A stretch of DNA of 64,000 nucleotides from NCBI GenBank assembly GCA_001632435.1, contig KV423973.1:1-64000 (forward strand). Direction: 5' to 3'. The stretch comes from Calocera cornea HHB12733 (taxonomy: Eukaryota > Basidiomycota > Dacrymycetes > Dacrymycetales > Dacrymycetaceae). Each line of letters begins with the position of its first letter. The first letter of the stretch is position 1. Below, one piece after another: positions 1-64,000 of this stretch. The notes under the pieces were generated by a model. It ran no database searches and was not told the origin of the DNA. It was given only the letters and a program-made list of their open reading frames with translations. The translations under genes were made by a program, and so were the position numbers.

Positions 1-706
1 AACTTGACGCGCTGGAGGACTTCGGAGAGGGGGGGGAAGGTGTTGGAGTAGGAGCTGTGGAGGATGTTGTACTGGGAGATGTTCAGGTGCGCCTCAGTCT
101 TTGCCTTGAACGCCTTGAAACATCTCTGATCATTGTTGGACAGGTTATCTGGGCTGGATGAGCAGGGGAATGAGCTCGGGGGAGGTCTGACGCACCAGGC
201 ATCGCTCTGACAGCGATCAGGAGCTGGTCGTTGACTCCCTCGACCTCTTCCTCCTCCTCATCCTCCTCCTCATCTTCCTCCTCTTCCTCATCCTCCTCTT
301 CCTCCTCTTCCTCCTCTTCCTCCTCTTCCTCCTCTTCCTCCTCGTCCTCTGACACGTCCGCAGCCGCAACTTGGCGCGCGAGGGACCTCGATACGACGCC
401 TATGCCTCGGTGTGGCATAGCATCGACTTCGACCATGTCGATATCGAAGTCAGTGGCCTGCTCGAGCTCGAGCCCTCCAGGAGGAGGTCTCGGAGGTGCT
501 TGAGGTGCTTGAGGTGCTTGGGCGAGCTGCTGGAGGAACTGCTGGGCCTTGCGGTGCGTCTCCTTGGTCGTCCTTTGTTGCGGCTTGCTGACACGGTTCA
601 GGAACGACAAAGTTGCTGCTTTCAGGTGTCGGCGCTGGGTCGTCCTTGGGATAAGCTTCCCGCCGCAGCGGGGACACGCGCAGGGGACAAGCCTCTCTGT
701 GGGCAT
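1..706 (-). CDS. Transposase-like protein, N-terminal part (runs off left edge)
   Basis: The protein starts at 706 and begins with a cysteine cluster (CACPRCGGK followed by T..R.H about 10 residues later). This resembles the N-terminal zinc-finger-like motif of large Agaricomycete DNA-transposon proteins (CACTA/Tnp2 or KDZ type). A Pro/Gln-rich segment follows, then a run of about 35 Glu/Asp residues encoded at 231-350. The frame then changes near 190-230, by a very small intron or a frameshift. A second frame (about 1-200) continues as a plausible polar segment containing FKAFKAKTEAHLNISQYNIL, which also looks like this family. The catalytic domain would lie left of the window and cannot be seen. 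Family assignment is inferred from the motif only. The gene is divergent from the gene at 880, with 173 bp between the starts. Confidence 0.5.
241..350. repeat. TCC/TCT-rich simple repeat coding poly-Glu on minus strand
   Basis: Imperfect (TCCTCT)n tract. Read on the minus strand it encodes the acidic run of the transposase-like protein. The Ser run on the plus strand is only its shadow. Confidence 0.85.
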
Positions 707-879
707 GCTGGACGTTGGGAGGGTGCGCTGGGCGGTGTATGCGCTTTAGAGGTGGGGGAGCAGGGGACTTGCCCGAAATGGTAAGTCCCATACCATTTCA
801 TCCCCGTGCCGATCTACTCGCTTCCCTCCCGCTCACTCTTCACAGTGCCCCTACGGGGCCTATATGTACACACGCCTCG

Positions 880-2911
<2,032 letters not shown>

Positions 2912-4071
2912 ATGTCGTCTTCAGATTCAGTAGCAGGAACTGGGCTGATGTCCTTCTATGGCGGTCTAGCGGCTTGGGCCATTTACGGTACGCGACAAGC
3001 GCCTTATTCTATAATGTGATAATGAAGTGACCTGTCCCCAAGGTGTATTCTTCGTTCTATTCTGCTTCTCCATCCATGTTGTGTGCTTTCGCAAGCAGCG
3101 CCAACGGATCAATCGCCTGCTGTTGACCGCATCCATCGCCATCTTCGTGCTCACAACAATCAACATTGTGGTATCGTCGAACTCGCTCCTCATTGGCTTG
3201 TTCTATACCTCGGATGCCCTCGCGAGGGACGAGTACTTCGGTGGTGGCAAGGGGTGGACGTATGTCTTGCAGGATACATCGACTAGCATCAACATGCTTG
3301 TAGCCGACTTCGTCTTGGTAGCACTTCCAGCTGCCGTCACGTGTCAGCATGCACTGACTGTCGTAAAAGCTCTACCGGGTATGGATCGTTTACGGCCGTC
3401 GAAATTACGTGATTGCGTTCAACGTCCTCATCTGGATTGCTTCTGCAGCGTGCTGGATCCGCATGTTACAGCTTCAGGCGCTAGTAATCTCCAATCCCGC
3501 CTGGACTGCGACGTTCCTCGAGCTGAATAACTGGTCCATCGCGACGCTCGCCCTGACACTCGCGCAGAACGTAATCGCCACGGGCCTGATTGCCGGCCGC
3601 CTGTGGCTCATCGACCGCCGGGCCGCGGCGTACAAGACGGGCTCGTTCTGGCCGCTGATCCGTATTCTCATTGAATCAGGAGGAATATGGACGGCTCTGT
3701 TGCTGGTCGATATCGTGCTCGAGGTTATGTTGAGCTGGAGCGAGCTGGTCGTGTTGTCGCTTGTGGGCCATCACTTTCCCAAGTCACCTAGTTGCGCAAT
3801 ACTTACTGACGGCACTCAGATATGTCCTGTCATCGGGGTGACATTCAGCCTGATCATTGTCCGCGTCGGTCTAGGCTTGACAGAGAGGGTCGACACCAGT
3901 GCGGCCGGAAGTAGGAGTAGGCTGGGGATGAGCTCGACAGGACCGACATCGTTCAACGTCCGGCGCTCCGTGGTAATCGACCGCTCGGATGAGCCATCCG
4001 TCGTGCATCTGGAAGATGGCGCGGAGAGCTTCCAGATGAAAGGGCCGGGTGATGCAGACCTTGCATATTGA
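2912..4071 (+). CDS. Seven-helix membrane protein, DUF6533-like Agaricomycete family
   Basis: Exons 2912-2987, 3043-3317 and 3370-4071 give the protein. A third, 57-nt intron (3763-3819) is likely inside the last stretch, for a product of about 331 residues. Hydrophobic helices appear in the order MSFYGGLAAWAIYG, FFVLFCFSIHVVCF, LLLTASIAIFVLTTI, MLVADFVL, then YRVWIVYGRRNYVIA after the second splice. Further helices follow and end with SLIIVRVGLGL, after which comes a polar C-terminal tail. NSLLIGLFYTSD and YRVW.VYGR are recurrent motifs of this mushroom family of unknown function, which looks receptor-like. The joined frame restores the YRVW motif exactly, which supports the splice sites. 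A paralogue lies at 5445-6782 on the other strand. Confidence 0.8.
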
Positions 4072-4257
4072 AGAGCCTTCGGGTTGGGCACCAGCGTCAG
4101 GGGTAGAGGGCACACGTCTGATAAAGAGTAATGCAGTCAATGAGCCTGTTTCTGTGGAGGAGTATAATCGAACGTTCATCCAGGGGTTGAAGATTAGGAT
4201 TGGCAGCATATACAAAGCGAGCGTACAGACCTCCCCTCCCTCTCTCCACTCGGATGC

Positions 4258-4970
4258 TCATTTCCCCACTGGCGGCACGTCCGCCACCTCCGCCACCTCC
4301 GCCGCTCCCTGCTCCGCTCTCACGACCTCCGGGCTGCTCCCCAATGCCGGCCCCGCCCAGCTCTGATATAGATGTGCTGCGAACCCTGCGGCCTCGCCCA
4401 GTACGGCCCCACCTAGGACGAGATGGACCTTGCGGGCGCGCTTCCACAGTACTGCGGATGTTGTGAGGGAGCCAATGAAGGAGCCTATTAGGGAGTAGTC
4501 TTGTGATCTCAGCCGATTCGCCTTTTTGAGAGGTCATCAGATGGAGGTAGATTGGGACAAGGAATGGCGCATACATCGTGCCCTACCGCCCAGGCGCGCT
4601 CCCCCACAGCGAGTGGACCCATCCCTTGCAGCCTGACAATCTCCCATCCACCACCCAGCAACGCAGCCGTGGCCGTGCCCACCCAGCTTGCGCGCAGAAA
4701 CCGGTTGATCGTCAGCGGTGTGCGGCGGTACAGGGCGACGCAGGTGTAGAGCGGTGGGAGTGCGAGGGAGGCGAGTTGGGAGAACTGGAGGGCACGGGTG
4801 CGGGCGAGGTACGAGGAGTCAACGGAGACGGATGCAGGGGAGGAGGTGAACGGTGGAGCCGTTGCCATTTTGCTGATGAGGGGCTGGGAGGAGGTCGGTC
4901 GGACGACGTGGGAGATGCCGGACGAGGACTGGACGGAGATGCGGATGCTCGGCAGGCAAGAAGGGACCAC
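4258..4970 (-). CDS. DUF1757-like small membrane protein
   Basis: Two exons, 4970-4575 and 4521-4258, are separated by a 53-nt intron with a GTATGC donor. Splicing joins ERAWAVGHD to ANRLRSQDYSLIGSFIG. The first half has LARTRALQFSQLASLALPP and TINRFLRASWVGTATAALLGG. The second half has SLTTSAVLWKRARKVHLVLG followed by GAVLGEAAGFAAHLYQ. This arrangement of a conserved LKRA-like segment followed by a glycine-rich helix resembles the fungal DUF1757 family. A start at 4970 gives 219 residues. The internal Met at 4868 gives 185 and may be the real start. Function is unknown and family assignment is from memory of the pattern. Confidence 0.65.
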
Positions 4971-5444
4971 GAACGCGGTCCATCAATCCCGTCCATCAAT
5001 CCCGTGACGTCAGTAACCCTAACCCTAAATGAGGGTCCCTCACGGACTCTCTAACCACTGTCACTGCTCCGAGCCTTGTCTTACCTCAGTCCAGCATGTC
5101 TGCCTGCATTGACTATCGGTCACCAATATGGCCATTTAGCCATGAATGTCAAACAACGCCTTCCACGGTCTGACTTATAGAATTGCTTACTCTCAGGGAC
5201 TTTACAATCAGTTAGCTCGGTCAAACTTTGCTTCCTTCGCGCTACACAGATCCACCGAGCCGATCATCAACTGTCAACGAGTTGCCCGACCACCGCCATT
5301 GTGTGGCAGGCAGAAAATCCACGGTGACCTCGTCCATGCTTGGCACCGTTAATGTTACAACCTGAACCTATTGTATTACAGATCAGGGCCGACATGGCAC
5401 TCCTGCCTTTGTTTCCCATGAGACTCTCAAAAGTTCGAGCCAGC
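4971..5444. other. Intergenic, no gene seen
   Basis: Upstream of the DUF1757-like gene and downstream of the seven-helix gene at 5445. Only the two TAACCC units were noticed. Confidence 0.55.
5014..5028. repeat. Two telomere-type TAACCC units
   Basis: TAACCCTAACCCTAA, two copies of the common fungal telomere hexamer in an intergenic region. It is too short to show a former chromosome end. Confidence 0.6.
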
Positions 5445-6782
5445 TCAGCTGGACTGCAACCCTGGGGCATCAAACGCACCCTGAACCCCACGCTTCTCCC
5501 TGTGCTTCGGGGTCTGTGGGCTGATCCCTCCCTCGTCGGTTGCCGAGGTATCGTCTCTGGGCAGCCCTGTCTCGACATCGTCTTGTCGATCGAATGAAAC
5601 TTCCACCCGCCCGGAGCTGGTGGTCATTGCGGATCCAGCTGCGGCAGTGCCGTCAGATGCAATGCCGAGCCCTACCCTGACAATGATGAGCGAGAAGGCG
5701 ATGCCCTGCACATCGCTGAGTAAGACTGTCTCTGAATAGCATCGGGGTCGGCACGAACGATGATTGGAGAAATCTGAAGCATGCAAGTGAGCACGAGCGC
5801 CGCCCACATCGAGCAATCGCTTACCATTTGGGTGACTACCAGTACCGCCCAGCTCAGAACGGAGCTAACGACGATGTTTGTTAACAGCAGTGCGGTGTAA
5901 ATGGCACCTGGCAAGCAAGGGATCAGTGGTCGCGCAAGACGAGCTAAGCAACACCGCAAAGTGTGTTGTACCTGACTCTACGACAATGCGAACGACAGGA
6001 AGCAAGCTTCCTCTTTGCATTGTCGTCTCCTTCCAGTCCAATGCCCACAGGCGAAGGGCGATCAGAGCGGTGGCAATGACGTTTTGGGAGAACGTGAGAG
6101 CTTGGGTAGCTATTGCCCAATTGTTGAGCACATAGAGAGACGCGGCGTGGGTCGGACTTTGCACGATGTAAGACTCCAGCTGTATCACCCGAATGCTGCA
6201 TGCTGTCGAAGAATTCAGCAAGCGGTTGGAAATGAATACACAAGAGAGACTACCCAATGTGGCCAACCACAAGAGACTATTGAAAACAATCATGCGTCGC
6301 TTTCTGTTCCAGACAGCATACACCCGATATAGCTGTACACGATAAGCTGGGACTGGGATAAATACCATCCTATGGTGCTCACCAGGACGACATCAGCTGC
6401 GAGCATATTCATCAACCGGACCGAGTCTCCGAATGCGTCCGTCCATGTACCACCACCAGCGAAATGCTGATCCCTTTGGAGTGCGCTTGTTGTATAGAAG
6501 AAACCGATGAGCAAAGAGTTGCTCAGCAACAGAATATCCATCGAGGTGAGAACATAGATTGTCAGAGATGCGACAATAAGAAAAGGATTTCTTTTGAGGC
6601 GTTTCGGGGGAAGTATCAGAACGTAGGTTGAAACCGAAAATAGACCAAAGTATAAGCCTAAAGCCCCACACCAGTCAACTCCACCCTGAGTGAACGCAGC
6701 TCTACTCACCGTACAGGCCCCAAGCAGTCAGACCGCCAAAGAAAGTCATATAGGCCGTACCAACGACAGTAGAAGGCGCCAT
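5445..6782 (-). CDS. Seven-helix membrane protein, paralogue of the gene at 2912
   Basis: It starts MAPSTVVGTAYMTFFGGL at 6782 and runs leftward through several short introns. Segments seen in order are LTAWGLYG, IYVLTSMDILLLSNSLLIGFFYTTS, LAADVVLV, then YRVYAVWNRKRRMIVFN after an intron. They are followed by LNNWAIATQALTFSQNVIA, IYTALLLTNIVVSSVLSWA and, after an intron of about 110 nt (about 5713-5824), GIAFSLIIVRVGLG. A polar tail ends with the stop at 5445. Order and motifs match the gene at 2912, so the two are duplicates, now about 1.4 kb apart and in opposite orientation around the DUF1757-like gene. Function is unknown. All parts can be joined without an obvious disabling change. Confidence 0.75.
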
Positions 6783-7427
6783 CTTGGACGAAGGGGAGCA
6801 ACAAGGGCAACTTGCCGCAATGTCCTCCAGGAGTGTCTTATAATTAGCTGCGTGAGCGTGCCGGATGTGAACGTTCTCCCATGCTTCCAAGATCTGGTGG
6901 GAAGTCTTCTTAGGAGGGCGGCTTACGGAACTTCTGGAATTACATGGAGAAAACGGCGAATTATGCGGGCTCTCAGGCTAGCAACGGCTGCATGGAAGGA
7001 AGCAGAAGTCGGGTGGAGCTTAGGCTGGGCAATCACCCTGTTGAACGGAGATAAGCTTGCATTAAGGTGCTCATGCTTGGTATAGTGAGACGTACTCCGC
7101 GCAACCAATGTCTTGTAATCAGTCTCTACGACTGTGCCAATAGCCCTGGTGCCCCTATCATTCAGGCTAGTACCCCATGAGCAAGTTCCTGTGGAAATCC
7201 CCAATATGTTGGGAAGATTGATGAACATATCACTTCGGGAAGTACGGTCGACGCTGATGCACCGCCTCAGTCCAAGAAAAACGCGGCATTACATACGTCG
7301 TCCTTCGGATGCAAGAGCGGGGCATTCTTGTCACATGCGTTCCCGATTTACCCTTTATGCGAGCTAGAAGAGTCTCTGGGAAAGGTCAGCATAGTGGGGC
7401 CTGCTCTCGATCAGCTCTGTAACTGAC
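6783..7427. other. Intergenic between divergent genes
   Basis: Promoter region shared by the minus-strand seven-helix gene and the P450 at 7428. No further gene or repeat was recognised. Confidence 0.55.
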
Positions 7428-9436
7428 ATGTACTCACTGAAGCTCGTCCTGAGTCTTATCGCGGTCGGCTACGTGGTGCTGCGGCGAGTACAGGCATATC
7501 GTAAATCAAGAGAGGTTCGCTCACAGGCTGTGATCCGTTTGAGTCACTGCTTACGCTGACAGACGGTCGCCCCGCTGCCCGTTGTCAGCTATCCCTTTGC
7601 GCCATTCAAGCTACCCGGAATCTTCTTTCCATCTAGTTGGTGGAATCCGGGACTGCTCTACTCATGGCGGCAACGGGGACTGTGTCCGTGGTTTCTCATC
7701 GCGAGGAATATGGCATCTGACGGCATTTAAAGTGTACTTGGGCAACAGGTCGAAGACATTCGCTGCCCTCGGATACCTGGACGGCAACTATGTGGTATTC
7801 TCGTCATCATTCGATGTCATCTCGCAAGTCAGCGGACCACGGGCACCTTGGGATCGTACCAAGAAGACTGGCGAGATCCAAAAGTACGCTATTCTAGCTC
7901 GAACATGTCTCCATCGCGGTTAATCTGGCCAGCATTCCTCGCGGTGCCTTCAACATAGCTACTGCACAAATGGACATATATAACCGGCATCAGCGAATAG
8001 TCACACCAGCCTTCAATCAGGATCTGTGAGTCGGTGGTGCTCTTGTCTGCATGACACTAACACGACAGGTCGCTTAGCTACCGCCGAGTTTGGCAAGAAT
8101 CAGCAATTGTATTCCGCGAGATGAGCGGTGAAGAAGGTTGGGACAATACCGACATAGTTCGACTCGGTGATATCAAGACGATTACCGGAAAGGTGGGGGG
8201 CAAATTTCGACGTCATGGAAAGGGGGCTCATGCGAGCTCAGTTCACGCTCAGCATTATTGGACGAGCCGGCTTTGGCATCTCTGGTGATGCAGACACTCG
8301 GAAGGTCATAGGAAGTGATGGCCTCAGCCTGCGGGAAGCATTTAGATTGACGGGAGAGAATCCCCTTATTCGGACAATGATGCCCTCGTGGATGTTCAAA
8401 TTGCCAATCGAAAAGTGAGCATCTCCAAGTTGGGATTGATGTTCCACTAACGTTGGGTGTTCCGGCAGACTCCATCGCGTAAAATCAGCAAATGATCTTC
8501 TTATGTCCACTATGCACAAGCAGATATCGGCGCGGCAAGCCGAAAATGCGGGCATGGCCAGTGATGCCCGAAGGCGCGATATCTTCCACTACTTGATGGC
8601 GGCGAACGACTTGGAAGAATCAGATAAGGCTCTCACTGACGAGGAGCTGCTCAGCAATACGTTCATTTTGCTGTTTGCAGGACATGGTAAGATGGTCGTC
8701 GGCCGGATATGTGGATGACTCACTTGCAACAGAAACGTCCGTGAGGGTGCTTGCATATACTATAGCGCTCTTGGCGTGTTATCCCGAAGAGCAAGATCGG
8801 TTGAGTCGATTCGTCCAGACGACGTTAGGAAGCAAGGATGCCGCAGTATGCAAGGAATATAGTCTGTTGGATGGAGCTGATCGATCGTCACAGGACTTCG
8901 AGCAGTTTGATGAACTCCGACCGGTGTATGACTGCGTGATGGAGGCACTCCGACTGTTCCGTAAGCGCCCCAATCTTGGATACAGATCCAGTCTGATTCT
9001 TTGCCCAGCGGTCGCACCAGTAGTGATGCGCCGATCTACGGAAGACAGTCTGCTGAAGGTACCAGAAATATCAAAGCCGGTCCATTTGCCGAAGGGTACC
9101 CTCTTCGTCGGCGATATCATCGGCATCTGCTACGACGCCGAACGCTTTCCAGACCCGCACACATTCCGTCCTGAGCGTTGGGCCGGCAAGCATTTCACCA
9201 ACGAAGACTATATTACCTTCGGGCATGGCGTCCACATGTGCCTTGGGCGAAGATTCGCCATGTATGAGATGGTGTGCTTCATAACAATGCTCGTCAAGAC
9301 CTGGACTGTACGGCCGGAGCTGACAACAGGAGAGAGTCTGATACAGTGGAGGAAGAAGGTGGTTGATGACTCCGTTCGTATGCGCATTGTGTTGGGGCCC
9401 GGAGACATCCCTATCAGACTCGAGAGAAGAGTGTAG
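7428..9436 (+). CDS. Cytochrome P450 monooxygenase
   Basis: A haem-thiolate monooxygenase, presumably anchored in the ER by the N-terminal helix (MYSLKLVLSLIAVGYVVL). About ten exons join to roughly 520 residues, a normal P450 length. Landmarks in order are a Pro-rich hinge (TVAPLPVVSYPFAPF), HQRIVTPAFNQDL (helix C), FTLSIIGRAGFGI, the I-helix FAGHETS (split by an intron after 8685), EALR (K-helix ExxR), FRPERW, and the haem loop FGHGVHMCLGRR with the Cys ligand. The stop is at 9434-9436. The intron at about 7682 is the least certain; a GTCCGT donor there restores the frame. The substrate cannot be read from the sequence. A C-terminal remnant of a relative lies just downstream on the other strand, and a second intact relative is at 45438. 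Confidence 0.85.
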
Positions 9437-9670
9437 AGGCGGCGCGCCCGGTCCACTTAGTATTCGGTCGGGAGGGGACTCGGCACTTCGGCACATCTGG
9501 CTCCGATTTTTTGACAGACACGTCGCGATCATACCCGATCACGCGTCGAGGACCGCCGCCTGTTCACGGCCAACGTATATGTATCCTTCGAACTTTGTAT
9601 CACTGTACGGCACTCACGGTTGCCCTATGTATTTCTCGACTGTTTCATCATGTCGATCTCCATTGTGATC

Positions 9671-10085
9671 CTATCGTCTCGTCAGGGTTAGTGGAACACT
9701 TGTAGGGCCGAGAGTGATTCCAAGCTCGATTCTGTCCTCCAAGACTCGCTTGCGCCACCCCACCAGGTCCTCGCCAGGCTCAAGTACAGGTTCAACTTTC
9801 CACGTCTTGACAAAAAGCGATAGGAAGCAGACCATCTCGTACAATGCAAACTTGCGGCCGAGGCAGGCGTGTGAACCCACTCCCCACGTGATGTAATCAT
9901 CCGTTGTCAGCTCGGTTTTGTCTGCCCATCTTGAGGGTCGAAACGCGGTAGGCTCGATGTACCTTTCAGGGTCATAGTCTGCTTTCTCGTCAGAATATGC
10001 AGCACTGTCTGCGGAATACATCCTCACTAATACCAATGATATCTCCCAGATGTTGCTCGGATAAGTAGCACTAAGCCTTCCGAAG
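9671..10085 (-). pseudogene. C-terminal P450 remnant
   Basis: The minus strand encodes only the last part of a P450: a GDIIGI segment, FRPSRW (the PERF-like motif), the haem loop WGVGSHACLGRKFALYEM, and the tail to ITLGPTSVPLTLTRR with the stop at 9671. It closely resembles the end of the gene at 7428 (FGHGVHMCLGRR, IVLGPGDIPIRL). No N-terminus, I-helix or ExxR motif was found upstream (10086-10946). This is therefore a broken inverted duplicate rather than a gene. Confidence 0.75.
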
Positions 10086-10946
10086 TAGATAACAACATGG
10101 TCTCAGAGAGTCGTAGAAGTGACATCAACAGTTGGGTCAGCGGCCGCGTATCGGCGCTTGCTTCGGAGAAGCCTTTTTTCCTTCGGTGCTCCGCGGGAAA
10201 GAAGCATCTGCGGGGCTCCGCTCGACATGCAACCAGGTCCAACGTCTTGAGCGCATTATTCGTACTGAAGGCCGGTAGCGTTCAGCGCGTCGGGTGTACG
10301 GCACGATGTTAAATGTGACCATGGGACCATCGGAGGTGGGCAGAGAATGGCGCAGGCCATATACCGTTTCTCAGTGACGGTCCCGACGTGTTCGTCAGGC
10401 ACCGTCATGAATTCGGCAAGGGATGCTATCTCCATTCCCCGCTGTCCCGGAAATGTTCAGAGTATATGCTGGATTGTTGCCTAATCCCGCAGAACCAGCC
10501 CGATGGAGTCGTTGTCGAGCTTCTGCTTTGCCGCATGCCATATCGGTAGCCGTACCTGGGCAGCCGATGGCAGCAAACCAGGAAGTTCGTTAATGCCACT
10601 TCAGAGCTCCGATCCAGCAACAGAGTTCAGTGCAACAACCACTGCATACCAAGCAAGTAGGATCGTCAGGATTGTGGTTTCCTTGCAGGAAGTCAGTCCG
10701 TCTGCGTGGCCGCCAAGCCGGTTTACGCCATGCGCCTTAGGCTCAGACACTGCCACCATCCCTGTGCGTAACACCGCCCTTGGCGCCCAGTCGTGTCGCA
10801 GCAGCGCAGACTAATCGACCATACAAACACCCAAGACCGCGGCCTGCTTACGGTTTTCTCTTCCAGACTCTTGGTTTTCTCTTCTAGTCCTCAACGACTT
10901 CATCCGATATCTCTCAAAGTCGTAACTTCACCATCAGCTTGCAAGA
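10086..10946. other. Intergenic, possible further P450 debris
   Basis: Contains short open stretches on both strands without family motifs I can defend. Since the P450 remnant should once have extended this way, decayed P450 exons are possible but not shown. Confidence 0.4.
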
Positions 10947-11789
10947 ATGGCACCGGAAAGGGGATGGTTCAACTTGGAGGCGGCGCAGGACAGGTTGCAG
11001 CTGGAGCCGGTGCGTACATCGGCGCAGTGGCTATCTCACGATACTCACTGCTTGTACAGGAACCAGAAGCGGCGTTTGAGTTTCTCCAGCTGACGCGTGT
11101 ACAACGGTTCTACGCCTTTGGAGCATGGTGCGCACACGCTCTATGCCACCTTAAATGATGATGTTGATGATGCTGCGCAGCATGGCTATCGGTTTCGTGT
11201 TGAGTTTGCTGGGTTCGATCCTCCTTTTCCTGGGGCAGCTATGGACCTTTGCCCGTGAGTTGCAGTTGCACATCAGGTAATTGGGCGCTGATATGGATGG
11301 ATCGACAGTGCTGTACACTATTGGCATTGTGGTCACGCTCATCGGAACCGGCTTCCTCATCGGCGTAAGTCTAGTACATCTGTCCTCTATCTCCCAGCTA
11401 ACAAGGTACCAACAGTTCTTCCGTCAAATCAAAATGGTCCGTATAGGCGCGTCTACTGTCTCGAATGAAGCGCTGATGGCTAATCCTAGATGTTCGCGCC
11501 CGTCCGCGTTGTTGCCACCTTGATATTCCTGGTGTCGATCGTGTTGGTGTTTATCGCAGCGTTCGTGGTTGGCAGCGAGGTGAGTGTGACCGTGACCTGA
11601 TTAGACTTATGCTGACGTTCGGGAAGGTGATGGCTATCGTGCTTGTCGTCGTGGAGTACCTCGCATACACATGGTATATCCCATCGTCGATGTCTTTTTT
11701 TGCATCGTCACTCATCGTTGTACAGGTACTGCCTATCATACATCCCATACGCACGGCAGCTGGTGAAGAACGCAATTGGGATGGCGTAA
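10947..11789 (+). CDS. SFT2: SFT2-like Golgi vesicle-transport membrane protein
   Basis: Eight small exons (10947-11009, 11060-11127, 11181-11254, 11309-11364, 11416-11436, 11490-11579, 11627-11673, 11726-11789) sum to 483 nt, or 160 residues. Four hydrophobic segments appear: FGACMAIGFVLSLLGSILLF, VLYTIGIVVTLIGTGFLIG, VRVVATLIFLVSIVLVFIAAF and VMAIVLVVVEYLAYTWY. Between them lies FFRQIKMMFAPVR, and the protein ends YCLSYIPYARQLVKNAIGMA. The FK.MF.P.R loop and the WY.LSYIPY.R ending are characteristic of SFT2/SFT2D proteins. These are tetra-spanning Golgi proteins linked to retrograde traffic and t-SNARE function in yeast. All eight splices keep the frame. It is shorter at the N-terminus than yeast Sft2. 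Confidence 0.88.
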
Positions 11790-12181
11790 AAGGCTTAATG
11801 TCGCTTTCGGCAGTCTCCGTACCTCTCTGCATTGTACTATACGACCCGGATGAATATACCAGGACATTACCATTAGTATTGCCTTATTCCTGTGTAGGAC
11901 ACGCCCATGAGAATTCTAAAACTCCTGTGCATGTACTAGCAGCGAATTTCTGTCTGCTTTACAGCCAAATTATCAGTCGAGATTCTTGTCAGATGTCGGG
12001 ACGGCTCAATCTGTCTCAAAGAAGCGCTGACCGCGTCCCTGAGGCGAAACGGAAGCATTCAGAATCGTCGTCGCGCCTCTCCACGTCGTATTGAGCGAGC
12101 AAGCTCCTGGTCGGGCTACTGACTGCTTGTCCCCATCCACAAATCTCGGCGGCGGCCCACATACGAAGACAGCCGACCACC
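11790..12181. other. Intergenic, no gene seen
   Basis: Between SFT2 and the GEA-like gene. It should hold the 3' end of the former and the promoter of the latter. Confidence 0.5.
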
Positions 12182-15100
12182 ATGCCGTTGTCTACGGTAC
12201 AGATATCGTCGGAGCATATCCTCCAGGGCGAGATCACCAGTGTGATCAGTGCCATGCGCAAGAACTCGCGCTGGGCCGCGTACGCGAGGGCACAGCGATT
12301 TGAGAGGGACTACCGCTCGGGCAGGGGATACAGGATCCCGCACGAAGTTGCGCTTTTCACGGCATTTGGACTATTGAAGAAGGAGGTCAAGGATGCTGAA
12401 GGCGCGTGCAGTTTCTTCCTGAACCAAGCCGAGGCTCATCATCCGGTAGGCATCTTGGAGATGCCTCTCCCAAAGGTTCTTGCACCATTCCTTGCCGTGC
12501 TCGAGGCGTCGTCCTGCCCATCCACAATCACTCTGGCCACCCTCACCTCACTGCACAACATTCTGAAGTCCCCGCTTGTCCGACCTGACGTAGCATCGCT
12601 CACGCAAGCGCTTACCGCTCTGTCGACCGCCCTTGCGAAATGCAAATTCGAACCAAGCGATTCAACGACCGACGAGTTGGTGATGCTGAAGCAACTAGAC
12701 CTTATATACGAGGTGTTTTCGAGTGATATTGGTACACGACTGGGGAATCCTGAAGCGTGTGAGCTGCTGGAATGCGTCTTGAGCATGTGCTACCGAACGA
12801 AGTACAGTGGTGCGTCTTGTCCATATATAATATTTCCACCCGTCACTGATTCACCTGCAGAGATGCTGAGACGCTCCGCGGAGTACACCATGCATCGACT
12901 CATACGCCTTGTATTCGTCAAGCTGGGCACGATGGATCCCGATTTCGAGGAGAGTGAGCTGGCGAGGGAGGAAGCAGAATTCAAGCTCGCTTCCGGTGTT
13001 GCACCAGCCGGTCCCACGCCAGAACCGAGCATCGCACTTTCAGGCAGCATGGACGATATCTCAACCCTTGCGCACTCCGAACCGACATCAGAGAAGGTAG
13101 ATGACAGCAGTACGGACGCGACGTTCGTGAACGGCAAGGATCTGGTCATACCTATCGGAAGGACTATGGACTCACCCGCACCGCCAACGCCGACAGGCGC
13201 ACCGACCAGCTCGCCCTACAGCCTCATAACCCATCAATCACTGATCGTGGCTCTCATCTCGTTGCTCTCTCCGCACCCACCATCCCCACCGAACCGGACA
13301 CTCGTCACGCTCTCGATCTTCCACACCTTACTCCTCTCATCACCGCATATCTCCTCATTCCCCTCCCTTCTTGCACCATTGCTCGATAATGGCTGTCGGA
13401 ATCTGTTCTGGCTGATCAGAAGCGACCACCCCGGTGTCCAGACACTGGCTCTCAAAACCGTCTCCGCCCTCCTGGAGATCTTCCACGGTGCACAGACGGG
13501 CGCCTACCAGCGCGAACTCTTCTTGACGCACTGCTTGGACCGGCTACAACCTCCACCACCGCAGCCGGGACAGGGCAATCCCGTGCATTCCCCAGAAACG
13601 TCACGCTCCTCCTCACCCGCACCTGCAGCGCAAGTACGCCCTCCTGGCTGGCTTGCAAAAGGGGATACACGCCTGCTCCTCCTGTCAGCCATGGCTCAGC
13701 TCGCAAGCAGCCCAAGCTACTTCGTTGAGGTCTTCGTCAATTGCGACTGCGACTCCGGAAGCGAGGATATGTTCGAGAAGCTCATTGCTTTCTTGTGTGG
13801 AGAGATTGGGCGAGGTGAGGTGGAGGGAAGTGAGGGCAGGGAGATGTGCACCGACATTCTCCTTGGCTACGTCGCGGGGATGTTCGGGCGGAGCGACGGA
13901 GAAGACGAGCCATGGCCCTCAACCTACCCAGAGCCTACCGATCTTCTCGAAGCACAATCACGCAAGCGCCAGCTGCGGGCCGGCTCGATGCTCTTCAACC
14001 AGAAACCCAGGCTTGGACTCGCGTTTTTTGAGGAGAATGGGTTCATCTACACCGACCCGGCTGAACCCCGCGCAATGAGCCTGGCGAAGTTCTTGAAAAG
14101 TTGCCAACGGCTTGATAAACGAGTCCTGGGTGAGTTCCTAGGTGCGCCGGGTAATGAGCAGATCTTGGAGGCTTTCCTGGGCTTGTTCGAATACGATGGG
14201 GTAAGCTGCTATCTCGCTTTACATCGAATCTGAACCTGATGAATACTGTAGAAGGTCATCTCTGAAGCTCTCCGCGATATCCTAGAGACCTTCCGCCTTC
14301 CGGGTGAATCACAGCCAATCTCACGAATAACAGAGGCATTCGCCAAACAATATCGATCTACTGGGAAGAGTAGGTTCCGTTTTGCTCCGTGCATATACTG
14401 TGCCTTACAAGGGGCATAGGCGAGATTAAAAGTGATGACGCTGCCTTCGTTGTGTCGTACTCCGTCATCATGTTGAATACCGATCTGCATAATCCGCAGA
14501 ACAGCAAGAAACGCATGACATTGGAGGAGTACGGTCGAAACCTACGTGGAGTAAACGACGGCGAGAACTTCTCTTCCGAATTCGTTTCCAACATCTACGA
14601 AAGCATCAAGAAGAACGAAATAGTTATGCCTGAAGAGCATGTCGGCCAAGTCGGCTTCGACTACGCTTGGCGAGAACTGATTATCCGGTCAAAGACGCGG
14701 GGTCCTCTTATGACAACGAACTCCAGCGCTTTTGATGAGCACCTGTTCTCCGTCTCGTGGAAACCCGTTGTGGGTGCTGTTATCCATGCATTCATTACTG
14801 TCGAGGACGACAACCTTGTCCAGCGGCTTATCTCTTCCCTGAGACAGCTAACATCGCTGGCGCAGAAGTTCAATAAGCCCGAAGTCTTTGACTATATCGT
14901 ATCCCTTCTCGCAGACGCGACCGGGCTCATCAAGTATGACGATCCCCGAGAAGGCGAGGAGCCGAAGAGCACTGGTGGCAACTATCCCTTGGTCCAGGTT
15001 GACGACATCAAGGTCACGGTCTCGCCAATATCGGTCACCTTCGGGCGAAACTTCAAGGGGCAACTGGCCGCCGTCGTCCTGTTTTCCCTCTTATCATCGC

Positions 15101-17072
15101 ACGTGGACCTGCTCAGAGAGGATTGGTTGCAGGTACGTGGATCTTCTTACCTCCCCGCAACCCTTTCTTGACATTCATACAGGTCTTTGAGATCTTGAAG
15201 ACCTTGTTCCTTTCTTCCTTGCTCCCACGTGCCATGCTCGAGATAGAAGACTTCCTCTCGGGAGACTACGTGATTCCTCTCAAAGGGTCTTCTCCACCTG
15301 CAGAAGAGGAACATCGTAGCAATGAGGGCGGTCTCTTGTCAACACTCTCATCATACCTACTCACTCCATATGGCTCATCGTCCGAGACGATGACCTCGCA
15401 GCCGACTCAGGAAGACGTCGAAAATACGATGTCGGCTGTCGACACGCTCGAAACGTGCAATATGGAGAAGGTGTATGCGTCCATAATGTAAGATTGCACG
15501 CTGCTCGGAGTACTTCATGCTGACGTCATTGAAGGACTCTGTCTGGAGAGCCATTGCTCGCCGTGCTGCGCGGTCTGCGCGTCGCCGCCGATCACACCAC
15601 GGTCGAAAAACTCAAATCGCGCCGTCATCAAGCCCAGCTCCCGTATGACCCAACCTCTTCCTTCTTTCTCGAAGTCATGGTTAGCATCGCCCTCAAAACG
15701 AGAGAGCAAATCAGCGAAACATGGGAGATCGTTTTCGAATATATTTCCGTCATCCTGTCCCATTCCGATAAATTCAGCGTACTCCTGGTCGAGCGAACAG
15801 TCGTGGATCTGTTGAAGCTGTGTCAGGTTGTCGCTGAAGAGGTACGTCATACGCTATTCCTTATCAGGCACTCCGCTCAATGATCCATTAGCCCAAGCTG
15901 CACGACCAGCTATACGTTGCGTTTGATCTGCTGGGATCATTGACTCCCACAGTCAAAGTAGCCGTAGGGGAGCAGCTCATGGTCGGACTTGATAAGGTCA
16001 TTCGCGATCATCGATCAGTGATTCGGTCGCAAACCGAGTGGCGCGTCGTGCTCTCCATTCTTCGGCCTCTGGTCATACACGCGGATGCGGCCAAAGTTGC
16101 ATTTGAATGCGTGGAGAGTATTATCACCAGCGAGGATGAAGATGCCGTTACGATCGACAACTATGGCGTCCTACTCGTTACATTGCAAGACTTCACGAAC
16201 GCCGCCGGGCAAGCAGTCGCTGGCCGACAGCAGCATATGCGGCGATTGTCAGTGGCGGAGGGGGCTGCTCTGGATGCGGCAGTGCCAAGAGGTACTCGTG
16301 CCATTGAGCTGCTGTTCGACATGAAGAAGTTTGTGCCTAGGTTGGTACGACATGGGCCAGGCGACCAGCCAATTCCCGAGTCGGAGGTGTGGGAAACGCT
16401 GTGGTTGCCGCTCCTCATTGCTCTCCAAAATCAAGCGTTGAACACGAGCCGTGACGTACGCCACAGCGCTGTCGGGCACCTGCAGCGCCTCCTGCTCCTG
16501 CCCCAGATGTCCGACAGCTTGCCCGATACCGGCACCCTCTTCGAGAAGGCCGTTTTCCCATTGATGAAGGAGCTGCTCAAGCCGCAGGTTTACCTGCGTG
16601 ACCCGCACGGCATGTCAGAGACCAGGATGCGCGCCTCCGGCTTGCTGTGCAAGACCTTCCTCCACTACGGCATGAAGATGCACGAAGAAGGGCAGGTGTT
16701 CACGCAGCTATGGGTGGAAGTGCTGGACTACCTGGACAAGTTCATGAACAGCGGGAAGCATGACCAGCTGGTGCGTCCCCTTTTCCTTCGAGTTTGTCCT
16801 CAAACTAATTGTATATATAGTACGAAGCCGTTCCCGAATCGCTCAAGAACGTCGTTCTCGTCCTGCACGCAGCGGGCGTACTTGTCCCGCCCTGGGAGCA
16901 GCAGAACGCCCACGCCCAACAGCTGTGGGACACAACTCAGCAGCGGATGGACCGGTTCCTGCCCAGCTTCCTGGACGAGCTGATCCCCGCCCCTCCGCCG
17001 CCCGCCCAGCCCAGCCACCACCCAATTGAGCACGAGCATGTGGCGCACGCGACACCCGCGGCAAACGCGTAA
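12182..17072 (+). CDS. GEA1: Sec7-domain ARF guanine-nucleotide exchange factor (GBF1/Gea type)
   Basis: Large cis-Golgi exchange factor that activates ARF GTPases for COPI coat recruitment. Eight exons (12182-12809, 12861-14200, 14252-14369, 14420-15132, 15183-15487, 15535-15841, 15892-16770, 16821-17072) join to 1513 residues. The N-terminal 200 residues look like the DCB domain (ISSEHILQGEITSVISAMRKN). The Sec7 domain begins near FNQKPRLGLAFFEENGF. It contains SLAKFLKSCQRLDKRVLGEF, the catalytic glutamate loop FRLPGESQPI, and SYSVIMLNTDLHNPQ. HDS-type helical regions follow to a Pro/His-rich C-terminus. Length and the EEHVGQVGFDYAWRELI segment after Sec7 favour the GBF1/Gea branch over BIG/Sec7p. 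A linker at about residues 260-340 is low complexity. It has the same orientation as SFT2, another Golgi gene, but fungal neighbours need not be co-regulated. Confidence 0.93.
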
Positions 17073-17349
17073 CGACGTCGACGAATTTATCGCATAGTAT
17101 TCGCATTGTTGATACCCGCAGTATTGGATACCCGTCTTGACACTTCAGCGTACACTAGAGTCGACCCAATGCGATCGAAGGTTCCATGATCTTCCCAACC
17201 GAGGATACAGACTGTCAACTGGGCGCATCGGCTCCGTCACCGGGCCGTATCTTACAAACTTGAACATGACAAGAGCCCGGATGTCGCAAAGGGATCTGAA
17301 AGTGACTCAGATCGTCTAATATTATATCCTACAAATAAGTTCACCCGCT

Positions 17350-17942
17350 CTACCAGGGGAAGATCGCGGCAAACCCAAGCGCCGCAGCCGTCGCGGGCCA
17401 CAGCGCCCTCCCAAAGTTAAGCGCCCTCCACCTTCCAATGAGCACATGCGCTTCTCCCATCTCGCCTGCCTGCCCCTCCCCGAGCAGCGGCTGCGTCTCG
17501 CCCTCTCCCAGCTCAGCCGCGGCCGTCTGCTCCTGCACCCTCCCATTGCCCAAGTCCAGGAGCTTCCCATTCGTCGAAGCCATGACCGTCAGAGTGTAGG
17601 GGATGAAGCACGCGGCCGAGATCCCCGCGCCCGCCAGCAGCCCCCCCGCGGTGCTCCCGAACCCGCCCGCGCGGAAGGAGAGGTACCCAAATGCCGCTGC
17701 CGCCGTGAGGGCGAGGGGAGGGGCGACGAGGATGCCGCTGTTGTATACTGCTAGCCACTGTTTTGCGGCCAGCTTGGGAGGGGCGAGCGAGATCGCCGGC
17801 ATCGTTATGCTGAAGCCTGTGGCCATGCCTGTGCCGGGGTTAGCAGTTGTATGAGGAGCGGGAAGGGGAGGGACGGACCGGAGACGAAGCATGCTACGCC
17901 GAGGGCGCCGACTTGGACGAGCATAGTAGTGGTGGAGGACAT
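17350..17942 (-). CDS. DUF1772-like (anthrone oxygenase-like) membrane protein, copy 1
   Basis: Two exons (17942-17879, 17828-17350) with a 50-nt intron give 180 residues. The N-terminal helix (MLVQVGALGVACFVSG) runs across the splice into MATGFSITMPAISLAPPKLA. It is followed by KQWLAVYNSG, the helix VAPPLALTAAAAFGYLSF, AGAGISAACFIPYTLTVMAS and a C-terminal helix ALWPATAAALGFAAI after RWRALNFGR. Four helices with PYTLTVMAxTN and a W..LN..R.L segment fit the DUF1772 family, which includes anthrone oxygenases but mostly has no known role. A TATA-like CATATAAC (minus strand, 18095-18102) lies about 155 bp upstream. Copy 2 is at 21880 and a decayed copy at 38941. Confidence 0.8.
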
Positions 17943-18846
17943 TTTGGTTGGAGTGGTATGGGGTTTGGAGCGCTGAGGTTTGGGGGCGCTTGGAGAAGGC
18001 TGGAGAGGGCTGGAAGGGGAGGTCTGGGCTGGTACCGGTGAGGGTGCTGAGTACGATAGTCGTTGCTGCTCAGCTCCAGACGATTCGCGCCCTCGTTATA
18101 TGTGTGCCTCCCGGAGGCACGCCAATATGCAGACATAAGGTGAACTCTTTCGTCTATTGATCATCAACCCGGCATTGCTTACGTACGCTTAGCAACTACC
18201 GGCCCGCGCGTCGTGATCATGGATCCTACGGAAATACGGCGCAGTCTTATTGTTAAGCTTCTTTAGCCCACGGTGGTCGCGCCGAGCTGCAGAGGTTGCC
18301 AGGGGAGGGACGCGTCGGCGCGGGGCTGCAAGGCGGTCCACTGCGCACGTCCCGGCGCTGCGCTCCGGTGAAGGGCTCGGCTGGCGGCGAGGGTTCGCCG
18401 AATTCACTGGACCCTGGGCCTCCTGAGCGGGAGCATTGAAGCGATCGCGGCCTTCATTGTACGGCCACCTTTGAGCCATACATATTGTCGCAGCCCTGGC
18501 ACTCTGTGCTGCAGAAACACTGAAATTCATGCTTGATCAGTATGTGCGTGGCGGACCACTCATATGCAGAGGGCAGAGGGTTAGACGCAATGTGGAGGGA
18601 GAATTGGAGGCGGAAAGCAGATCTACTGTATGTATGCGCTTGGGATGGTGGTTATGATATCGATGAGAGCTAGGAAGCTTCCTACGTCACTCTGTCTCCT
18701 AATGGCAAAGTCTGCGACACAATGCAGAAGTTGGAGCGATAGGAATATGGGCGTGTTCAGTGCACACGAACGGTGAAGTACAATAGTGTACATTACTGGA
18801 CTCTGATTACATTCATACACTAGCTGCATTTATGATGTACTGTCTC
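17943..18846. other. Upstream region of DUF1772 copy 1, partly duplicated
   Basis: No gene seen. Parts (about 18300-18425: GAGGGACGCGTCGG, GGCGGCGAGGGT, ACCCTGGG) recur in the same order upstream of copy 2 (about 22835-22935). The duplication therefore included 5' flanking DNA. Confidence 0.5.
18095..18102 (-). promoter_or_regulatory. TATA-like box of DUF1772 copy 1
   Basis: CATATAAC on the minus strand, about 155 bp before the start codon. The equivalent place in copy 2 has GTATATAAC, which supports a retained core promoter. Confidence 0.4.
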
Positions 18847-19111
18847 ATGTCCTCAAAGTGCATCGCTGATTAGGACGCGTAAGTATTGGTCACTATTGCT
18901 GTCGTCCCGTCTTGAAGCCACGCAGCACTGCCCATAGATGGGCGTCGGAGACAAGGATGGACTGACCTCCGGCTCCGAGACACTGCTCCCGCGAAAATTC
19001 CAACATCTTCCTGCGCTGCTGTGCGCCCCCATCCGGTTCCGAGTGGCGGTCAGGCTCCAGAGGCAAAAAGTCAATAGATTTAAGTGGTTTCGCACTCCCG
19101 GTTTTAAGTGA

Positions 19112-19198
19112 TGGCGCACTGCGGGATTCGAACTCGCGCGCTTGTGCACGATAATGTTCAGGGCCGCACATGCCCGCCTACCGCTACGCTATACGCGC
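19112..19198 (-). ncRNA. tRNA-like sequence (element copy 1, left repeat)
   Basis: 87 nt. It has an A-box (TAGCGTAGCGG), a B-box (AGTTCGAATCC), a 3' TGCGCCA end and partial acceptor and T-stem pairing. A 7-nt loop ATGTGCG closed by GGGC/GCCC would give anticodon GTG. Read outward from the element. Confidence 0.55.
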
Positions 19199-19418
19199 AA
19201 CGGTGTTAGATACAGCCATTTTGCTTTTTTGACCTGCACGCCAGCTACATAGGGGCCACACACTGCACTCCGCTACACCTGCGTCGCACCGTACATCTAA
19301 AGGGACAGTCACACACCACACAACCACCGACCTCAGACAGCTTCCACAGCAGACACACCGATTTGAACGAGTAGGGAGCGGGAAAATAATCAAATTGAGG
19401 ATGGATTAGGATGTACAG

Positions 19419-19772
19419 GTGCGCCTGTCATATGCCATAATACCTTCTATAGTTCTGGACACTTCATCTAGAATTCAACGGCTGTATGGAAGCGCAGCCG
19501 CTACTACCAACGACAATGATACCTGCTGTCTCACCAGGACTTTGTCTGAGGCATCCACCCCATTCTCCTTCTATGAGTCCGACACATCACTGCGACCTCC
19601 TTCAACCTGCAGCTCCCTACAACGCACGTGGGGCCGTTTGAGCACGGTCTCTCTACATTCAATGGCTCCGCCACTGCAGACAACACCGATACAGTCGGCT
19701 CGCTCGAGCTCGTCGACTCATACATTACTGCATGACCCGGTCATTGGAACACCCCTCAGCGGTCCTGTCTGA
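19419..19772 (+). CDS. Conserved 117-codon ORF inside element copy 1 (doubtful)
   Basis: Open frame starting MRLSYAIIPSIVLDTSS, with about four residue differences from the ORF at 58047-58400 in copy 3. Conservation may simply reflect recent common origin of the elements, because another frame downstream is also preserved. No known domain, and Ser/Thr-rich. Coding status is doubtful. Confidence 0.25.
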   Translation: MRLSYAIIPSIVLDTSSRIQRLYGSAAATTNDNDTCCLTRTLSEASTPFSFYESDTSLRPPSTCSSLQRTWGRLSTVSLHSMAPPLQTTPIQSARSSSSTHTLLHDPVIGTPLSGPV

Positions 19773-20393
19773 CTTTTTAGAGATGATGAGCCGGACAAGC
19801 CAGAGTGTCTTCACCCGGACGGACAGCTTCCCGTAAACCCAGAGTACATTGAGTCCAGCGTCGCAACCGGTCCGACGCATTCACTACAGTCAGCGGTCGG
19901 CAAACATCCATCGGCATGCCCTTCGCGCCTGAGGGTATGGTTGGTGGGTCTCGGGTGAACAACTCAAAGGGCAGGAGCATCCGGAACATGCTTGGCGTGG
20001 TGGAGTCCGTGATGACTCAATGCTGGTGCTGAATGCGGACAAGGCAAAGATGAGTGGTGGTGCTGGCCCTTGCCTGGCTGTTACTGTGCAGTGATCGGGA
20101 ACTAGACAACGAGTAGAAAGTAGACGGGATCCGTCGGCTCATCATAGTGGTCAGACATAGAGTATCGGTGGTGTATCTGTTTGAAATAGGCGTAGGACAC
20201 TAAGCAAGCGTGGCCCGATAATGATGTTTGCAGTGTGTCTGCTGCGCAAGCAGGCTGTCTGAGGTCGGTGGGTGTGTGGTGTGTGAGTGTCCCTTTAGAC
20301 GTACGGTGTGACGTGGGTATACTCAAGTGGAGTGCGTGGTCCCCGAGCTGACGTACAGGTCAAAAAAGCAAAATGGCTGTATCTAACACCGTT

Positions 20394-20480
20394 GCGCGTA
20401 TAGCGTAGCGGTAGGCGGGCATGTGCGGCCCTGAACATTATCGTGCACAAGCGCGCGAGTTCGAATCCCGCAGTGCGCCA
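20394..20480 (+). ncRNA. tRNA-like sequence (element copy 1, right repeat)
   Basis: Same 87-nt module as at 19112-19198, in inverse orientation and reading outward to the right. A- and B-boxes are intact. Confidence 0.55.
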
Positions 20481-21017
20481 TCACTTAAAACCGGGAGTGC
20501 GAAACCACTTAAATCTATTGACTTTTTGCCTATGGAGCCTGACCGCCACTCGGAACCGGATGGGGGCCGCACAGGAGCGCAGGAAGATGTTGGAATTTTC
20601 GCGGGAGCAGTGTCTCGGAGCCGGAGGTCAATCCATCCTTGTCTCCGACGCGCCTCTGCGTGGATCAACTTGCCCTCGTCTACCTCTGTGCCACATTTAG
20701 GCCCCTTGGGGCTCCTCGGTCAAACTAGCAATAGATCAACGCGATGTCTCTCCTGCGGACAGTTTCAAATCAATCACGGCGGTTGTATTCGAACGCGCGC
20801 GTTATCAACTCAACGCGTTCTGGGTCCCCCGAAGCCTGCTTCGGGATGTTAGCCTACCCTGTTCATCTTATTCAGCCTTTACTCGCCATATCAAAACACA
20901 TTACCTTAGTCCAAATTTAGTGCATTATAGATGCAGCTGTAAAACGCAACAGTCAGGCTGGCGCACACTTAATTGTACTTCTCCCTTATGCACTGAGCAC
21001 GACCGCACTAGCTCGAC

Positions 21018-21452
21018 GGTCGAGCTCGCGGTCCCGAACCGAACCGCGAGAACCGTCAGTTCTCGGTTCTGGTCCGGTTCGGTCCAGTCCTCTAGGCCGG
21101 GACCGAGACCGCCCTTCATAGAAACTGCAGAACGGTTTCGGAGAAATCCTGTCAATGACGCAATATTTTCCGCCTCCGGGGCTTAGACTTGTTGCCATCG
21201 ATGTGACTTTGCGTGGGTCAACGGGCTCCAGATGCTGAAAATGCATGTAGCGATGTTCCTAGAGTAATACAGGGATGGTTTGATATCATCTAGTTTGCTT
21301 TCGCCAGGCATTTTTTGCCCGATCATAGAGGGAGGGCCTGAACGGGTTCAGGCAGGACCAGGACCGAAGTGTACCCGGACCGAGAACCGCTTCTGCTCAA
21401 AACATGGAACGGTTCTGGACCAGAACCGGACCGAACCAAACCGGTAGCATCC
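21018..21452. mobile_element. GAACC/GGTTC-rich element flanked by 10-bp direct repeats
   Basis: The 435-bp segment has two clusters of GAACCGAACC/GGTTCTGG motifs at its ends. It is flanked by CTAGCTCGAC at 21008-21017 and 21453-21462, a possible target-site duplication. The right end, ATCCCTA, resembles the terminus of the element at 59746-60281. No coding capacity is seen. Confidence 0.5.
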
Positions 21453-21879
21453 CTAGCTCGACCAGTACACACTCCAGCTTGGCCCGCTGTCAGACCGGCT
21501 CTGGTTACTCGCTTGCGTACGCGCAGAAGGGGACGCTCATGTGACGCACAACCGCTAGTCGCATGGCATATCACCCATGCCGCAGATACACCGCTCTCAT
21601 GATCGTCGCAGACCTTGTCTCGTCGCCTTGAATTTTGTCCCGATCCCAGGGACACCTTCTGACGCCAAATACCACTTGATGAGCGTACTGTGGAACCTCG
21701 CCGATTTCCCGCCTACTCTCCTCGACCGAATGCGCGTTAACCCCTCCAGCATCACTCTCGCCTAGAACCCCCTCAATAGAACGAGCATATGATCGATGAG
21801 GGGAGACGACATTTGCATTATAAGATGTGTCAGACCATTTCGGTCCTGACTCGTTACGACCGCCCCGACTGCCCGCGCT

Positions 21880-22424
21880 CTACCAAGCAAGCACGGCCCA
21901 GAAGCCGAGCGCCGCGCCCGTCGCGGGGCACATAGCCCTGACGAAGTTCAGCGCCGTCCACTTCCTGAGCAGGGCGTGCACCTCGCCCTCCTGCACCGGC
22001 CTCAGCCCGGCGAGCTCGCCCTGCTTCCCCTGGGCGCACTCGTGCAGCCGCCCGTTCGTGCGCGCCATGGCTGTCAAGGTGTAGGGGACGATTGCGAGCA
22101 CGCACGCGCCTGCGGAGGCGAGCAGGGCGCCCTTGGGCGTGGAGAACCCGGCGAGGGAGGCGAGGTAGATGAAGGCGGCGAAGGAGGTGAGCGCGAGGGG
22201 TGGCGCGCGCGCCTTGCCGGCGTTGTAGAGCGCATGCCACTGTTGTGCCGCCAGCAGGGGAGGCGCAAGCGCAACGGCGGGGATGCCGACGGAGAAGGTT
22301 GTGATGAAGCCTGCGGGGCGCATTAGAGGGTGTGGGGAAGGGAGCGAGGACGGGGCGCACCGGAGACGAACATCGCCAGGCCGAGGGCGGCGACCTGCGC
22401 GACAACCGTGAGCGGAGACGACAT
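21880..22424 (-). CDS. DUF1772-like (anthrone oxygenase-like) membrane protein, copy 2
   Basis: Exons 22424-22361 and 22310-21880, joined across a 50-nt intron at the same place as in copy 1, give 164 residues. MSSPLTVVAQVAALGLAMF leads into GFITTFSVGIPAVALAPPLL, QQWHALYNAGKARAPPLAL, ASAGACVLAIVPYTLTAMAR and RKWTALNFVRAMCPATGAAL. Identical intron position and motif order show it is a tandem paralogue of copy 1, about 4 kb away in the same orientation. The linker before the last helix is shorter than in copy 1. Probably an integral membrane protein; no substrate can be named. Confidence 0.8.
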
Positions 22425-22561
22425 TTCAGTGCGGCTTGATGCGGCTTGGATTGGTTTGGTGGACTGGTTGGAAGGCTGGATCGGTGGATCGCGTTGGAGC
22501 GGGACGGGTTGTCTGGGTTCGGTGCGTGTGCTGCTGATCACCTGCTCGCCGTGCAGCGCGC

Positions 22562-22570
22562 GTTATATAC
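22562..22570 (-). promoter_or_regulatory. TATA-like box of DUF1772 copy 2
   Basis: GTATATAAC on the minus strand about 140 bp upstream of the start, matching the position of the TATA-like box in copy 1. Confidence 0.45.
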
Positions 22571-24260
22571 CGCTTGGATGCGGTCAAGGTGCATGGAGCG
22601 CGCGTCGGCCCGCTCCATCCGCGGGCAATCCAGCTCTCCGCCGCCGTCACCGCACTCCAACGCCGCACGCGCAGCTCCTGGAGAGCCCGATCCGCCCCGC
22701 CGACCGCCAAGCCCGGTTACGCATCAGGGAGAAGGCAGACCAGGCGCATGCAAGGCGATACAAACAGTAGTCCAGAACGGTTCGAATTGGGATGCCAATG
22801 CCGATGCCAATGCCGTCAAGCACGGCACGGCGGTGGGAGAGGGACGCGTCGGACTCGGCGCGGCTCCTCCGCAGCCTGCGTGACGGACGGCACTGCGGCG
22901 GCGAGGGTGCGCCGAGGCGTCACGTGACCCTGGGATAGCTGCGAGTGTATACAATACAGTAGTACACTTCGTCTCCACGCTTCTTGGCCCCACGGAGCAG
23001 CGCGGATATGGCGGGAGCGGTGGGAAATAAGGGCGCGTTGGGTCTGCAGTTGTTCGATGAAGGGGTCGATGCGAGCTGCGACTCAGCTGAGCCGGTGGGC
23101 GGCGTACGTGGTCACTGGAGCGAGTTCCGAACAAGGCAGCCTTTCCGCCCGCGGGCGCACGCGGCAGGCATTTGCAAATGTTGTCTAGCGCACGCTGGCA
23201 CCGACCTCGTCCGTTGCGCGGCAGCACCGGGAGCCATGGATGCAGGCTGAGGTCGATATTGGTTAGCTGACGACAGCAGCTGGGTCATGTCATGTCGCGT
23301 CTGCCTCATACATAGTGTCCCCAGTGCTACCCTGCACGCCTACAACACTGTAAAACATCAACCTCACATCGCGTCCCCACCGCACTACTGTCCCGCCCCT
23401 GAGCCGCATGCCGCAATGTCCGCCCGTCCAGGGCGAGGATACGATGTGGCGCAACCGGGGGTGTGGTAAGGGCACTGGCTTTGGGCGGGACGGTGTGATG
23501 TCCAGTGTCCACAGTGCGCAATGTATGAGGGTGATGTCGGCCGCCAGGAGCCGGAAGCCAGTGGGCGCTAGTGGTTGGGCAATTTCGTGCGAAGGGACAA
23601 TGGTATCAGTGCTGCAGCGAGGGGGCGGGCGGGGGGTCATCACGTGCCTGCGCCTGCCGCGACGCGCCGGACATTACGCGCCGGTGGGCGTGCCAGGTCA
23701 GCCGCACAAAGTTCAATGCCGGGCACCTACACCGCGCCCTCGTCACTCCTTCTCGCCGACCCATTCCGCCAGTCAATTCCATCATACCGTCGCCCGCGCA
23801 CTAGGCTTTGGGTTTGCATTGGACGGCACTGGGTGGGTGGGGCCACGCCGATGGACGGCGACCGTGCGCAATGTGCAATGTGCGCTGCCGGGCTGGGGGC
23901 AGCCGGGTGCAGCGGGTGGGCAGGGCGTTGATCGCATCCGGCTCACCCGCCCCGTCCCACCGTCCTCCCATCCACCCGCACCCAGCTCATTACACCCCCC
24001 TCCCGCCCGGTGGGCGAAATTGCACCGATCCCTGCGCTATTCCCGATCAGGCCACCCTCTGCTCGCGAGCAGGACGCGTTGGCGAGCGCGCCCAGCCGAT
24101 CTCGTTCCCTCCGCCCATCTCCTCCCCCGACACCCGGTTGGGCACACCCTGTACAAGCACGACTCAGAGAGGAAGGACCCGAAGCGGGAAGGCTGCCAAG
24201 CTCGAGGCAGGGTCGCGCACGTATTGCACCGTACTGCTAGCCTGATCGGGCCCGACGCAG
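22571..24260. other. Long GC-rich intergenic region
   Basis: About 1.7 kb between divergent genes (DUF1772 copy 2 and the GT90 gene). The first 370 bp share segments with the region upstream of DUF1772 copy 1. The long open frames here are typical of GC-rich DNA and show no family motif. Confidence 0.5.
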
Positions 24261-27027
24261 ATGGATTCACGCTCACGCTCGGGGACTGCGAGCTCGGGTG
24301 GGCGGCCGGCGATGAGCAGCAGCAGCCCACGGCTCGAGCTCGGCACGGTCCCTTTGGCCTCTGCATCCCCGTCCCCAGCGGCAGGCTCCCAACGCACCCC
24401 TCGAGCGCACTACCACCGACACAGGCCGCAGCGCACCCTCACGCGCATCACCCTCCCCTTCACCACCCTCTCCATCGCCCTCGCCCTCTCCGGCGCCCCC
24501 CACACGCGCCCGCTCACCTCGCCCTCCGTCCCCCACCCACCCCTCCCAGCGATGCGCTCGCCCAAACCGCCGTCCTTCGGCCTCTTCGCCGCCTACCCAC
24601 AGGGCCACAACCCGCGCACGCGCATCCCCGCCCTCTACATCCGCGGGTACTACACGCTCCTCTCCCTCTGGCGGCGCACGCGCCTCGCCCGCACCCTCCT
24701 CATCTCAGCGGGAATCATCCTCCTCTTCTTCCGCGTCCTCACCACGCCCCCGCCCCCGCCCCGCTCGACCTACTCGCGCATCCCCGTCCTCCCCCTCCCG
24801 CTAGACGCGAACCCGAGCGCGCTCGGCGCGCGGGGCCCGCTCGAGCCCCACACGTACCTCCCCTCCGGCTTGGTCGTCGTCAACCCGCGCGGCAGGCACC
24901 CGATCTACGAGCTCGTCGAGCGCGCCCAGCGCGAGTGGGAGGAGAAGAACGCGCGCGCGAGCAAGACGCTTGAGCAGGCCGTCAGGGAGTACCAGAGGCG
25001 GTACGGCCGCTGGCCGCCGAGGGGGTTCGACAAGTGGTGCGTGCACCGCCTGAGCTTCGACGCTCTCCTGACCCTATCTCTATGTAGGTGGGCGTATGTG
25101 GAACGACATAACGTGCAGCTGCCGGATGAGTACGACCAGATCCTCGCCGACCTCGTGCCGTACTACGCCTACTCGCCGCGCGAGCTGCGCGCCCTCCAGG
25201 CTCAGTCCCCGCTCTCTGCCGCGGGCAACAACCGCACCTTTACGCTCTCCTCCTCGCGCCTGCACTCCACGCTCCACATCGCGCGCGCGCCCTCCCCCGC
25301 AGCGCGCGAGCGCGCCGAGTCCGCGCTCGATGTCCTGACGGGTGACGGGGAGAGCTGGATGCCCGACCCTGGCTACGTTGACAATGAGGAGTGGGAGGCG
25401 AGCATGGAGGGCATCGGTGTGGGGAGCATCGAGATTGACCTGATGGGCGATGCCGGTAGCTGGGACGCGGTGTTCTCCACTGGGCGGGAGCCGGGCGTCG
25501 TGGTGAGCGAGCAGTGGGCGGACGAGAGGAGGAGGGCGATCAAGAGTGATCGATGTGCGTGATTCATCGTGTCACTGTATGCCACACTGATCAAAGAACA
25601 GTTATGCGCATGACTGGCCGGTATGTGCCGAATCACCGCACGGACACGCCCTGGCCGGACGCGTGCCCGTCCAATTCGGCGATCCACCCGGGACAGGGCG
25701 AGACGTTGTCCCCCCAGTCCAAGTCCTTCATCTACTCCCCGGAGCTCGCGTCCTCCCCCTGCGCCAACCCAGCGCTGATCCCCTTCTCGCCCCTGCTGAA
25801 CCGCACGGCCCGCGCGGACATGGCGCTCAACGACCCGCACACGCCGCTGTTCAGCACGTGCAAGAGCCCCCAGGTGCACGGCGATGTGCTCGTGCCGGAC
25901 GGCAGCCACTGGGTGTACCGCCCGCCGAAGGACGTCCCGTGGGCGAAGAAGCGCGAGGCGCGCCTGGTCTGGCGCGGCCGGCCGTCGGAGGACATCCTCA
26001 GCTCCTCTGCCGCGCAGAGCCAGAGCCAGAAGCCCATGCCCCACGCGCACAGGGGCAAGCGGCCGGCGATGCTCGACCAGTCCTTGCGCCGCTCGGGGAT
26101 TGCAGCCGCGCCGCCCGCGCCGAGGAAGCACCAGGTGCTGCTGCCCTCACACGCCAGCGAGCCCGTCGGCGAGCCCGTCGAGCGGCTGGCGAGCTGGCTC
26201 GAGAAGGAGCTCGCGGACGGGCCGTTCCCCGGGTGGGACGTGCGCCCGCTTGACCTTGCGAATGGGGCTGCGGTCGAGGACCCGCCGCGGAAGAAGAAGG
26301 ACGACTGGCGCGTGCTGGCCAACGTCGTCGATGGCAAGCTCGTCTATGTGAACGAGAGCGAGCCGGCGGGGGTCACCAACCGTACCGCCGATGGCTCGGA
26401 GGGGCGGGCCAACGGCACGAGCGCGCAGAATGCCACCAAGGCGGCTGTGAAGGACAACTCGACTGCTCTGGAGCTGCCGACGGAGTGGGAGCTTCTGGAG
26501 CGGAACAACCAGTACAAATACGTGCTTGACGTGAGTCCCCCCCTCCCCCCTTGGGAGCTGCGCTGCTGCGCGTCAGAGGCAGAGGCTGACGACCGAAATG
26601 CAGATCGACGACCAGTCCTGCTCGCCCTCCTTCCGGCACCTGCTCGCCACGGGCGCGCTGGTGCTCAAGGCGACGGCGTTCGAGGAGTGGTACGCGGACC
26701 GGGTGCAGCCGTGGGTGCACTACGTGCCTGTGCAGCTGGACCTGTCGGACCTGTACGACGCGCTCTCGTTCTTCCGGGGCGACGTGGCGCACGGCGGGGA
26801 GGGCGCCCACGACGCGCTCGCGGCGGAGATTGCGGGTCGGGGGAAGGAGTGGACAGCCAGCTACTGGAGGAGGGAGGACATGACCGCGTATATGGTGCGC
26901 GCCGCTTCGCTGTTGCCGATGAACACGCCCGCTGACGGACCGCCGGCAGTATCGCCTGTTCCTGGAGTACGGCAGGCTCATGTCCGACGACAGGGACAAG
27001 ATGAACTTCTACATGACGCAGCGCTGA
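24261..27027 (+). CDS. CAP10-type glycosyltransferase (GT90 family)
   Basis: Type II membrane glycosyltransferase, presumably of the Golgi and of the family of Cryptococcus Cap10 and animal Rumi/POGLUT. Exons 24261-25036, 25088-25554, 25602-26530, 26604-26894 and 26950-27027 join to 846 residues. A signal anchor (LLISAGIILLFFRVL) lies near residue 150. Then come HPIYELVERAQREWEEKNAR, VREYQRRYGRWPPRGFDKW and, across the first splice, WAYVERHNVQLPDEYDQI. A variable Ser-rich region follows, then STCKSPQVHGDVLVP, VPWAKKREARLVWRG, a second variable insert, LLATGALVLKATAFEEWYAD, WVHYVPVQLDLSDLYDAL and YRLFLEYGRLMSDDRDKMNF. This order is diagnostic. The cytosolic N-terminus is long and low complexity, so the Met at 24315 could be the start. 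Confidence 0.9.
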
Positions 27028-27468
27028 GCCGGTCCCTGCCGACTGGCCGGCCAGAGGCGCTGCCGGACCATATATCATATCATCAGTAATCTACCTACAA
27101 CCTAGAGCATCATTTCACTTCACTTCCCCTCCCCGCGCTTATATTAGCATGTCCAATCCCATACCCAACGCTCAATCAGTATGTGCGAGCGATACAGTAC
27201 TGTTCAATTTGGCGGAAACAGGGAGAGGGGGTGTTACGTAAGCCCCCACGGGGGGGGGGGACAAACGTGCTCGCTCGTCATTCGCCCACTGCCGTGCCTG
27301 TGGGCGGTGGGGACCCTGAGTGAGGGCGTTGCGGACTCGCCTGGGACTGCGCTCCCTTTCCCGCAGAGTAGTGAGTGCAGCAGTCAACGCAGGAGGGGAC
27401 GGCAGTCCACCCACACCCACACTCGCACTCGCACTCCCCATCCTCACCCCCCGTTTCTCTTCCCTCCC
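27028..27468. other. Intergenic up to the gap
   Basis: 3' flank of the GT90 gene and left flank of the assembly gap. Ends in a CACTCGCACTCGCACTC-type repeat, which may explain the assembly break. Confidence 0.5.
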
Positions 27469-28024
27469 NNNNNNNNNNNNNNNNNNNNNNNNNNNNNNNN
27501 NNNNNNNNNNNNNNNNNNNNNNNNNNNNNNNNNNNNNNNNNNNNNNNNNNNNNNNNNNNNNNNNNNNNNNNNNNNNNNNNNNNNNNNNNNNNNNNNNNNN
27601 NNNNNNNNNNNNNNNNNNNNNNNNNNNNNNNNNNNNNNNNNNNNNNNNNNNNNNNNNNNNNNNNNNNNNNNNNNNNNNNNNNNNNNNNNNNNNNNNNNNN
27701 NNNNNNNNNNNNNNNNNNNNNNNNNNNNNNNNNNNNNNNNNNNNNNNNNNNNNNNNNNNNNNNNNNNNNNNNNNNNNNNNNNNNNNNNNNNNNNNNNNNN
27801 NNNNNNNNNNNNNNNNNNNNNNNNNNNNNNNNNNNNNNNNNNNNNNNNNNNNNNNNNNNNNNNNNNNNNNNNNNNNNNNNNNNNNNNNNNNNNNNNNNNN
27901 NNNNNNNNNNNNNNNNNNNNNNNNNNNNNNNNNNNNNNNNNNNNNNNNNNNNNNNNNNNNNNNNNNNNNNNNNNNNNNNNNNNNNNNNNNNNNNNNNNNN
28001 NNNNNNNNNNNNNNNNNNNNNNNN
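27469..28024. other. Assembly gap (556 N)
   Basis: Run of N. It removes the first coding bases and promoter of the phosphate transporter that begins in it. Confidence 1.
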
Positions 28025-30332
28025 CCCGCCTCCCCATTCCCCCACCGCCCTCACGCCCGAGCCCTCCCCGCACCTCCTCGCCGTGGACGACAAGAACCAC
28101 CAGCGGGTCATGCTGGACCAGCGCCGCCGTCGCGCCCTGCAGGACCTGGACGAGGCCGTGTTTAGCAAGTTCCATATTCGCACAGTCTGCGTCGCCGGCG
28201 CGGGCTTCTTCACTGGTGAGTCCGAGTCGGCGTGGAGTGGACTGTATGCGTCTGTATGCTGGTACTAACGTCACCCCCCACAGACGCCTACGACATCTTC
28301 GCCATCTCCGTCGGGGCCGTCATGCTTGGCCTGGTGTACAACAACGGCCAGACCTCGCTCGGCGCCGCGGCCGACCTGGGGCTGAAAGTCGCGACGCCCA
28401 TCGGGAACCTGTTCGGGCAGACGCTGTTCGGGTGGATGGCCGATGTGTACGGGAGGAAGAAGATGTACGGGATTGAGCTGGTCATCAGTGCGTGCTGCTG
28501 CTGCTGCTGCCTCTTCCGCCCGTTCCGCACGGGCGGGGATGCGCCGGGACGCTGCTGACGGGATCGGGCGCTCATAGTCATCACGGCGACCCTCGTGCAG
28601 GCCATGGCCGCCCAAGGCCCCAACACCGCCGTGACGATCACGGGCGTGCTCATCTTCTGGCGGTTCATCATGGGCATCGGCATCGGCGGCGACTACCCGC
28701 TCAGCGCCATCATCACCTCCGAGTTCGCCGCCACGCGCATCCGGGGCCGCATGATGACCGCCGTCTTCGCCGGCCAGGGCTTCGGCACCCTCTCCGCCAC
28801 CGTCGTCGCCATCATCTGCGTCGCCGCGTTCAAGGGCAGGATAGAGCGCGAGGGCCCGGCGGGCGTCGACCCGTGCTGGCGCCTCCTCATCGGCCTCGGC
28901 TCCGTCCCCGCCGTCTTCGCCCTCTACTTCCGCCTCTCCATCCCAGAGAGCCCCCGCTTCACCATGGACGTCGAGAGGAACGTGACGGCCGCCGCGCGCG
29001 AGAGCGAGCGCTTCATGCGCACCGCCGGGTACCGGGCCGACCGGGCCGAGTACGCGGGCGCGCAGCTCCTGGAGCTGCGCGCCGAGGCCCCGCGCATGAG
29101 CTGGGCCGACTTCCGCGCGTACTTTGGCCAGTGGAGGAACGGAAAGATCCTCTTCGGCACCGCCTACTCGTGGTTCGCCCTCGACATTGCGTTCTATGGA
29201 CTCGGCTTCAACTCGAGCATCATGCTCAATAAGATTGGATATGGGATACAGGATGTCGTCTGCACGTGAGCTACTCTTGCTTTTTCCCTTGTGCGCGAGG
29301 GGGGATGCGGCTGTGGAATGCGGGATGCGGCTGTGGAATGGGGATGTGCGATGTGCGATGTGGGGGACTGGGATTGGTTGGCAGTGGCTGACCGCGCAAC
29401 AGGGACGCGCCCAACGCCTGCATGTACCAAACGGTGTGGTCCATCTCCCTCGGCTCGGTGATCCTCGCCGCGGCCGGGCTGATCCCGGGGTTCATCGCCT
29501 CCTTCCTCCTGATCGACGTGGTCGGCCGGCGGCCGCTGCAGCTCGCCGGCTTCGCGCTCATGACCGCCATCCTGTGCGCGATGGGCTTCGGCTACTGGGC
29601 CCTGCAGCGCGCCAACGCGTGGTTCGTCGTCCTCTTCTGCCTCGCCAACTTCTGCGCCAACGGCGGGCCCAACACAACCACTTTCGTCATCCCCGGCGAG
29701 GTCTTCCCCACACGGTACAGGAGCACAGCGCATGGGATCTCCGCCGCGTGCGGAAAGTTCGGCGCAGTCATCGCCCAGATCATCTTCTCAAGGCTGCAGG
29801 ATCTAGGCGGCGCGCCCGGGTCCGGGAACTGGATCGGCCATATGTGCGTCCTTTCGCCTTTCTTTTGCTACTGTGTGCAGGGTGGCAGGGCAAGGGTGCT
29901 GATGCAGTGCTCTTGTGCGCAGTCTGGAAATATTCGCCTTCTTCATGCTCACCGGGTGCTTCTCGACGCTTCTCCTCCCGGAAACGAGTGAGTGCGCGCC
30001 TGAAAAGGTGCTCATAAGTCCGGCCCGCGGAGTCGCTGACGCCCTTGGCAGAGCGCAAGTCGCTCGAAGAGCTCTCGAACGAGAACCAGGAAAACTTCAT
30101 CTACGACCTCCACGACGTCCGCCTCCCCGACAGCGTCCTCCTGCACGGCCATCCCGAGCTGGGGCACGCGTTCCCCTACCCCTACCCGTACCGCACCGGC
30201 GCGCAGTACCAGTACACGCAGTACGCCCCCGAGGGCGAGTACTACGATGCTGGCCCCGCGGCGGGGCCGCTCTCGGCCCATGACGTCCAGCTCCACGACA
30301 CCGCCGTGTACTCGCGCGCGGCGCGGCCGTAA
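28025..30332 (+). CDS. PHO84: High-affinity phosphate transporter (PHO84 type, MFS), 5' end in gap
   Basis: Proton-coupled phosphate transporter of the plasma membrane. Exons visible: <28025-28215, 28284-28487, 28578-29265, 29403-29843, 29923-29987 and 30052-30332. Motifs include DAYDIFAISVGAVMLGLVY after the first splice, GWMADVYGRKKMYG (MFS loop), GIGIGGDYPLSAIITSEFA, IPESPRFTMDVERNV, GPNTTTFVIPGEVFPTRYRS and EIFAFFMLTGCFSTLLLPET. These are the hallmarks of fungal Pho84/PHS transporters. The C-terminal tail is long and Tyr/Pro/Gly-rich (HPELGHAFPYPYPYRTGAQ), unlike the short tail of the paralogue at 35144. No start Met is visible after the gap, so the first residues are missing. No internal defect was seen. 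Confidence 0.92.
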
Positions 30333-31789
30333 GTAGCCCGCGCGTCGGCCGGCGGACAATGGTACATGTGACGACGACCCCCGACCCGACTTGACTCACC
30401 CTTTCTTCCTTCCTTCCTTCCTTCCTCTCGTTCGACTGGGATTGGCTGAGTCCTGACTCGGCTCGGCTCGAAATTGTGTATGTACTATAATGGTGCCCCG
30501 CGCAGGCTGACCGCTGTGCTTCAACCCGGGGCATGCATGGAAGATCGACCCGACTGTGGAACTCCGATCCCGATACCGCGCTCGTATACCCGCACCCCCA
30601 CCGCGTGCTGACCCCTGGATTACTTCTCAGCACGAACGTGATGACGTTGAAGTTATGTCTACTTACCAACTACCTACCCATCTTGCACTTACTGTAGCTA
30701 CCCGCATCTGAGGAATATCCGGAGCGTCCTGTGTGTTATGTTAGTAATGTCGAATCTGTGCTGGGCGATCTAGTCGGCTGCTTCGTGTGCTGCGCTCGTT
30801 TTCCATCTTTAGCGCTTCATGCTCATGAAATTTTGCGGACGCGGCAAGTATTCACGTTCAGCCCACCAGGAACGAAGAAGACGTATCAACTGCCGCACCC
30901 AGCACAAATCCCGACGATGACCTTTCCAAATCTTCCCGACTTTTCTGCCGAGGGCGGCACAATGGGCTGACAGTCGCGCCGCCTCCCGGGAGCCCGAGTG
31001 CACCATGTGCTCGCAGCCTCTGACGCGGGCGCACGTGCCCCCTTCTCCCTCACTGTGCCCGCGCGTCCATGTCTGCACTCGTCGTTATCAGCCCATTATT
31101 CAGGGGTTTGTGGGAAACAGGCTGTAGCTTATTTTCTCGTCACCGTGTGAACACACGGGACTGGGACGGCGGAGGGGCGAACGTTGGCTGACGCTCCTAG
31201 GCCTGAGCGACGGCGTCCTTGGAACATTCCGTTCCGCATGAAGCCTCTCGAGGCCCGCTCCCTGTCTGTCCCAGAGCTCGAATCACGGGTTTCGCCTCTT
31301 CTCTTGGTCGCTCCGAAAAGGGAAGTGATGACGCCGCTACGGCCCAGGTTGTGCTCGCCTACGGTACCACTGCCAGCACTGCGGTCGGACAAAAAGACTG
31401 GGAACCGGGTCCGGGCAATCCAACGCAGATCTGGGTCGGGGGCGTCATCGCCCGTAAGATCGACTCCTTGCAAGTTGCAGTGTTGTTGCAGTGCACGTAT
31501 CCCGTCGACAGAGCTTTATCCAAAGACATTGGGAACTTGCCCATCTCAGCTGCCCCTTCGTTAGCTCATCCCTCGGAAATGCACAACCTGTTGGTCAGCG
31601 CTTCCCCAGTTCAATTTCCCGCATCTAGTAAGCTTGATGCCGCGCGCACCGGGCCTGCATTTTCTTCTGGTCGGGTTTGCAAGGAACAGACCGCATCATC
31701 AACTTCAAGATAACTCCCTCGCCTCGTACAGAATACGCTGTTCCGAGAGGGTTACCAGACTTCCACGCCCAGGTATAGTAGCCGCATGC
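30333..31789. other. Intergenic, no gene seen
   Basis: Between the first phosphate transporter and the decayed copy. Earlier exons of the decayed copy might be expected here, but I could not recognise them. Confidence 0.45.
30402..30426. repeat. (TTCC)n microsatellite
   Basis: Short tetranucleotide run just downstream of the phosphate transporter. Confidence 0.7.
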
Positions 31790-32437
31790 AAGTCAGTGGG
31801 TGGGGCTGGTCTGTAGTGTTTTTCTTACTGGCGAACTTCTGCACCAACATTAACCAAATATAACGACATCTGTCATGCTGAGGGAGTCACCTTCATCCCA
31901 CAAAACTCTTTGTACAGACAATGACAGAGCGGCTCTGGGACGGTTTCAGGTGTTTCCAACACGCTCTAGGAGCACTGCACACGGCCTCTCTGAGTCTCAG
32001 CAGCTTGCGGAAAGCTTGGAGCCGGCATTGCTCGGATCATTGTTTCCCAGCTGAATGCTTTGAATGGAGCCTCGGCCTGTTCACCGCACACCTGGACGGG
32101 ACACATGTGCGCTGATGTCACTTTATCTCTCTCTCTTGGATCTGAAGCGCTGACGTGCGCCGATAGCCTGGGAATATTTGCCTTCCTCATGCTCACCGGG
32201 ATACTGTCTTCCCTCCTGCTCCCAGAAATATCTCCGTCTCTCGCATGCGTCTCCAATCCATCTACTGACCACGTGCACAACCAAACGCAGAGGGAACAAC
32301 ACTGGAAGAACTGTCTAATAGGAACCAAGATAACTTCATATGCCGACTTCACGAGGTCCCGACTCCCGGATGGCATCCTGAGTGCCCAGCCTGATGTGGG
32401 GGTTCCTGATGCCCACGGTGTAGCTCCTCACGTCTGA
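31790..32437 (+). pseudogene. Decayed PHO84-type phosphate transporter, C-terminal half
   Basis: Scattered matches in different frames, in the order of the intact genes. WSVVFFLLANFCTN corresponds to WFVVLFCLANFCAN. VFPTRSRSTAHGLS corresponds to VFPTRYRSTAHGIS. KLGAGIARIIVSQLNALNGA corresponds to KFGAVIAQIIFSRLQDLGGA. GIFAFLMLTGILSSLLLPE corresponds to EIFAFFMLTGCFSTLLLPE, and RLPDGIL to RLPDSVL. Frame changes and a stop separate them, and the N-terminal half was not found. It lies between the two other transporters, in the same orientation, and its tail resembles the gene at 28025 more than that at 35144. Confidence 0.8.
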
Positions 32438-35046
32438 ATTGGCGCTATTGACCGTGAGGAGGATGTGGCGAGGACTGGGTCGCCGGTATTGTTAGTACCC
32501 GGGCTGGTGCGAGTGCGAGAGGGGGCTGGGTACTCCCCAGTGCGGTGGTGACCGCTGCAGTTGTCTTGGCATTCACGGACCTCGCCTGATTATTAGGTCC
32601 ATTGGTTTGGCTTACATTGCTCAGTGGAATCAGACTTGTGTAGGTCTGTATTGTAAACCGGATATAGCGTCTCTGATATTTAGGAATGCATCTCAAGTAA
32701 CTAGACACGATAGAGACCCCTCGTAAAGCCACGTCTCCCGTTCTCCTGACAACGCTCTGCTCCATCACCAGGCCCACTTCCTCATACTGCACCCATCACT
32801 ACTGTGGTCCAGGAATCCAGCACCATTCCCCAACCCCAGGCGGCACAAGTCACAACTTGCAAATAAGGTCGGCGAGGAATAGGATCCCCGCGGGCCCGCC
32901 TGAGTCTCTCAGCACCTCCACGACACACTTTCCACTTTCGGCTGCAGCATCCTCTGCGCCGCTCTCCTCCTTCCCTACCGGCTCGGAATTCGGATAGCTG
33001 ATGCAGCGTGACGAGACGGTGTGCTGCCCGAGGGCGCGCGCTCCGTGCGCATCTGGTGCGGACGCACGTGCCTCGGCTGGATGGGTGCGCGCTCGAGATT
33101 GTTGTCGCGCTGGGTAAGCCACACTATGTTATTGCTTCTAAGTCGAGCGGCACTGTTAGAAGTCTGTGCCTTGTTAAAGCGGCCGAAAGAGTTCCATCAC
33201 ACGGAGAGGCGGAACGGGTGGTACGAAACTGGGGCACGTGTACAGCAAACTTGTACTATCCCCCCTGGACCTCCCTTTGCCACATAGAACGTCCAGTCCG
33301 AGCTGAGGAACGCACGGCCGTCCCGGAGGGACGACACGCTAGTCTTTCAGCATCGCGGCCCACAACCCGGCCCTATGCTGCTGCGACATATTGCTGCCGT
33401 CGCCGATGACCCGCCGCTCCGTGGCCAGCACACCGATGCCCAAGCGTCTTTCTCATGCCAGGCTGCGAGTGAGAAACCCAACGCAACGCAACGCTACTGT
33501 AGTCTCGTCCAGCAGGAAAATGTGGCGCACGGCGGCAAGCTGCACAGTATCATCATGATCGGTGGGAATGACCATCCAGGCACCGCGGCGCTCCGACTCG
33601 CCTTGTGTCCGAACCCTGTCTCGCAAGTCGGATGGGCCATCACGGACTCTTACTCCAGCGGTAGGAGCAAGGGGCAGGAGGGTGGGAAGCCCTATCCAGC
33701 AAGAAGGTTCAGGAACCAGCACCTTGCGCCACTTGCTTAGTAAATCCTTTCAGGAAGCGTCAGACTCCAGTCGGGGCGCCGAGCCGAGCGACGAGTGAAC
33801 CCCCTGAGCCCGCGCAGTGCGCACTGCGCCCGACGCGGCCGAGCGGAATTTCGGAACTGAGAAGCAGAAGCGCGCTCTGCTCAGATGGTTATGTGGTACA
33901 CCCTGTCGCGCGTGGGCGTTCGGCGAGCTACATACTTCCCGCTGGGCTGCGCCTCCAGTGTCCACCAAAGGCCGATTCTTGATTCCCGCCGTGCGCCTCG
34001 CCAGGGACTCAATGGAGCTCGGAACGATGGTTTTGCCAGGCGGGGGCTGGGCTGGCTGCTGCCGAGTCTCGCGTACTGGGTGACTAGGCCCGCGTCGTCG
34101 CTCGCCTGGGTGCTGGATCTCGCATAGCGTCGAATGGGGGAATATACTCGAGTATCACCTCAGCCGCTGGGAGACTGCCTATTCCGGGGGCAGTCCTGTT
34201 CCGCGGTCTGTATCTGCGTCTGACTGTGACAGACTGACACTGCAGGTCGTTAATCTTCATCACTGCAGCGAACAGCGAACAGTGATAGGAGTTGGGAGCG
34301 TGAAAGCGTGGCTGACGGCGCGCCACATGCCCCTCGTGGAAGCAACGGTCGTGAGGCCGTCGCGTGGCCAGGCACCGCGCATGCGTATCCCTGGAAGAGT
34401 CGGGTTCCCGCGGACCCTAAACTTTCCCGCCGGCCGTGCCGGGCGGGAGGGACCCTTAGGGGCGCTACTAATTCCGGCGGGGAGCGGTGTGCAGCGGATT
34501 CCGGTCCAGGCTGCCACTTGCAACGATCCCGGCGGTTGCCATCTGCATTGTGCTCTGCATGGGCTGCACCACCGCCGACGGGGACGGCGACGGCGATCGG
34601 CGTTTGAGGATGCTGGTCGGCTGTACGGGCTTGGGGAAAGGGAGCGGCGGGTGGCTGTGGGGTGATCTATTGCGCGGTGTTCATCGGCGGTCTTCTGGCG
34701 TGTGATGGGCACTGGCGCCTCGCTCGGGGAGTGTATGACGCCTCGCGCGCTCTTCTGGTGCTCATGGCCCGCCTTCCCCCGTCTTCTCCCCTGCACATGC
34801 TCCCCCACAGGCGGGACGAACGTGCGCCCGCCCCAGGCGCCCCATTGGACCGCGCCGTGCTGGCCCTGCCTTGCTAGGCTCACCACCCTCCAAATGCATC
34901 ACACCGTCGGCGAGGGCGCACGCAGCCCGGGTACACGGCAGCCCGCGCGTGCGCGCATATCAGGGGCGAACATCCGACGGCAGCAGCACCTGGCCACCAG
35001 AAGCGCGACCGACGGACAGCGCACTCGCTCGCGCTCTGGCAAGAAA
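32438..35046. other. Long intergenic region, no confident gene
   Basis: About 2.6 kb. Short open frames occur, for example minus strand 32850-33122 ending VVEVLRDSGGPAGILFLADL. None matches a family I recognise. The promoter of the transporter at 35144 lies at its right end. Confidence 0.4.
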
Positions 35047-35054
35047 TTTAAATA
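35047..35054 (+). promoter_or_regulatory. TATA-like box of the phosphate transporter at 35144
   Basis: TTTAAATA about 90 bp before the start codon. The same octamer lies at the same distance before the OPT gene start (63154-63161, minus strand). Confidence 0.45.
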
Positions 35055-35143
35055 CTCTACCACTCGTCGCTGGCTGCGGTCGCGCTCTGCATCCCCCCAG
35101 CTCGCTCTCATCCCCCCTGCGGACCCAGGACACACAAAGTGCA

Positions 35144-37099
35144 ATGTCCGACTACCCCACGCCAGGCATCGAGAAGACGCAGGAGACGGTGACGCTCGAC
35201 GCGCGGCGGCGCGCCGCGCTCGCCGAGGTCGACCAGGCAAAGTTCTCCTGGTTCCACGTAAAGGCCGTCCTCGTCGCCGGCGTCGGCTTCTTCACAGACG
35301 CATACGACATCTTCGCAATCTCCATCGCAGCCACCATGCTCGGCCTGGTGTATGCGGGCAACACCACCCTGGGCACCAACGCCGATCTCGGCATCAAGGT
35401 CGCCACGCCTGTCGGCACGCTCGTCGGCCAGCTGCTCTTCGGCTGGCTCGCAGATCTCCTCGGCAGGAAGCGCATGTACGGTGTGGAGCTCATGATCAGT
35501 GTGTCCCGCCCTCTTCCTGCCGGAAGTCACGTGCTCACCCGCGCCGGCGCATATAGTCATCGTCGCGACCTTCGGCCAGGCCCTCTCGGCGCAGGGCGAC
35601 CACACCGCCGTGACCATTACAGGCGTGATCGTCGTCTGGCGGTTCATCATGGGCGTCGGCATCGGCGGTGACTACCCGCTGTCCGCCGTGATCACGTCCG
35701 AGTTCGCGGCCACGCGCATCCGCGGCCGTATGATGTGCGGTAAGCCCCTTGAGCCTATAACTGGTCCCCGTGCAGCAGCAGCTTATACGCCAGAATAGCC
35801 GTGTTCGCCATGCAGGGCTTTGGCAACTTCAGCGCCGCGGTGGTGGCGACGGTGGTGACGGTCGCGTACAAGCCGTACATCCTGTCCTCGGGCGTGCAGG
35901 CGGTGGACTACACCTGGCGCCTGCTCATCGGCCTCGGCTGCGTGCCAGCCGTCATTGCGCTCTACTTCCGGCTGACCATCCCCGAGACGCCGCGGTACAC
36001 GATGGACATCGAGCGCAACGTCCTGCAGGCGACGGAGGACGTCGAGCAGTTCCTCGAGAACAAGCCGTACCGCGCCGACCCGGACGCGATCGTCCAGCGC
36101 GTGCAGGCCCCCCGCGCGAGCAGACGCGATTTCGTGGCGTACTTCAGCCAGTGGAAGAACATGAAGGTGCTCATCGGCACGGCCTACTCGTGGTTCGCCC
36201 TCGATATCGGTGAGCCGAGCTATCTGCTGTGTCAGCCCACTTTGCTGACCACAGCCGGGCACTGCAGCCTTCTACGGCCTCGGCTTCAACTCGTCCATCG
36301 TGCTCACCGCCATCGGCTTCGGCACCCCCGCCGGCGCGGCCAACACGAACGAGGGCATGTACCAGACGCTGTACAACGTCTCCACGGGCAACATCATCCT
36401 GGCCGTGGGCGGGCTCATCCCGGGCTACTGGGCCACCTTCATCTTCGTTGACTCGTGGGGCCGCAAGCCGATCCAGCTCATGGGCTTTGCCGTCCTCACT
36501 TGCAGTGCGTGCACCCGTCCATTTCGGCTTTGTTGAGGCAGGAGATGCTGATGAGTGGCGTAAACAGTCTTCTGTGCTATGGGCTTCGGGTTCTGGGCGA
36601 TGAAGACGTCCCAGGCGGCCAAGAGCGCGTTCGTGTGGCTGTACTGCATGGCCAACTTCTTCCAGAACGTGCGTCCAGTCCATCCGCGTCCATGCACGAC
36701 TTCATGAGCTCGAGTAACTGACGTGCGTGCGTGCAGTTTGGCCCCAACTCGACCACCTTCATCATCCCCGGCGAGGCCTTCCCGACGCGCTACCGCTCGA
36801 CCGCGCACGGGATCAGCGCGGCGTCCGGCAAGCTGGGCGCGATCATCGCGCAAGTGGGCTTCTCGCAGCTGCAGAACATCGGCGGGCCGTCCTACTGGAT
36901 CGGCCACATCCTCGAGATCTTCGCCTTCTTCATGCTCACCGGCGTCTTCTCCACGCTCCTCCTCCCGGAGACGAAGCAGCAGACGCTCGAGCAGCTGTCG
37001 AACGAGGACCAGGTCGGATTCGTACAGGACCTCCCCCCAGTCCGCATCGAGGGCGGCGTCATCGTCCCCGTCAAGCAGTTCGAGAATTCTTCGGCGTGA
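35144..37099 (+). CDS. PHO84: High-affinity phosphate transporter (PHO84 type, MFS)
   Basis: Complete gene. Exons 35144-35498, 35557-35739, 35799-36209, 36268-36504, 36568-36668 and 36737-37099 give about 549 residues. It starts MSDYPTPGIEKTQETVTLDA. Then follow KAVLVAGVGFFTDAYDIFAI, GWLADLLGRKRMYG, GVGIGGDYPLSAVITSEFA, IPETPRYTMDIERNV, AFYGLGFNSSIVL, GLIPGYWATFIFVDSWGRKP, GPNSTTFIIPGEAFPTRYRS and EIFAFFMLTGVFSTLLLPET, with a short hydrophilic end. It has all twelve predicted helices and the conserved MFS loops. It shares several splice points with the gene at 28025, so the two arose by duplication; a third, dead copy lies between them. Confidence 0.95.
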
Positions 37100-37671
37100 G
37101 AGCGGCGTGCGGCTCAGCTCGTGTTGGGCGGGAGAGGGTGCAGTAGCGTGGCGATAGTAATGTTTTCTGTTGTGTGTTGCGTGGCCGGATACCGGTGTAC
37201 CCCCCTCTGTAGTCCAGGTTAGATAATAATGTTGTCCTTCATGGTGCACCGGCGCCCGCGCGCCTTGTCTGAAGAGACCCGAGTAGGGCCGAGCTGCGAA
37301 CTAATGACAACCTATTCAGGGTGCTGCAACTTTCGGAAGCAGCAGCGCGCGGCCCAAGGCTCGGCTTGGGTGCATATATGCCGCCTGCCGCAGTCAATTG
37401 GCGAGCCAACAAGACTTGCAGAGCGCGGGACGACGTTGTTTTGAGATATTCCATTATGCGCAGAAGCGCAGGGGAGTAGTACTGAGAAATGTCTCTGGTC
37501 ACCTACATAGCCGTCCATTCGTCATTAGATCCCCCCTTGCACGATGCAGAAGCAGCCTCTGTCTGCTCACGATACACCGCAGCAGCTTCTCACAGCACCG
37601 CGCTCCAGCCCTTCTCGCTCTCCCCTACCTCCGTCTCCGGCGTTCATCCGCGTCCCTGAAGCGCGCGCGCC
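37100..37671. other. Intergenic between convergent genes
   Basis: 3' flanks of the phosphate transporter and of the heme lyase gene. No gene or repeat recognised. Confidence 0.5.
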
Positions 37672-38565
37672 CTACCTTCCCCAAAGCTCCTCCCAAGCCC
37701 GCCCGAGCCGCATCCTCACCCCCTCCCACGAGTCCGGTGCGGGCCGCACGTCAAGGTAGAACGAGACCTGGCTGGGCGCTTTCGTCGGATGCACCTGTTT
37801 CTCCCCCGGTGCAGGTGAACTGGGACCCGAGGATGTTGGGGAGGTGGTGGTGGTCGGGGGCCGACCGGCGTAGAAGTCGATTATGTACCGGATGCGGTGG
37901 CCGCAGCGGTCGACTATCCAGTCGTGCCTGTCGAACGGCGGGTGATACCTGTACGTCGGGTTAGAACTACTCTTCTTGCGCTTGCGTCTGCTAGGGAAGG
38001 CCCGAACTGATGGGCGGAAGAACGAGAAACGCATGCCGCACCCCATGAGCACCCTCCCCCACGCCCTCCACGTCCTCTCCCTCGGCTTGCCCACAAAACT
38101 GTGCAGCTTGACGCCGCCGCAGCTTTCCCCGCCCATCCCCCGCTCCCAGGAGAGCACCTCCCCCCACGCCCGCTCGTTCACAGCGTTGTGGATCGGCACC
38201 ACGACGGGCATGGTCCCCGCGTCCGGGGGCGAGGCGTACGCGCCCTGGGCGTGCTTCCGCGCGAGTGCGCTGTAGAACTGGGATTGGGAGGGGTAGACCC
38301 AGTTGGCCGAGGCGTCCGCCCGGGGGATGGAGGAGACCTCGCGCTCTGTGCCGAGCTGGGCTGGTGCTGGTGAGCTAGAAGAGGCGCTGGGTTGGGGGAG
38401 GGGGTGTGGGTGCGGCGCGGAGTGCGAGCCATGCGCGGAGAGCCAGGCCGAGCGCGTGTCGTGGTCGATCGGGCACTGCTGTGCTTGCTCGAGCCATGCT
38501 GCGCGCGTGGTGTGGTCGACGGGGCACGCGGCCTGCTCGGAGGTGGAGGAGGAGGCGTGCGACAT
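37672..38565 (-). CDS. CYC3: Cytochrome c heme lyase (holocytochrome c synthase)
   Basis: Mitochondrial intermembrane-space enzyme that attaches haem covalently to apocytochrome c. Two exons, 38565-38042 and 37948-37672, are joined across a 93-nt in-frame intron to give 266 residues. Two Cys-Pro haem-regulatory motifs near the N-terminus (CPVDH, CPIDH), then VYPSQSQFYSALARK, VVPIHNAVNERAWGEVLSWE with the haem-binding His, and GVKLHSFVGKPRERTWRAW. Across the splice comes GYHPPFDRHDWIVDRCG, then YIIDFYAG and FYLDVRPAPDSWEGVRMR. The order and length match the family. It could serve cytochrome c, c1 or both, since fungi may have one or two lyases. The start at 38565 puts the first CP motif 13 residues in. 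Confidence 0.94.
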   Translation of the reverse strand: MSHASSSTSEQAACPVDHTTRAAWLEQAQQCPIDHDTRSAWLSAHGSHSAPHPHPLPQPSASSSSPAPAQLGTEREVSSIPRADASANWVYPSQSQFYSALARKHAQGAYASPPDAGTMPVVVPIHNAVNERAWGEVLSWERGMGGESCGGVKLHSFVGKPRERTWRAWGRVLMGCGMRFSFFRPSVRAFPSRRKRKKSSSNPTYRYHPPFDRHDWIVDRCGHRIRYIIDFYAGRPPTTTTSPTSSGPSSPAPGEKQVHPTKAPSQVSFYLDVRPAPDSWEGVRMRLGRAWEELWGR

Positions 38566-38940
38566 CGTCTGCCGTCCGCTGACTGTCGAGGTAGGGAGGT
38601 GCAGGGAAAGACGAGCGGGATTCTGGTAAGGGTCCTTGTAGGGAGCGGCGGAAGTTCCTTCTTCGTCATCATCGTCACCATACCGCAGAGTGCATGAACC
38701 CGCCTCAGCTGCTCGTAAAAATGATCGGCTACATCGACACACTTTCTACACCTTGACCGCTCGCTTTGTGGTCCCGTATGGTCACAGAAGCCTAAGCCTG
38801 CACCGCGCAGCCCCGCGGCACCTTGCGATCCACAGCACTCGCCGGATAGTGACGCGCTCTCAGAGTCCGCACGTTGGCGCCCTGGTACGTCCTTCCCCCT
38901 TCTTCCCTCCTCTCGCACACTGAACCTATCCCCTACATAG
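38566..38940. other. Intergenic, heme lyase promoter
   Basis: Upstream of the heme lyase gene and of the decayed DUF1772 copy, whose truncated first exon may begin near 38860. Confidence 0.45.
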
Positions 38941-39400
38941 GCTTCGTAACAACCTTCAGCTTGTCCAACCCCGCCGTCTCCCTCGCCCCTCCCGCGTTGG
39001 CCGCGAAACAGTGGCACGCACTGTACGAAGCGGCAAGCGCGCCCCGCCGCTCGCGCTCCTCTCCTCGAACTCGTTCCCCTGCCTATCCTCCCTCTCGGGG
39101 CTTGGTACAACCAAAATACAGCTACTGGATGCAGCGTGCATCTTGGTGCCGCAATAGCACCGTGCACCTTCATAGCGATGGCGACACAAATCGGGGGCTG
39201 CACGAGCTCGCCGCAGCAGGAGGAGCTAGGGCAGAAAGGGGAGCAGGAGGCCCGGCTGCTGCTCAGCAAGCAGCGGCCGCTCGACGACGTGCGTGCTGTG
39301 GGACCTGCGGTGGGGGCGGCACTCCGGGCCTGCGCCGTATTGGGGTGGTGGGCCGCCGGGGGAAGGCTGCATCGGGCGGTATTCTGCCCGATAGATTGCT
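38860..39400 (+). pseudogene. Decayed DUF1772-like gene, copy 3
   Basis: The end of a first exon (VGAL, about 38865-38882) and an intron in the family position are followed by GFVTTFSLSNPAVSLAPPAL and AKQWHALYEAASA, close to copy 2. The frame then breaks. Later frames carry FIAMATQIGG (compare TLTAMARTNG) and LLLSKQRPLDDVRAVGPAVG with AALRACAVLGWW (compare LLRKWTALNFVRAMCPATGA with ALGFWAVLAW). At least two frameshifts and loss of the first helix make it non-functional. It is on the plus strand, opposite to copies 1 and 2, and about 450 bp from repeat element copy 2. Confidence 0.8.
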
Positions 39401-39812
39401 TTGCTGGGACGGTCCAACCTGCTCTGGAATCGACCGTACAGGGCATACAGGAACGATAGTACCGTGTAGTCCCACGAGAGACATATGTATCTGCGGCGCT
39501 GTTACATGACTGTCCTTCTGCGCGTTGGCAGGCGAGGGAAAAAGCACCAATCCGATCGCGGGCCAAATTGGTCGAGTTGGTGCGTTCCTAGGTCGCGTGT
39601 ACATGGCTTGGGATGATAGGAATATGGAGGTGCACAATGCCTATGAAGGGTGATGTACGAATCAAGTAAGCATCGCCCTGTAAGTATACTGAATACTGAA
39701 AGCAGACTGGCAGCGGCGGGGTGGACAAGTATCTCGGAGCCGGGTGGGTGGCCACGGAGCTGCTGTCCACCGTCCCCTGACCGCTCTAGGCGTGCACACG
39801 TTCAGCAGCAGG
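39401..39812. other. Intergenic, no gene seen
   Basis: Between the decayed DUF1772 copy and the second tRNA-armed element. Confidence 0.45.
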
Positions 39813-40085
39813 CATGTCACTGATGTGCATCGCTGACACGCGTAAGTATTGGTCGCGGTCAAAGTCTTCCCGCGTTGAATCCACGCAAGCACTGCGACCA
39901 TGGGCCATGGAGGGGCGTTGGAGACAAGGATGGACGGACATCCGGCTCCGAGACACTGCTCCCGCGAAAATTCCAACATCTTCCCGCCCTCCTGCCCGCC
40001 TACCATCCGGTTCCGAGTGGCGGTCAGGCTTCATAGGCAAAAAGTCAATAGATTTAAGTGGTTTCGCACTCCCGGTTTTAAGTGA

Positions 40086-40172
40086 TGGCGCACTGCGGGA
40101 TTCGAACTCGCGCGCTTGTGCACGATAATGTTCAGGGCCGCACATGCCCGCCTACCACTACGCTATCCGCGC
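40086..40172 (-). ncRNA. tRNA-like sequence (element copy 2, left repeat)
   Basis: 87 nt. Differs from the others at its 5' end (GCGCGGATAGCGTAGTGGTAGG), which makes the acceptor and D-arm look more like a normal tRNA. B-box and TGCGCCA end are intact. Confidence 0.55.
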
Positions 40173-41157
40173 AGCGGTGTCAGCTGAACCCATTTTGCTT
40201 TCTTGTCCTGTACACCCCCTATGGGGCCATGCTGCACACGGTTGCTGGTCGGGTCAAATAGGGTACATGTCGCGCCGTACGTCTTACAATCGCACAACGC
40301 ACAACCACCGACCTCAGACAGCGCGCACCACTTCGTTCAACCTGCAGGTTCTCACAGGGCACGTGGAGCGGTTTAAGTGGGCTCTATCACCATTCACTCG
40401 TGTATCAGTGAAGACAACGGCGAGTCAGTCGGCTCGCTGGAGCGACTCGTCGACCCGCCGTACGGCACTCCACGCGACCCGGCCTGGGTTGAACGCCCTC
40501 CAGCGGTTCTGTCTGACTTCTGGGAGCTGTTGAAGGGACGACCCAGAGTGCCTTAGATGGGACGGGCAGCTCCTGAAAATCCTATAGTAGATTACGTCCC
40601 ACCTCGCAACCGATCCGACCGCGACGAACGCTTGTACACTATAACCAGTTGTCGGCAAACATCTATCGGTATGCCCGTTTCGGCCTCCGGGCATGGATGG
40701 TGCAGATGGGGTGAACGAGTTCATGAGCATGTGGAATGTGCTTGGTGTGATGGAGTTTGTGATGACTCAATGCCGGCACTGAATGCGGACCAGGCGGAGA
40801 TGACTGGCGCTTGCCTGGCTGTAACCTGCAGTGATCTGGAACCAGACGAGGAGTAGCAGGTAGACCGGCGGCCGTCTTGTCAGCATAGTGGCCGGACATA
40901 AAGTATCGGTGGGCTATCCATTCCTAATAGGCGTAAGTTGAGTCATTAATAGAACTTGGCCCATGATGATGTCGCATGTGGTGTGCAGTGTGGCTGCGGT
41001 GCGCGCTGTCTGAGGTCGGTGGTTGTGCGTTGTGCGATTGTAAGACGTACGGCGCGACATGTACCCTATTTGACCCGACCAGCAACTGTGTGCAGCATCA
41101 TGGCCCCATAGGGGGTGTACATGACAAGAAAGCAAAATGGGTTCAGATAACACCGTT

Positions 41158-41244
41158 GCGCGTATAGCGTAGCGGTAGGCGGGCATGTGCGGCCCTGAAC
41201 ATTATCGTGCACAAGCGCGCGAGTTCGAATCCCGCAGTGCGCCA
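41158..41244 (+). ncRNA. tRNA-like sequence (element copy 2, right repeat)
   Basis: Same 87-nt module reading outward to the right. Identical in the boxes to the copy at 20394. Confidence 0.55.
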
Positions 41245-41672
41245 TCACTTAAAACCGGGAGTGCGAAACCACTTAAATCTATTGACTTTTTGCCTATGAA
41301 GCCTGACCGCCACTCGGAACCGGATGGTAGGCGGGCAGGAGGGCGGGAAGATGTTGGAATTTTCGCGGGAGCAGTGTCTCGGAGCCGGACGTCAATCCAT
41401 CCCTGTCCTCCAGCGCCCCTCCATGGCCCACGGTCGCAGTTCTTGCGTGGATTCAAGGCCTTCGTCTACATACATGTGGCATTTAGGCTCCTCGGGGCTC
41501 CTCGGACAGCATAGGAATAGATTAACTTTCGCCCGGACAGTGGCATACCAGTCACCGTGGTTGACATTCGAACGCGCGCGTCAACTCAACGCGTTCTGGA
41601 TCCCCAATCCCATAACCATTGCAATAGAAGTACTTTGGATGACCGCCAGTACCCTGTTTATCTTCCTGAGCT

Positions 41673-42737
41673 GACGTGGATGCGTGACTCCCCCGACCCG
41701 ACTGATTTGTCTCACGGAAGCAGAATACTCGCAAAACAGTCCGGAGACGCCCGTCGTCGTTTCTTTCTGCCCTACAGCTAGCCTCGCGCGCTTCTTTCAC
41801 TGCATATGCCGCTCTGACTCTGAATGCCTTTCCCATTTTGACCACGCGTGCTCATACAGTGGGAACAGTGCTCTTTGTTTGATTGGCGGTGTCTACATCC
41901 CTCACGAAACCTCATGGTCTCATTCACCGACGCTCTCGCTCAGCATCAGCATACCCAGCAACGGCATTGGAATTCACTCAACTATTCTGATCTGAGTCTT
42001 CCGGGACCTCATTGCCTCTTCCGAGTACTGTACACAGATACCGGCGGGTCGGAGCCCTGCGCCGGATCACACAGCGCGTCTCTTCTAACGATGCCTGATG
42101 TCGGGGCTGCTTCTTCCCATCCAATCGACCGCGTTCCGACGCCGTCCCAAAGACACAGCCTCTTCCGCTCTCAGACCGGGCTGGCACTTTGTCTTATACA
42201 TGATGCGCTCTTCTTGATATGCGAAATTTGGAGGTCAAACATCTTCGAGAGCTTATCTCAGAAGCTTATCTATGCACTTGCTTCTGTCGGTTCAAAAGAA
42301 CTCGCGCTGGCGTGCCAGCGTGGAGCGCGAACTGCAAAGTACGCACATGATCCGCGGCGACCCCTGCTCTGTGCTCTAGCCTGTGCATGCAGCCTATTTA
42401 ACTGTATTCTACAAAACCTCGAACACCAAATTCACGCTCACATTGAATGGCGGAGCCTGCATCAGATGCTGGCGACTGTGCGGGTGCACCTCTGGATTGC
42501 GTGTGCTCGCATGGGAGCACGATGACGCGCCCGGCTGACTGCCGAGGATGGGGAAGGCGTACGCGTGTAAAAGTACTGTACCTGGAGAGCTGTGCACAAG
42601 CATCAGCACCAGCACCACTGGGCGATAGCGTGGAAGGGCAGAAAGTTCTTAATCCTCCAGCAGGTCGCCGCCGCCCCGCTATCGCCCCCTTTCTTGCTCC
42701 TGCCCTCTTCATCTGAGCTGCAAGAGCGCAATCAAAC
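41673..42737. other. Intergenic region upstream of amino-acid permease
   Basis: No gene recognised. Contains a closely spaced pair of GATA-factor sites. Confidence 0.5.
42251..42271 (-). promoter_or_regulatory. Tandem AGATAAGC sites (GATA-factor type)
   Basis: GCTTATCT at 42251-42258 and again at 42264-42271, that is AGATAAGC twice on the minus strand, about 470 bp before the permease start. Fungal nitrogen regulators of the AreA/Gat1 type bind paired HGATAR sites, so nitrogen control of the permease is plausible. This is inference from the motif only. Confidence 0.5.
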
Positions 42738-44980
42738 ATGTCAGCCGAGAACGAGAACTCCTCCGACCCAGGCATGGCCGAGAAGGCCGGTGGAGGCGCT
42801 GGGTACCCCATCGCCCAACCTGCGAGCAACGAGGAGATCACTGGGGAGAAGGGCGTGCCGGTGGACTACTCGCGTGTGCCCCCACCGGAGGGGATGCAGC
42901 TGCATCGACAGCTCAAGGCGAGGCATGTGGCTATGATTAGCATTGGGGGTGTTATCGGCACAGGTCTGTTCGTGGGGACTGCGAGCTCCCTCGCAAGTGG
43001 AGGTCCGGTCGGCCTCTGGCTGGGGTACATTGTCATGGGCTCTATTGTGGGTTTATCTCTGCTATGTGTGAGCATTTTGACTGATGGTGTGTGTATAGAC
43101 TCTCGCCGTTATGCTTTGCCTAGGTGAGATGATCGCCTGGTTCCCGATCCCCGGTGGACACATCACCCTCGCCGACCGCTTCGTGGACCCGGCGATGTCC
43201 TTCGCGATGGGCTGGAACTACTGGTACAACTGGGTCATCACTTTGGTATGTAGTCACGCTCATTAACTCGACAACACCGGCTGATAACCTCTGATAGCCA
43301 GCAGAGCTGTCGGCCGCCGCGGTGCTCATCAGCTTCTGGGACCACAAGACCAACTCCGGCGTGTACATAACCGTCTGCCTCGTCGTCGTCGTGGCAATCA
43401 ACGCGTGCGGTGCCGGTGTATACGGCGAGGCAGAGTTCTGGTTCGCCTCAGTAAGCACATCTGTTTTCGGTATCCCTCAGTTGATTAAGGCGCGGCCGGC
43501 AGATCAAAGTCATCACTATTACGGGACTCATTGTATGTTTGCTATTCTTGTACAGAGATGTATCTGATGCATAAACAGATCCTTGGAATAATCTTGGCTG
43601 GTGGCGGTGGTCCGGACCACGATCGCATTGGCTTCCGTTATTGGGCTAACCCGGGCCCTTTCGTTAGTACTGGTGACAGGACGATCCGGTGAGGCACTGA
43701 CAGCCGATTAGAATCAATTCAACGGTATTCCGGGCACAACGGGGCGCTTCCTTGCCTGGTGGTCGGTCATGACTCAGGCGGCCTTCTCGTTCATCGGTAC
43801 CGAGGTTGTGGCCATCGCAGCTGGAGAAGCAAAAAATCCACGGTAGCCCGATGACTGATGGAAGGCAGTCAAGGCACAGAACTGACTTTGCATCGCAGGA
43901 AGAACATTCCAAAGGCAATCAAGCGCGTTTACATTCGAATCCTGATATTCTATATTGCTGGTCAATACCGTTGTCCAACTTGCTTCGACCGTCCTCTTAC
44001 TGACGATATGGTGTAGGCACTTTCATCATCTCCCTGCTCGTGCCATACACCAACTCCAGCCTGGGTCTCAAGGCAAACACAGCTGCCAAGTCTCCATTTG
44101 TCATCGCCATCCAGACCGCCGGCATAAACGGCTTGCCTAGTGTGGTCAATGCTGCTTTGCTCACCTCTGCCTGGTCCGCCGGCAGCAGCGATTTGTATTC
44201 TTCTTCTCGTGCCCTCTGTAAGCCAAATCTTCGTGCAGGTGCTCTGTTCGATGTGCTGAAGCGTTGCAGACGGTATGGCGCTCATTGGCAATGCGCCGCG
44301 CATCTTCGCCCGTACCACCCGCAACGGTCTGCCTTGGGTGGCCGTAGCTACATGTTCTCTCTTCGGTCTCCTCGCGTACCTGGGTACGGGAAGCGTCACG
44401 GCGGGAACGGTCTTCACCTACCTTGGCAACATGACGGCCATTGCTGGTCTTATCACATGGTTCGGCATTGGGGTCACTTACCTGCGATTCCACGCGGGTA
44501 TGAAAGCGCAAGGCATTCCAAGGAGCGTCCTGCCCTTCAAGGCCTGGCCACAGCCATTCTTGGGTTGGTATGTAGTCATATCGACGTGGGTCATCTGCTT
44601 CGTACGTCAACCGCTGTGCCTCTTCTTTGCAGCCGCCCCTAACGATTCCTAGTTCTCAGGCTTTAGTGTCTTCCTCACTGGCGGGTGGGATACCGGCACG
44701 TTCATTACGAACTACGTATGTTCACAGAGTTAATTTCTTTCCTGGTTACTAAGCGCGTTGCAGGCACCTTTCGTTGTCTTTCCCATTCTGTACGTATCAT
44801 ATAAGTTAGCCTCGCGCTGCCATACATGGCGCGCCTCCGAGATGGACTTCAAAACCGGAAGTGATCTGTATCCGATTGAGGAGGAGTCGCCCAAGAACCT
44901 GGTGCAGAAGTTCTGGAGTTGGCTGGTACGTCAGATCCGTCGATACCATGTCTCATTCTTGACCGCTGAAACAGATGTGA
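42738..44980 (+). CDS. Amino-acid permease (yeast AAT/GAP1-type, APC superfamily)
   Basis: Plasma-membrane proton/amino-acid symporter. About nine exons, with the last splice joining WSWL to a final ATG TGA at 44975-44980. The protein begins [18 protein letters not shown]. Then come [20 protein letters not shown] (signature of the first helix), [120 protein letters not shown] and [22 protein letters not shown](G)TE and GE..NPRK are diagnostic of the yeast amino-acid transporter family. No damage noticed. Substrate range cannot be read. Paired GATA sites upstream suggest nitrogen regulation. Confidence 0.93.
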
Positions 44981-45437
44981 TACGAAGAGCTGATCTATGT
45001 GTTCCGTTGATAATTAGTAGAGAGGACAGCGTCGCGCAATCATATCGGTGAGAGAAGTAGCATAGGTCGGTTAGGAGACATTAGCTCGTTTGGTGTGCTG
45101 GCCTGGCCTTGACTGCTCTTTTATCGTACGAATGGTCGCAACCCGTGCATCCTGTCAGCCAGCCCGAGCCGCACAAGGGTCGTATTCCGGAAGAACTGTT
45201 TCTAACGTTGTTGAGTTCTGCGATCGGGATGGACACCACTATGCACGGCACAGTGAGACAGGGGGCATGCCCGAGTCATAGGAAGCTCGCGATTGAATGG
45301 GATGGGCGAAACCCTGATGGTGGTTAGGGTCCAATCAGCGAGCGCTTGGTGTTTCAGAAATGTATGATCGCTCTCTTGTACTCCACTTTCTCGCTTTCTT
45401 GCCTTCCTTCTCAGCATCTGCTTCGTAAGCCCCAGGC
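44981..45437. other. Intergenic, no gene seen
   Basis: Between the permease and the second P450. Confidence 0.5.
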
Positions 45438-47538
45438 ATGGCTATTCGACCCTTGGATATTGCAACAGTACTATTCACCTTGCTAGCGCTGTTTGTCGCA
45501 AAGCGCTATCGAAAGTTCGCCGCGACAATCAACGTGTGTCCAAATACCTGAATCTTGTAGGGGAATGCAACTAACCTGTTGTGTACCTCAGGCTCGTGCA
45601 CCACTAAACGTGTACAAATGCGCGTTTACACCGTTTTTCATGCCAGGCATGGTGCTGCCTCGGCACAAATGGAATCCATCGGATACGATGAACTGCTGGG
45701 CAGGCCGACAGACAGGTGAGGGGACATGTTGACATTGAATGGGATGCAAAAATGACCTCTTACAGCATACACAAACAATCCAACAGGCACTTTTGAGTAC
45801 GTTGGGCTCTTCAATGATGGGAAATGTATACAATCTGTCAACCAAGAGGTCCTCCGCCAAGTCGCTTTCTCAAAAGGAGCTTGGGACCGGGTACCGATTG
45901 TTCGATTTGCTCAAAAGTCGGTCATCTCGCCTTTTCTAGGAGGACGGCATTGATCGATGAGGCCAGTTTTCCTCTTGAAACTTATAATGTGGCTTCCGGA
46001 AGGATGGACACTGGGTACATGCGGCACAAACGAATCATAAACCCCGCTTTCAACCAAGATCTGTAGGCCTCCCGTCTTCTTAAGACTGAACGCCTTCATT
46101 GCTTACTCCGACAGCTATCGCCATGTTTGGCAGGAGACTGCTGTGGCTTTTGAGGGTCTGCGCGATACCGCCAAGTGGAACGAGCGAGATACACTTGTCA
46201 TCCCCGATCTGACACATCTCATGTCTTCTGTAAGGTTCTCTTTAGTTCACCAGTACCGGTGAGCTAACGGCGAAACCAGATCACGCTCTTCGTCATTGCG
46301 AAAGTAGGGTTTGGAGTTGATCTGCCCTGGGAAGATCCGACCAATAAGGACAAAATGACGTTGCACGAAGCGTTTGAAATCATTTCCGTTAACTTCATTT
46401 GGAGAGGACTACTTCCGGAATGGATGTTCAAACTACCTTTCGCGGGGTGCGTACTCTCCTTCGGGTAGGTTTGGCCTTAATCACTGAATGTCCATATAAG
46501 GTTGCAGAAGATCAAGCTTGCCGCTGACTATATGCTCACCGACTTGCAGTCCAGAATCAAGTATCGTCGGCTTGCGAACAAGGAAGCTCCTTCCGCTCAC
46601 TCTTTCTCTAATGAGCAAGATATCTTCGGCCGGCTGCTCATCGCGTCTGACGCAGAGATACAAGGACAGAAGCTGGACGACGACGAACTGGCGTACGTCA
46701 TCCTGTTGGCCCGAGTTTATCCAAACCCCTAATCGCTTCTCTGCAAGGTCTAATGTCTTCGTGATGCTATTTGCTGGCCACGAGACATCAAGCAAGGGGA
46801 TAAGCATTACATTGGGCCTGCTAGCATGTCATCCAGAAGAGCAAGAGAAACTGTATCAGGTCATCAAGGATGTCGTGGGGAATGATCGCGCCCCGGTAGG
46901 TTGTGTGGTTCTGAAAGCGATTTGGACTGAACAGCTGCAGATGTTTGAGGATTACGAGGCCCTTGGCTCTATCCGAAACGCCATCCTCGAAGCTCTTCGT
47001 CTGTACCGTAAGTCCCCCTCGGCTTCTTGCTGGATGTATCTGACCGAGTCATTGCAACAGCCATAGCGCCTATCCTCTTTCGTGAGGCATTCGAGGACAC
47101 TACGCTCCTTGTACCTGGCCTTCCAGAGCCGTTGGTGGTGGAGAAGGGAACCATATTCATTGGAGACTACATGGGTGCCGGTGCGTCTCCCTTCAAGCTG
47201 GTTGTCGGAGCGACTCTAACTGTTTCTCAGGGTGGGACCCGTCGCGTTTCCCGAACCCCGCCGACTACCTCCCATCGCGCTTCGCCGATGCCGACGTTCT
47301 CTCCACCGACACGTATGTTTCCTTCGGCATGGGTATTCACACATGCATGGGCCGCCGCTTTGCCTTGTATGAGATGGTCTGCTATCTTGCCCTCTTCCTC
47401 AGGGAGTGGCGGGTGATGCCGACCTTGAGGGAGGGCGAGACGCTTGCCGCTTGGAGAAAGAGGGTGTTGGAGGACAACATGTTGCTGGCAGTAACGTTAG
47501 GTCCTGCAGAAGTCCCTGTGAAGTTGGAGCGGCGCTGA
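45438..47538 (+). CDS. Cytochrome P450 monooxygenase
   Basis: N-terminal anchor MAIRPLDIATVLFTLLALFV, then about eleven exons to roughly 510 residues. Landmarks are NQEVLRQVAFSKGAWDR, MRHKRIINPAFNQDL (helix C), YRHVWQETAVAFEGL, ITLFVIAKVGFGVDLPWED, the I-helix FAGHETSSKG, EALRLY (ExxR), YLPSRF in the PERF position, and the haem loop FGMGIHTCMGRRFALYEM. The stop is at 47536-47538. Its end (LGPAEVPVKLERR) and helix C match the gene at 7428, so both belong to one P450 family of the genome. The PERF motif has become PSRF, which occurs in other P450s. Substrate unknown. Confidence 0.88.
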
Positions 47539-47930
47539 AGGAGATATACCATTCATGCGGAAGGATATATAGTATGATACTACGCGGCTCTAAATTCCAG
47601 GGGGCATTTACGCGCTGCCGCAGCAGTTGGCGATAGAGTCCCAAGCGCTTTTGAGGCCCGGGCCGCAACTTGAAGGGCCGGCAGACATGAGTACTGCGCG
47701 TGTCAACATGGGAAATCTTTCCTCGTAATCAGATCATATCATTGCCTCAGAATGGATATGTACAGAGTAGCCCACGGACACCTGGCATGAGGCAAGGGTA
47801 GCGTTGATATCTGGAATCTCGTTGAGGGTACTATCATTTACCGCATTTACCGTGAATAAAACGAATCAAGGGAACATGTACACGTGAATGGTCGTAAGAG
47901 CCAGAAGCTCATCGAGCTTCGTGCAGTGCC
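47539..47930. other. Intergenic between convergent genes
   Basis: 3' flanks of the P450 and the EDC4-like gene. No gene recognised. Confidence 0.5.
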
Positions 47931-50900
47931 TCACAAGGCAATCAGGGGCTTGTTGGACAATGTTTGAGAGATCTGGCCGAGGGTGCGGCTGACCTCCAAA
48001 AGTCTTGGTCCACCGGGCAGAAGACCAAGTCTCTGGTTCAGATTGCCCAGAGTCTGTTGGACAGACGGAAGAACGCGTTGAACGTAGGGGGCAATAACAC
48101 GATCCTGCATTGGATGGTAAGACAAGGAACTCGACAATAAAATCGAAGGACGTACGGAAGGGGTTAATGCCATCGCAGCACGCTGCAACCAGCGCAGAGT
48201 GAAGTCGAACGACTCGTCTTCCGGTGACATTTCAGAAACCATGGTTGATAGCTGGGACAAGGACGTTTAGTGTTTGCATAGCAGCACCGTAATTTAGAAC
48301 TCACTCTGGTCACAATTGTGAGGATGACGGCCTGCGAAAGCGGACCGGCTTGTCCATTGGCAGGCATGATGATGTCGGCATTGCACTTCGACAGCAATTC
48401 CCTCAACTGCCTCGTCTCGCCGCTCGTGAGCACAGTCAAGAAGGCCTCGTCCCAATCCTCGGGCCTAAACCCGAGCACTTGGGAAGGCGGCTGCTGAGGC
48501 TGTGGCATCTGAATGTTCTGCTCGCGCTGCTGCTGCTGCATTGGCTGCTGCTGTGGCGCCGCGGGAGGACCATACTGATTGCCTCCTGATGGGCCGTAGA
48601 CCGGGCCAGGCTGGAACTGAGGTGGCATTTGCTGCGACTGAGAATTTTGAACTGCTTGCTGCCATGGCGCGTTTTGAAGCAGTTGAGGCAGAGACGGCGG
48701 AGGTCCCATTGGCATGATGGAGTTGCCCGAGTTGCGGAGGTGGCTAGGCGTATGCGTCGGCGTGCCTCCCTGACTTCTGCTGGGAGGCTTTACTTGAAGA
48801 GAGATGCCGCGTAACTGCTCGCTGAGTTGAATGAACTGCTGCTCAAGCGAGTTCATTGTCGTCTATTTGTTGTATTTAGCAGGCTAACAAGCTCGAGACA
48901 AAAAAATATGCGCACCTGCACGTCCGTCAAGACATCACTCTGCCATCCGACTATCTCCTTCTTCACATTCAAGATCTCGGTATGGATCTCATGCATCAGC
49001 TGCTGCTGCATGTTTTGCGTTGCTTGCTGGTACGCAGGTACCAGTGTCCGCGCAATCGTGTCCTTCACGTTCTTTTCGACGAGAGGGGTAACCGCGGACG
49101 AAAACGTGCGTGCGATATGGTTGGAGACATCGGGCCGAAGGAGGAGCTTCTCAATCTCGTTGGGAAGCGTCTGGAAGCGTCGATTAACATCGTTTTCTCA
49201 ATGTGCGAGACGCGTAATCAAACTCACCGTGCGCATGCTTTCTCCCAGTCCCTTGGCAATCTGCCCATTGACCGAATTCCGAATCTCGCTCTTTGCGATC
49301 GCCTCAAGTGCCGGCAAGACGGTGCTCTGCACCTCCTGCTTCACCGCGGCCTCGACCATGCGGGCTGTGTTCTTGGTGAGCTCAGCTGAAATGAGCTTCA
49401 GCATGACCTCCTGGCGGAGGTATTCGCTCTTCTGGTCTTCCGCACGACGTTCCTCGAAGTCCTTCTCTGCAAAGACAGTCAGCGTCGTCATTCGTTTGAT
49501 GGCGGTGTTATATACGCACGCTGCCTTTCCATTTCCTTGCCCAGGATGCGCGTCACGCTGCTCGTCAAGCTCTCCTCAACACGCCTCATCTCCCTCGCGA
49601 GCGCAGCGCCCATCGGATCATTGGCGAGTGCCGAGGGAAGCGCGTCCTGCTTCTCCTTCTCCTTTCCAGCCTCTTTCTCCTTCTTGTCCTCCTTCTTTTC
49701 GCGCTCCTTCTCCTTCTTGCTCTTTCCACCGGCTGCCGTGCTCGGGCCGGTGACACCCCTGCTGCTCCCGCTCTGCTCCGCCGAGTCCTCCACCTGGGCG
49801 GGGATGACAGGGACACCGGTCAGGCTCCCACCGCTCAAGGCAGCCGTCTGCCTCTGCGGACCTCCTTGCGGCGGACGGGCGGTGATACCCGCACGCTCTG
49901 CCTGCTGGCGGATGACCTCCGGCCGCGGAGGCGCAACGGGCATCAACGGTGCGCTTGGCATAGCCTTGATGGGCTCTTGCATCTCGAATTGCGCGTCGGT
50001 TTCCTCGTCGTCGCCCTCTTCGTCCGGGATCTCAGCGAGCTGCTCGCCCTCGCTCGCCCCAGCACCGGGCAGGCCGAGGGAAGAGGCCAGCGCCTCTGCC
50101 TCGTGGACCATCTCCTCCCAGCTCTCGCGGCCGACCTGCACCTGGTGCACGCCCCCCGTGTGCACAGCAAACGCCGTGACGGCGTTGTCGGAGTGCTGCG
50201 GGCTCTGGCGGTCCGGGCCCTCCTGCGCACCGCGGTACGCCACATCCGAGGCGAGGGTGATGTTGATCATCGGCTCTGGGAGGGGGAACTCGAGTGCCGG
50301 GTGGAAGCCAACGGGCTTGCTGCCACCGCTCTGCATCACGGGGCGCAGAGCGAAAAGCGAAGGCCGGATGGAGTTGGCGACCCAGAGCGCGCCGAGGCGC
50401 GTGTCGTAGCACACATGGCCGAACCCCTGCGGGCCGCCTTCCTCGCCTTCCTGCGCGCCGCTCTCGAATCGCACCTCTTCGACGACCTTGCCCGACAGCC
50501 CAGAGATGAGCTGGAAGACGGTGCCCTGTCTGCGGCCGAGGACCAGGCCCTCGGTGCTAACAAAGTGCGCGCTGCTCGGTCTCCCGGGCCCGGGGACGGT
50601 GCCCTTCCACAGCGGGCGGGGCTCGAGGTCGCCCAGGCTCCAGAAGGTCAGCTCGCCCGCGGTCGTGACGGTGGCGAGGGTCGGCTCGGGCGGCAGGGTG
50701 GTAGATGACGTTGTCGGCGTGGGCAGTGGGGAGAATGCGAACGCGGCGAGCTCAGCGTCGCGCGGGACAGCGACGACGCGGGCGATGCTGCGGAGCTCGG
50801 CGGGCGTGAGCTGGCTGCTCCCGTTCACTTGCGACGCCTCGTGCACGGAGACGATCCAGACCTCTTTGCTCGTGGCGAGGCCGAGCAGGTCGCCGTTCCC

Positions 50901-52129
50901 GCCGGGGTAGGGGCGCAGGGCCTTGAACGCCGTGCCCGCTGCTGCGCCCTGGCCGGGCACGACGAGCTGGACGTTTACGGGCGGGTCCTCGGACTCCATT
51001 GCCGGGATATCCCACACGACCAGGCCGCCGTCGCTCGTTGTTGCACAGATGCGCGTGTCGGTGACGGCCATGTCGGAGAGGGTGCTGCTGTTGGGGAAGG
51101 GCGCGGGGAGCTTGAGCAGGGCGCGGAAGCCCTGCAGGCGGTCGATGAGCCGCACGCGGCCCTTGGTCATCGCGTACGCGATAAAGTCCGCGACGCCGAT
51201 CGTCGTCCCCGCGTGGTACACGCTGTCGAGCTTGAGCAGCGCGATAGGCGTGATGGTCACGCTGTCCTGCCGCGCGCGCACCCAGCGGCCGTCCTCCGCC
51301 CCGGGCGGGTAGGTGATGTCGAGGCTGGTCACGCGGGCGCGGGGCTGCATGCCCGGCACGGGCAGCGGCCGGGACGCGCTTTCCGCCGCGCTTGGGGGCG
51401 ACAGGCTCTGCTGCTGCTGCTGCTGGGGGACGGCCTTGCGCTGCACCTGCTGCTGCTGGGGCGCGCTCGCGGGGAGGGCCGAGCTGGGCGCGCTACTGAC
51501 AGGGGAGAGGGCGTCGAACGGGCTGACAAAGTCGAACATGCTCTTCTGGCCCTGGCCCTGGCCCTGGCTCTGCGGCTGCTGGGAATACCCAGGCGGCGGC
51601 GGCGGTGGCGCGGCCTGCTGCGAGCCGGGCGAGAGGTGCGGGTCGGGGGCGAAGCTCGAGTACGCGGCCCCGGGGACGGAGGCGGGCGCCCCGCGCAGAT
51701 CGCCGATGGCCATGAGCTGCTCGAGCAGCTTGCCCTGCTGGCTCTGGCTCTGGCTCTGCTGCGGCTGCTGCTGGGGTTGCTGGGGTTGGGATTGAGGCGG
51801 GCTCTGCTGCGGGCCGGCACTGTGCTGCTGGTACTGGGGCGACTGCTGCTGCTGCTGCTGCTGCTGCTGGCCGTACTGCTGCTGTCCCTGCTGTCCAGAC
51901 TGGCCATACCCCGCACCACCCTGCATCATCTCCCTGAGCGGGCTCTCCCGCGCGCCCTGCCCCTCCGGCCCCTGCATCTGCATCATCGGGGCCATGCCGA
52001 GGCCCGAGAGGTTCCTCTGGCTGGACGCGCTCGCCGCGCTCGGGCTGTCCGGGAGGGCGTAGGGCGGGACGGGGGAGAAGGATCCTGAGCCGGGCCCGGA
52101 GGCGAGGCTGTTCATGCTCATGTTGTTGT

Positions 52130-52163
<34 letters not shown>

Positions 52164-53354
52164 TGAGCCCATGGGGTTCAGCGACCCCAGGCCGATCTGG
52201 GACATGCTACCCTGGTTCTGGTTCGAGCCCTGGTTCTGGCTCTGGTTCGGGTTCGGGTTCGAGTTCGCGTTGGCGTTGGCGTTGGTGAGGCTGCCCATGC
52301 TGGGCGAGTGGTAGTTGTACGGCCCCTGCGGGGGGGAGGAGGGGTACATGTTGTTGTTCTGCGCGGAGCTTTGGTTTTGCGCGCTCGGGTTGGAGGCAGG
52401 GTTGGGGTTGAGGATGCTGGAGTTTGTACTCCCCTGCGGCGAGGGGTTGGGGTGGGAGAGGAGGGAGAGCAGTGCACTCTGTCGGTCGCTGGTCGTGCTC
52501 TGCTGCCCTTGCGCGTGCGCACTCTGGCCCAGGCTCTGGTTCTGGTTCGGCGCGCCCGACCCACCGGCAGAAGCAGGCGGGGGCAAGCTTCCCTCGAGCA
52601 GGCTCTCCGCGGTCACGCGCTGGCGGCCCGTGCCCGCGCTCGCGCTCGCGGAGCTGGCGGTGATGACCGAGCTTGCGTTTGAGGGGGGCCGCTGGGCCTG
52701 CTGTGCCTGCTGCGCGTGCTGGGCCTGCGCGTGAGCCTGCGCTGGGAAGGAGGGGACGATCCCCAGGGTCGCTGCGAGGGAGGTGGGGTTGGAGGCGGGC
52801 TGGCGGAAGGGGTTGGTGGGCGAGGACAGCTGGGCGGGGCTGTCCGCGGCGGCGTTGTTGTTGTTGTTGTTGGTCGAGGGCGGGTTGGAGGAGGAGGTGG
52901 TGGTGTTCGAGAGGGCGGCGAGGGTGTTGAGGGACGGTGCTGCCTGGCCCGGGCCCGAAGGCACGCGGCTCTGTTGCTGCTGCAGCCTGTGCATGTCGCC
53001 CGGTCCTGTCATCGTCGTTCGATTAGAACGGTTCACGCCCAAAGAGGAGAGGAGAGGCGCAGAGCACTGACCCGCATTGTTCCCACGAGGCTCCAGCACG
53101 GGCACATTCCCGCCGGGCATGCTGGGCGGATTCGGCAGTTCCCGCTGTGGCAGCGACTGGGAGGGCTGGGATGCGGCGGTGACGTACCCGCCTGAGCCGG
53201 CCGAGCTGTCTGTGCGCTCCATCGTGCCTATCCTGCCCGTCGTCGTCGTCGTTGTCGTCGTCGTCGTCGTCGCTGGGGGAGGGAGGAGGGAGGCGCCGAG
53301 GGAGGTAGTCGAGTTGGGCGGGGGCGTGGCGCTGCGGGAGAAGGGGCGGTCCAT
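47931..53354 (-). CDS. EDC4: EDC4/Ge-1-like mRNA decapping scaffold protein
   Basis: P-body scaffold that links WD40 repeats to the decapping enzyme. Seven exons (53354-53072, 53005-49520, 49466-49228, 49170-48916, 48862-48305, 48251-48156, 48104-47931) give about 1,690 residues. The N-terminal 680 residues are low complexity (Gln, Asn, Ser, Pro, with poly-Thr and poly-Gln). Then comes a WD40 domain (RVTSLDITYP, FIAYAMTKGRVRLIDRLQG, MAVTDTRICATTSDGGLVVW). An acidic/coiled linker follows, with EKEREKKEDKKEKE. The C-terminal helical Ge-1 domain has LGFRPEDWDEAFLTVLTSGE, LRELLSKCNADIIMPANGQA, PLSQAVILTIVTR and DESFDFTLRWLQRAA. The WD40 plus this C-terminal segment is the EDC4 arrangement. Budding yeast lacks a clear EDC4. 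Confidence 0.9.
51840..51900. repeat. (CTG)n tract coding poly-Gln in the EDC4-like gene
   Basis: Uninterrupted and interrupted CTG triplets, read as CAG codons on the minus strand. They form part of the Gln-rich low-complexity region. Confidence 0.75.
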
Positions 53355-53812
53355 GTGCGTTGTTCTGGCGGGTGTGTGCTGGCTGATGGCCCGATTAGGC
53401 AGGGGGGGTTGCTGATTGGGTGTGTGATTGTGTGATGGGAGGATGGGAGGATGCGGACAGAATGGAGCACACCGTGTCCTCCTCACTCTCTGCCCACGCA
53501 CACGCACGCCGAACAGTATGCGCTGGCACGCACAAGGCCTTTATGCCCGCACAACTCGTTGCTCAGCCTCGTGGCGCCCACGAGGACGGACGAATTTCAT
53601 CCCGGGGGCGCGGCTCCGGTGGACTCCAACTACTACTACTAGTTACTGTCACTTAACTGGAAACTGCGGGGTTAAGTGTAATGAACCTGCCGTTGAGCAG
53701 GTCGGATGGGGCATAGGAAGATAGTACCGAGTCAACCAGGTTCAGGATCATGTCTATTGGCGCTTCTCTCAGCAGCTCGTGCGTACATACAGTCTAGCCG
53801 CCCCCGCACGCC
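53355..53812. other. Intergenic, EDC4 promoter side
   Basis: Between the EDC4-like start and the 3' end of the kinase gene. No gene recognised. Confidence 0.5.
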
Positions 53813-54964
53813 CTACTGCCCCAGCGCACGCAGCAGCACCGGGCCCGCCTTCTCCAGCATATCCCCCGGGTTGCTCCTCCCATCGAGCTCGAGCAAGCCC
53901 TGCACCTTGCCCTCCTGGCTGACCAGCGCGCCCTCCACATCGCCGCCCTCGAACAGCGCCCGGTGCGCCTGGACGTACGCGGGCCAGACGATCTGCTCAA
54001 AGTACCCCGGCGGGTCGCGCCAGAGCGTGTTCTCTGCATAGTCGAATTGTTCTGCGTTGTCAGCACCGGCGTGCGGCGTGAGGGGAGGGGGGACGGGAGA
54101 CGGGGGGACACAGGGCAGGGCAGGGGACGTACCGGCTGTATGGTACCCGTGCCTGGCGTGCCGGCGGCGGGCGAGCTCCTCCCTCGGCACCCTAAGGAAC
54201 AGCCTCACGTCCAAGCTGTCGATGACCTTCTCATCCCAGTACATCAGGAACCCATCCACAAGCACCCAGGTGACCTCCTCCTCCGTCCCCGCGAACGCCG
54301 CCTTCCACCGCGCCATGACGGCCGGGTCGACCCCGACCAGCTCCTGCACGTTCAGGTGGTCGTGCGACGCGTGCCCAGGGGGCATCGACCCGTGCTGGTG
54401 GATGTACTGCAGCCCCTGCCGCAGCCGCGGCCAGTCGATCGCACCCGCCGGCGCGTCCCAGTCTTGCACTTTGTAGATTGGGTGGATGGGGATCTGGTTG
54501 CGCGGCTGTGGCGGGCGAGCGGGCGAGCGGAGGGAGCACGAGTGCGAGCGCGAGCAGCAGCAGTAGCAGCAGCAGTAGCAGCAGCAGTAGCAGCAGCAGT
54601 AGCAGTGATGGCGAGCGGAGCGGGGTATAGCGCGTTCTAGTCAGCGCGGCACGCAGAAACAGGAAAGGACTCCGCCCAAACGCACCGGCGCGAAATCATC
54701 CTGATGCACGAGCAGGCTCCCCGGCAGCACGGCCTTCAGGTACTTGGCGAGCGTCGTCTTCCCCGAGCACGTTGCCCCTCTGCGCACACACGCCCCGCAC
54801 CGATCGCAATGTCAGCGCCGGCGGTTGCTTGGAGAGGAGGGGGATGCGCACCCGACGCCGATCATTATCACCCGCTTCTGCTTCTGCTTCTGCTGGGGCT
54901 TGCCCGAGCCCTCCTCCTCCTTTGGCGCCGCAGCGGCGGCGTTCGCGGCGGGCGGTCCAGACAT
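53813..54964 (-). CDS. NRK1: Nicotinamide riboside kinase-like P-loop kinase
   Basis: Phosphorylates nicotinamide riboside to NMN in NAD+ salvage. Exons 54964-54852, 54779-54686, 54505-54133 and 54051-53813 give 272 residues. After an Ala/Lys-rich start come RVIMIGVGGATCSGKTTLA (Walker A, completed by the first splice), LPGSLLVHQDDFAP, and NQIPIHPIYKVQDWDAPAGA with IDWPRL. Then WVLVDGFLMYWDEKVIDSLD (Walker-B-like and lid region), LFLRVPREELARRRHARHGY, and TLWRDPPGYFEQIVWPAYVQ with AHRALFEGGDVEG. This order and the QDDF and WRDPP(G)YF motifs match Nrk1. The 180-nt second intron holds a triplet repeat. Uridine kinase is the nearest alternative, but the D(W)D.P..(I)DWPR segment favours NRK. Confidence 0.92.
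54555..54605. repeat. Imperfect (CAG)n/(TAG) trinucleotide repeat in NRK1 intron
   Basis: AGCAGCAGTAGCAGCAGC-type repeat inside the 180-nt second intron (54506-54685) of the kinase gene. It probably accounts for that intron's unusual length. Confidence 0.75.
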
Positions 54965-55397
54965 GACGGTGTCCTATAATCTAGCAGGGACGTGGGCGAC
55001 GGGGGACTGCAGCAAGTGGGCAGCGCAAGGCGCGCGAGGATAAGGCCGGGAGGAAGGAAGGAAGGCGGTGGGCTCGTGGTCGACGTGGTGAGGTGGTGAG
55101 CCTGGGAAATGGTCCGGGTTGGAAGGTCGCGTGCGCCCTGAGTGCTGAGTGTGCTCGGATAATGACGTGCGCGTCTGGGCGTTCGGCCGTCACGTGTTTG
55201 GAGGAGCCGTTTCTCTCTTTCTCTGCGGTGGTGTCTGTATCTAGGGACGAACGACCCGCGGAGTCGACGGGATGGGCGTGTAGATGTGGAAGAAGAATGC
55301 CGTTGATCGATACAGCGATTACGTCCAAGTCGGGATGATACATTGTCTACAATGAGTCATGCGTTGTCATAACGCTATTACAACGAGGTCGTGCAGA
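54965..55397. other. Intergenic, NRK1 promoter side
   Basis: Between the kinase start and the SPP2 stop. No gene recognised. Confidence 0.5.
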
Positions 55398-56886
55398 TCA
55401 TCTCCGCCGATCTCTGTCCCTATCATCACTCCTTTTCCCGTCCCTGTCCCTATCCCTGTCTCGATAATCCCTGTCCCTGTCCCTCCGGCTGTCGCTCGGC
55501 CTATCCAAGTCTCGGTCGACCTTAGGTCGATCCTGATTACCATCGCGCTCCCGACGGTCCTCTCGGTCCGAGTATCGTCCCTCGTCCCGATCACGCCGGC
55601 GTTCCCGTTCTCGGTCGTAATCCCTATCCCGTTCATGTCGGCGATCCCGGTCTCCGTCACTGGCTGGACGATCCCTATCACGTTCACGCTCGCGGTCCGA
55701 GCGAGAGACAAGCCGGCCTTCGTCGTCGCTGCTTCGTGCGCTTGAGCTCCCACTACGATCGCCATTGGCTCTAACCTGCGAAAGAACGATCAACACACAG
55801 CACAAAGCTTCAGTAGTAAACAGGCTGTACCTCAGCAACTCGCTTCACCAGCGGTACATACTTCATCGCAGCCTTCCTGCCCTTCGGTAGTTCATCCTTG
55901 TGCACCGTGTCCTCAGGCCTTGCTTTGGCACCCAGGCCCAAAAATGCGGGCCGCGCTTTCGGCACCCACGGCTCAGCCAGCCCTGTACGGGTCCTGCTCG
56001 CTGCTTGTCCCTCTTTCCATCCCATTCCACGTAGCAGGGCTGCTCCGAACTGCTCAATCGGTACACGCTGATAGTCCTCCATGGTCGGGGTGTCAGGGCG
56101 CGTCTCCACATCTTCCATGTACGCTTCGGTCTCAGAAGGGGTGTGCATTGGGATGGCAGCGATCTGCGGGGTGTCATCTTCGCCGGTGAGCAGGGCTCGC
56201 AGGGCCCGTTGCTCGAGCGTTTCTTCCACCTCCATCTTCACTTCGGTGGTATCGCCATCAGGCTCAACCTTGACCTCGACTTTCTCCTCGATCTTGATGT
56301 CTTCGACCTTTGGTGCGGCTAATGTTAATCCAGCCAGCTGAGGTCCTGAGTTGATGACGTCCTTGGTGTCGACATCACCGCTCTTTTCGGCCGCGGCTCG
56401 CTCCCTAGCGCCAGGCGGGAGGAAGCGATCCGGGACGGCGCGCTTTGCATACGAGCTTTGGCGCCAGTCTCTATTCGGGAGTGGTGCAATGACCAGCGGT
56501 GCGGTTGCTCCTTGTCGCGGCTTTGAAGCTCTAGACGAGGCTGGCGGTGAGTTGCGGCCTGGCCGTGAAGAAACGTTAGAAGTTGCGCACCGCTCGACCC
56601 CTAGCTCATCAAAGCCGGTGATGATCTCGTCCTCCGTCCCCTCTTCATCGCTGCTGTCCGGCTGAGCTACCGGAAACCGGCGTTTTGCGCCAGCTAGAGG
56701 GCTTGGACCGGAGGTAAGAGACGACTTGGAGCGAGCCAGTCCTGGCGGAACGGGACGACCGCCGCTCGTCGGGTGAGTTGGAGGTCGCTCGAGATCCAAT
56801 CCGCTGCGGGATGACGGCTGAGACACCTGAGGGGATCCCGAGGGCGTCGGGCGGCGAATTGTAAACGAAAGCTTGCCTTGCGACAT
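55398..56886 (-). CDS. SPP2: Pre-mRNA splicing factor SPP2-like, G-patch protein
   Basis: Spliceosomal G-patch protein, which in yeast activates the helicase Prp2. Two exons, 56886-55831 and 55775-55398, with a 55-nt intron, give about 477 residues. The start MSQGKLSFTIRRPTPSGSP is typical of SPP2/GPKOW. A Ser/Pro-rich N-terminus and ITGFDELGVERC follow, with APLPNRDWRQSSYAKRAVPD and RFLPPG. The G-patch is DYQRVPIEQFGAALLRGMGW followed by KEGQAASRTRTGLAEPWVPK, then RPAFLGLGAK. After the splice comes a long Arg/Asp-rich tail of DRDRDR-type repeats that yeast Spp2 lacks. The G-patch context is specific to this family. Confidence 0.92.
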
Positions 56887-57162
56887 CCTCTAAGCTGGTG
56901 GACGAAGCAGAACAAGAATCGAGCAGGCGGTGTGCGCATGGGTGGCGCAGGGCTCTAGTCACACCGGAACCGAAGCACAGCCACTCGGAGGCGTTGACCG
57001 GTCAAGTGAATGGGGCGTCGACTAGGAGGAGACGGAAGTTCACCGGTGTCTGGCGGTGGTACGTCCATCAGGTATCATTGGTACAGTCCATTGCCGTGAA
57101 CGACGTCATGATGCTCTCTGTTCGCGCCGTTTTTATCTCGCATTTATCTGAAGGTGGCAAGG
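56887..57162. other. Intergenic, SPP2 promoter side
   Basis: Short region between the SPP2 start and the third element. No gene recognised. Confidence 0.5.
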
Positions 57163-57338
57163 TGAAGGGCACGAAGGAGGCATGATTGTGCCCTTCGGCT
57201 CGGAGACACTGCTCCCGCGAAAATTCCAACATCTTCCCGCCCTCCTGCCCGCCTACCATCCGGTTCCGAGTGGCGGTCAGGCTTCATAGGCAAAAAGTCA
57301 ATAGATTTAAGTGGTTTCGCACTCCCGGTTTTAAGTGA

Positions 57339-57425
57339 TGGCGCACTGCGGGATTCGAACTCGCGCGCTTGTGCACGATAATGTTCTGGGCCGCACATGC
57401 CCGCCTACCGCTACGCTATACGCGC
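57339..57425 (-). ncRNA. tRNA-like sequence (element copy 3, left repeat)
   Basis: 87-nt module with intact A- and B-boxes, reading outward to the left. It shares one base change (GGCCCAGAAC) with its partner at 58621. Confidence 0.55.
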
Positions 57426-58046
57426 AACGGTGTCAGATCCAGCCATTTTGCTTTTCTGACCTGCACGCCAGCTACATAGGGGCCACACACTGCACTCCGC
57501 TACACCTGCGTCGCACCGTACATCTAAAGGGACAGTCACACACCACACAACCACCGACCTCAGACAGCTTCCACAGCAGACACACTGCAAACATCATTAT
57601 CGGGCCACGCTTGATTAGTGTCCTACGCCTATTTGCAACAGATACACCACCGATACTCTATGTGCGACCACTATGATGAGCCGACGGGTCCCGTCTACTT
57701 TCTACTCCTTGTCTAGTTCCCGATCACTGCACAGTAACAGCCAGGCAAGGGCCAGCACCACCACTCATCTTTGCCTTGTCCGCATTCAGCACCAGCATTG
57801 AGTCATCACGGACTCCACCACGCCAAGCATGTCCGGGATGCTCATGCCCTTTAAGTTGGTTCACCCGAGACCCACCAACCATGCCCTCAGGCGCGAAAGG
57901 CATGTCGCTGGATGTTTGCCGACCGCTGACTGTAGTGAATGCGTCGGACCGGTTGCGACGCTGGACTCAATGTACTCTGGGTTTACGGGAAGCTGCCCGT
58001 CCGGGTGATGACACTCTGGCTTGTCCCCCTCAACATCTCTAAAAAG

Positions 58047-58400
58047 TCAGACAGGACCGCTGAGGGGCGTTCCAATGACCGGGTCGTGCAGTAATATATG
58101 AGTCGACGAGCTCAAGCGAGCCGACTGTATCGGTGTTGTCTGCAGTGGCGGAGCCATTGAATGTAGAGAGAGCGTGCTCAAACGGCCCCACGTGCGTTGT
58201 AGGGAGCTGCAGGTTGAAGGAGGTCGCAGTGATGTGTCGGACTCATAGAAGGAGAATGGGGTGGATGCCTCAGACAAAGTCCTGGTGAGACAGCAGGTAT
58301 CATTGTCGTTGGTAATAGCGGCTGCGCTTCCATACAGCCGTTGAATTCTAGATGAAGTGTCCAGAACTATAGAAGGTATCATGGCATATGACAGGCGCAC
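58047..58400 (-). CDS. Conserved 117-codon ORF inside element copy 3 (doubtful)
   Basis: Counterpart of the ORF at 19419 in copy 1 (starts MRLSYAMIPSIVLDTSS). Few differences, no known domain. Coding status is unproven. Confidence 0.25.
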   Translation of the reverse strand: MRLSYAMIPSIVLDTSSRIQRLYGSAAAITNDNDTCCLTRTLSEASTPFSFYESDTSLRPPSTCSSLQRTWGRLSTLSLHSMAPPLQTTPIQSARLSSSTHILLHDPVIGTPLSGPV

Positions 58401-58620
58401 CTGTACATCCTAATCCATCCTCAATTTGATTATTTTCCCGCTCCCTACTCGTTCAAATCGGTGTGTCTGCTGTGGAAGCTGTCTGAGGTCGGTGGTTGTG
58501 TGGTGTGTGACTGTCCCTTTAGATGTACGGTGCGACGCAGGTGTAGCGGAGTGCAGTGTGTGGCCCCTATGTAGCTGGCGTGCAGGTCAGAAAAGCAAAA
58601 TGGCTGGATCTGACACCGTT

Positions 58621-58707
58621 GCGCGTATAGCGTAGCGGTAGGCGGGCATGTGCGGCCCAGAACATTATCGTGCACAAGCGCGCGAGTTCGAATCCCGCAG
58701 TGCGCCA
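58621..58707 (+). ncRNA. tRNA-like sequence (element copy 3, right repeat)
   Basis: 87-nt module with intact A- and B-boxes, reading outward to the right. Confidence 0.55.
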
Positions 58708-58882
58708 TCACTTAAAACCGGGAGTGCGAAACCACTTAAATCTATTGACTTTTTGCCTATGAAGCCTGACCGCCACTCGGAACCGGATGGTAGGCGGGCA
58801 GGAGGGCGGGAAGATGTTGGAATTTTCGCGGGAGCAGTGTCTCCGAGCCGAAGGGCACAATCATGCCTCCTTCGTGCCCTTC

Positions 58883-59745
58883 ATGTTTCATGTCAACGAA
58901 ATGCAACTCTATATGGGAGAATGCCATGTACGAGCAAACACTGAGCGCTCAAGCTTTCAGTATTTATGTCTTACTGGAACGTTCTCGCAGCCGCTCCTGC
59001 CATCCCCATCTCATCGGGGGTCACAACCATGTGTCTTGGACGTCTCGCCGACCTCCTCCCGCATATACTATGCCAAGGCACCGCTTGTCACTTCCTACCC
59101 GTCCCGGAGTATTGCAAATACCGAACGAGGATACAGTAGCTGATTGTGTTGTATAAGGGGACGGGCCATTGCTATTTTGTCCAACGGAGCCCGGAAGCAA
59201 GCCTGCACCATGGCAGCAGTCTTGGACTGTACGTGACTTTCGGCGGCATCTACGCGTCTCCCCTTTTGCGTATCCACCCACGTATCGAGGACTGAATCGG
59301 GTATGTGCACTCCTGGAGATGATAGCAGTACGACAATGCAGTATATGGATGGTATCAAGTGCAGCAGGTAAATATTGCCGAAGGAGTACAGCAAGAAGTA
59401 CAACATAGGCGCACGAACGACCAAGGCAACGCCTCGTGCATACTAGGGTACGCGGAGACCTCCACCTGCCAGTGCGTCTGTACTGACTTCCTCAACCCAT
59501 CGGGCAACACTCACCATCGTTGTGGGATCTTGTGGCAAAAGCGGGCTACGTTGTAGCCTGGCCAGACACAGATATGCTGGCCGCCTCTTTACCGGACTTG
59601 TCCGCATGGGGTCCTCCCCGATGAAGATGATTTGACTGAACTTTCTCGCTACGCGCGTCTCCCGATTCTGGGCACGCGTCCACCGCTCCTTTACGAGTTG
59701 AGAGAGGCCGTTAATAGCTTATTGTGCTGGGACCGATACCATGCG
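58883..59745. other. Intergenic, no confident gene
   Basis: Short open stretches (for example near 59590-59700, with RYARLPILGTRPPLLYELRE) hint at possible coding debris. No family recognised. Confidence 0.4.
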
Positions 59746-60281
59746 TAGGGATGGATGTGGTTCCGAACCGGACCATGTGAACCGCGGTTCTCGGTTCTGG
59801 TTCCAGTCTTAACTGAACTGGAACTGGAACTGGAACTGGAACTGGAACTGGAACTGGAACTGGAACTGGAACGGGAACTGGAACGGGACCTCTCGCAGAC
59901 GTAAGAACGGTCCTGAATCGGTTCTGAAAACTGGTTCCAGAACCGGTTCCAATTGAATAGAACGGGTTTTCCACAGCAGATCCTCCTTTGCAGACCAGAG
60001 ACAATCGTTAATTGACATAATAAAGTGAGTTTCTGATTCTAGAGAACGTTGTACTTTCCTTGCAGCATGACCTGCATGGCCGACAATGTGAACCTGGATA
60101 ATTCGACGGTCTGATAAGCACTGTTCTGGAGATCGAATTTGTAAACGGTTGACGCCATCAGAACCAGGACCAAACCGGTTCTGAACCAGAACCGAACCAG
60201 AACCACCTCCAGCGAAAAACGAAGAGCCTCTCTGAACCGAACCGAACCGAACCGAACCCAATCGAACCACATCCATCCCTA
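59746..60281. mobile_element. Short TIR element built of GAACC/GGTTC motifs
   Basis: 536 bp bounded by a perfect 18-bp terminal inverted repeat: TAGGGATGGATGTGGTTC on the left and its exact complement on the right. The outermost TA could be a TA target duplication. Both subterminal regions are packed with GAACCGAACC/GGTTCTGG motifs, and a (GGAACT)n array lies inside. No ORF of note. Fits a non-autonomous MITE-like DNA element. Confidence 0.72.
59815..59888. repeat. (GGAACT)n hexanucleotide array
   Basis: About 12 tandem GGAACT units, the last two with single changes, inside the TIR element. Confidence 0.9.
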
Positions 60282-60515
60282 ACCCTGGGCCGAGACACAT
60301 TGCAATGTAGTAATAAGGCCGCAGTGCCCACTGGTGAACAATCGCGTTCATTGTCTATCATTGAAAAATCGTGAAGCGCGCATTACAGTCATAGTACCAG
60401 AGCATTTTATTGAGCTGGGGAATATAGTCTGTACAAATATAGAGTAAGACACTCATGAGCGCTCGTAACCACGACTACAACTCTAGCCATCCGCTACGAC
60501 CTCAATCAACACCGT

Positions 60516-63066
60516 TTACTCCGCAGGGGCCATGCACCTATCCGTGGACAGGCCGTCATCGAGCGACGGGTTACCCCACCATGTCGGGAAGGCGTGCGCA
60601 GTTCCAGAAGCACCGAAGATGGCGAAGTTGAGGATGAAGGAGATGACCTGAGTGCCACCGTCGAGGGCACCGGCGACGATGTAGTTGTACTTGGTGAACC
60701 AGCGAGGGTAGCGCGTGCGCACCCACCACTGAGAGAAGATACCAAGAACCATCGACGGGTTGACGGAGGTGTTGATACCGACGGACAGGTAGCAAGAGAA
60801 CTGCATGATGATCGCAGTGTTGATGTTGTTGAAGCCGAAGTTCGGGCGCCAGCGGTGGAGGAAGTAGAAGGGGAAGGGCAGGCAAACACCAATGGCCAGG
60901 GAGATGGGGACCATGTGGTAGGTGCCGCTCGGGCTCGAGAACATCGGGCTGGCGAGCGCACCCCATGCAATCGCGTTGGAGTTGTAGCCCTGCGCGTTCT
61001 GGCCGGACCAGAGACGGGTGCCGGAGACGGACAGCAGAGCCGCCCGGTTCTCCTTGATGATAGACTACAAGTATGGTTAGAGGCCGATTAGAACAACAAG
61101 AAAACGCGCCGACTTACCAACATCATGACGTAGTTGAGGATCGCGCCCACGATAGTTCCAGCCATCTGCATGAGGAAAGTCATGCGAGGTGCAAGCTTGA
61201 CGTATTGGCCGAGCTTCAGGTCCTGGAGCATGGCGATACCCTGGTTCATAGGGGTCTGACCGTAAAGCGCGCCGTACATGTTTGCAATAGGGTCTCCAGG
61301 GACCATGTAGGCAGTGATCATCTGGAAGAAGCCGGCGCCGGATGAGGTGAACTCGTAGAAGCCGAGGATAGCTGCGAGGATGGCGTAAACCGCGCAGAGG
61401 AAGAAGCCGATGATCAGGAGAACGATCAGGGTCCACCAAGGAAGATGCGACTGGCCGGTGTAGTCGGTGGCCTGGGCCATGGCGAACGCCGCAAGAAGGA
61501 CACAAATGAACCACCACTTGGGAACCTGCTTGTAAACCTTCATCTTCTCGTAATGGGGGTCGTGGACGACATAGGGAGTACGCTTGAAGGGGTTGAGCGA
61601 CTTGATGAAGGGCCCGATGGCCTCCCAGTAGAAGAGCCACGGGTGAACAGCAGCAGCACCGAGGGCCAGGTTGGAGGTGATCAGGTAAAGCGCGTTGGTG
61701 GCCGAGAAGTACGCGGGCCCGAGGGTGGCGTACTTGGTCGCGTCGAACTTGCCGTTGGTGAGCAGGGCGGTCTGGTTGTACTGGGAGCCGTCCGCGGCAA
61801 AGATGGCCTGGGACATGAAGGGGAACGTCTTGGCGTTCCAGATGTTCCCGTAGTAGACGGCGCACATCAGGATGTAGGTAAAGAAGATACCGATGTCCTG
61901 GTTCAGCTGGGTCCAGAGGGGGTTGACCAGGCAGTTCGAGCCAATCAGGTTCCAGTCGAAGCACCAGGACAGGAGACCCATGCCCTCGTTGTTGGACCCA
62001 CCACCGAAGACGTTGCGGATGACCTCGCCACGGCCGTTGGCGATCATGCAGATGATGGAAACGGCGGACATCAACGGGAAGATCCACTGAGGGAAGATCT
62101 CGTAGAAGAACATGAAGGTGAAGATGTACCAGAAAAGGCGGACACGCTTCGAGCTCATGACGTTGTCGTAGTGGAGGGCCTGGAACAGGTTGGCGGGGGA
62201 GATGTTGGCCGGCCAGAAGCAAATGGTCGGGTACACAAGGAGGTCCATGAGGAAACCAGCGTAGCCGTAGCCGATCAGCTGGGAGGCGATCAGCATGAAG
62301 ATAGCAATGCCGGCGTTGGCCTCATTGTCGTAGTACAGATTCTGGACGGAGAGCACCTGGATACCGGTGGCAGAGCCGGCGGCGGTGGAAGCCATGATGA
62401 TGATAGCCACGTGCTCTGTGACAATCATATTAGGGTCCACGTACGGCCAAAAAAGGATATCGGCTTACCCTTGATGTTGAAGGGACCGGGGTTGAGCCAC
62501 TTGAGGGGGCCCCAACGGGGGATCATAGCCATGATGTTGCCAAGCCAGTACGAGATAACCAACAGGAAAAGCCGGGACACGGTGAGGGTCTGGGGCTTGA
62601 AGAAGTAGATCTGGGCCAGGACAGCACCGAAGGCGGAAAGACCGAGACCGAGGAACCACGTGCGGAAAGTGAACGCCTTAAGCTCGGGGTCATCGCGGGT
62701 GGAAAGCACCTTGATGGCGACCTCGTAAGCATCCTATGGACCTCTGTTAATCATTCCGGCCTGACTCTCGTTGTAATCTGGCCATTTCACCTTCACGCGG
62801 TACTCCTCCTTGGTGGCCTCATCGCGGGAGATCTTCATCTCGAGCTCCTCGACGGCCTCCAGCTGGGCAACGGCGACCTCATCGTCACTGGCCTGCTTGA
62901 AGTCCTTGCCACTGCCAAGCTCGATGTCACCGTGGCGGGAGATGACACGGTCGAGAGGGTGAGCCTCGTCGATGGCGGCGCCACGGATGTTGACCAGCTC
63001 GTCACCATTGGGCAGGTCTTCAAGGATGTCATGACCGAATTCGTCCTTCTGATCGTTCGACGCCAT
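60516..63066 (-). CDS. OPT-family oligopeptide transporter
   Basis: Proton-coupled uptake of small peptides (or glutathione/metal-peptide complexes) at the plasma membrane. Exons 63066-62791, 62733-62469, 62415-61118 and 61064-60516 sum to 795 residues, normal for the family. An acidic N-terminus (MASNDQKDEFGHDILEDL) precedes DDPELKAFTFRTWFLGLGLS. Further motifs are SYWLGNIMAMIPRWGPLKWL with NPGPFNIKGEH (OPT signature NPGPFN.KEH-like), SVQNLYYDNEANAGIAIFML, YGYAGFLMDLLVYP, FQALHYDN and FIKSLNPFKRTPYVVHDPHY. The C-terminal part has NAIAWGALASPMFSSPSGTY, PFYFLHRWRPNFGFNNINTA and TKYNYIVAGALDGGTQVISF. All are hallmarks of fungal OPT transporters. No defects seen. Confidence 0.95.
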
Positions 63067-63153
63067 GTCGCAGGCGGATTTCGAAGAGGTGAAGGGGAAG
63101 TTGGGAAAGGGGGGGTCGACCAATGGCAGGGATGTTATCGGAACCTGGGTCGA

Positions 63154-63161
63154 TATTTAAA
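63154..63161 (-). promoter_or_regulatory. TATA-like box of the OPT gene
   Basis: TTTAAATA on the minus strand, about 90 bp before the start codon; same octamer and distance as at 35047. Confidence 0.45.
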
Positions 63162-64000
63162 CGGTGTCTGGGTGTGGGACCGCTCCCGGAGACTCGCGAA
63201 GGCGCCTGTCAGGGGTAAGGTCGGAAGATGTGTGTGAAGGGGGCCGGTGGAGACGAACGGAGAAGCACGCGAGCGTGAAGGCGGCGGAGATGGAGACGAT
63301 AGCGAGTTGACAGCACATGGTGAGGCACGCCCTCGAATATGTGCGTCACACGGCCCACATTCTGCTCCACACCAGGGTAATCGTAGATAAGGAAGTGAAC
63401 ACGCGAAAGCGCATGCGAAGAGAGAATGTATGTTCCGAGGGCGGGCGGCTTGCACCGGTGTGTGGCCAAACCTGCCATCTGCAACCTTGTGGGGAGAGGA
63501 ACGAGAAGCGTTCGGGACCGTGTGGTTCGCTTTCCATTCACGGCAAGGGTTCAATGGGATCAAAGAGACAGGTCACACAGCCATATGCAAGGGTTTTGGT
63601 CCCGTCCTGTGGGCATCGTGACAGCGCGTGTAGAGGCGTGAGGCGCCCTCTTCCCGCCCGTCCCACCCCGTCCCGCTCTGGGCCGCCACCGCCCGGTCGC
63701 ACTCTATTCCCTTACAACGATAGCTTCTAATTTTAGGCCGGATAACATCATTCATGTCAAGCACCGCAGTGAGGGATAAATGGGAGCACCGATAACGGGG
63801 CACCGCCAGTCGAGGTCCGCTGGATGATAGGAACAAGGAACGCCACACAGTCATACCACTCGATACCAACATTTTCTGGCCGAGCATAGCACCATCAACT
63901 AAACCGATCAGACGCGACTGGGGCATCTCTTTTAGCGAACTATGGCCTGCTCCATGATGATCGCCGAGAGACTGCTGCCGCTGAAACCGCATGGCTGGGT
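63162..64000. other. Intergenic to window end
   Basis: Upstream of the OPT gene. No gene or repeat recognised. Confidence 0.5.

Follow-up and report, generated by a model that had tools for sequence, protein, structure and literature searches.

A clustered family of mirrored, predicted Pol III RNA units in the fungus Calocera cornea

A gene fragment enclosed by long inverted arms is characteristic of Pack-type TIR transposons and MITEs. Inverted repeats are also found with Pol III promoter sequences in fission yeast, in which five B boxes are present in IR-L, a boundary of the mating-type region (PMC4502379), and the centromeric tDNA barriers are located within inverted repeats (PMC2040200). 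Among the Neurospora microRNA-like RNAs, milR-1 lacks a predicted A or B box, whereas a tRNA precursor gives rise to milR-4 (PMC3547838). Here we analyzed a stretch of 64,000 nt of Calocera cornea HHB12733 (contig KV423973.1, positions 1 to 64,000; "the window"), on a contig that we call C60.

Mirrored arms and their centers

Inverted arms of ∼420-460 nt, up to 100% identical, were confirmed at three loci in the window. At locus 1 the left arm (18936-19358, minus strand, its unit reading leftward) and the right arm (20233-20657, plus strand) are 92% identical; at locus 2 the left arm (39872-40329, minus) and the right arm (40998-41459, plus) are 96% identical; and at locus 3 the left arm (57163-57585, minus) and the right arm (58461-58883, plus) are 100% identical over 423 bp. 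Identity can be patchy, as adjacent stretches of the two arms at locus 1 match at 99, 95, and 84%. Arm-versus-arm BLAST comparisons among the three copies gave E-values of 7e-123 or lower, far beyond chance, and an outward-reading module of ∼90 nt was present in six of six arms at 97.8-100% identity. The first-pass annotation had proposed a single architecture for the three loci, and this was borne out: inverted arms with outward modules, which carry Pol III A and B boxes. Its center length of ∼0.8-1.1 kb had to be corrected to ∼0.67-0.88 kb. It had also called the arms terminal, which could be kept for copy 3, whose arms could be its bounds, and was given up for copies 1 and 2, in which mutual homology continues past the arms in either direction (reaching 18858 and 20829). 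No direct-repeat family of ≥30 nt, by which a TRIM would be recognized, was present at the three loci.

The centers are related. Locus 1 encloses the 3' part of a decayed M20-peptidase-like gene (19607-20052, plus strand, by tblastn), and decayed copies lie at locus 2 (40342-40767, plus) and locus 3 (57766-58212, minus). M20 domains are matched by a related gene copy next to locus 5, and such a copy is found in or adjoining seven of the nine loci on C60. Identity between the centers of different loci is 0.63-0.75, except for the recent pair 1/3 at 0.96. The accompanying neighbor of the units on contig C77 is an Argonaute-like sequence. The host fungus has several Argonaute-like loci, and Piwi-domain matches were found at seven or more loci in its genome. 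A location in the mating-type region was considered and rejected: STE3 matches were all on contig C41 and none on C60.

The predicted Pol III unit and box G

The predicted Pol III units are located at 19065-19206 (1L, minus strand; A box from 19191, B box, and a T-run at 19065-19069 that is an A-run on the plus strand, read from the sequence), 20386-20527 (1R, plus; A box from 20401, T-run 20523-20527), 40039-40180 (2L, minus), 41150-41291 (2R, plus), 57292-57433 (3L, minus), and 58613-58754 (3R, plus). In the right flank of locus 1, a second unit, diverged and oriented toward unit 1R ("unit 3"), was identified by eye at 20740-20880 on the minus strand, with an A-box-like sequence, a B-box-like sequence, and the relic ATCTATTG..TTTGAC, also read by eye; the right flank of locus 2 has a unit 3 at 41534-41661 (minus, by eye). 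Scanning both strands of 164 kb of C60 for an A box, a B box, and T4 in this order gave 15 matches, all at family units (15 of the 18 on C60, with no other C60 site), compared to a mean of 0.07 and a maximum of 1 in 30 order-2 Markov null sequences of equal length; the A-box spacing had been relaxed after a stricter version gave no match. Off C60, the same scan found unit 1 on contigs C2 (1/1), C117 (1/1), and C12 (3/3) and none of the three unit-1 copies on C77; it also detected four occurrences, on C12 and C77, of another module that is convergent (unit 2). The order of A box, B box, and downstream T-run is that of a type-2 Pol III gene.

The module had been described as tRNA-like, which holds for the Pol III boxes and fails for the fold. 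It scored 18.4 bits with the Rfam tRNA model (cut-off 29), and the cloverleaf is not kept, with 72.4% of acceptor and T-stem cells paired and one pair never formed. No family unit occurred among the 40 tRNA matches listed genome-wide (63 of 562 candidates scored). ARAGORN without introns found no tRNA gene in the window; with introns it made six calls (five Asp, one Cys) in the stretches that were read, each of them at a family unit and none within the window. Some tRNA character remains, since ARAGORN calls these six copies as tRNAs; true tRNA genes were nevertheless rejected on the lost cloverleaf, the Rfam score below cut-off, and the absence of calls without introns in the window. Having no kept tRNA fold and a conserved T-run of its own, the module looks like a discrete Pol III gene, and from its sequence is better read as a type-2 gene with a predicted RNA of ∼140 nt. 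None of the Rfam models matched the scanned stretches at cut-off, and one scan gave none at E up to 1. Pairs in the predicted helices are retained at 98.6% in the alignment that yielded the structure. The RNA structure rests on this pair retention, because two-sided compensatory changes are absent from the helices and pairing as good as in the real helices was reached by 138 of 500 shuffles. Folding z-scores of three units were modest (-1.45 to -2.26).

A conserved 44-bp box G lies downstream of the unit within ∼100 bp, outside the predicted RNA: at 18969-19012 (1L, minus), 20581-20624 (1R, plus), 39942-39985 (2L, minus), 41345-41388 (2R, plus), 57195-57238 (3L, minus), and 58808-58851 (3R, plus). 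Block identity, measured between copies of this one genome, was calculated for eight C60-type units that represent different loci (1R, 2R, 4R, 7R, 8L, 9L, C117, and C2, without loci 3, 5, and 6), with blocks drawn after looking at the alignment. Conserved blocks are the middle (0.976), the B-box stem (0.985), E box to T-run (0.965), box G (0.955), and post-B (0.940); free blocks are the two upstream blocks (0.632 and 0.721), the hairpin loop (0.668), post-T (0.630), the F-G gap (0.775), and post-G (0.744). When these units were compared with five of the six C12/C77 units, identity remained 0.949 in box G and 0.890 from E box to T-run, and fell to 0.304 in the 41 columns after box G and to 0.45-0.51 in upstream sequence. 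Alignment A1 contained 19 rows and A2 22 rows (3L and 3R are the same and one was kept; 5L, 5R, and 6L were omitted on account of rearranged or interrupted outer ends). Inter-locus gene conversion may add similarity, but would hardly yield an alternation of conserved and free stretches of 10-30 nt.

Census of the family and explanations for its origin

The conserved 15-mer CACTTAAATCTATTG was found in the family at 23 exact and three one-mismatch sites in the 32 Mb searched, and no exact site occurred outside the family in the same 32 Mb; one-mismatch sites on C235 and C278 (two) were rejected as members. The abundance in the genome implied by the first-pass annotation was not seen: 26 units carry the 15-mer (a count that excludes units 2 and 3, which are more diverged), of which 18 are clustered on C60 and the rest are on C2 (one unit 1), C117 (one), C12 (three), and C77 (three). 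C60 was read over 164,000 of its 172,075 bases and the remainder was covered by the genome-wide searches; its 18 units form nine evenly spaced loci spanning 116 kb. Altogether there are seven divergent pairs, four convergent pairs (on C60 at 81-84 kb and 94.6-95.1 kb, plus two on other contigs), and four singles, so that 22 of 26 units are paired. Mutual homology of the C60 loci continues well upstream of where the units are predicted to start, and across unique flanks (loci 5 and 6 were covered in part in this comparison), and the common homology of loci 1 and 3 ends at the box-G edges. Between C60-type and C12/C77-type units the alignable stretch is only ∼240 nt, running from close to the predicted start as far as the box G edge; this common core could be explained by constraint or by a small mobile unit bounded by these two points. 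In a tree of 25 of the 26 units (5R left out), in which the bootstrap had not settled, the arms of one locus were sisters in five of ten pairs.

On balance, we favor a new constrained family of predicted Pol III RNA genes that was duplicated in mirror image. Each arm would be a type-2 Pol III gene with internal A and B boxes and a T4-T8 run as terminator, its predicted product being a structured ∼140-nt RNA that has ceased to be a tRNA; the RNA would have a function, and box G, conserved as DNA within ∼100 bp of the unit, may also have a role. The 26-unit family would spread by DNA-level duplication of chromosome segments and not by retroposition, the segments often carrying a neighbor gene (M20-peptidase-like on C60, the Argonaute-like sequence on C77). 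Units would have been placed repeatedly in mirror image, with the arms of some pairs probably kept alike by patchy gene conversion, and purifying selection would act on the unit copies as the intervening gene copies decay. Such a family, apparently undescribed, appears more host-gene-like than jumping DNA. If this is true, it adds a Pol III RNA family beyond the Rfam models at cut-off in the stretches scanned, and the gene layout makes it possible to ask directly if selection acts on the mirror-image pairing of Pol III genes and if Pol III units at regular spacing organize a chromosome region.

An unlikely alternative is that a non-autonomous DNA transposon, bearing long inverted repeats and a captured peptidase-gene fragment (Pack-type or foldback), has spread by local hopping. 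It would account for the gene fragment enclosed by divergent pairs, for the clustering of units, and for the box-G edges at which both the homology of loci 1 and 3 and that between the unit groups end. The copies are only 26, however, some of them single or inward-facing, the arms of copies 1 and 2 are not terminal, and neutral decay after insertion would not leave conserved blocks beside near-saturated ones. Flanking direct repeats at the seven divergent loci were 4-7 nt, not above the background of 4-9 nt in 42 mismatched pairs, within 170 nt of the box-G ends, where true ends are uncertain and duplications of mostly old copies may have decayed; two real insertions into the family, inspected by eye, have clear inverted ends with short repeats flanking them. 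When two copies were used as queries against the whole genome at the DNA level, the best 21 and 23 candidates were all known units, and the longer autonomous relative that the first-pass annotation had proposed to look for was not among them; no transposase belonging to the family was found. The longer copy E8 was rejected as such a relative: its extra 3 kb is a different inserted element with its own inverted ends and a weak DDE_1 match. These results do not support the earlier interpretation as a mobile, abundant element with terminal inverted repeats.

It is also doubtful that the loci are chromatin boundary or genome-organizing elements, with TFIIIC on the A and B boxes, a second protein on box G, and domains of ∼14 kb. 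The nine C60 loci have a mean spacing of 14.2 kb with a CV of 0.246 (P = 3e-4 versus uniform placement, in a post hoc test that ignores gene layout), both C12 loci and one C77 locus sit between genes that are convergent as judged from ORF orientation, and the arms are inverted repeats containing B boxes, as in IR-L (PMC4502379); the centromeric tDNA barriers inside inverted repeats (PMC2040200) are a further precedent. Against this, TFIIIC binding alone would not conserve the inter-box stretch, the 3' E box, or the T-run, and there is no sign of a silent domain in the intervals between loci, which hold genes with ordinary Pfam domains. A bolder form of the Pol III gene reading, to which we give little credence, is that a Pol III RNA unknown until now, in regular mirrored pairs with a dedicated DNA box, marks or partitions a chromosome region, each pair being both RNA gene and domain anchor with a selected mirror layout.

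Hairpin-RNA loci, in which Pol II read-through would give long double-stranded RNA that enters an Argonaute pathway and may target the peptidase gene, are very improbable: perfect 423-bp arms, Piwi-domain matches at ≥7 loci, and the microRNA-like RNAs made by Pol III in Neurospora (PMC3547838) are compatible with them, but single units cannot form such a hairpin and conservation peaks in the Pol III unit and box G rather than in the center. Ordinary tRNA-derived SINEs paired by chance are likewise very improbable, since the Pol III boxes with a non-tRNA body, the low copy number possible for fungal SINEs (PMC5063351), and the start of homology between the two unit groups near the predicted start are outweighed by C60 copies that do not begin at the transcription start and are homologous upstream of it and through unique flanks, by the T-run retained inside the unit, and by 22 of 26 units being paired, most with related centers, in one repeated architecture, as the first-pass annotation had held against chance neighbors with unrelated centers.

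Comparison with known systems

No element of this design was found described among the best matches in the open-license literature, which agrees with the initial impression that no named class has it. If the favored reading is right, an inverted repeat with a tRNA-like part need not be a MITE or SINE. Pack-type transposons and MITEs differ from the predicted Pol III genes in that no target duplications above background were found here, the arms of copies 1 and 2 are not terminal, some units are single or inward-facing, copies are few, and the arms appear constrained. Fungal AfuSINE2 resembles the family in its A and B boxes, tRNA-unrelated 3' region, and low copy number, but is reported with 4-14-bp target duplications (PMC5063351), of which none above background were found here, and the C60 loci have sequence in common ahead of the start as well as on either side. 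The Neurospora milR-1 and milR-4 loci, as sources of small RNAs made by Pol III beyond the set of tRNAs, resemble the predicted units, and the cited portion of that report describes no mirrored family (PMC3547838). The fission yeast IR-L/IR-R and centromeric tDNA barriers share inverted repeats with Pol III promoter boxes (PMC4502379; PMC2040200). In the parts of these works cited here, one pair flanks one silent domain and contains B boxes only or true tRNA genes, whereas in C. cornea nine pairs recur among ordinary genes, with an A box, a B box, a T-run, and a conserved non-tRNA body.

Mirrored arms and the predicted Pol III unit

Three loci with inverted arms, each arm holding a module of about 90 nt that reads outward, had been described in the first-pass annotation, and this architecture was borne out in the window (arms at 18936-19358 and 20233-20657 in locus 1, 39872-40329 and 40998-41459 in locus 2, and 57163-57585 and 58461-58883 in locus 3). 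Copies 1 and 3 lie in opposite orientation with 95% identity across 1.67 kb, and the centre of copy 2 is ~75% identical to both. The arms had also been taken as termini; homology between copies 1 and 2 extends past them on the left and on the right, and therefore no unit ends at the arms there. Window positions 39728-39759, some 115 bp to the left of the arm of locus 2, hold a 91% relic of the box-G edge (box G is a conserved 44-bp box downstream of the unit) of the type found on contigs C12 and C77. Two neighbouring stretches of the window (28279-29843, with a sugar/MFS transporter match, and 35293-36909) are 70-73% identical.

The module in each arm is a predicted type-2 Pol III gene in which A box, B box and T-run follow in constant order. 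Scanning 164 kb of contig C60, which begins with the window, for these boxes gave 15 hits, all at units, vs. 0.07 expected; 15 of the 18 C60 units were recovered, and those missed were the interrupted unit at 82.4 kb, the right unit of locus 6 and the left unit of locus 7. The three C77 copies, whose B box is altered, also escaped the scan. The unit fits a proper tRNA poorly (Rfam tRNA score 18.4 bits against a cut-off of 29; acceptor and T-stem pairs retained in 72% of alignment cells), even though ARAGORN called six copies as tRNA when introns were allowed. The predicted ~140-nt RNA could form six short helices with pairs kept in 98.6% of cells. Because two-sided changes were seen in no helix pair, and shuffled alignments did as well in 138 of 500 cases, this fold is plausible, not proven.

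Census, pairing and neighbouring genes

In the 32.1-Mb genome, the conserved 15-mer CACTTAAATCTATTG identified 26 units, 23 by exact match and three with a single mismatch. C60 (172,075 bp) carries 18 of them, C12 and C77 three each, and C2 and C117 one each. The genome-wide abundance anticipated earlier was not found. Two further one-mismatch sites are non-members. Allowing ≤2 mismatches, the 15-mer gave 38 sites vs. 9 in a reversed control; a box-G 25-mer (≤3 mismatches) gave 22 sites vs. 0, 21 of them inside units. At C225:9088-9155 a lone box G without a Pol III unit is flanked by two similar genes in inverted orientation.

The inverted pairs are probably not chance neighbours, since 22/26 units are paired and M20-like centres recur in several loci. 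The nine C60 pairs (seven divergent, two convergent) lie at ~19.8, 40.7, 58.0, 72.4, 81.9, 94.9, 107.7, 123.4, and 133.7 kb, spaced more evenly than random placement (CV 0.246, P = 3e-4, post hoc test). C12 and C77 each carry one convergent pair and one single unit, the C12 single having a relic inverted partner; the C2 and C117 units are singles. In a tree with unsettled bootstrap, same-locus arms were sisters in 5 of 10 pairs (loci 2, 3, 4, 9, and the C12 pair), the arms of loci 6, 7, and 8 clustered with other loci or lacked a resolved placement, and the locus 1 and C77 pairs had no resolved placement. The locus 1 arms show 99, 95, and 84% identity in adjacent ungapped stretches, a patchwork that would fit patchy gene conversion between them. 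A more diverged second unit faces the first on the right side of loci 1, 2, 7, and 9, and such units also occur close to loci 5 and 6. The unit on C12 and C77 is faced by a different Pol III-like module.

Translated searches detected decayed copies of an M20-peptidase-like gene, presumably carboxypeptidase-S-like, in loci 1, 2, 3, 8, and 9, a 37-residue trace (E 9e-4) in locus 7, and no match at loci 4 and 6. The copy adjoining locus 5 is the most complete, with M20 domains detected; the open frames of a paralogue at C60 112.4-113.9 kb are longer, and the single piece of it scanned gave no M20 domain. The centre of locus 4, in which the peptidase relic was not found, contains an imperfect 521-nt palindrome (C60:72061-72581; 79%). 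The C77 units adjoin two copies of a 3.4-kb Argonaute-like segment (C77:45634-48995 and 87623-91000; 77% identity, opposite orientation), whose six-frame stops may be introns; Piwi-domain matches occur at at least seven loci in the genome (two each on C77, C9, and C3, one on C11). An F-box-like gene adjoins the C117 unit; the ORFs close to locus 5 and those close to locus 6 show mutual similarity, and a weak similarity to this gene. Since neighbouring genes lie within the duplicated segments, spread by DNA duplication would fit the family better than retroposition.

Block-wise identity and candidate readings

Identity was compared block by block among eight representative units from different loci and, second, against five C12/C77 units (second value, where given). 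Among the eight units it was high in the middle part (0.976; 0.855), the B-box stem (0.985; 0.791), the stretch directly past that stem (0.940; 0.50), E box to T-run (0.965; 0.890) and box G (0.955; 0.949), and intermediate in the A-box hairpin (0.879) and box F (0.857; 0.839). Lower values were obtained upstream (0.632-0.721; 0.45-0.51), in the hairpin loop (0.668), after the T-run (0.630), in the F-G gap (0.775) and after box G (0.744; 0.304 over 41 columns). Centres were 0.63-0.75 identical between loci, except for pair 1/3 (0.96). The 158 invariant columns of the C60 type match the C12/C77 consensus at 91%, and the 75 variable columns at 56%. This alternation of conserved and free blocks every 10-30 nt points to selection acting on each unit copy; gene conversion may contribute to the similarity but would hardly spare only the conserved blocks.

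We consider the best reading, somewhat better than evenly supported, to be a conserved family of predicted small-RNA genes of Pol III type, arranged as mirrored pairs in few clusters, apparently undescribed: no element of this design was found among the matches listed in the open-licence literature. Between the C60 and C12/C77 types, the alignment reaches from close to the predicted start as far as the box-G edge, the span that constraint would leave after saturation. A small mobile unit ending at about these two points would give the same span, and a locally hopping element with terminal inverted repeats is an unlikely alternative. The target duplications looked for at its ends did not emerge: within ≤170 nt of the seven divergent loci the best direct repeats were 4-7 nt, inside the range of mismatched flanks (4-9 nt, n = 42), an outcome that is not final as the exact ends are uncertain and most copies old. 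By eye, two true insertions into the family do have well-defined inverted ends with short repeats on their flanks. One, of 534 nt (C60:81784-82317), lies inside the 82.4-kb unit, has inverted ends GAGCCCGTTCGGTAA and is presumably a Tourist-type MITE. The other, of ~3 kb (C60:121199-124169), lies just upstream of the unit at 121 kb; it has 73-nt inverted ends (98.6% identity), CGCACAC stands on both its flanks, and its DDE_1 match scores below the cut-off.

Less probable still than a hopping element is a boundary element, for which published work offers a parallel in fission yeast, where inverted repeats carrying Pol III boxes can organise chromatin at boundaries (PMC4502379, PMC2040200).
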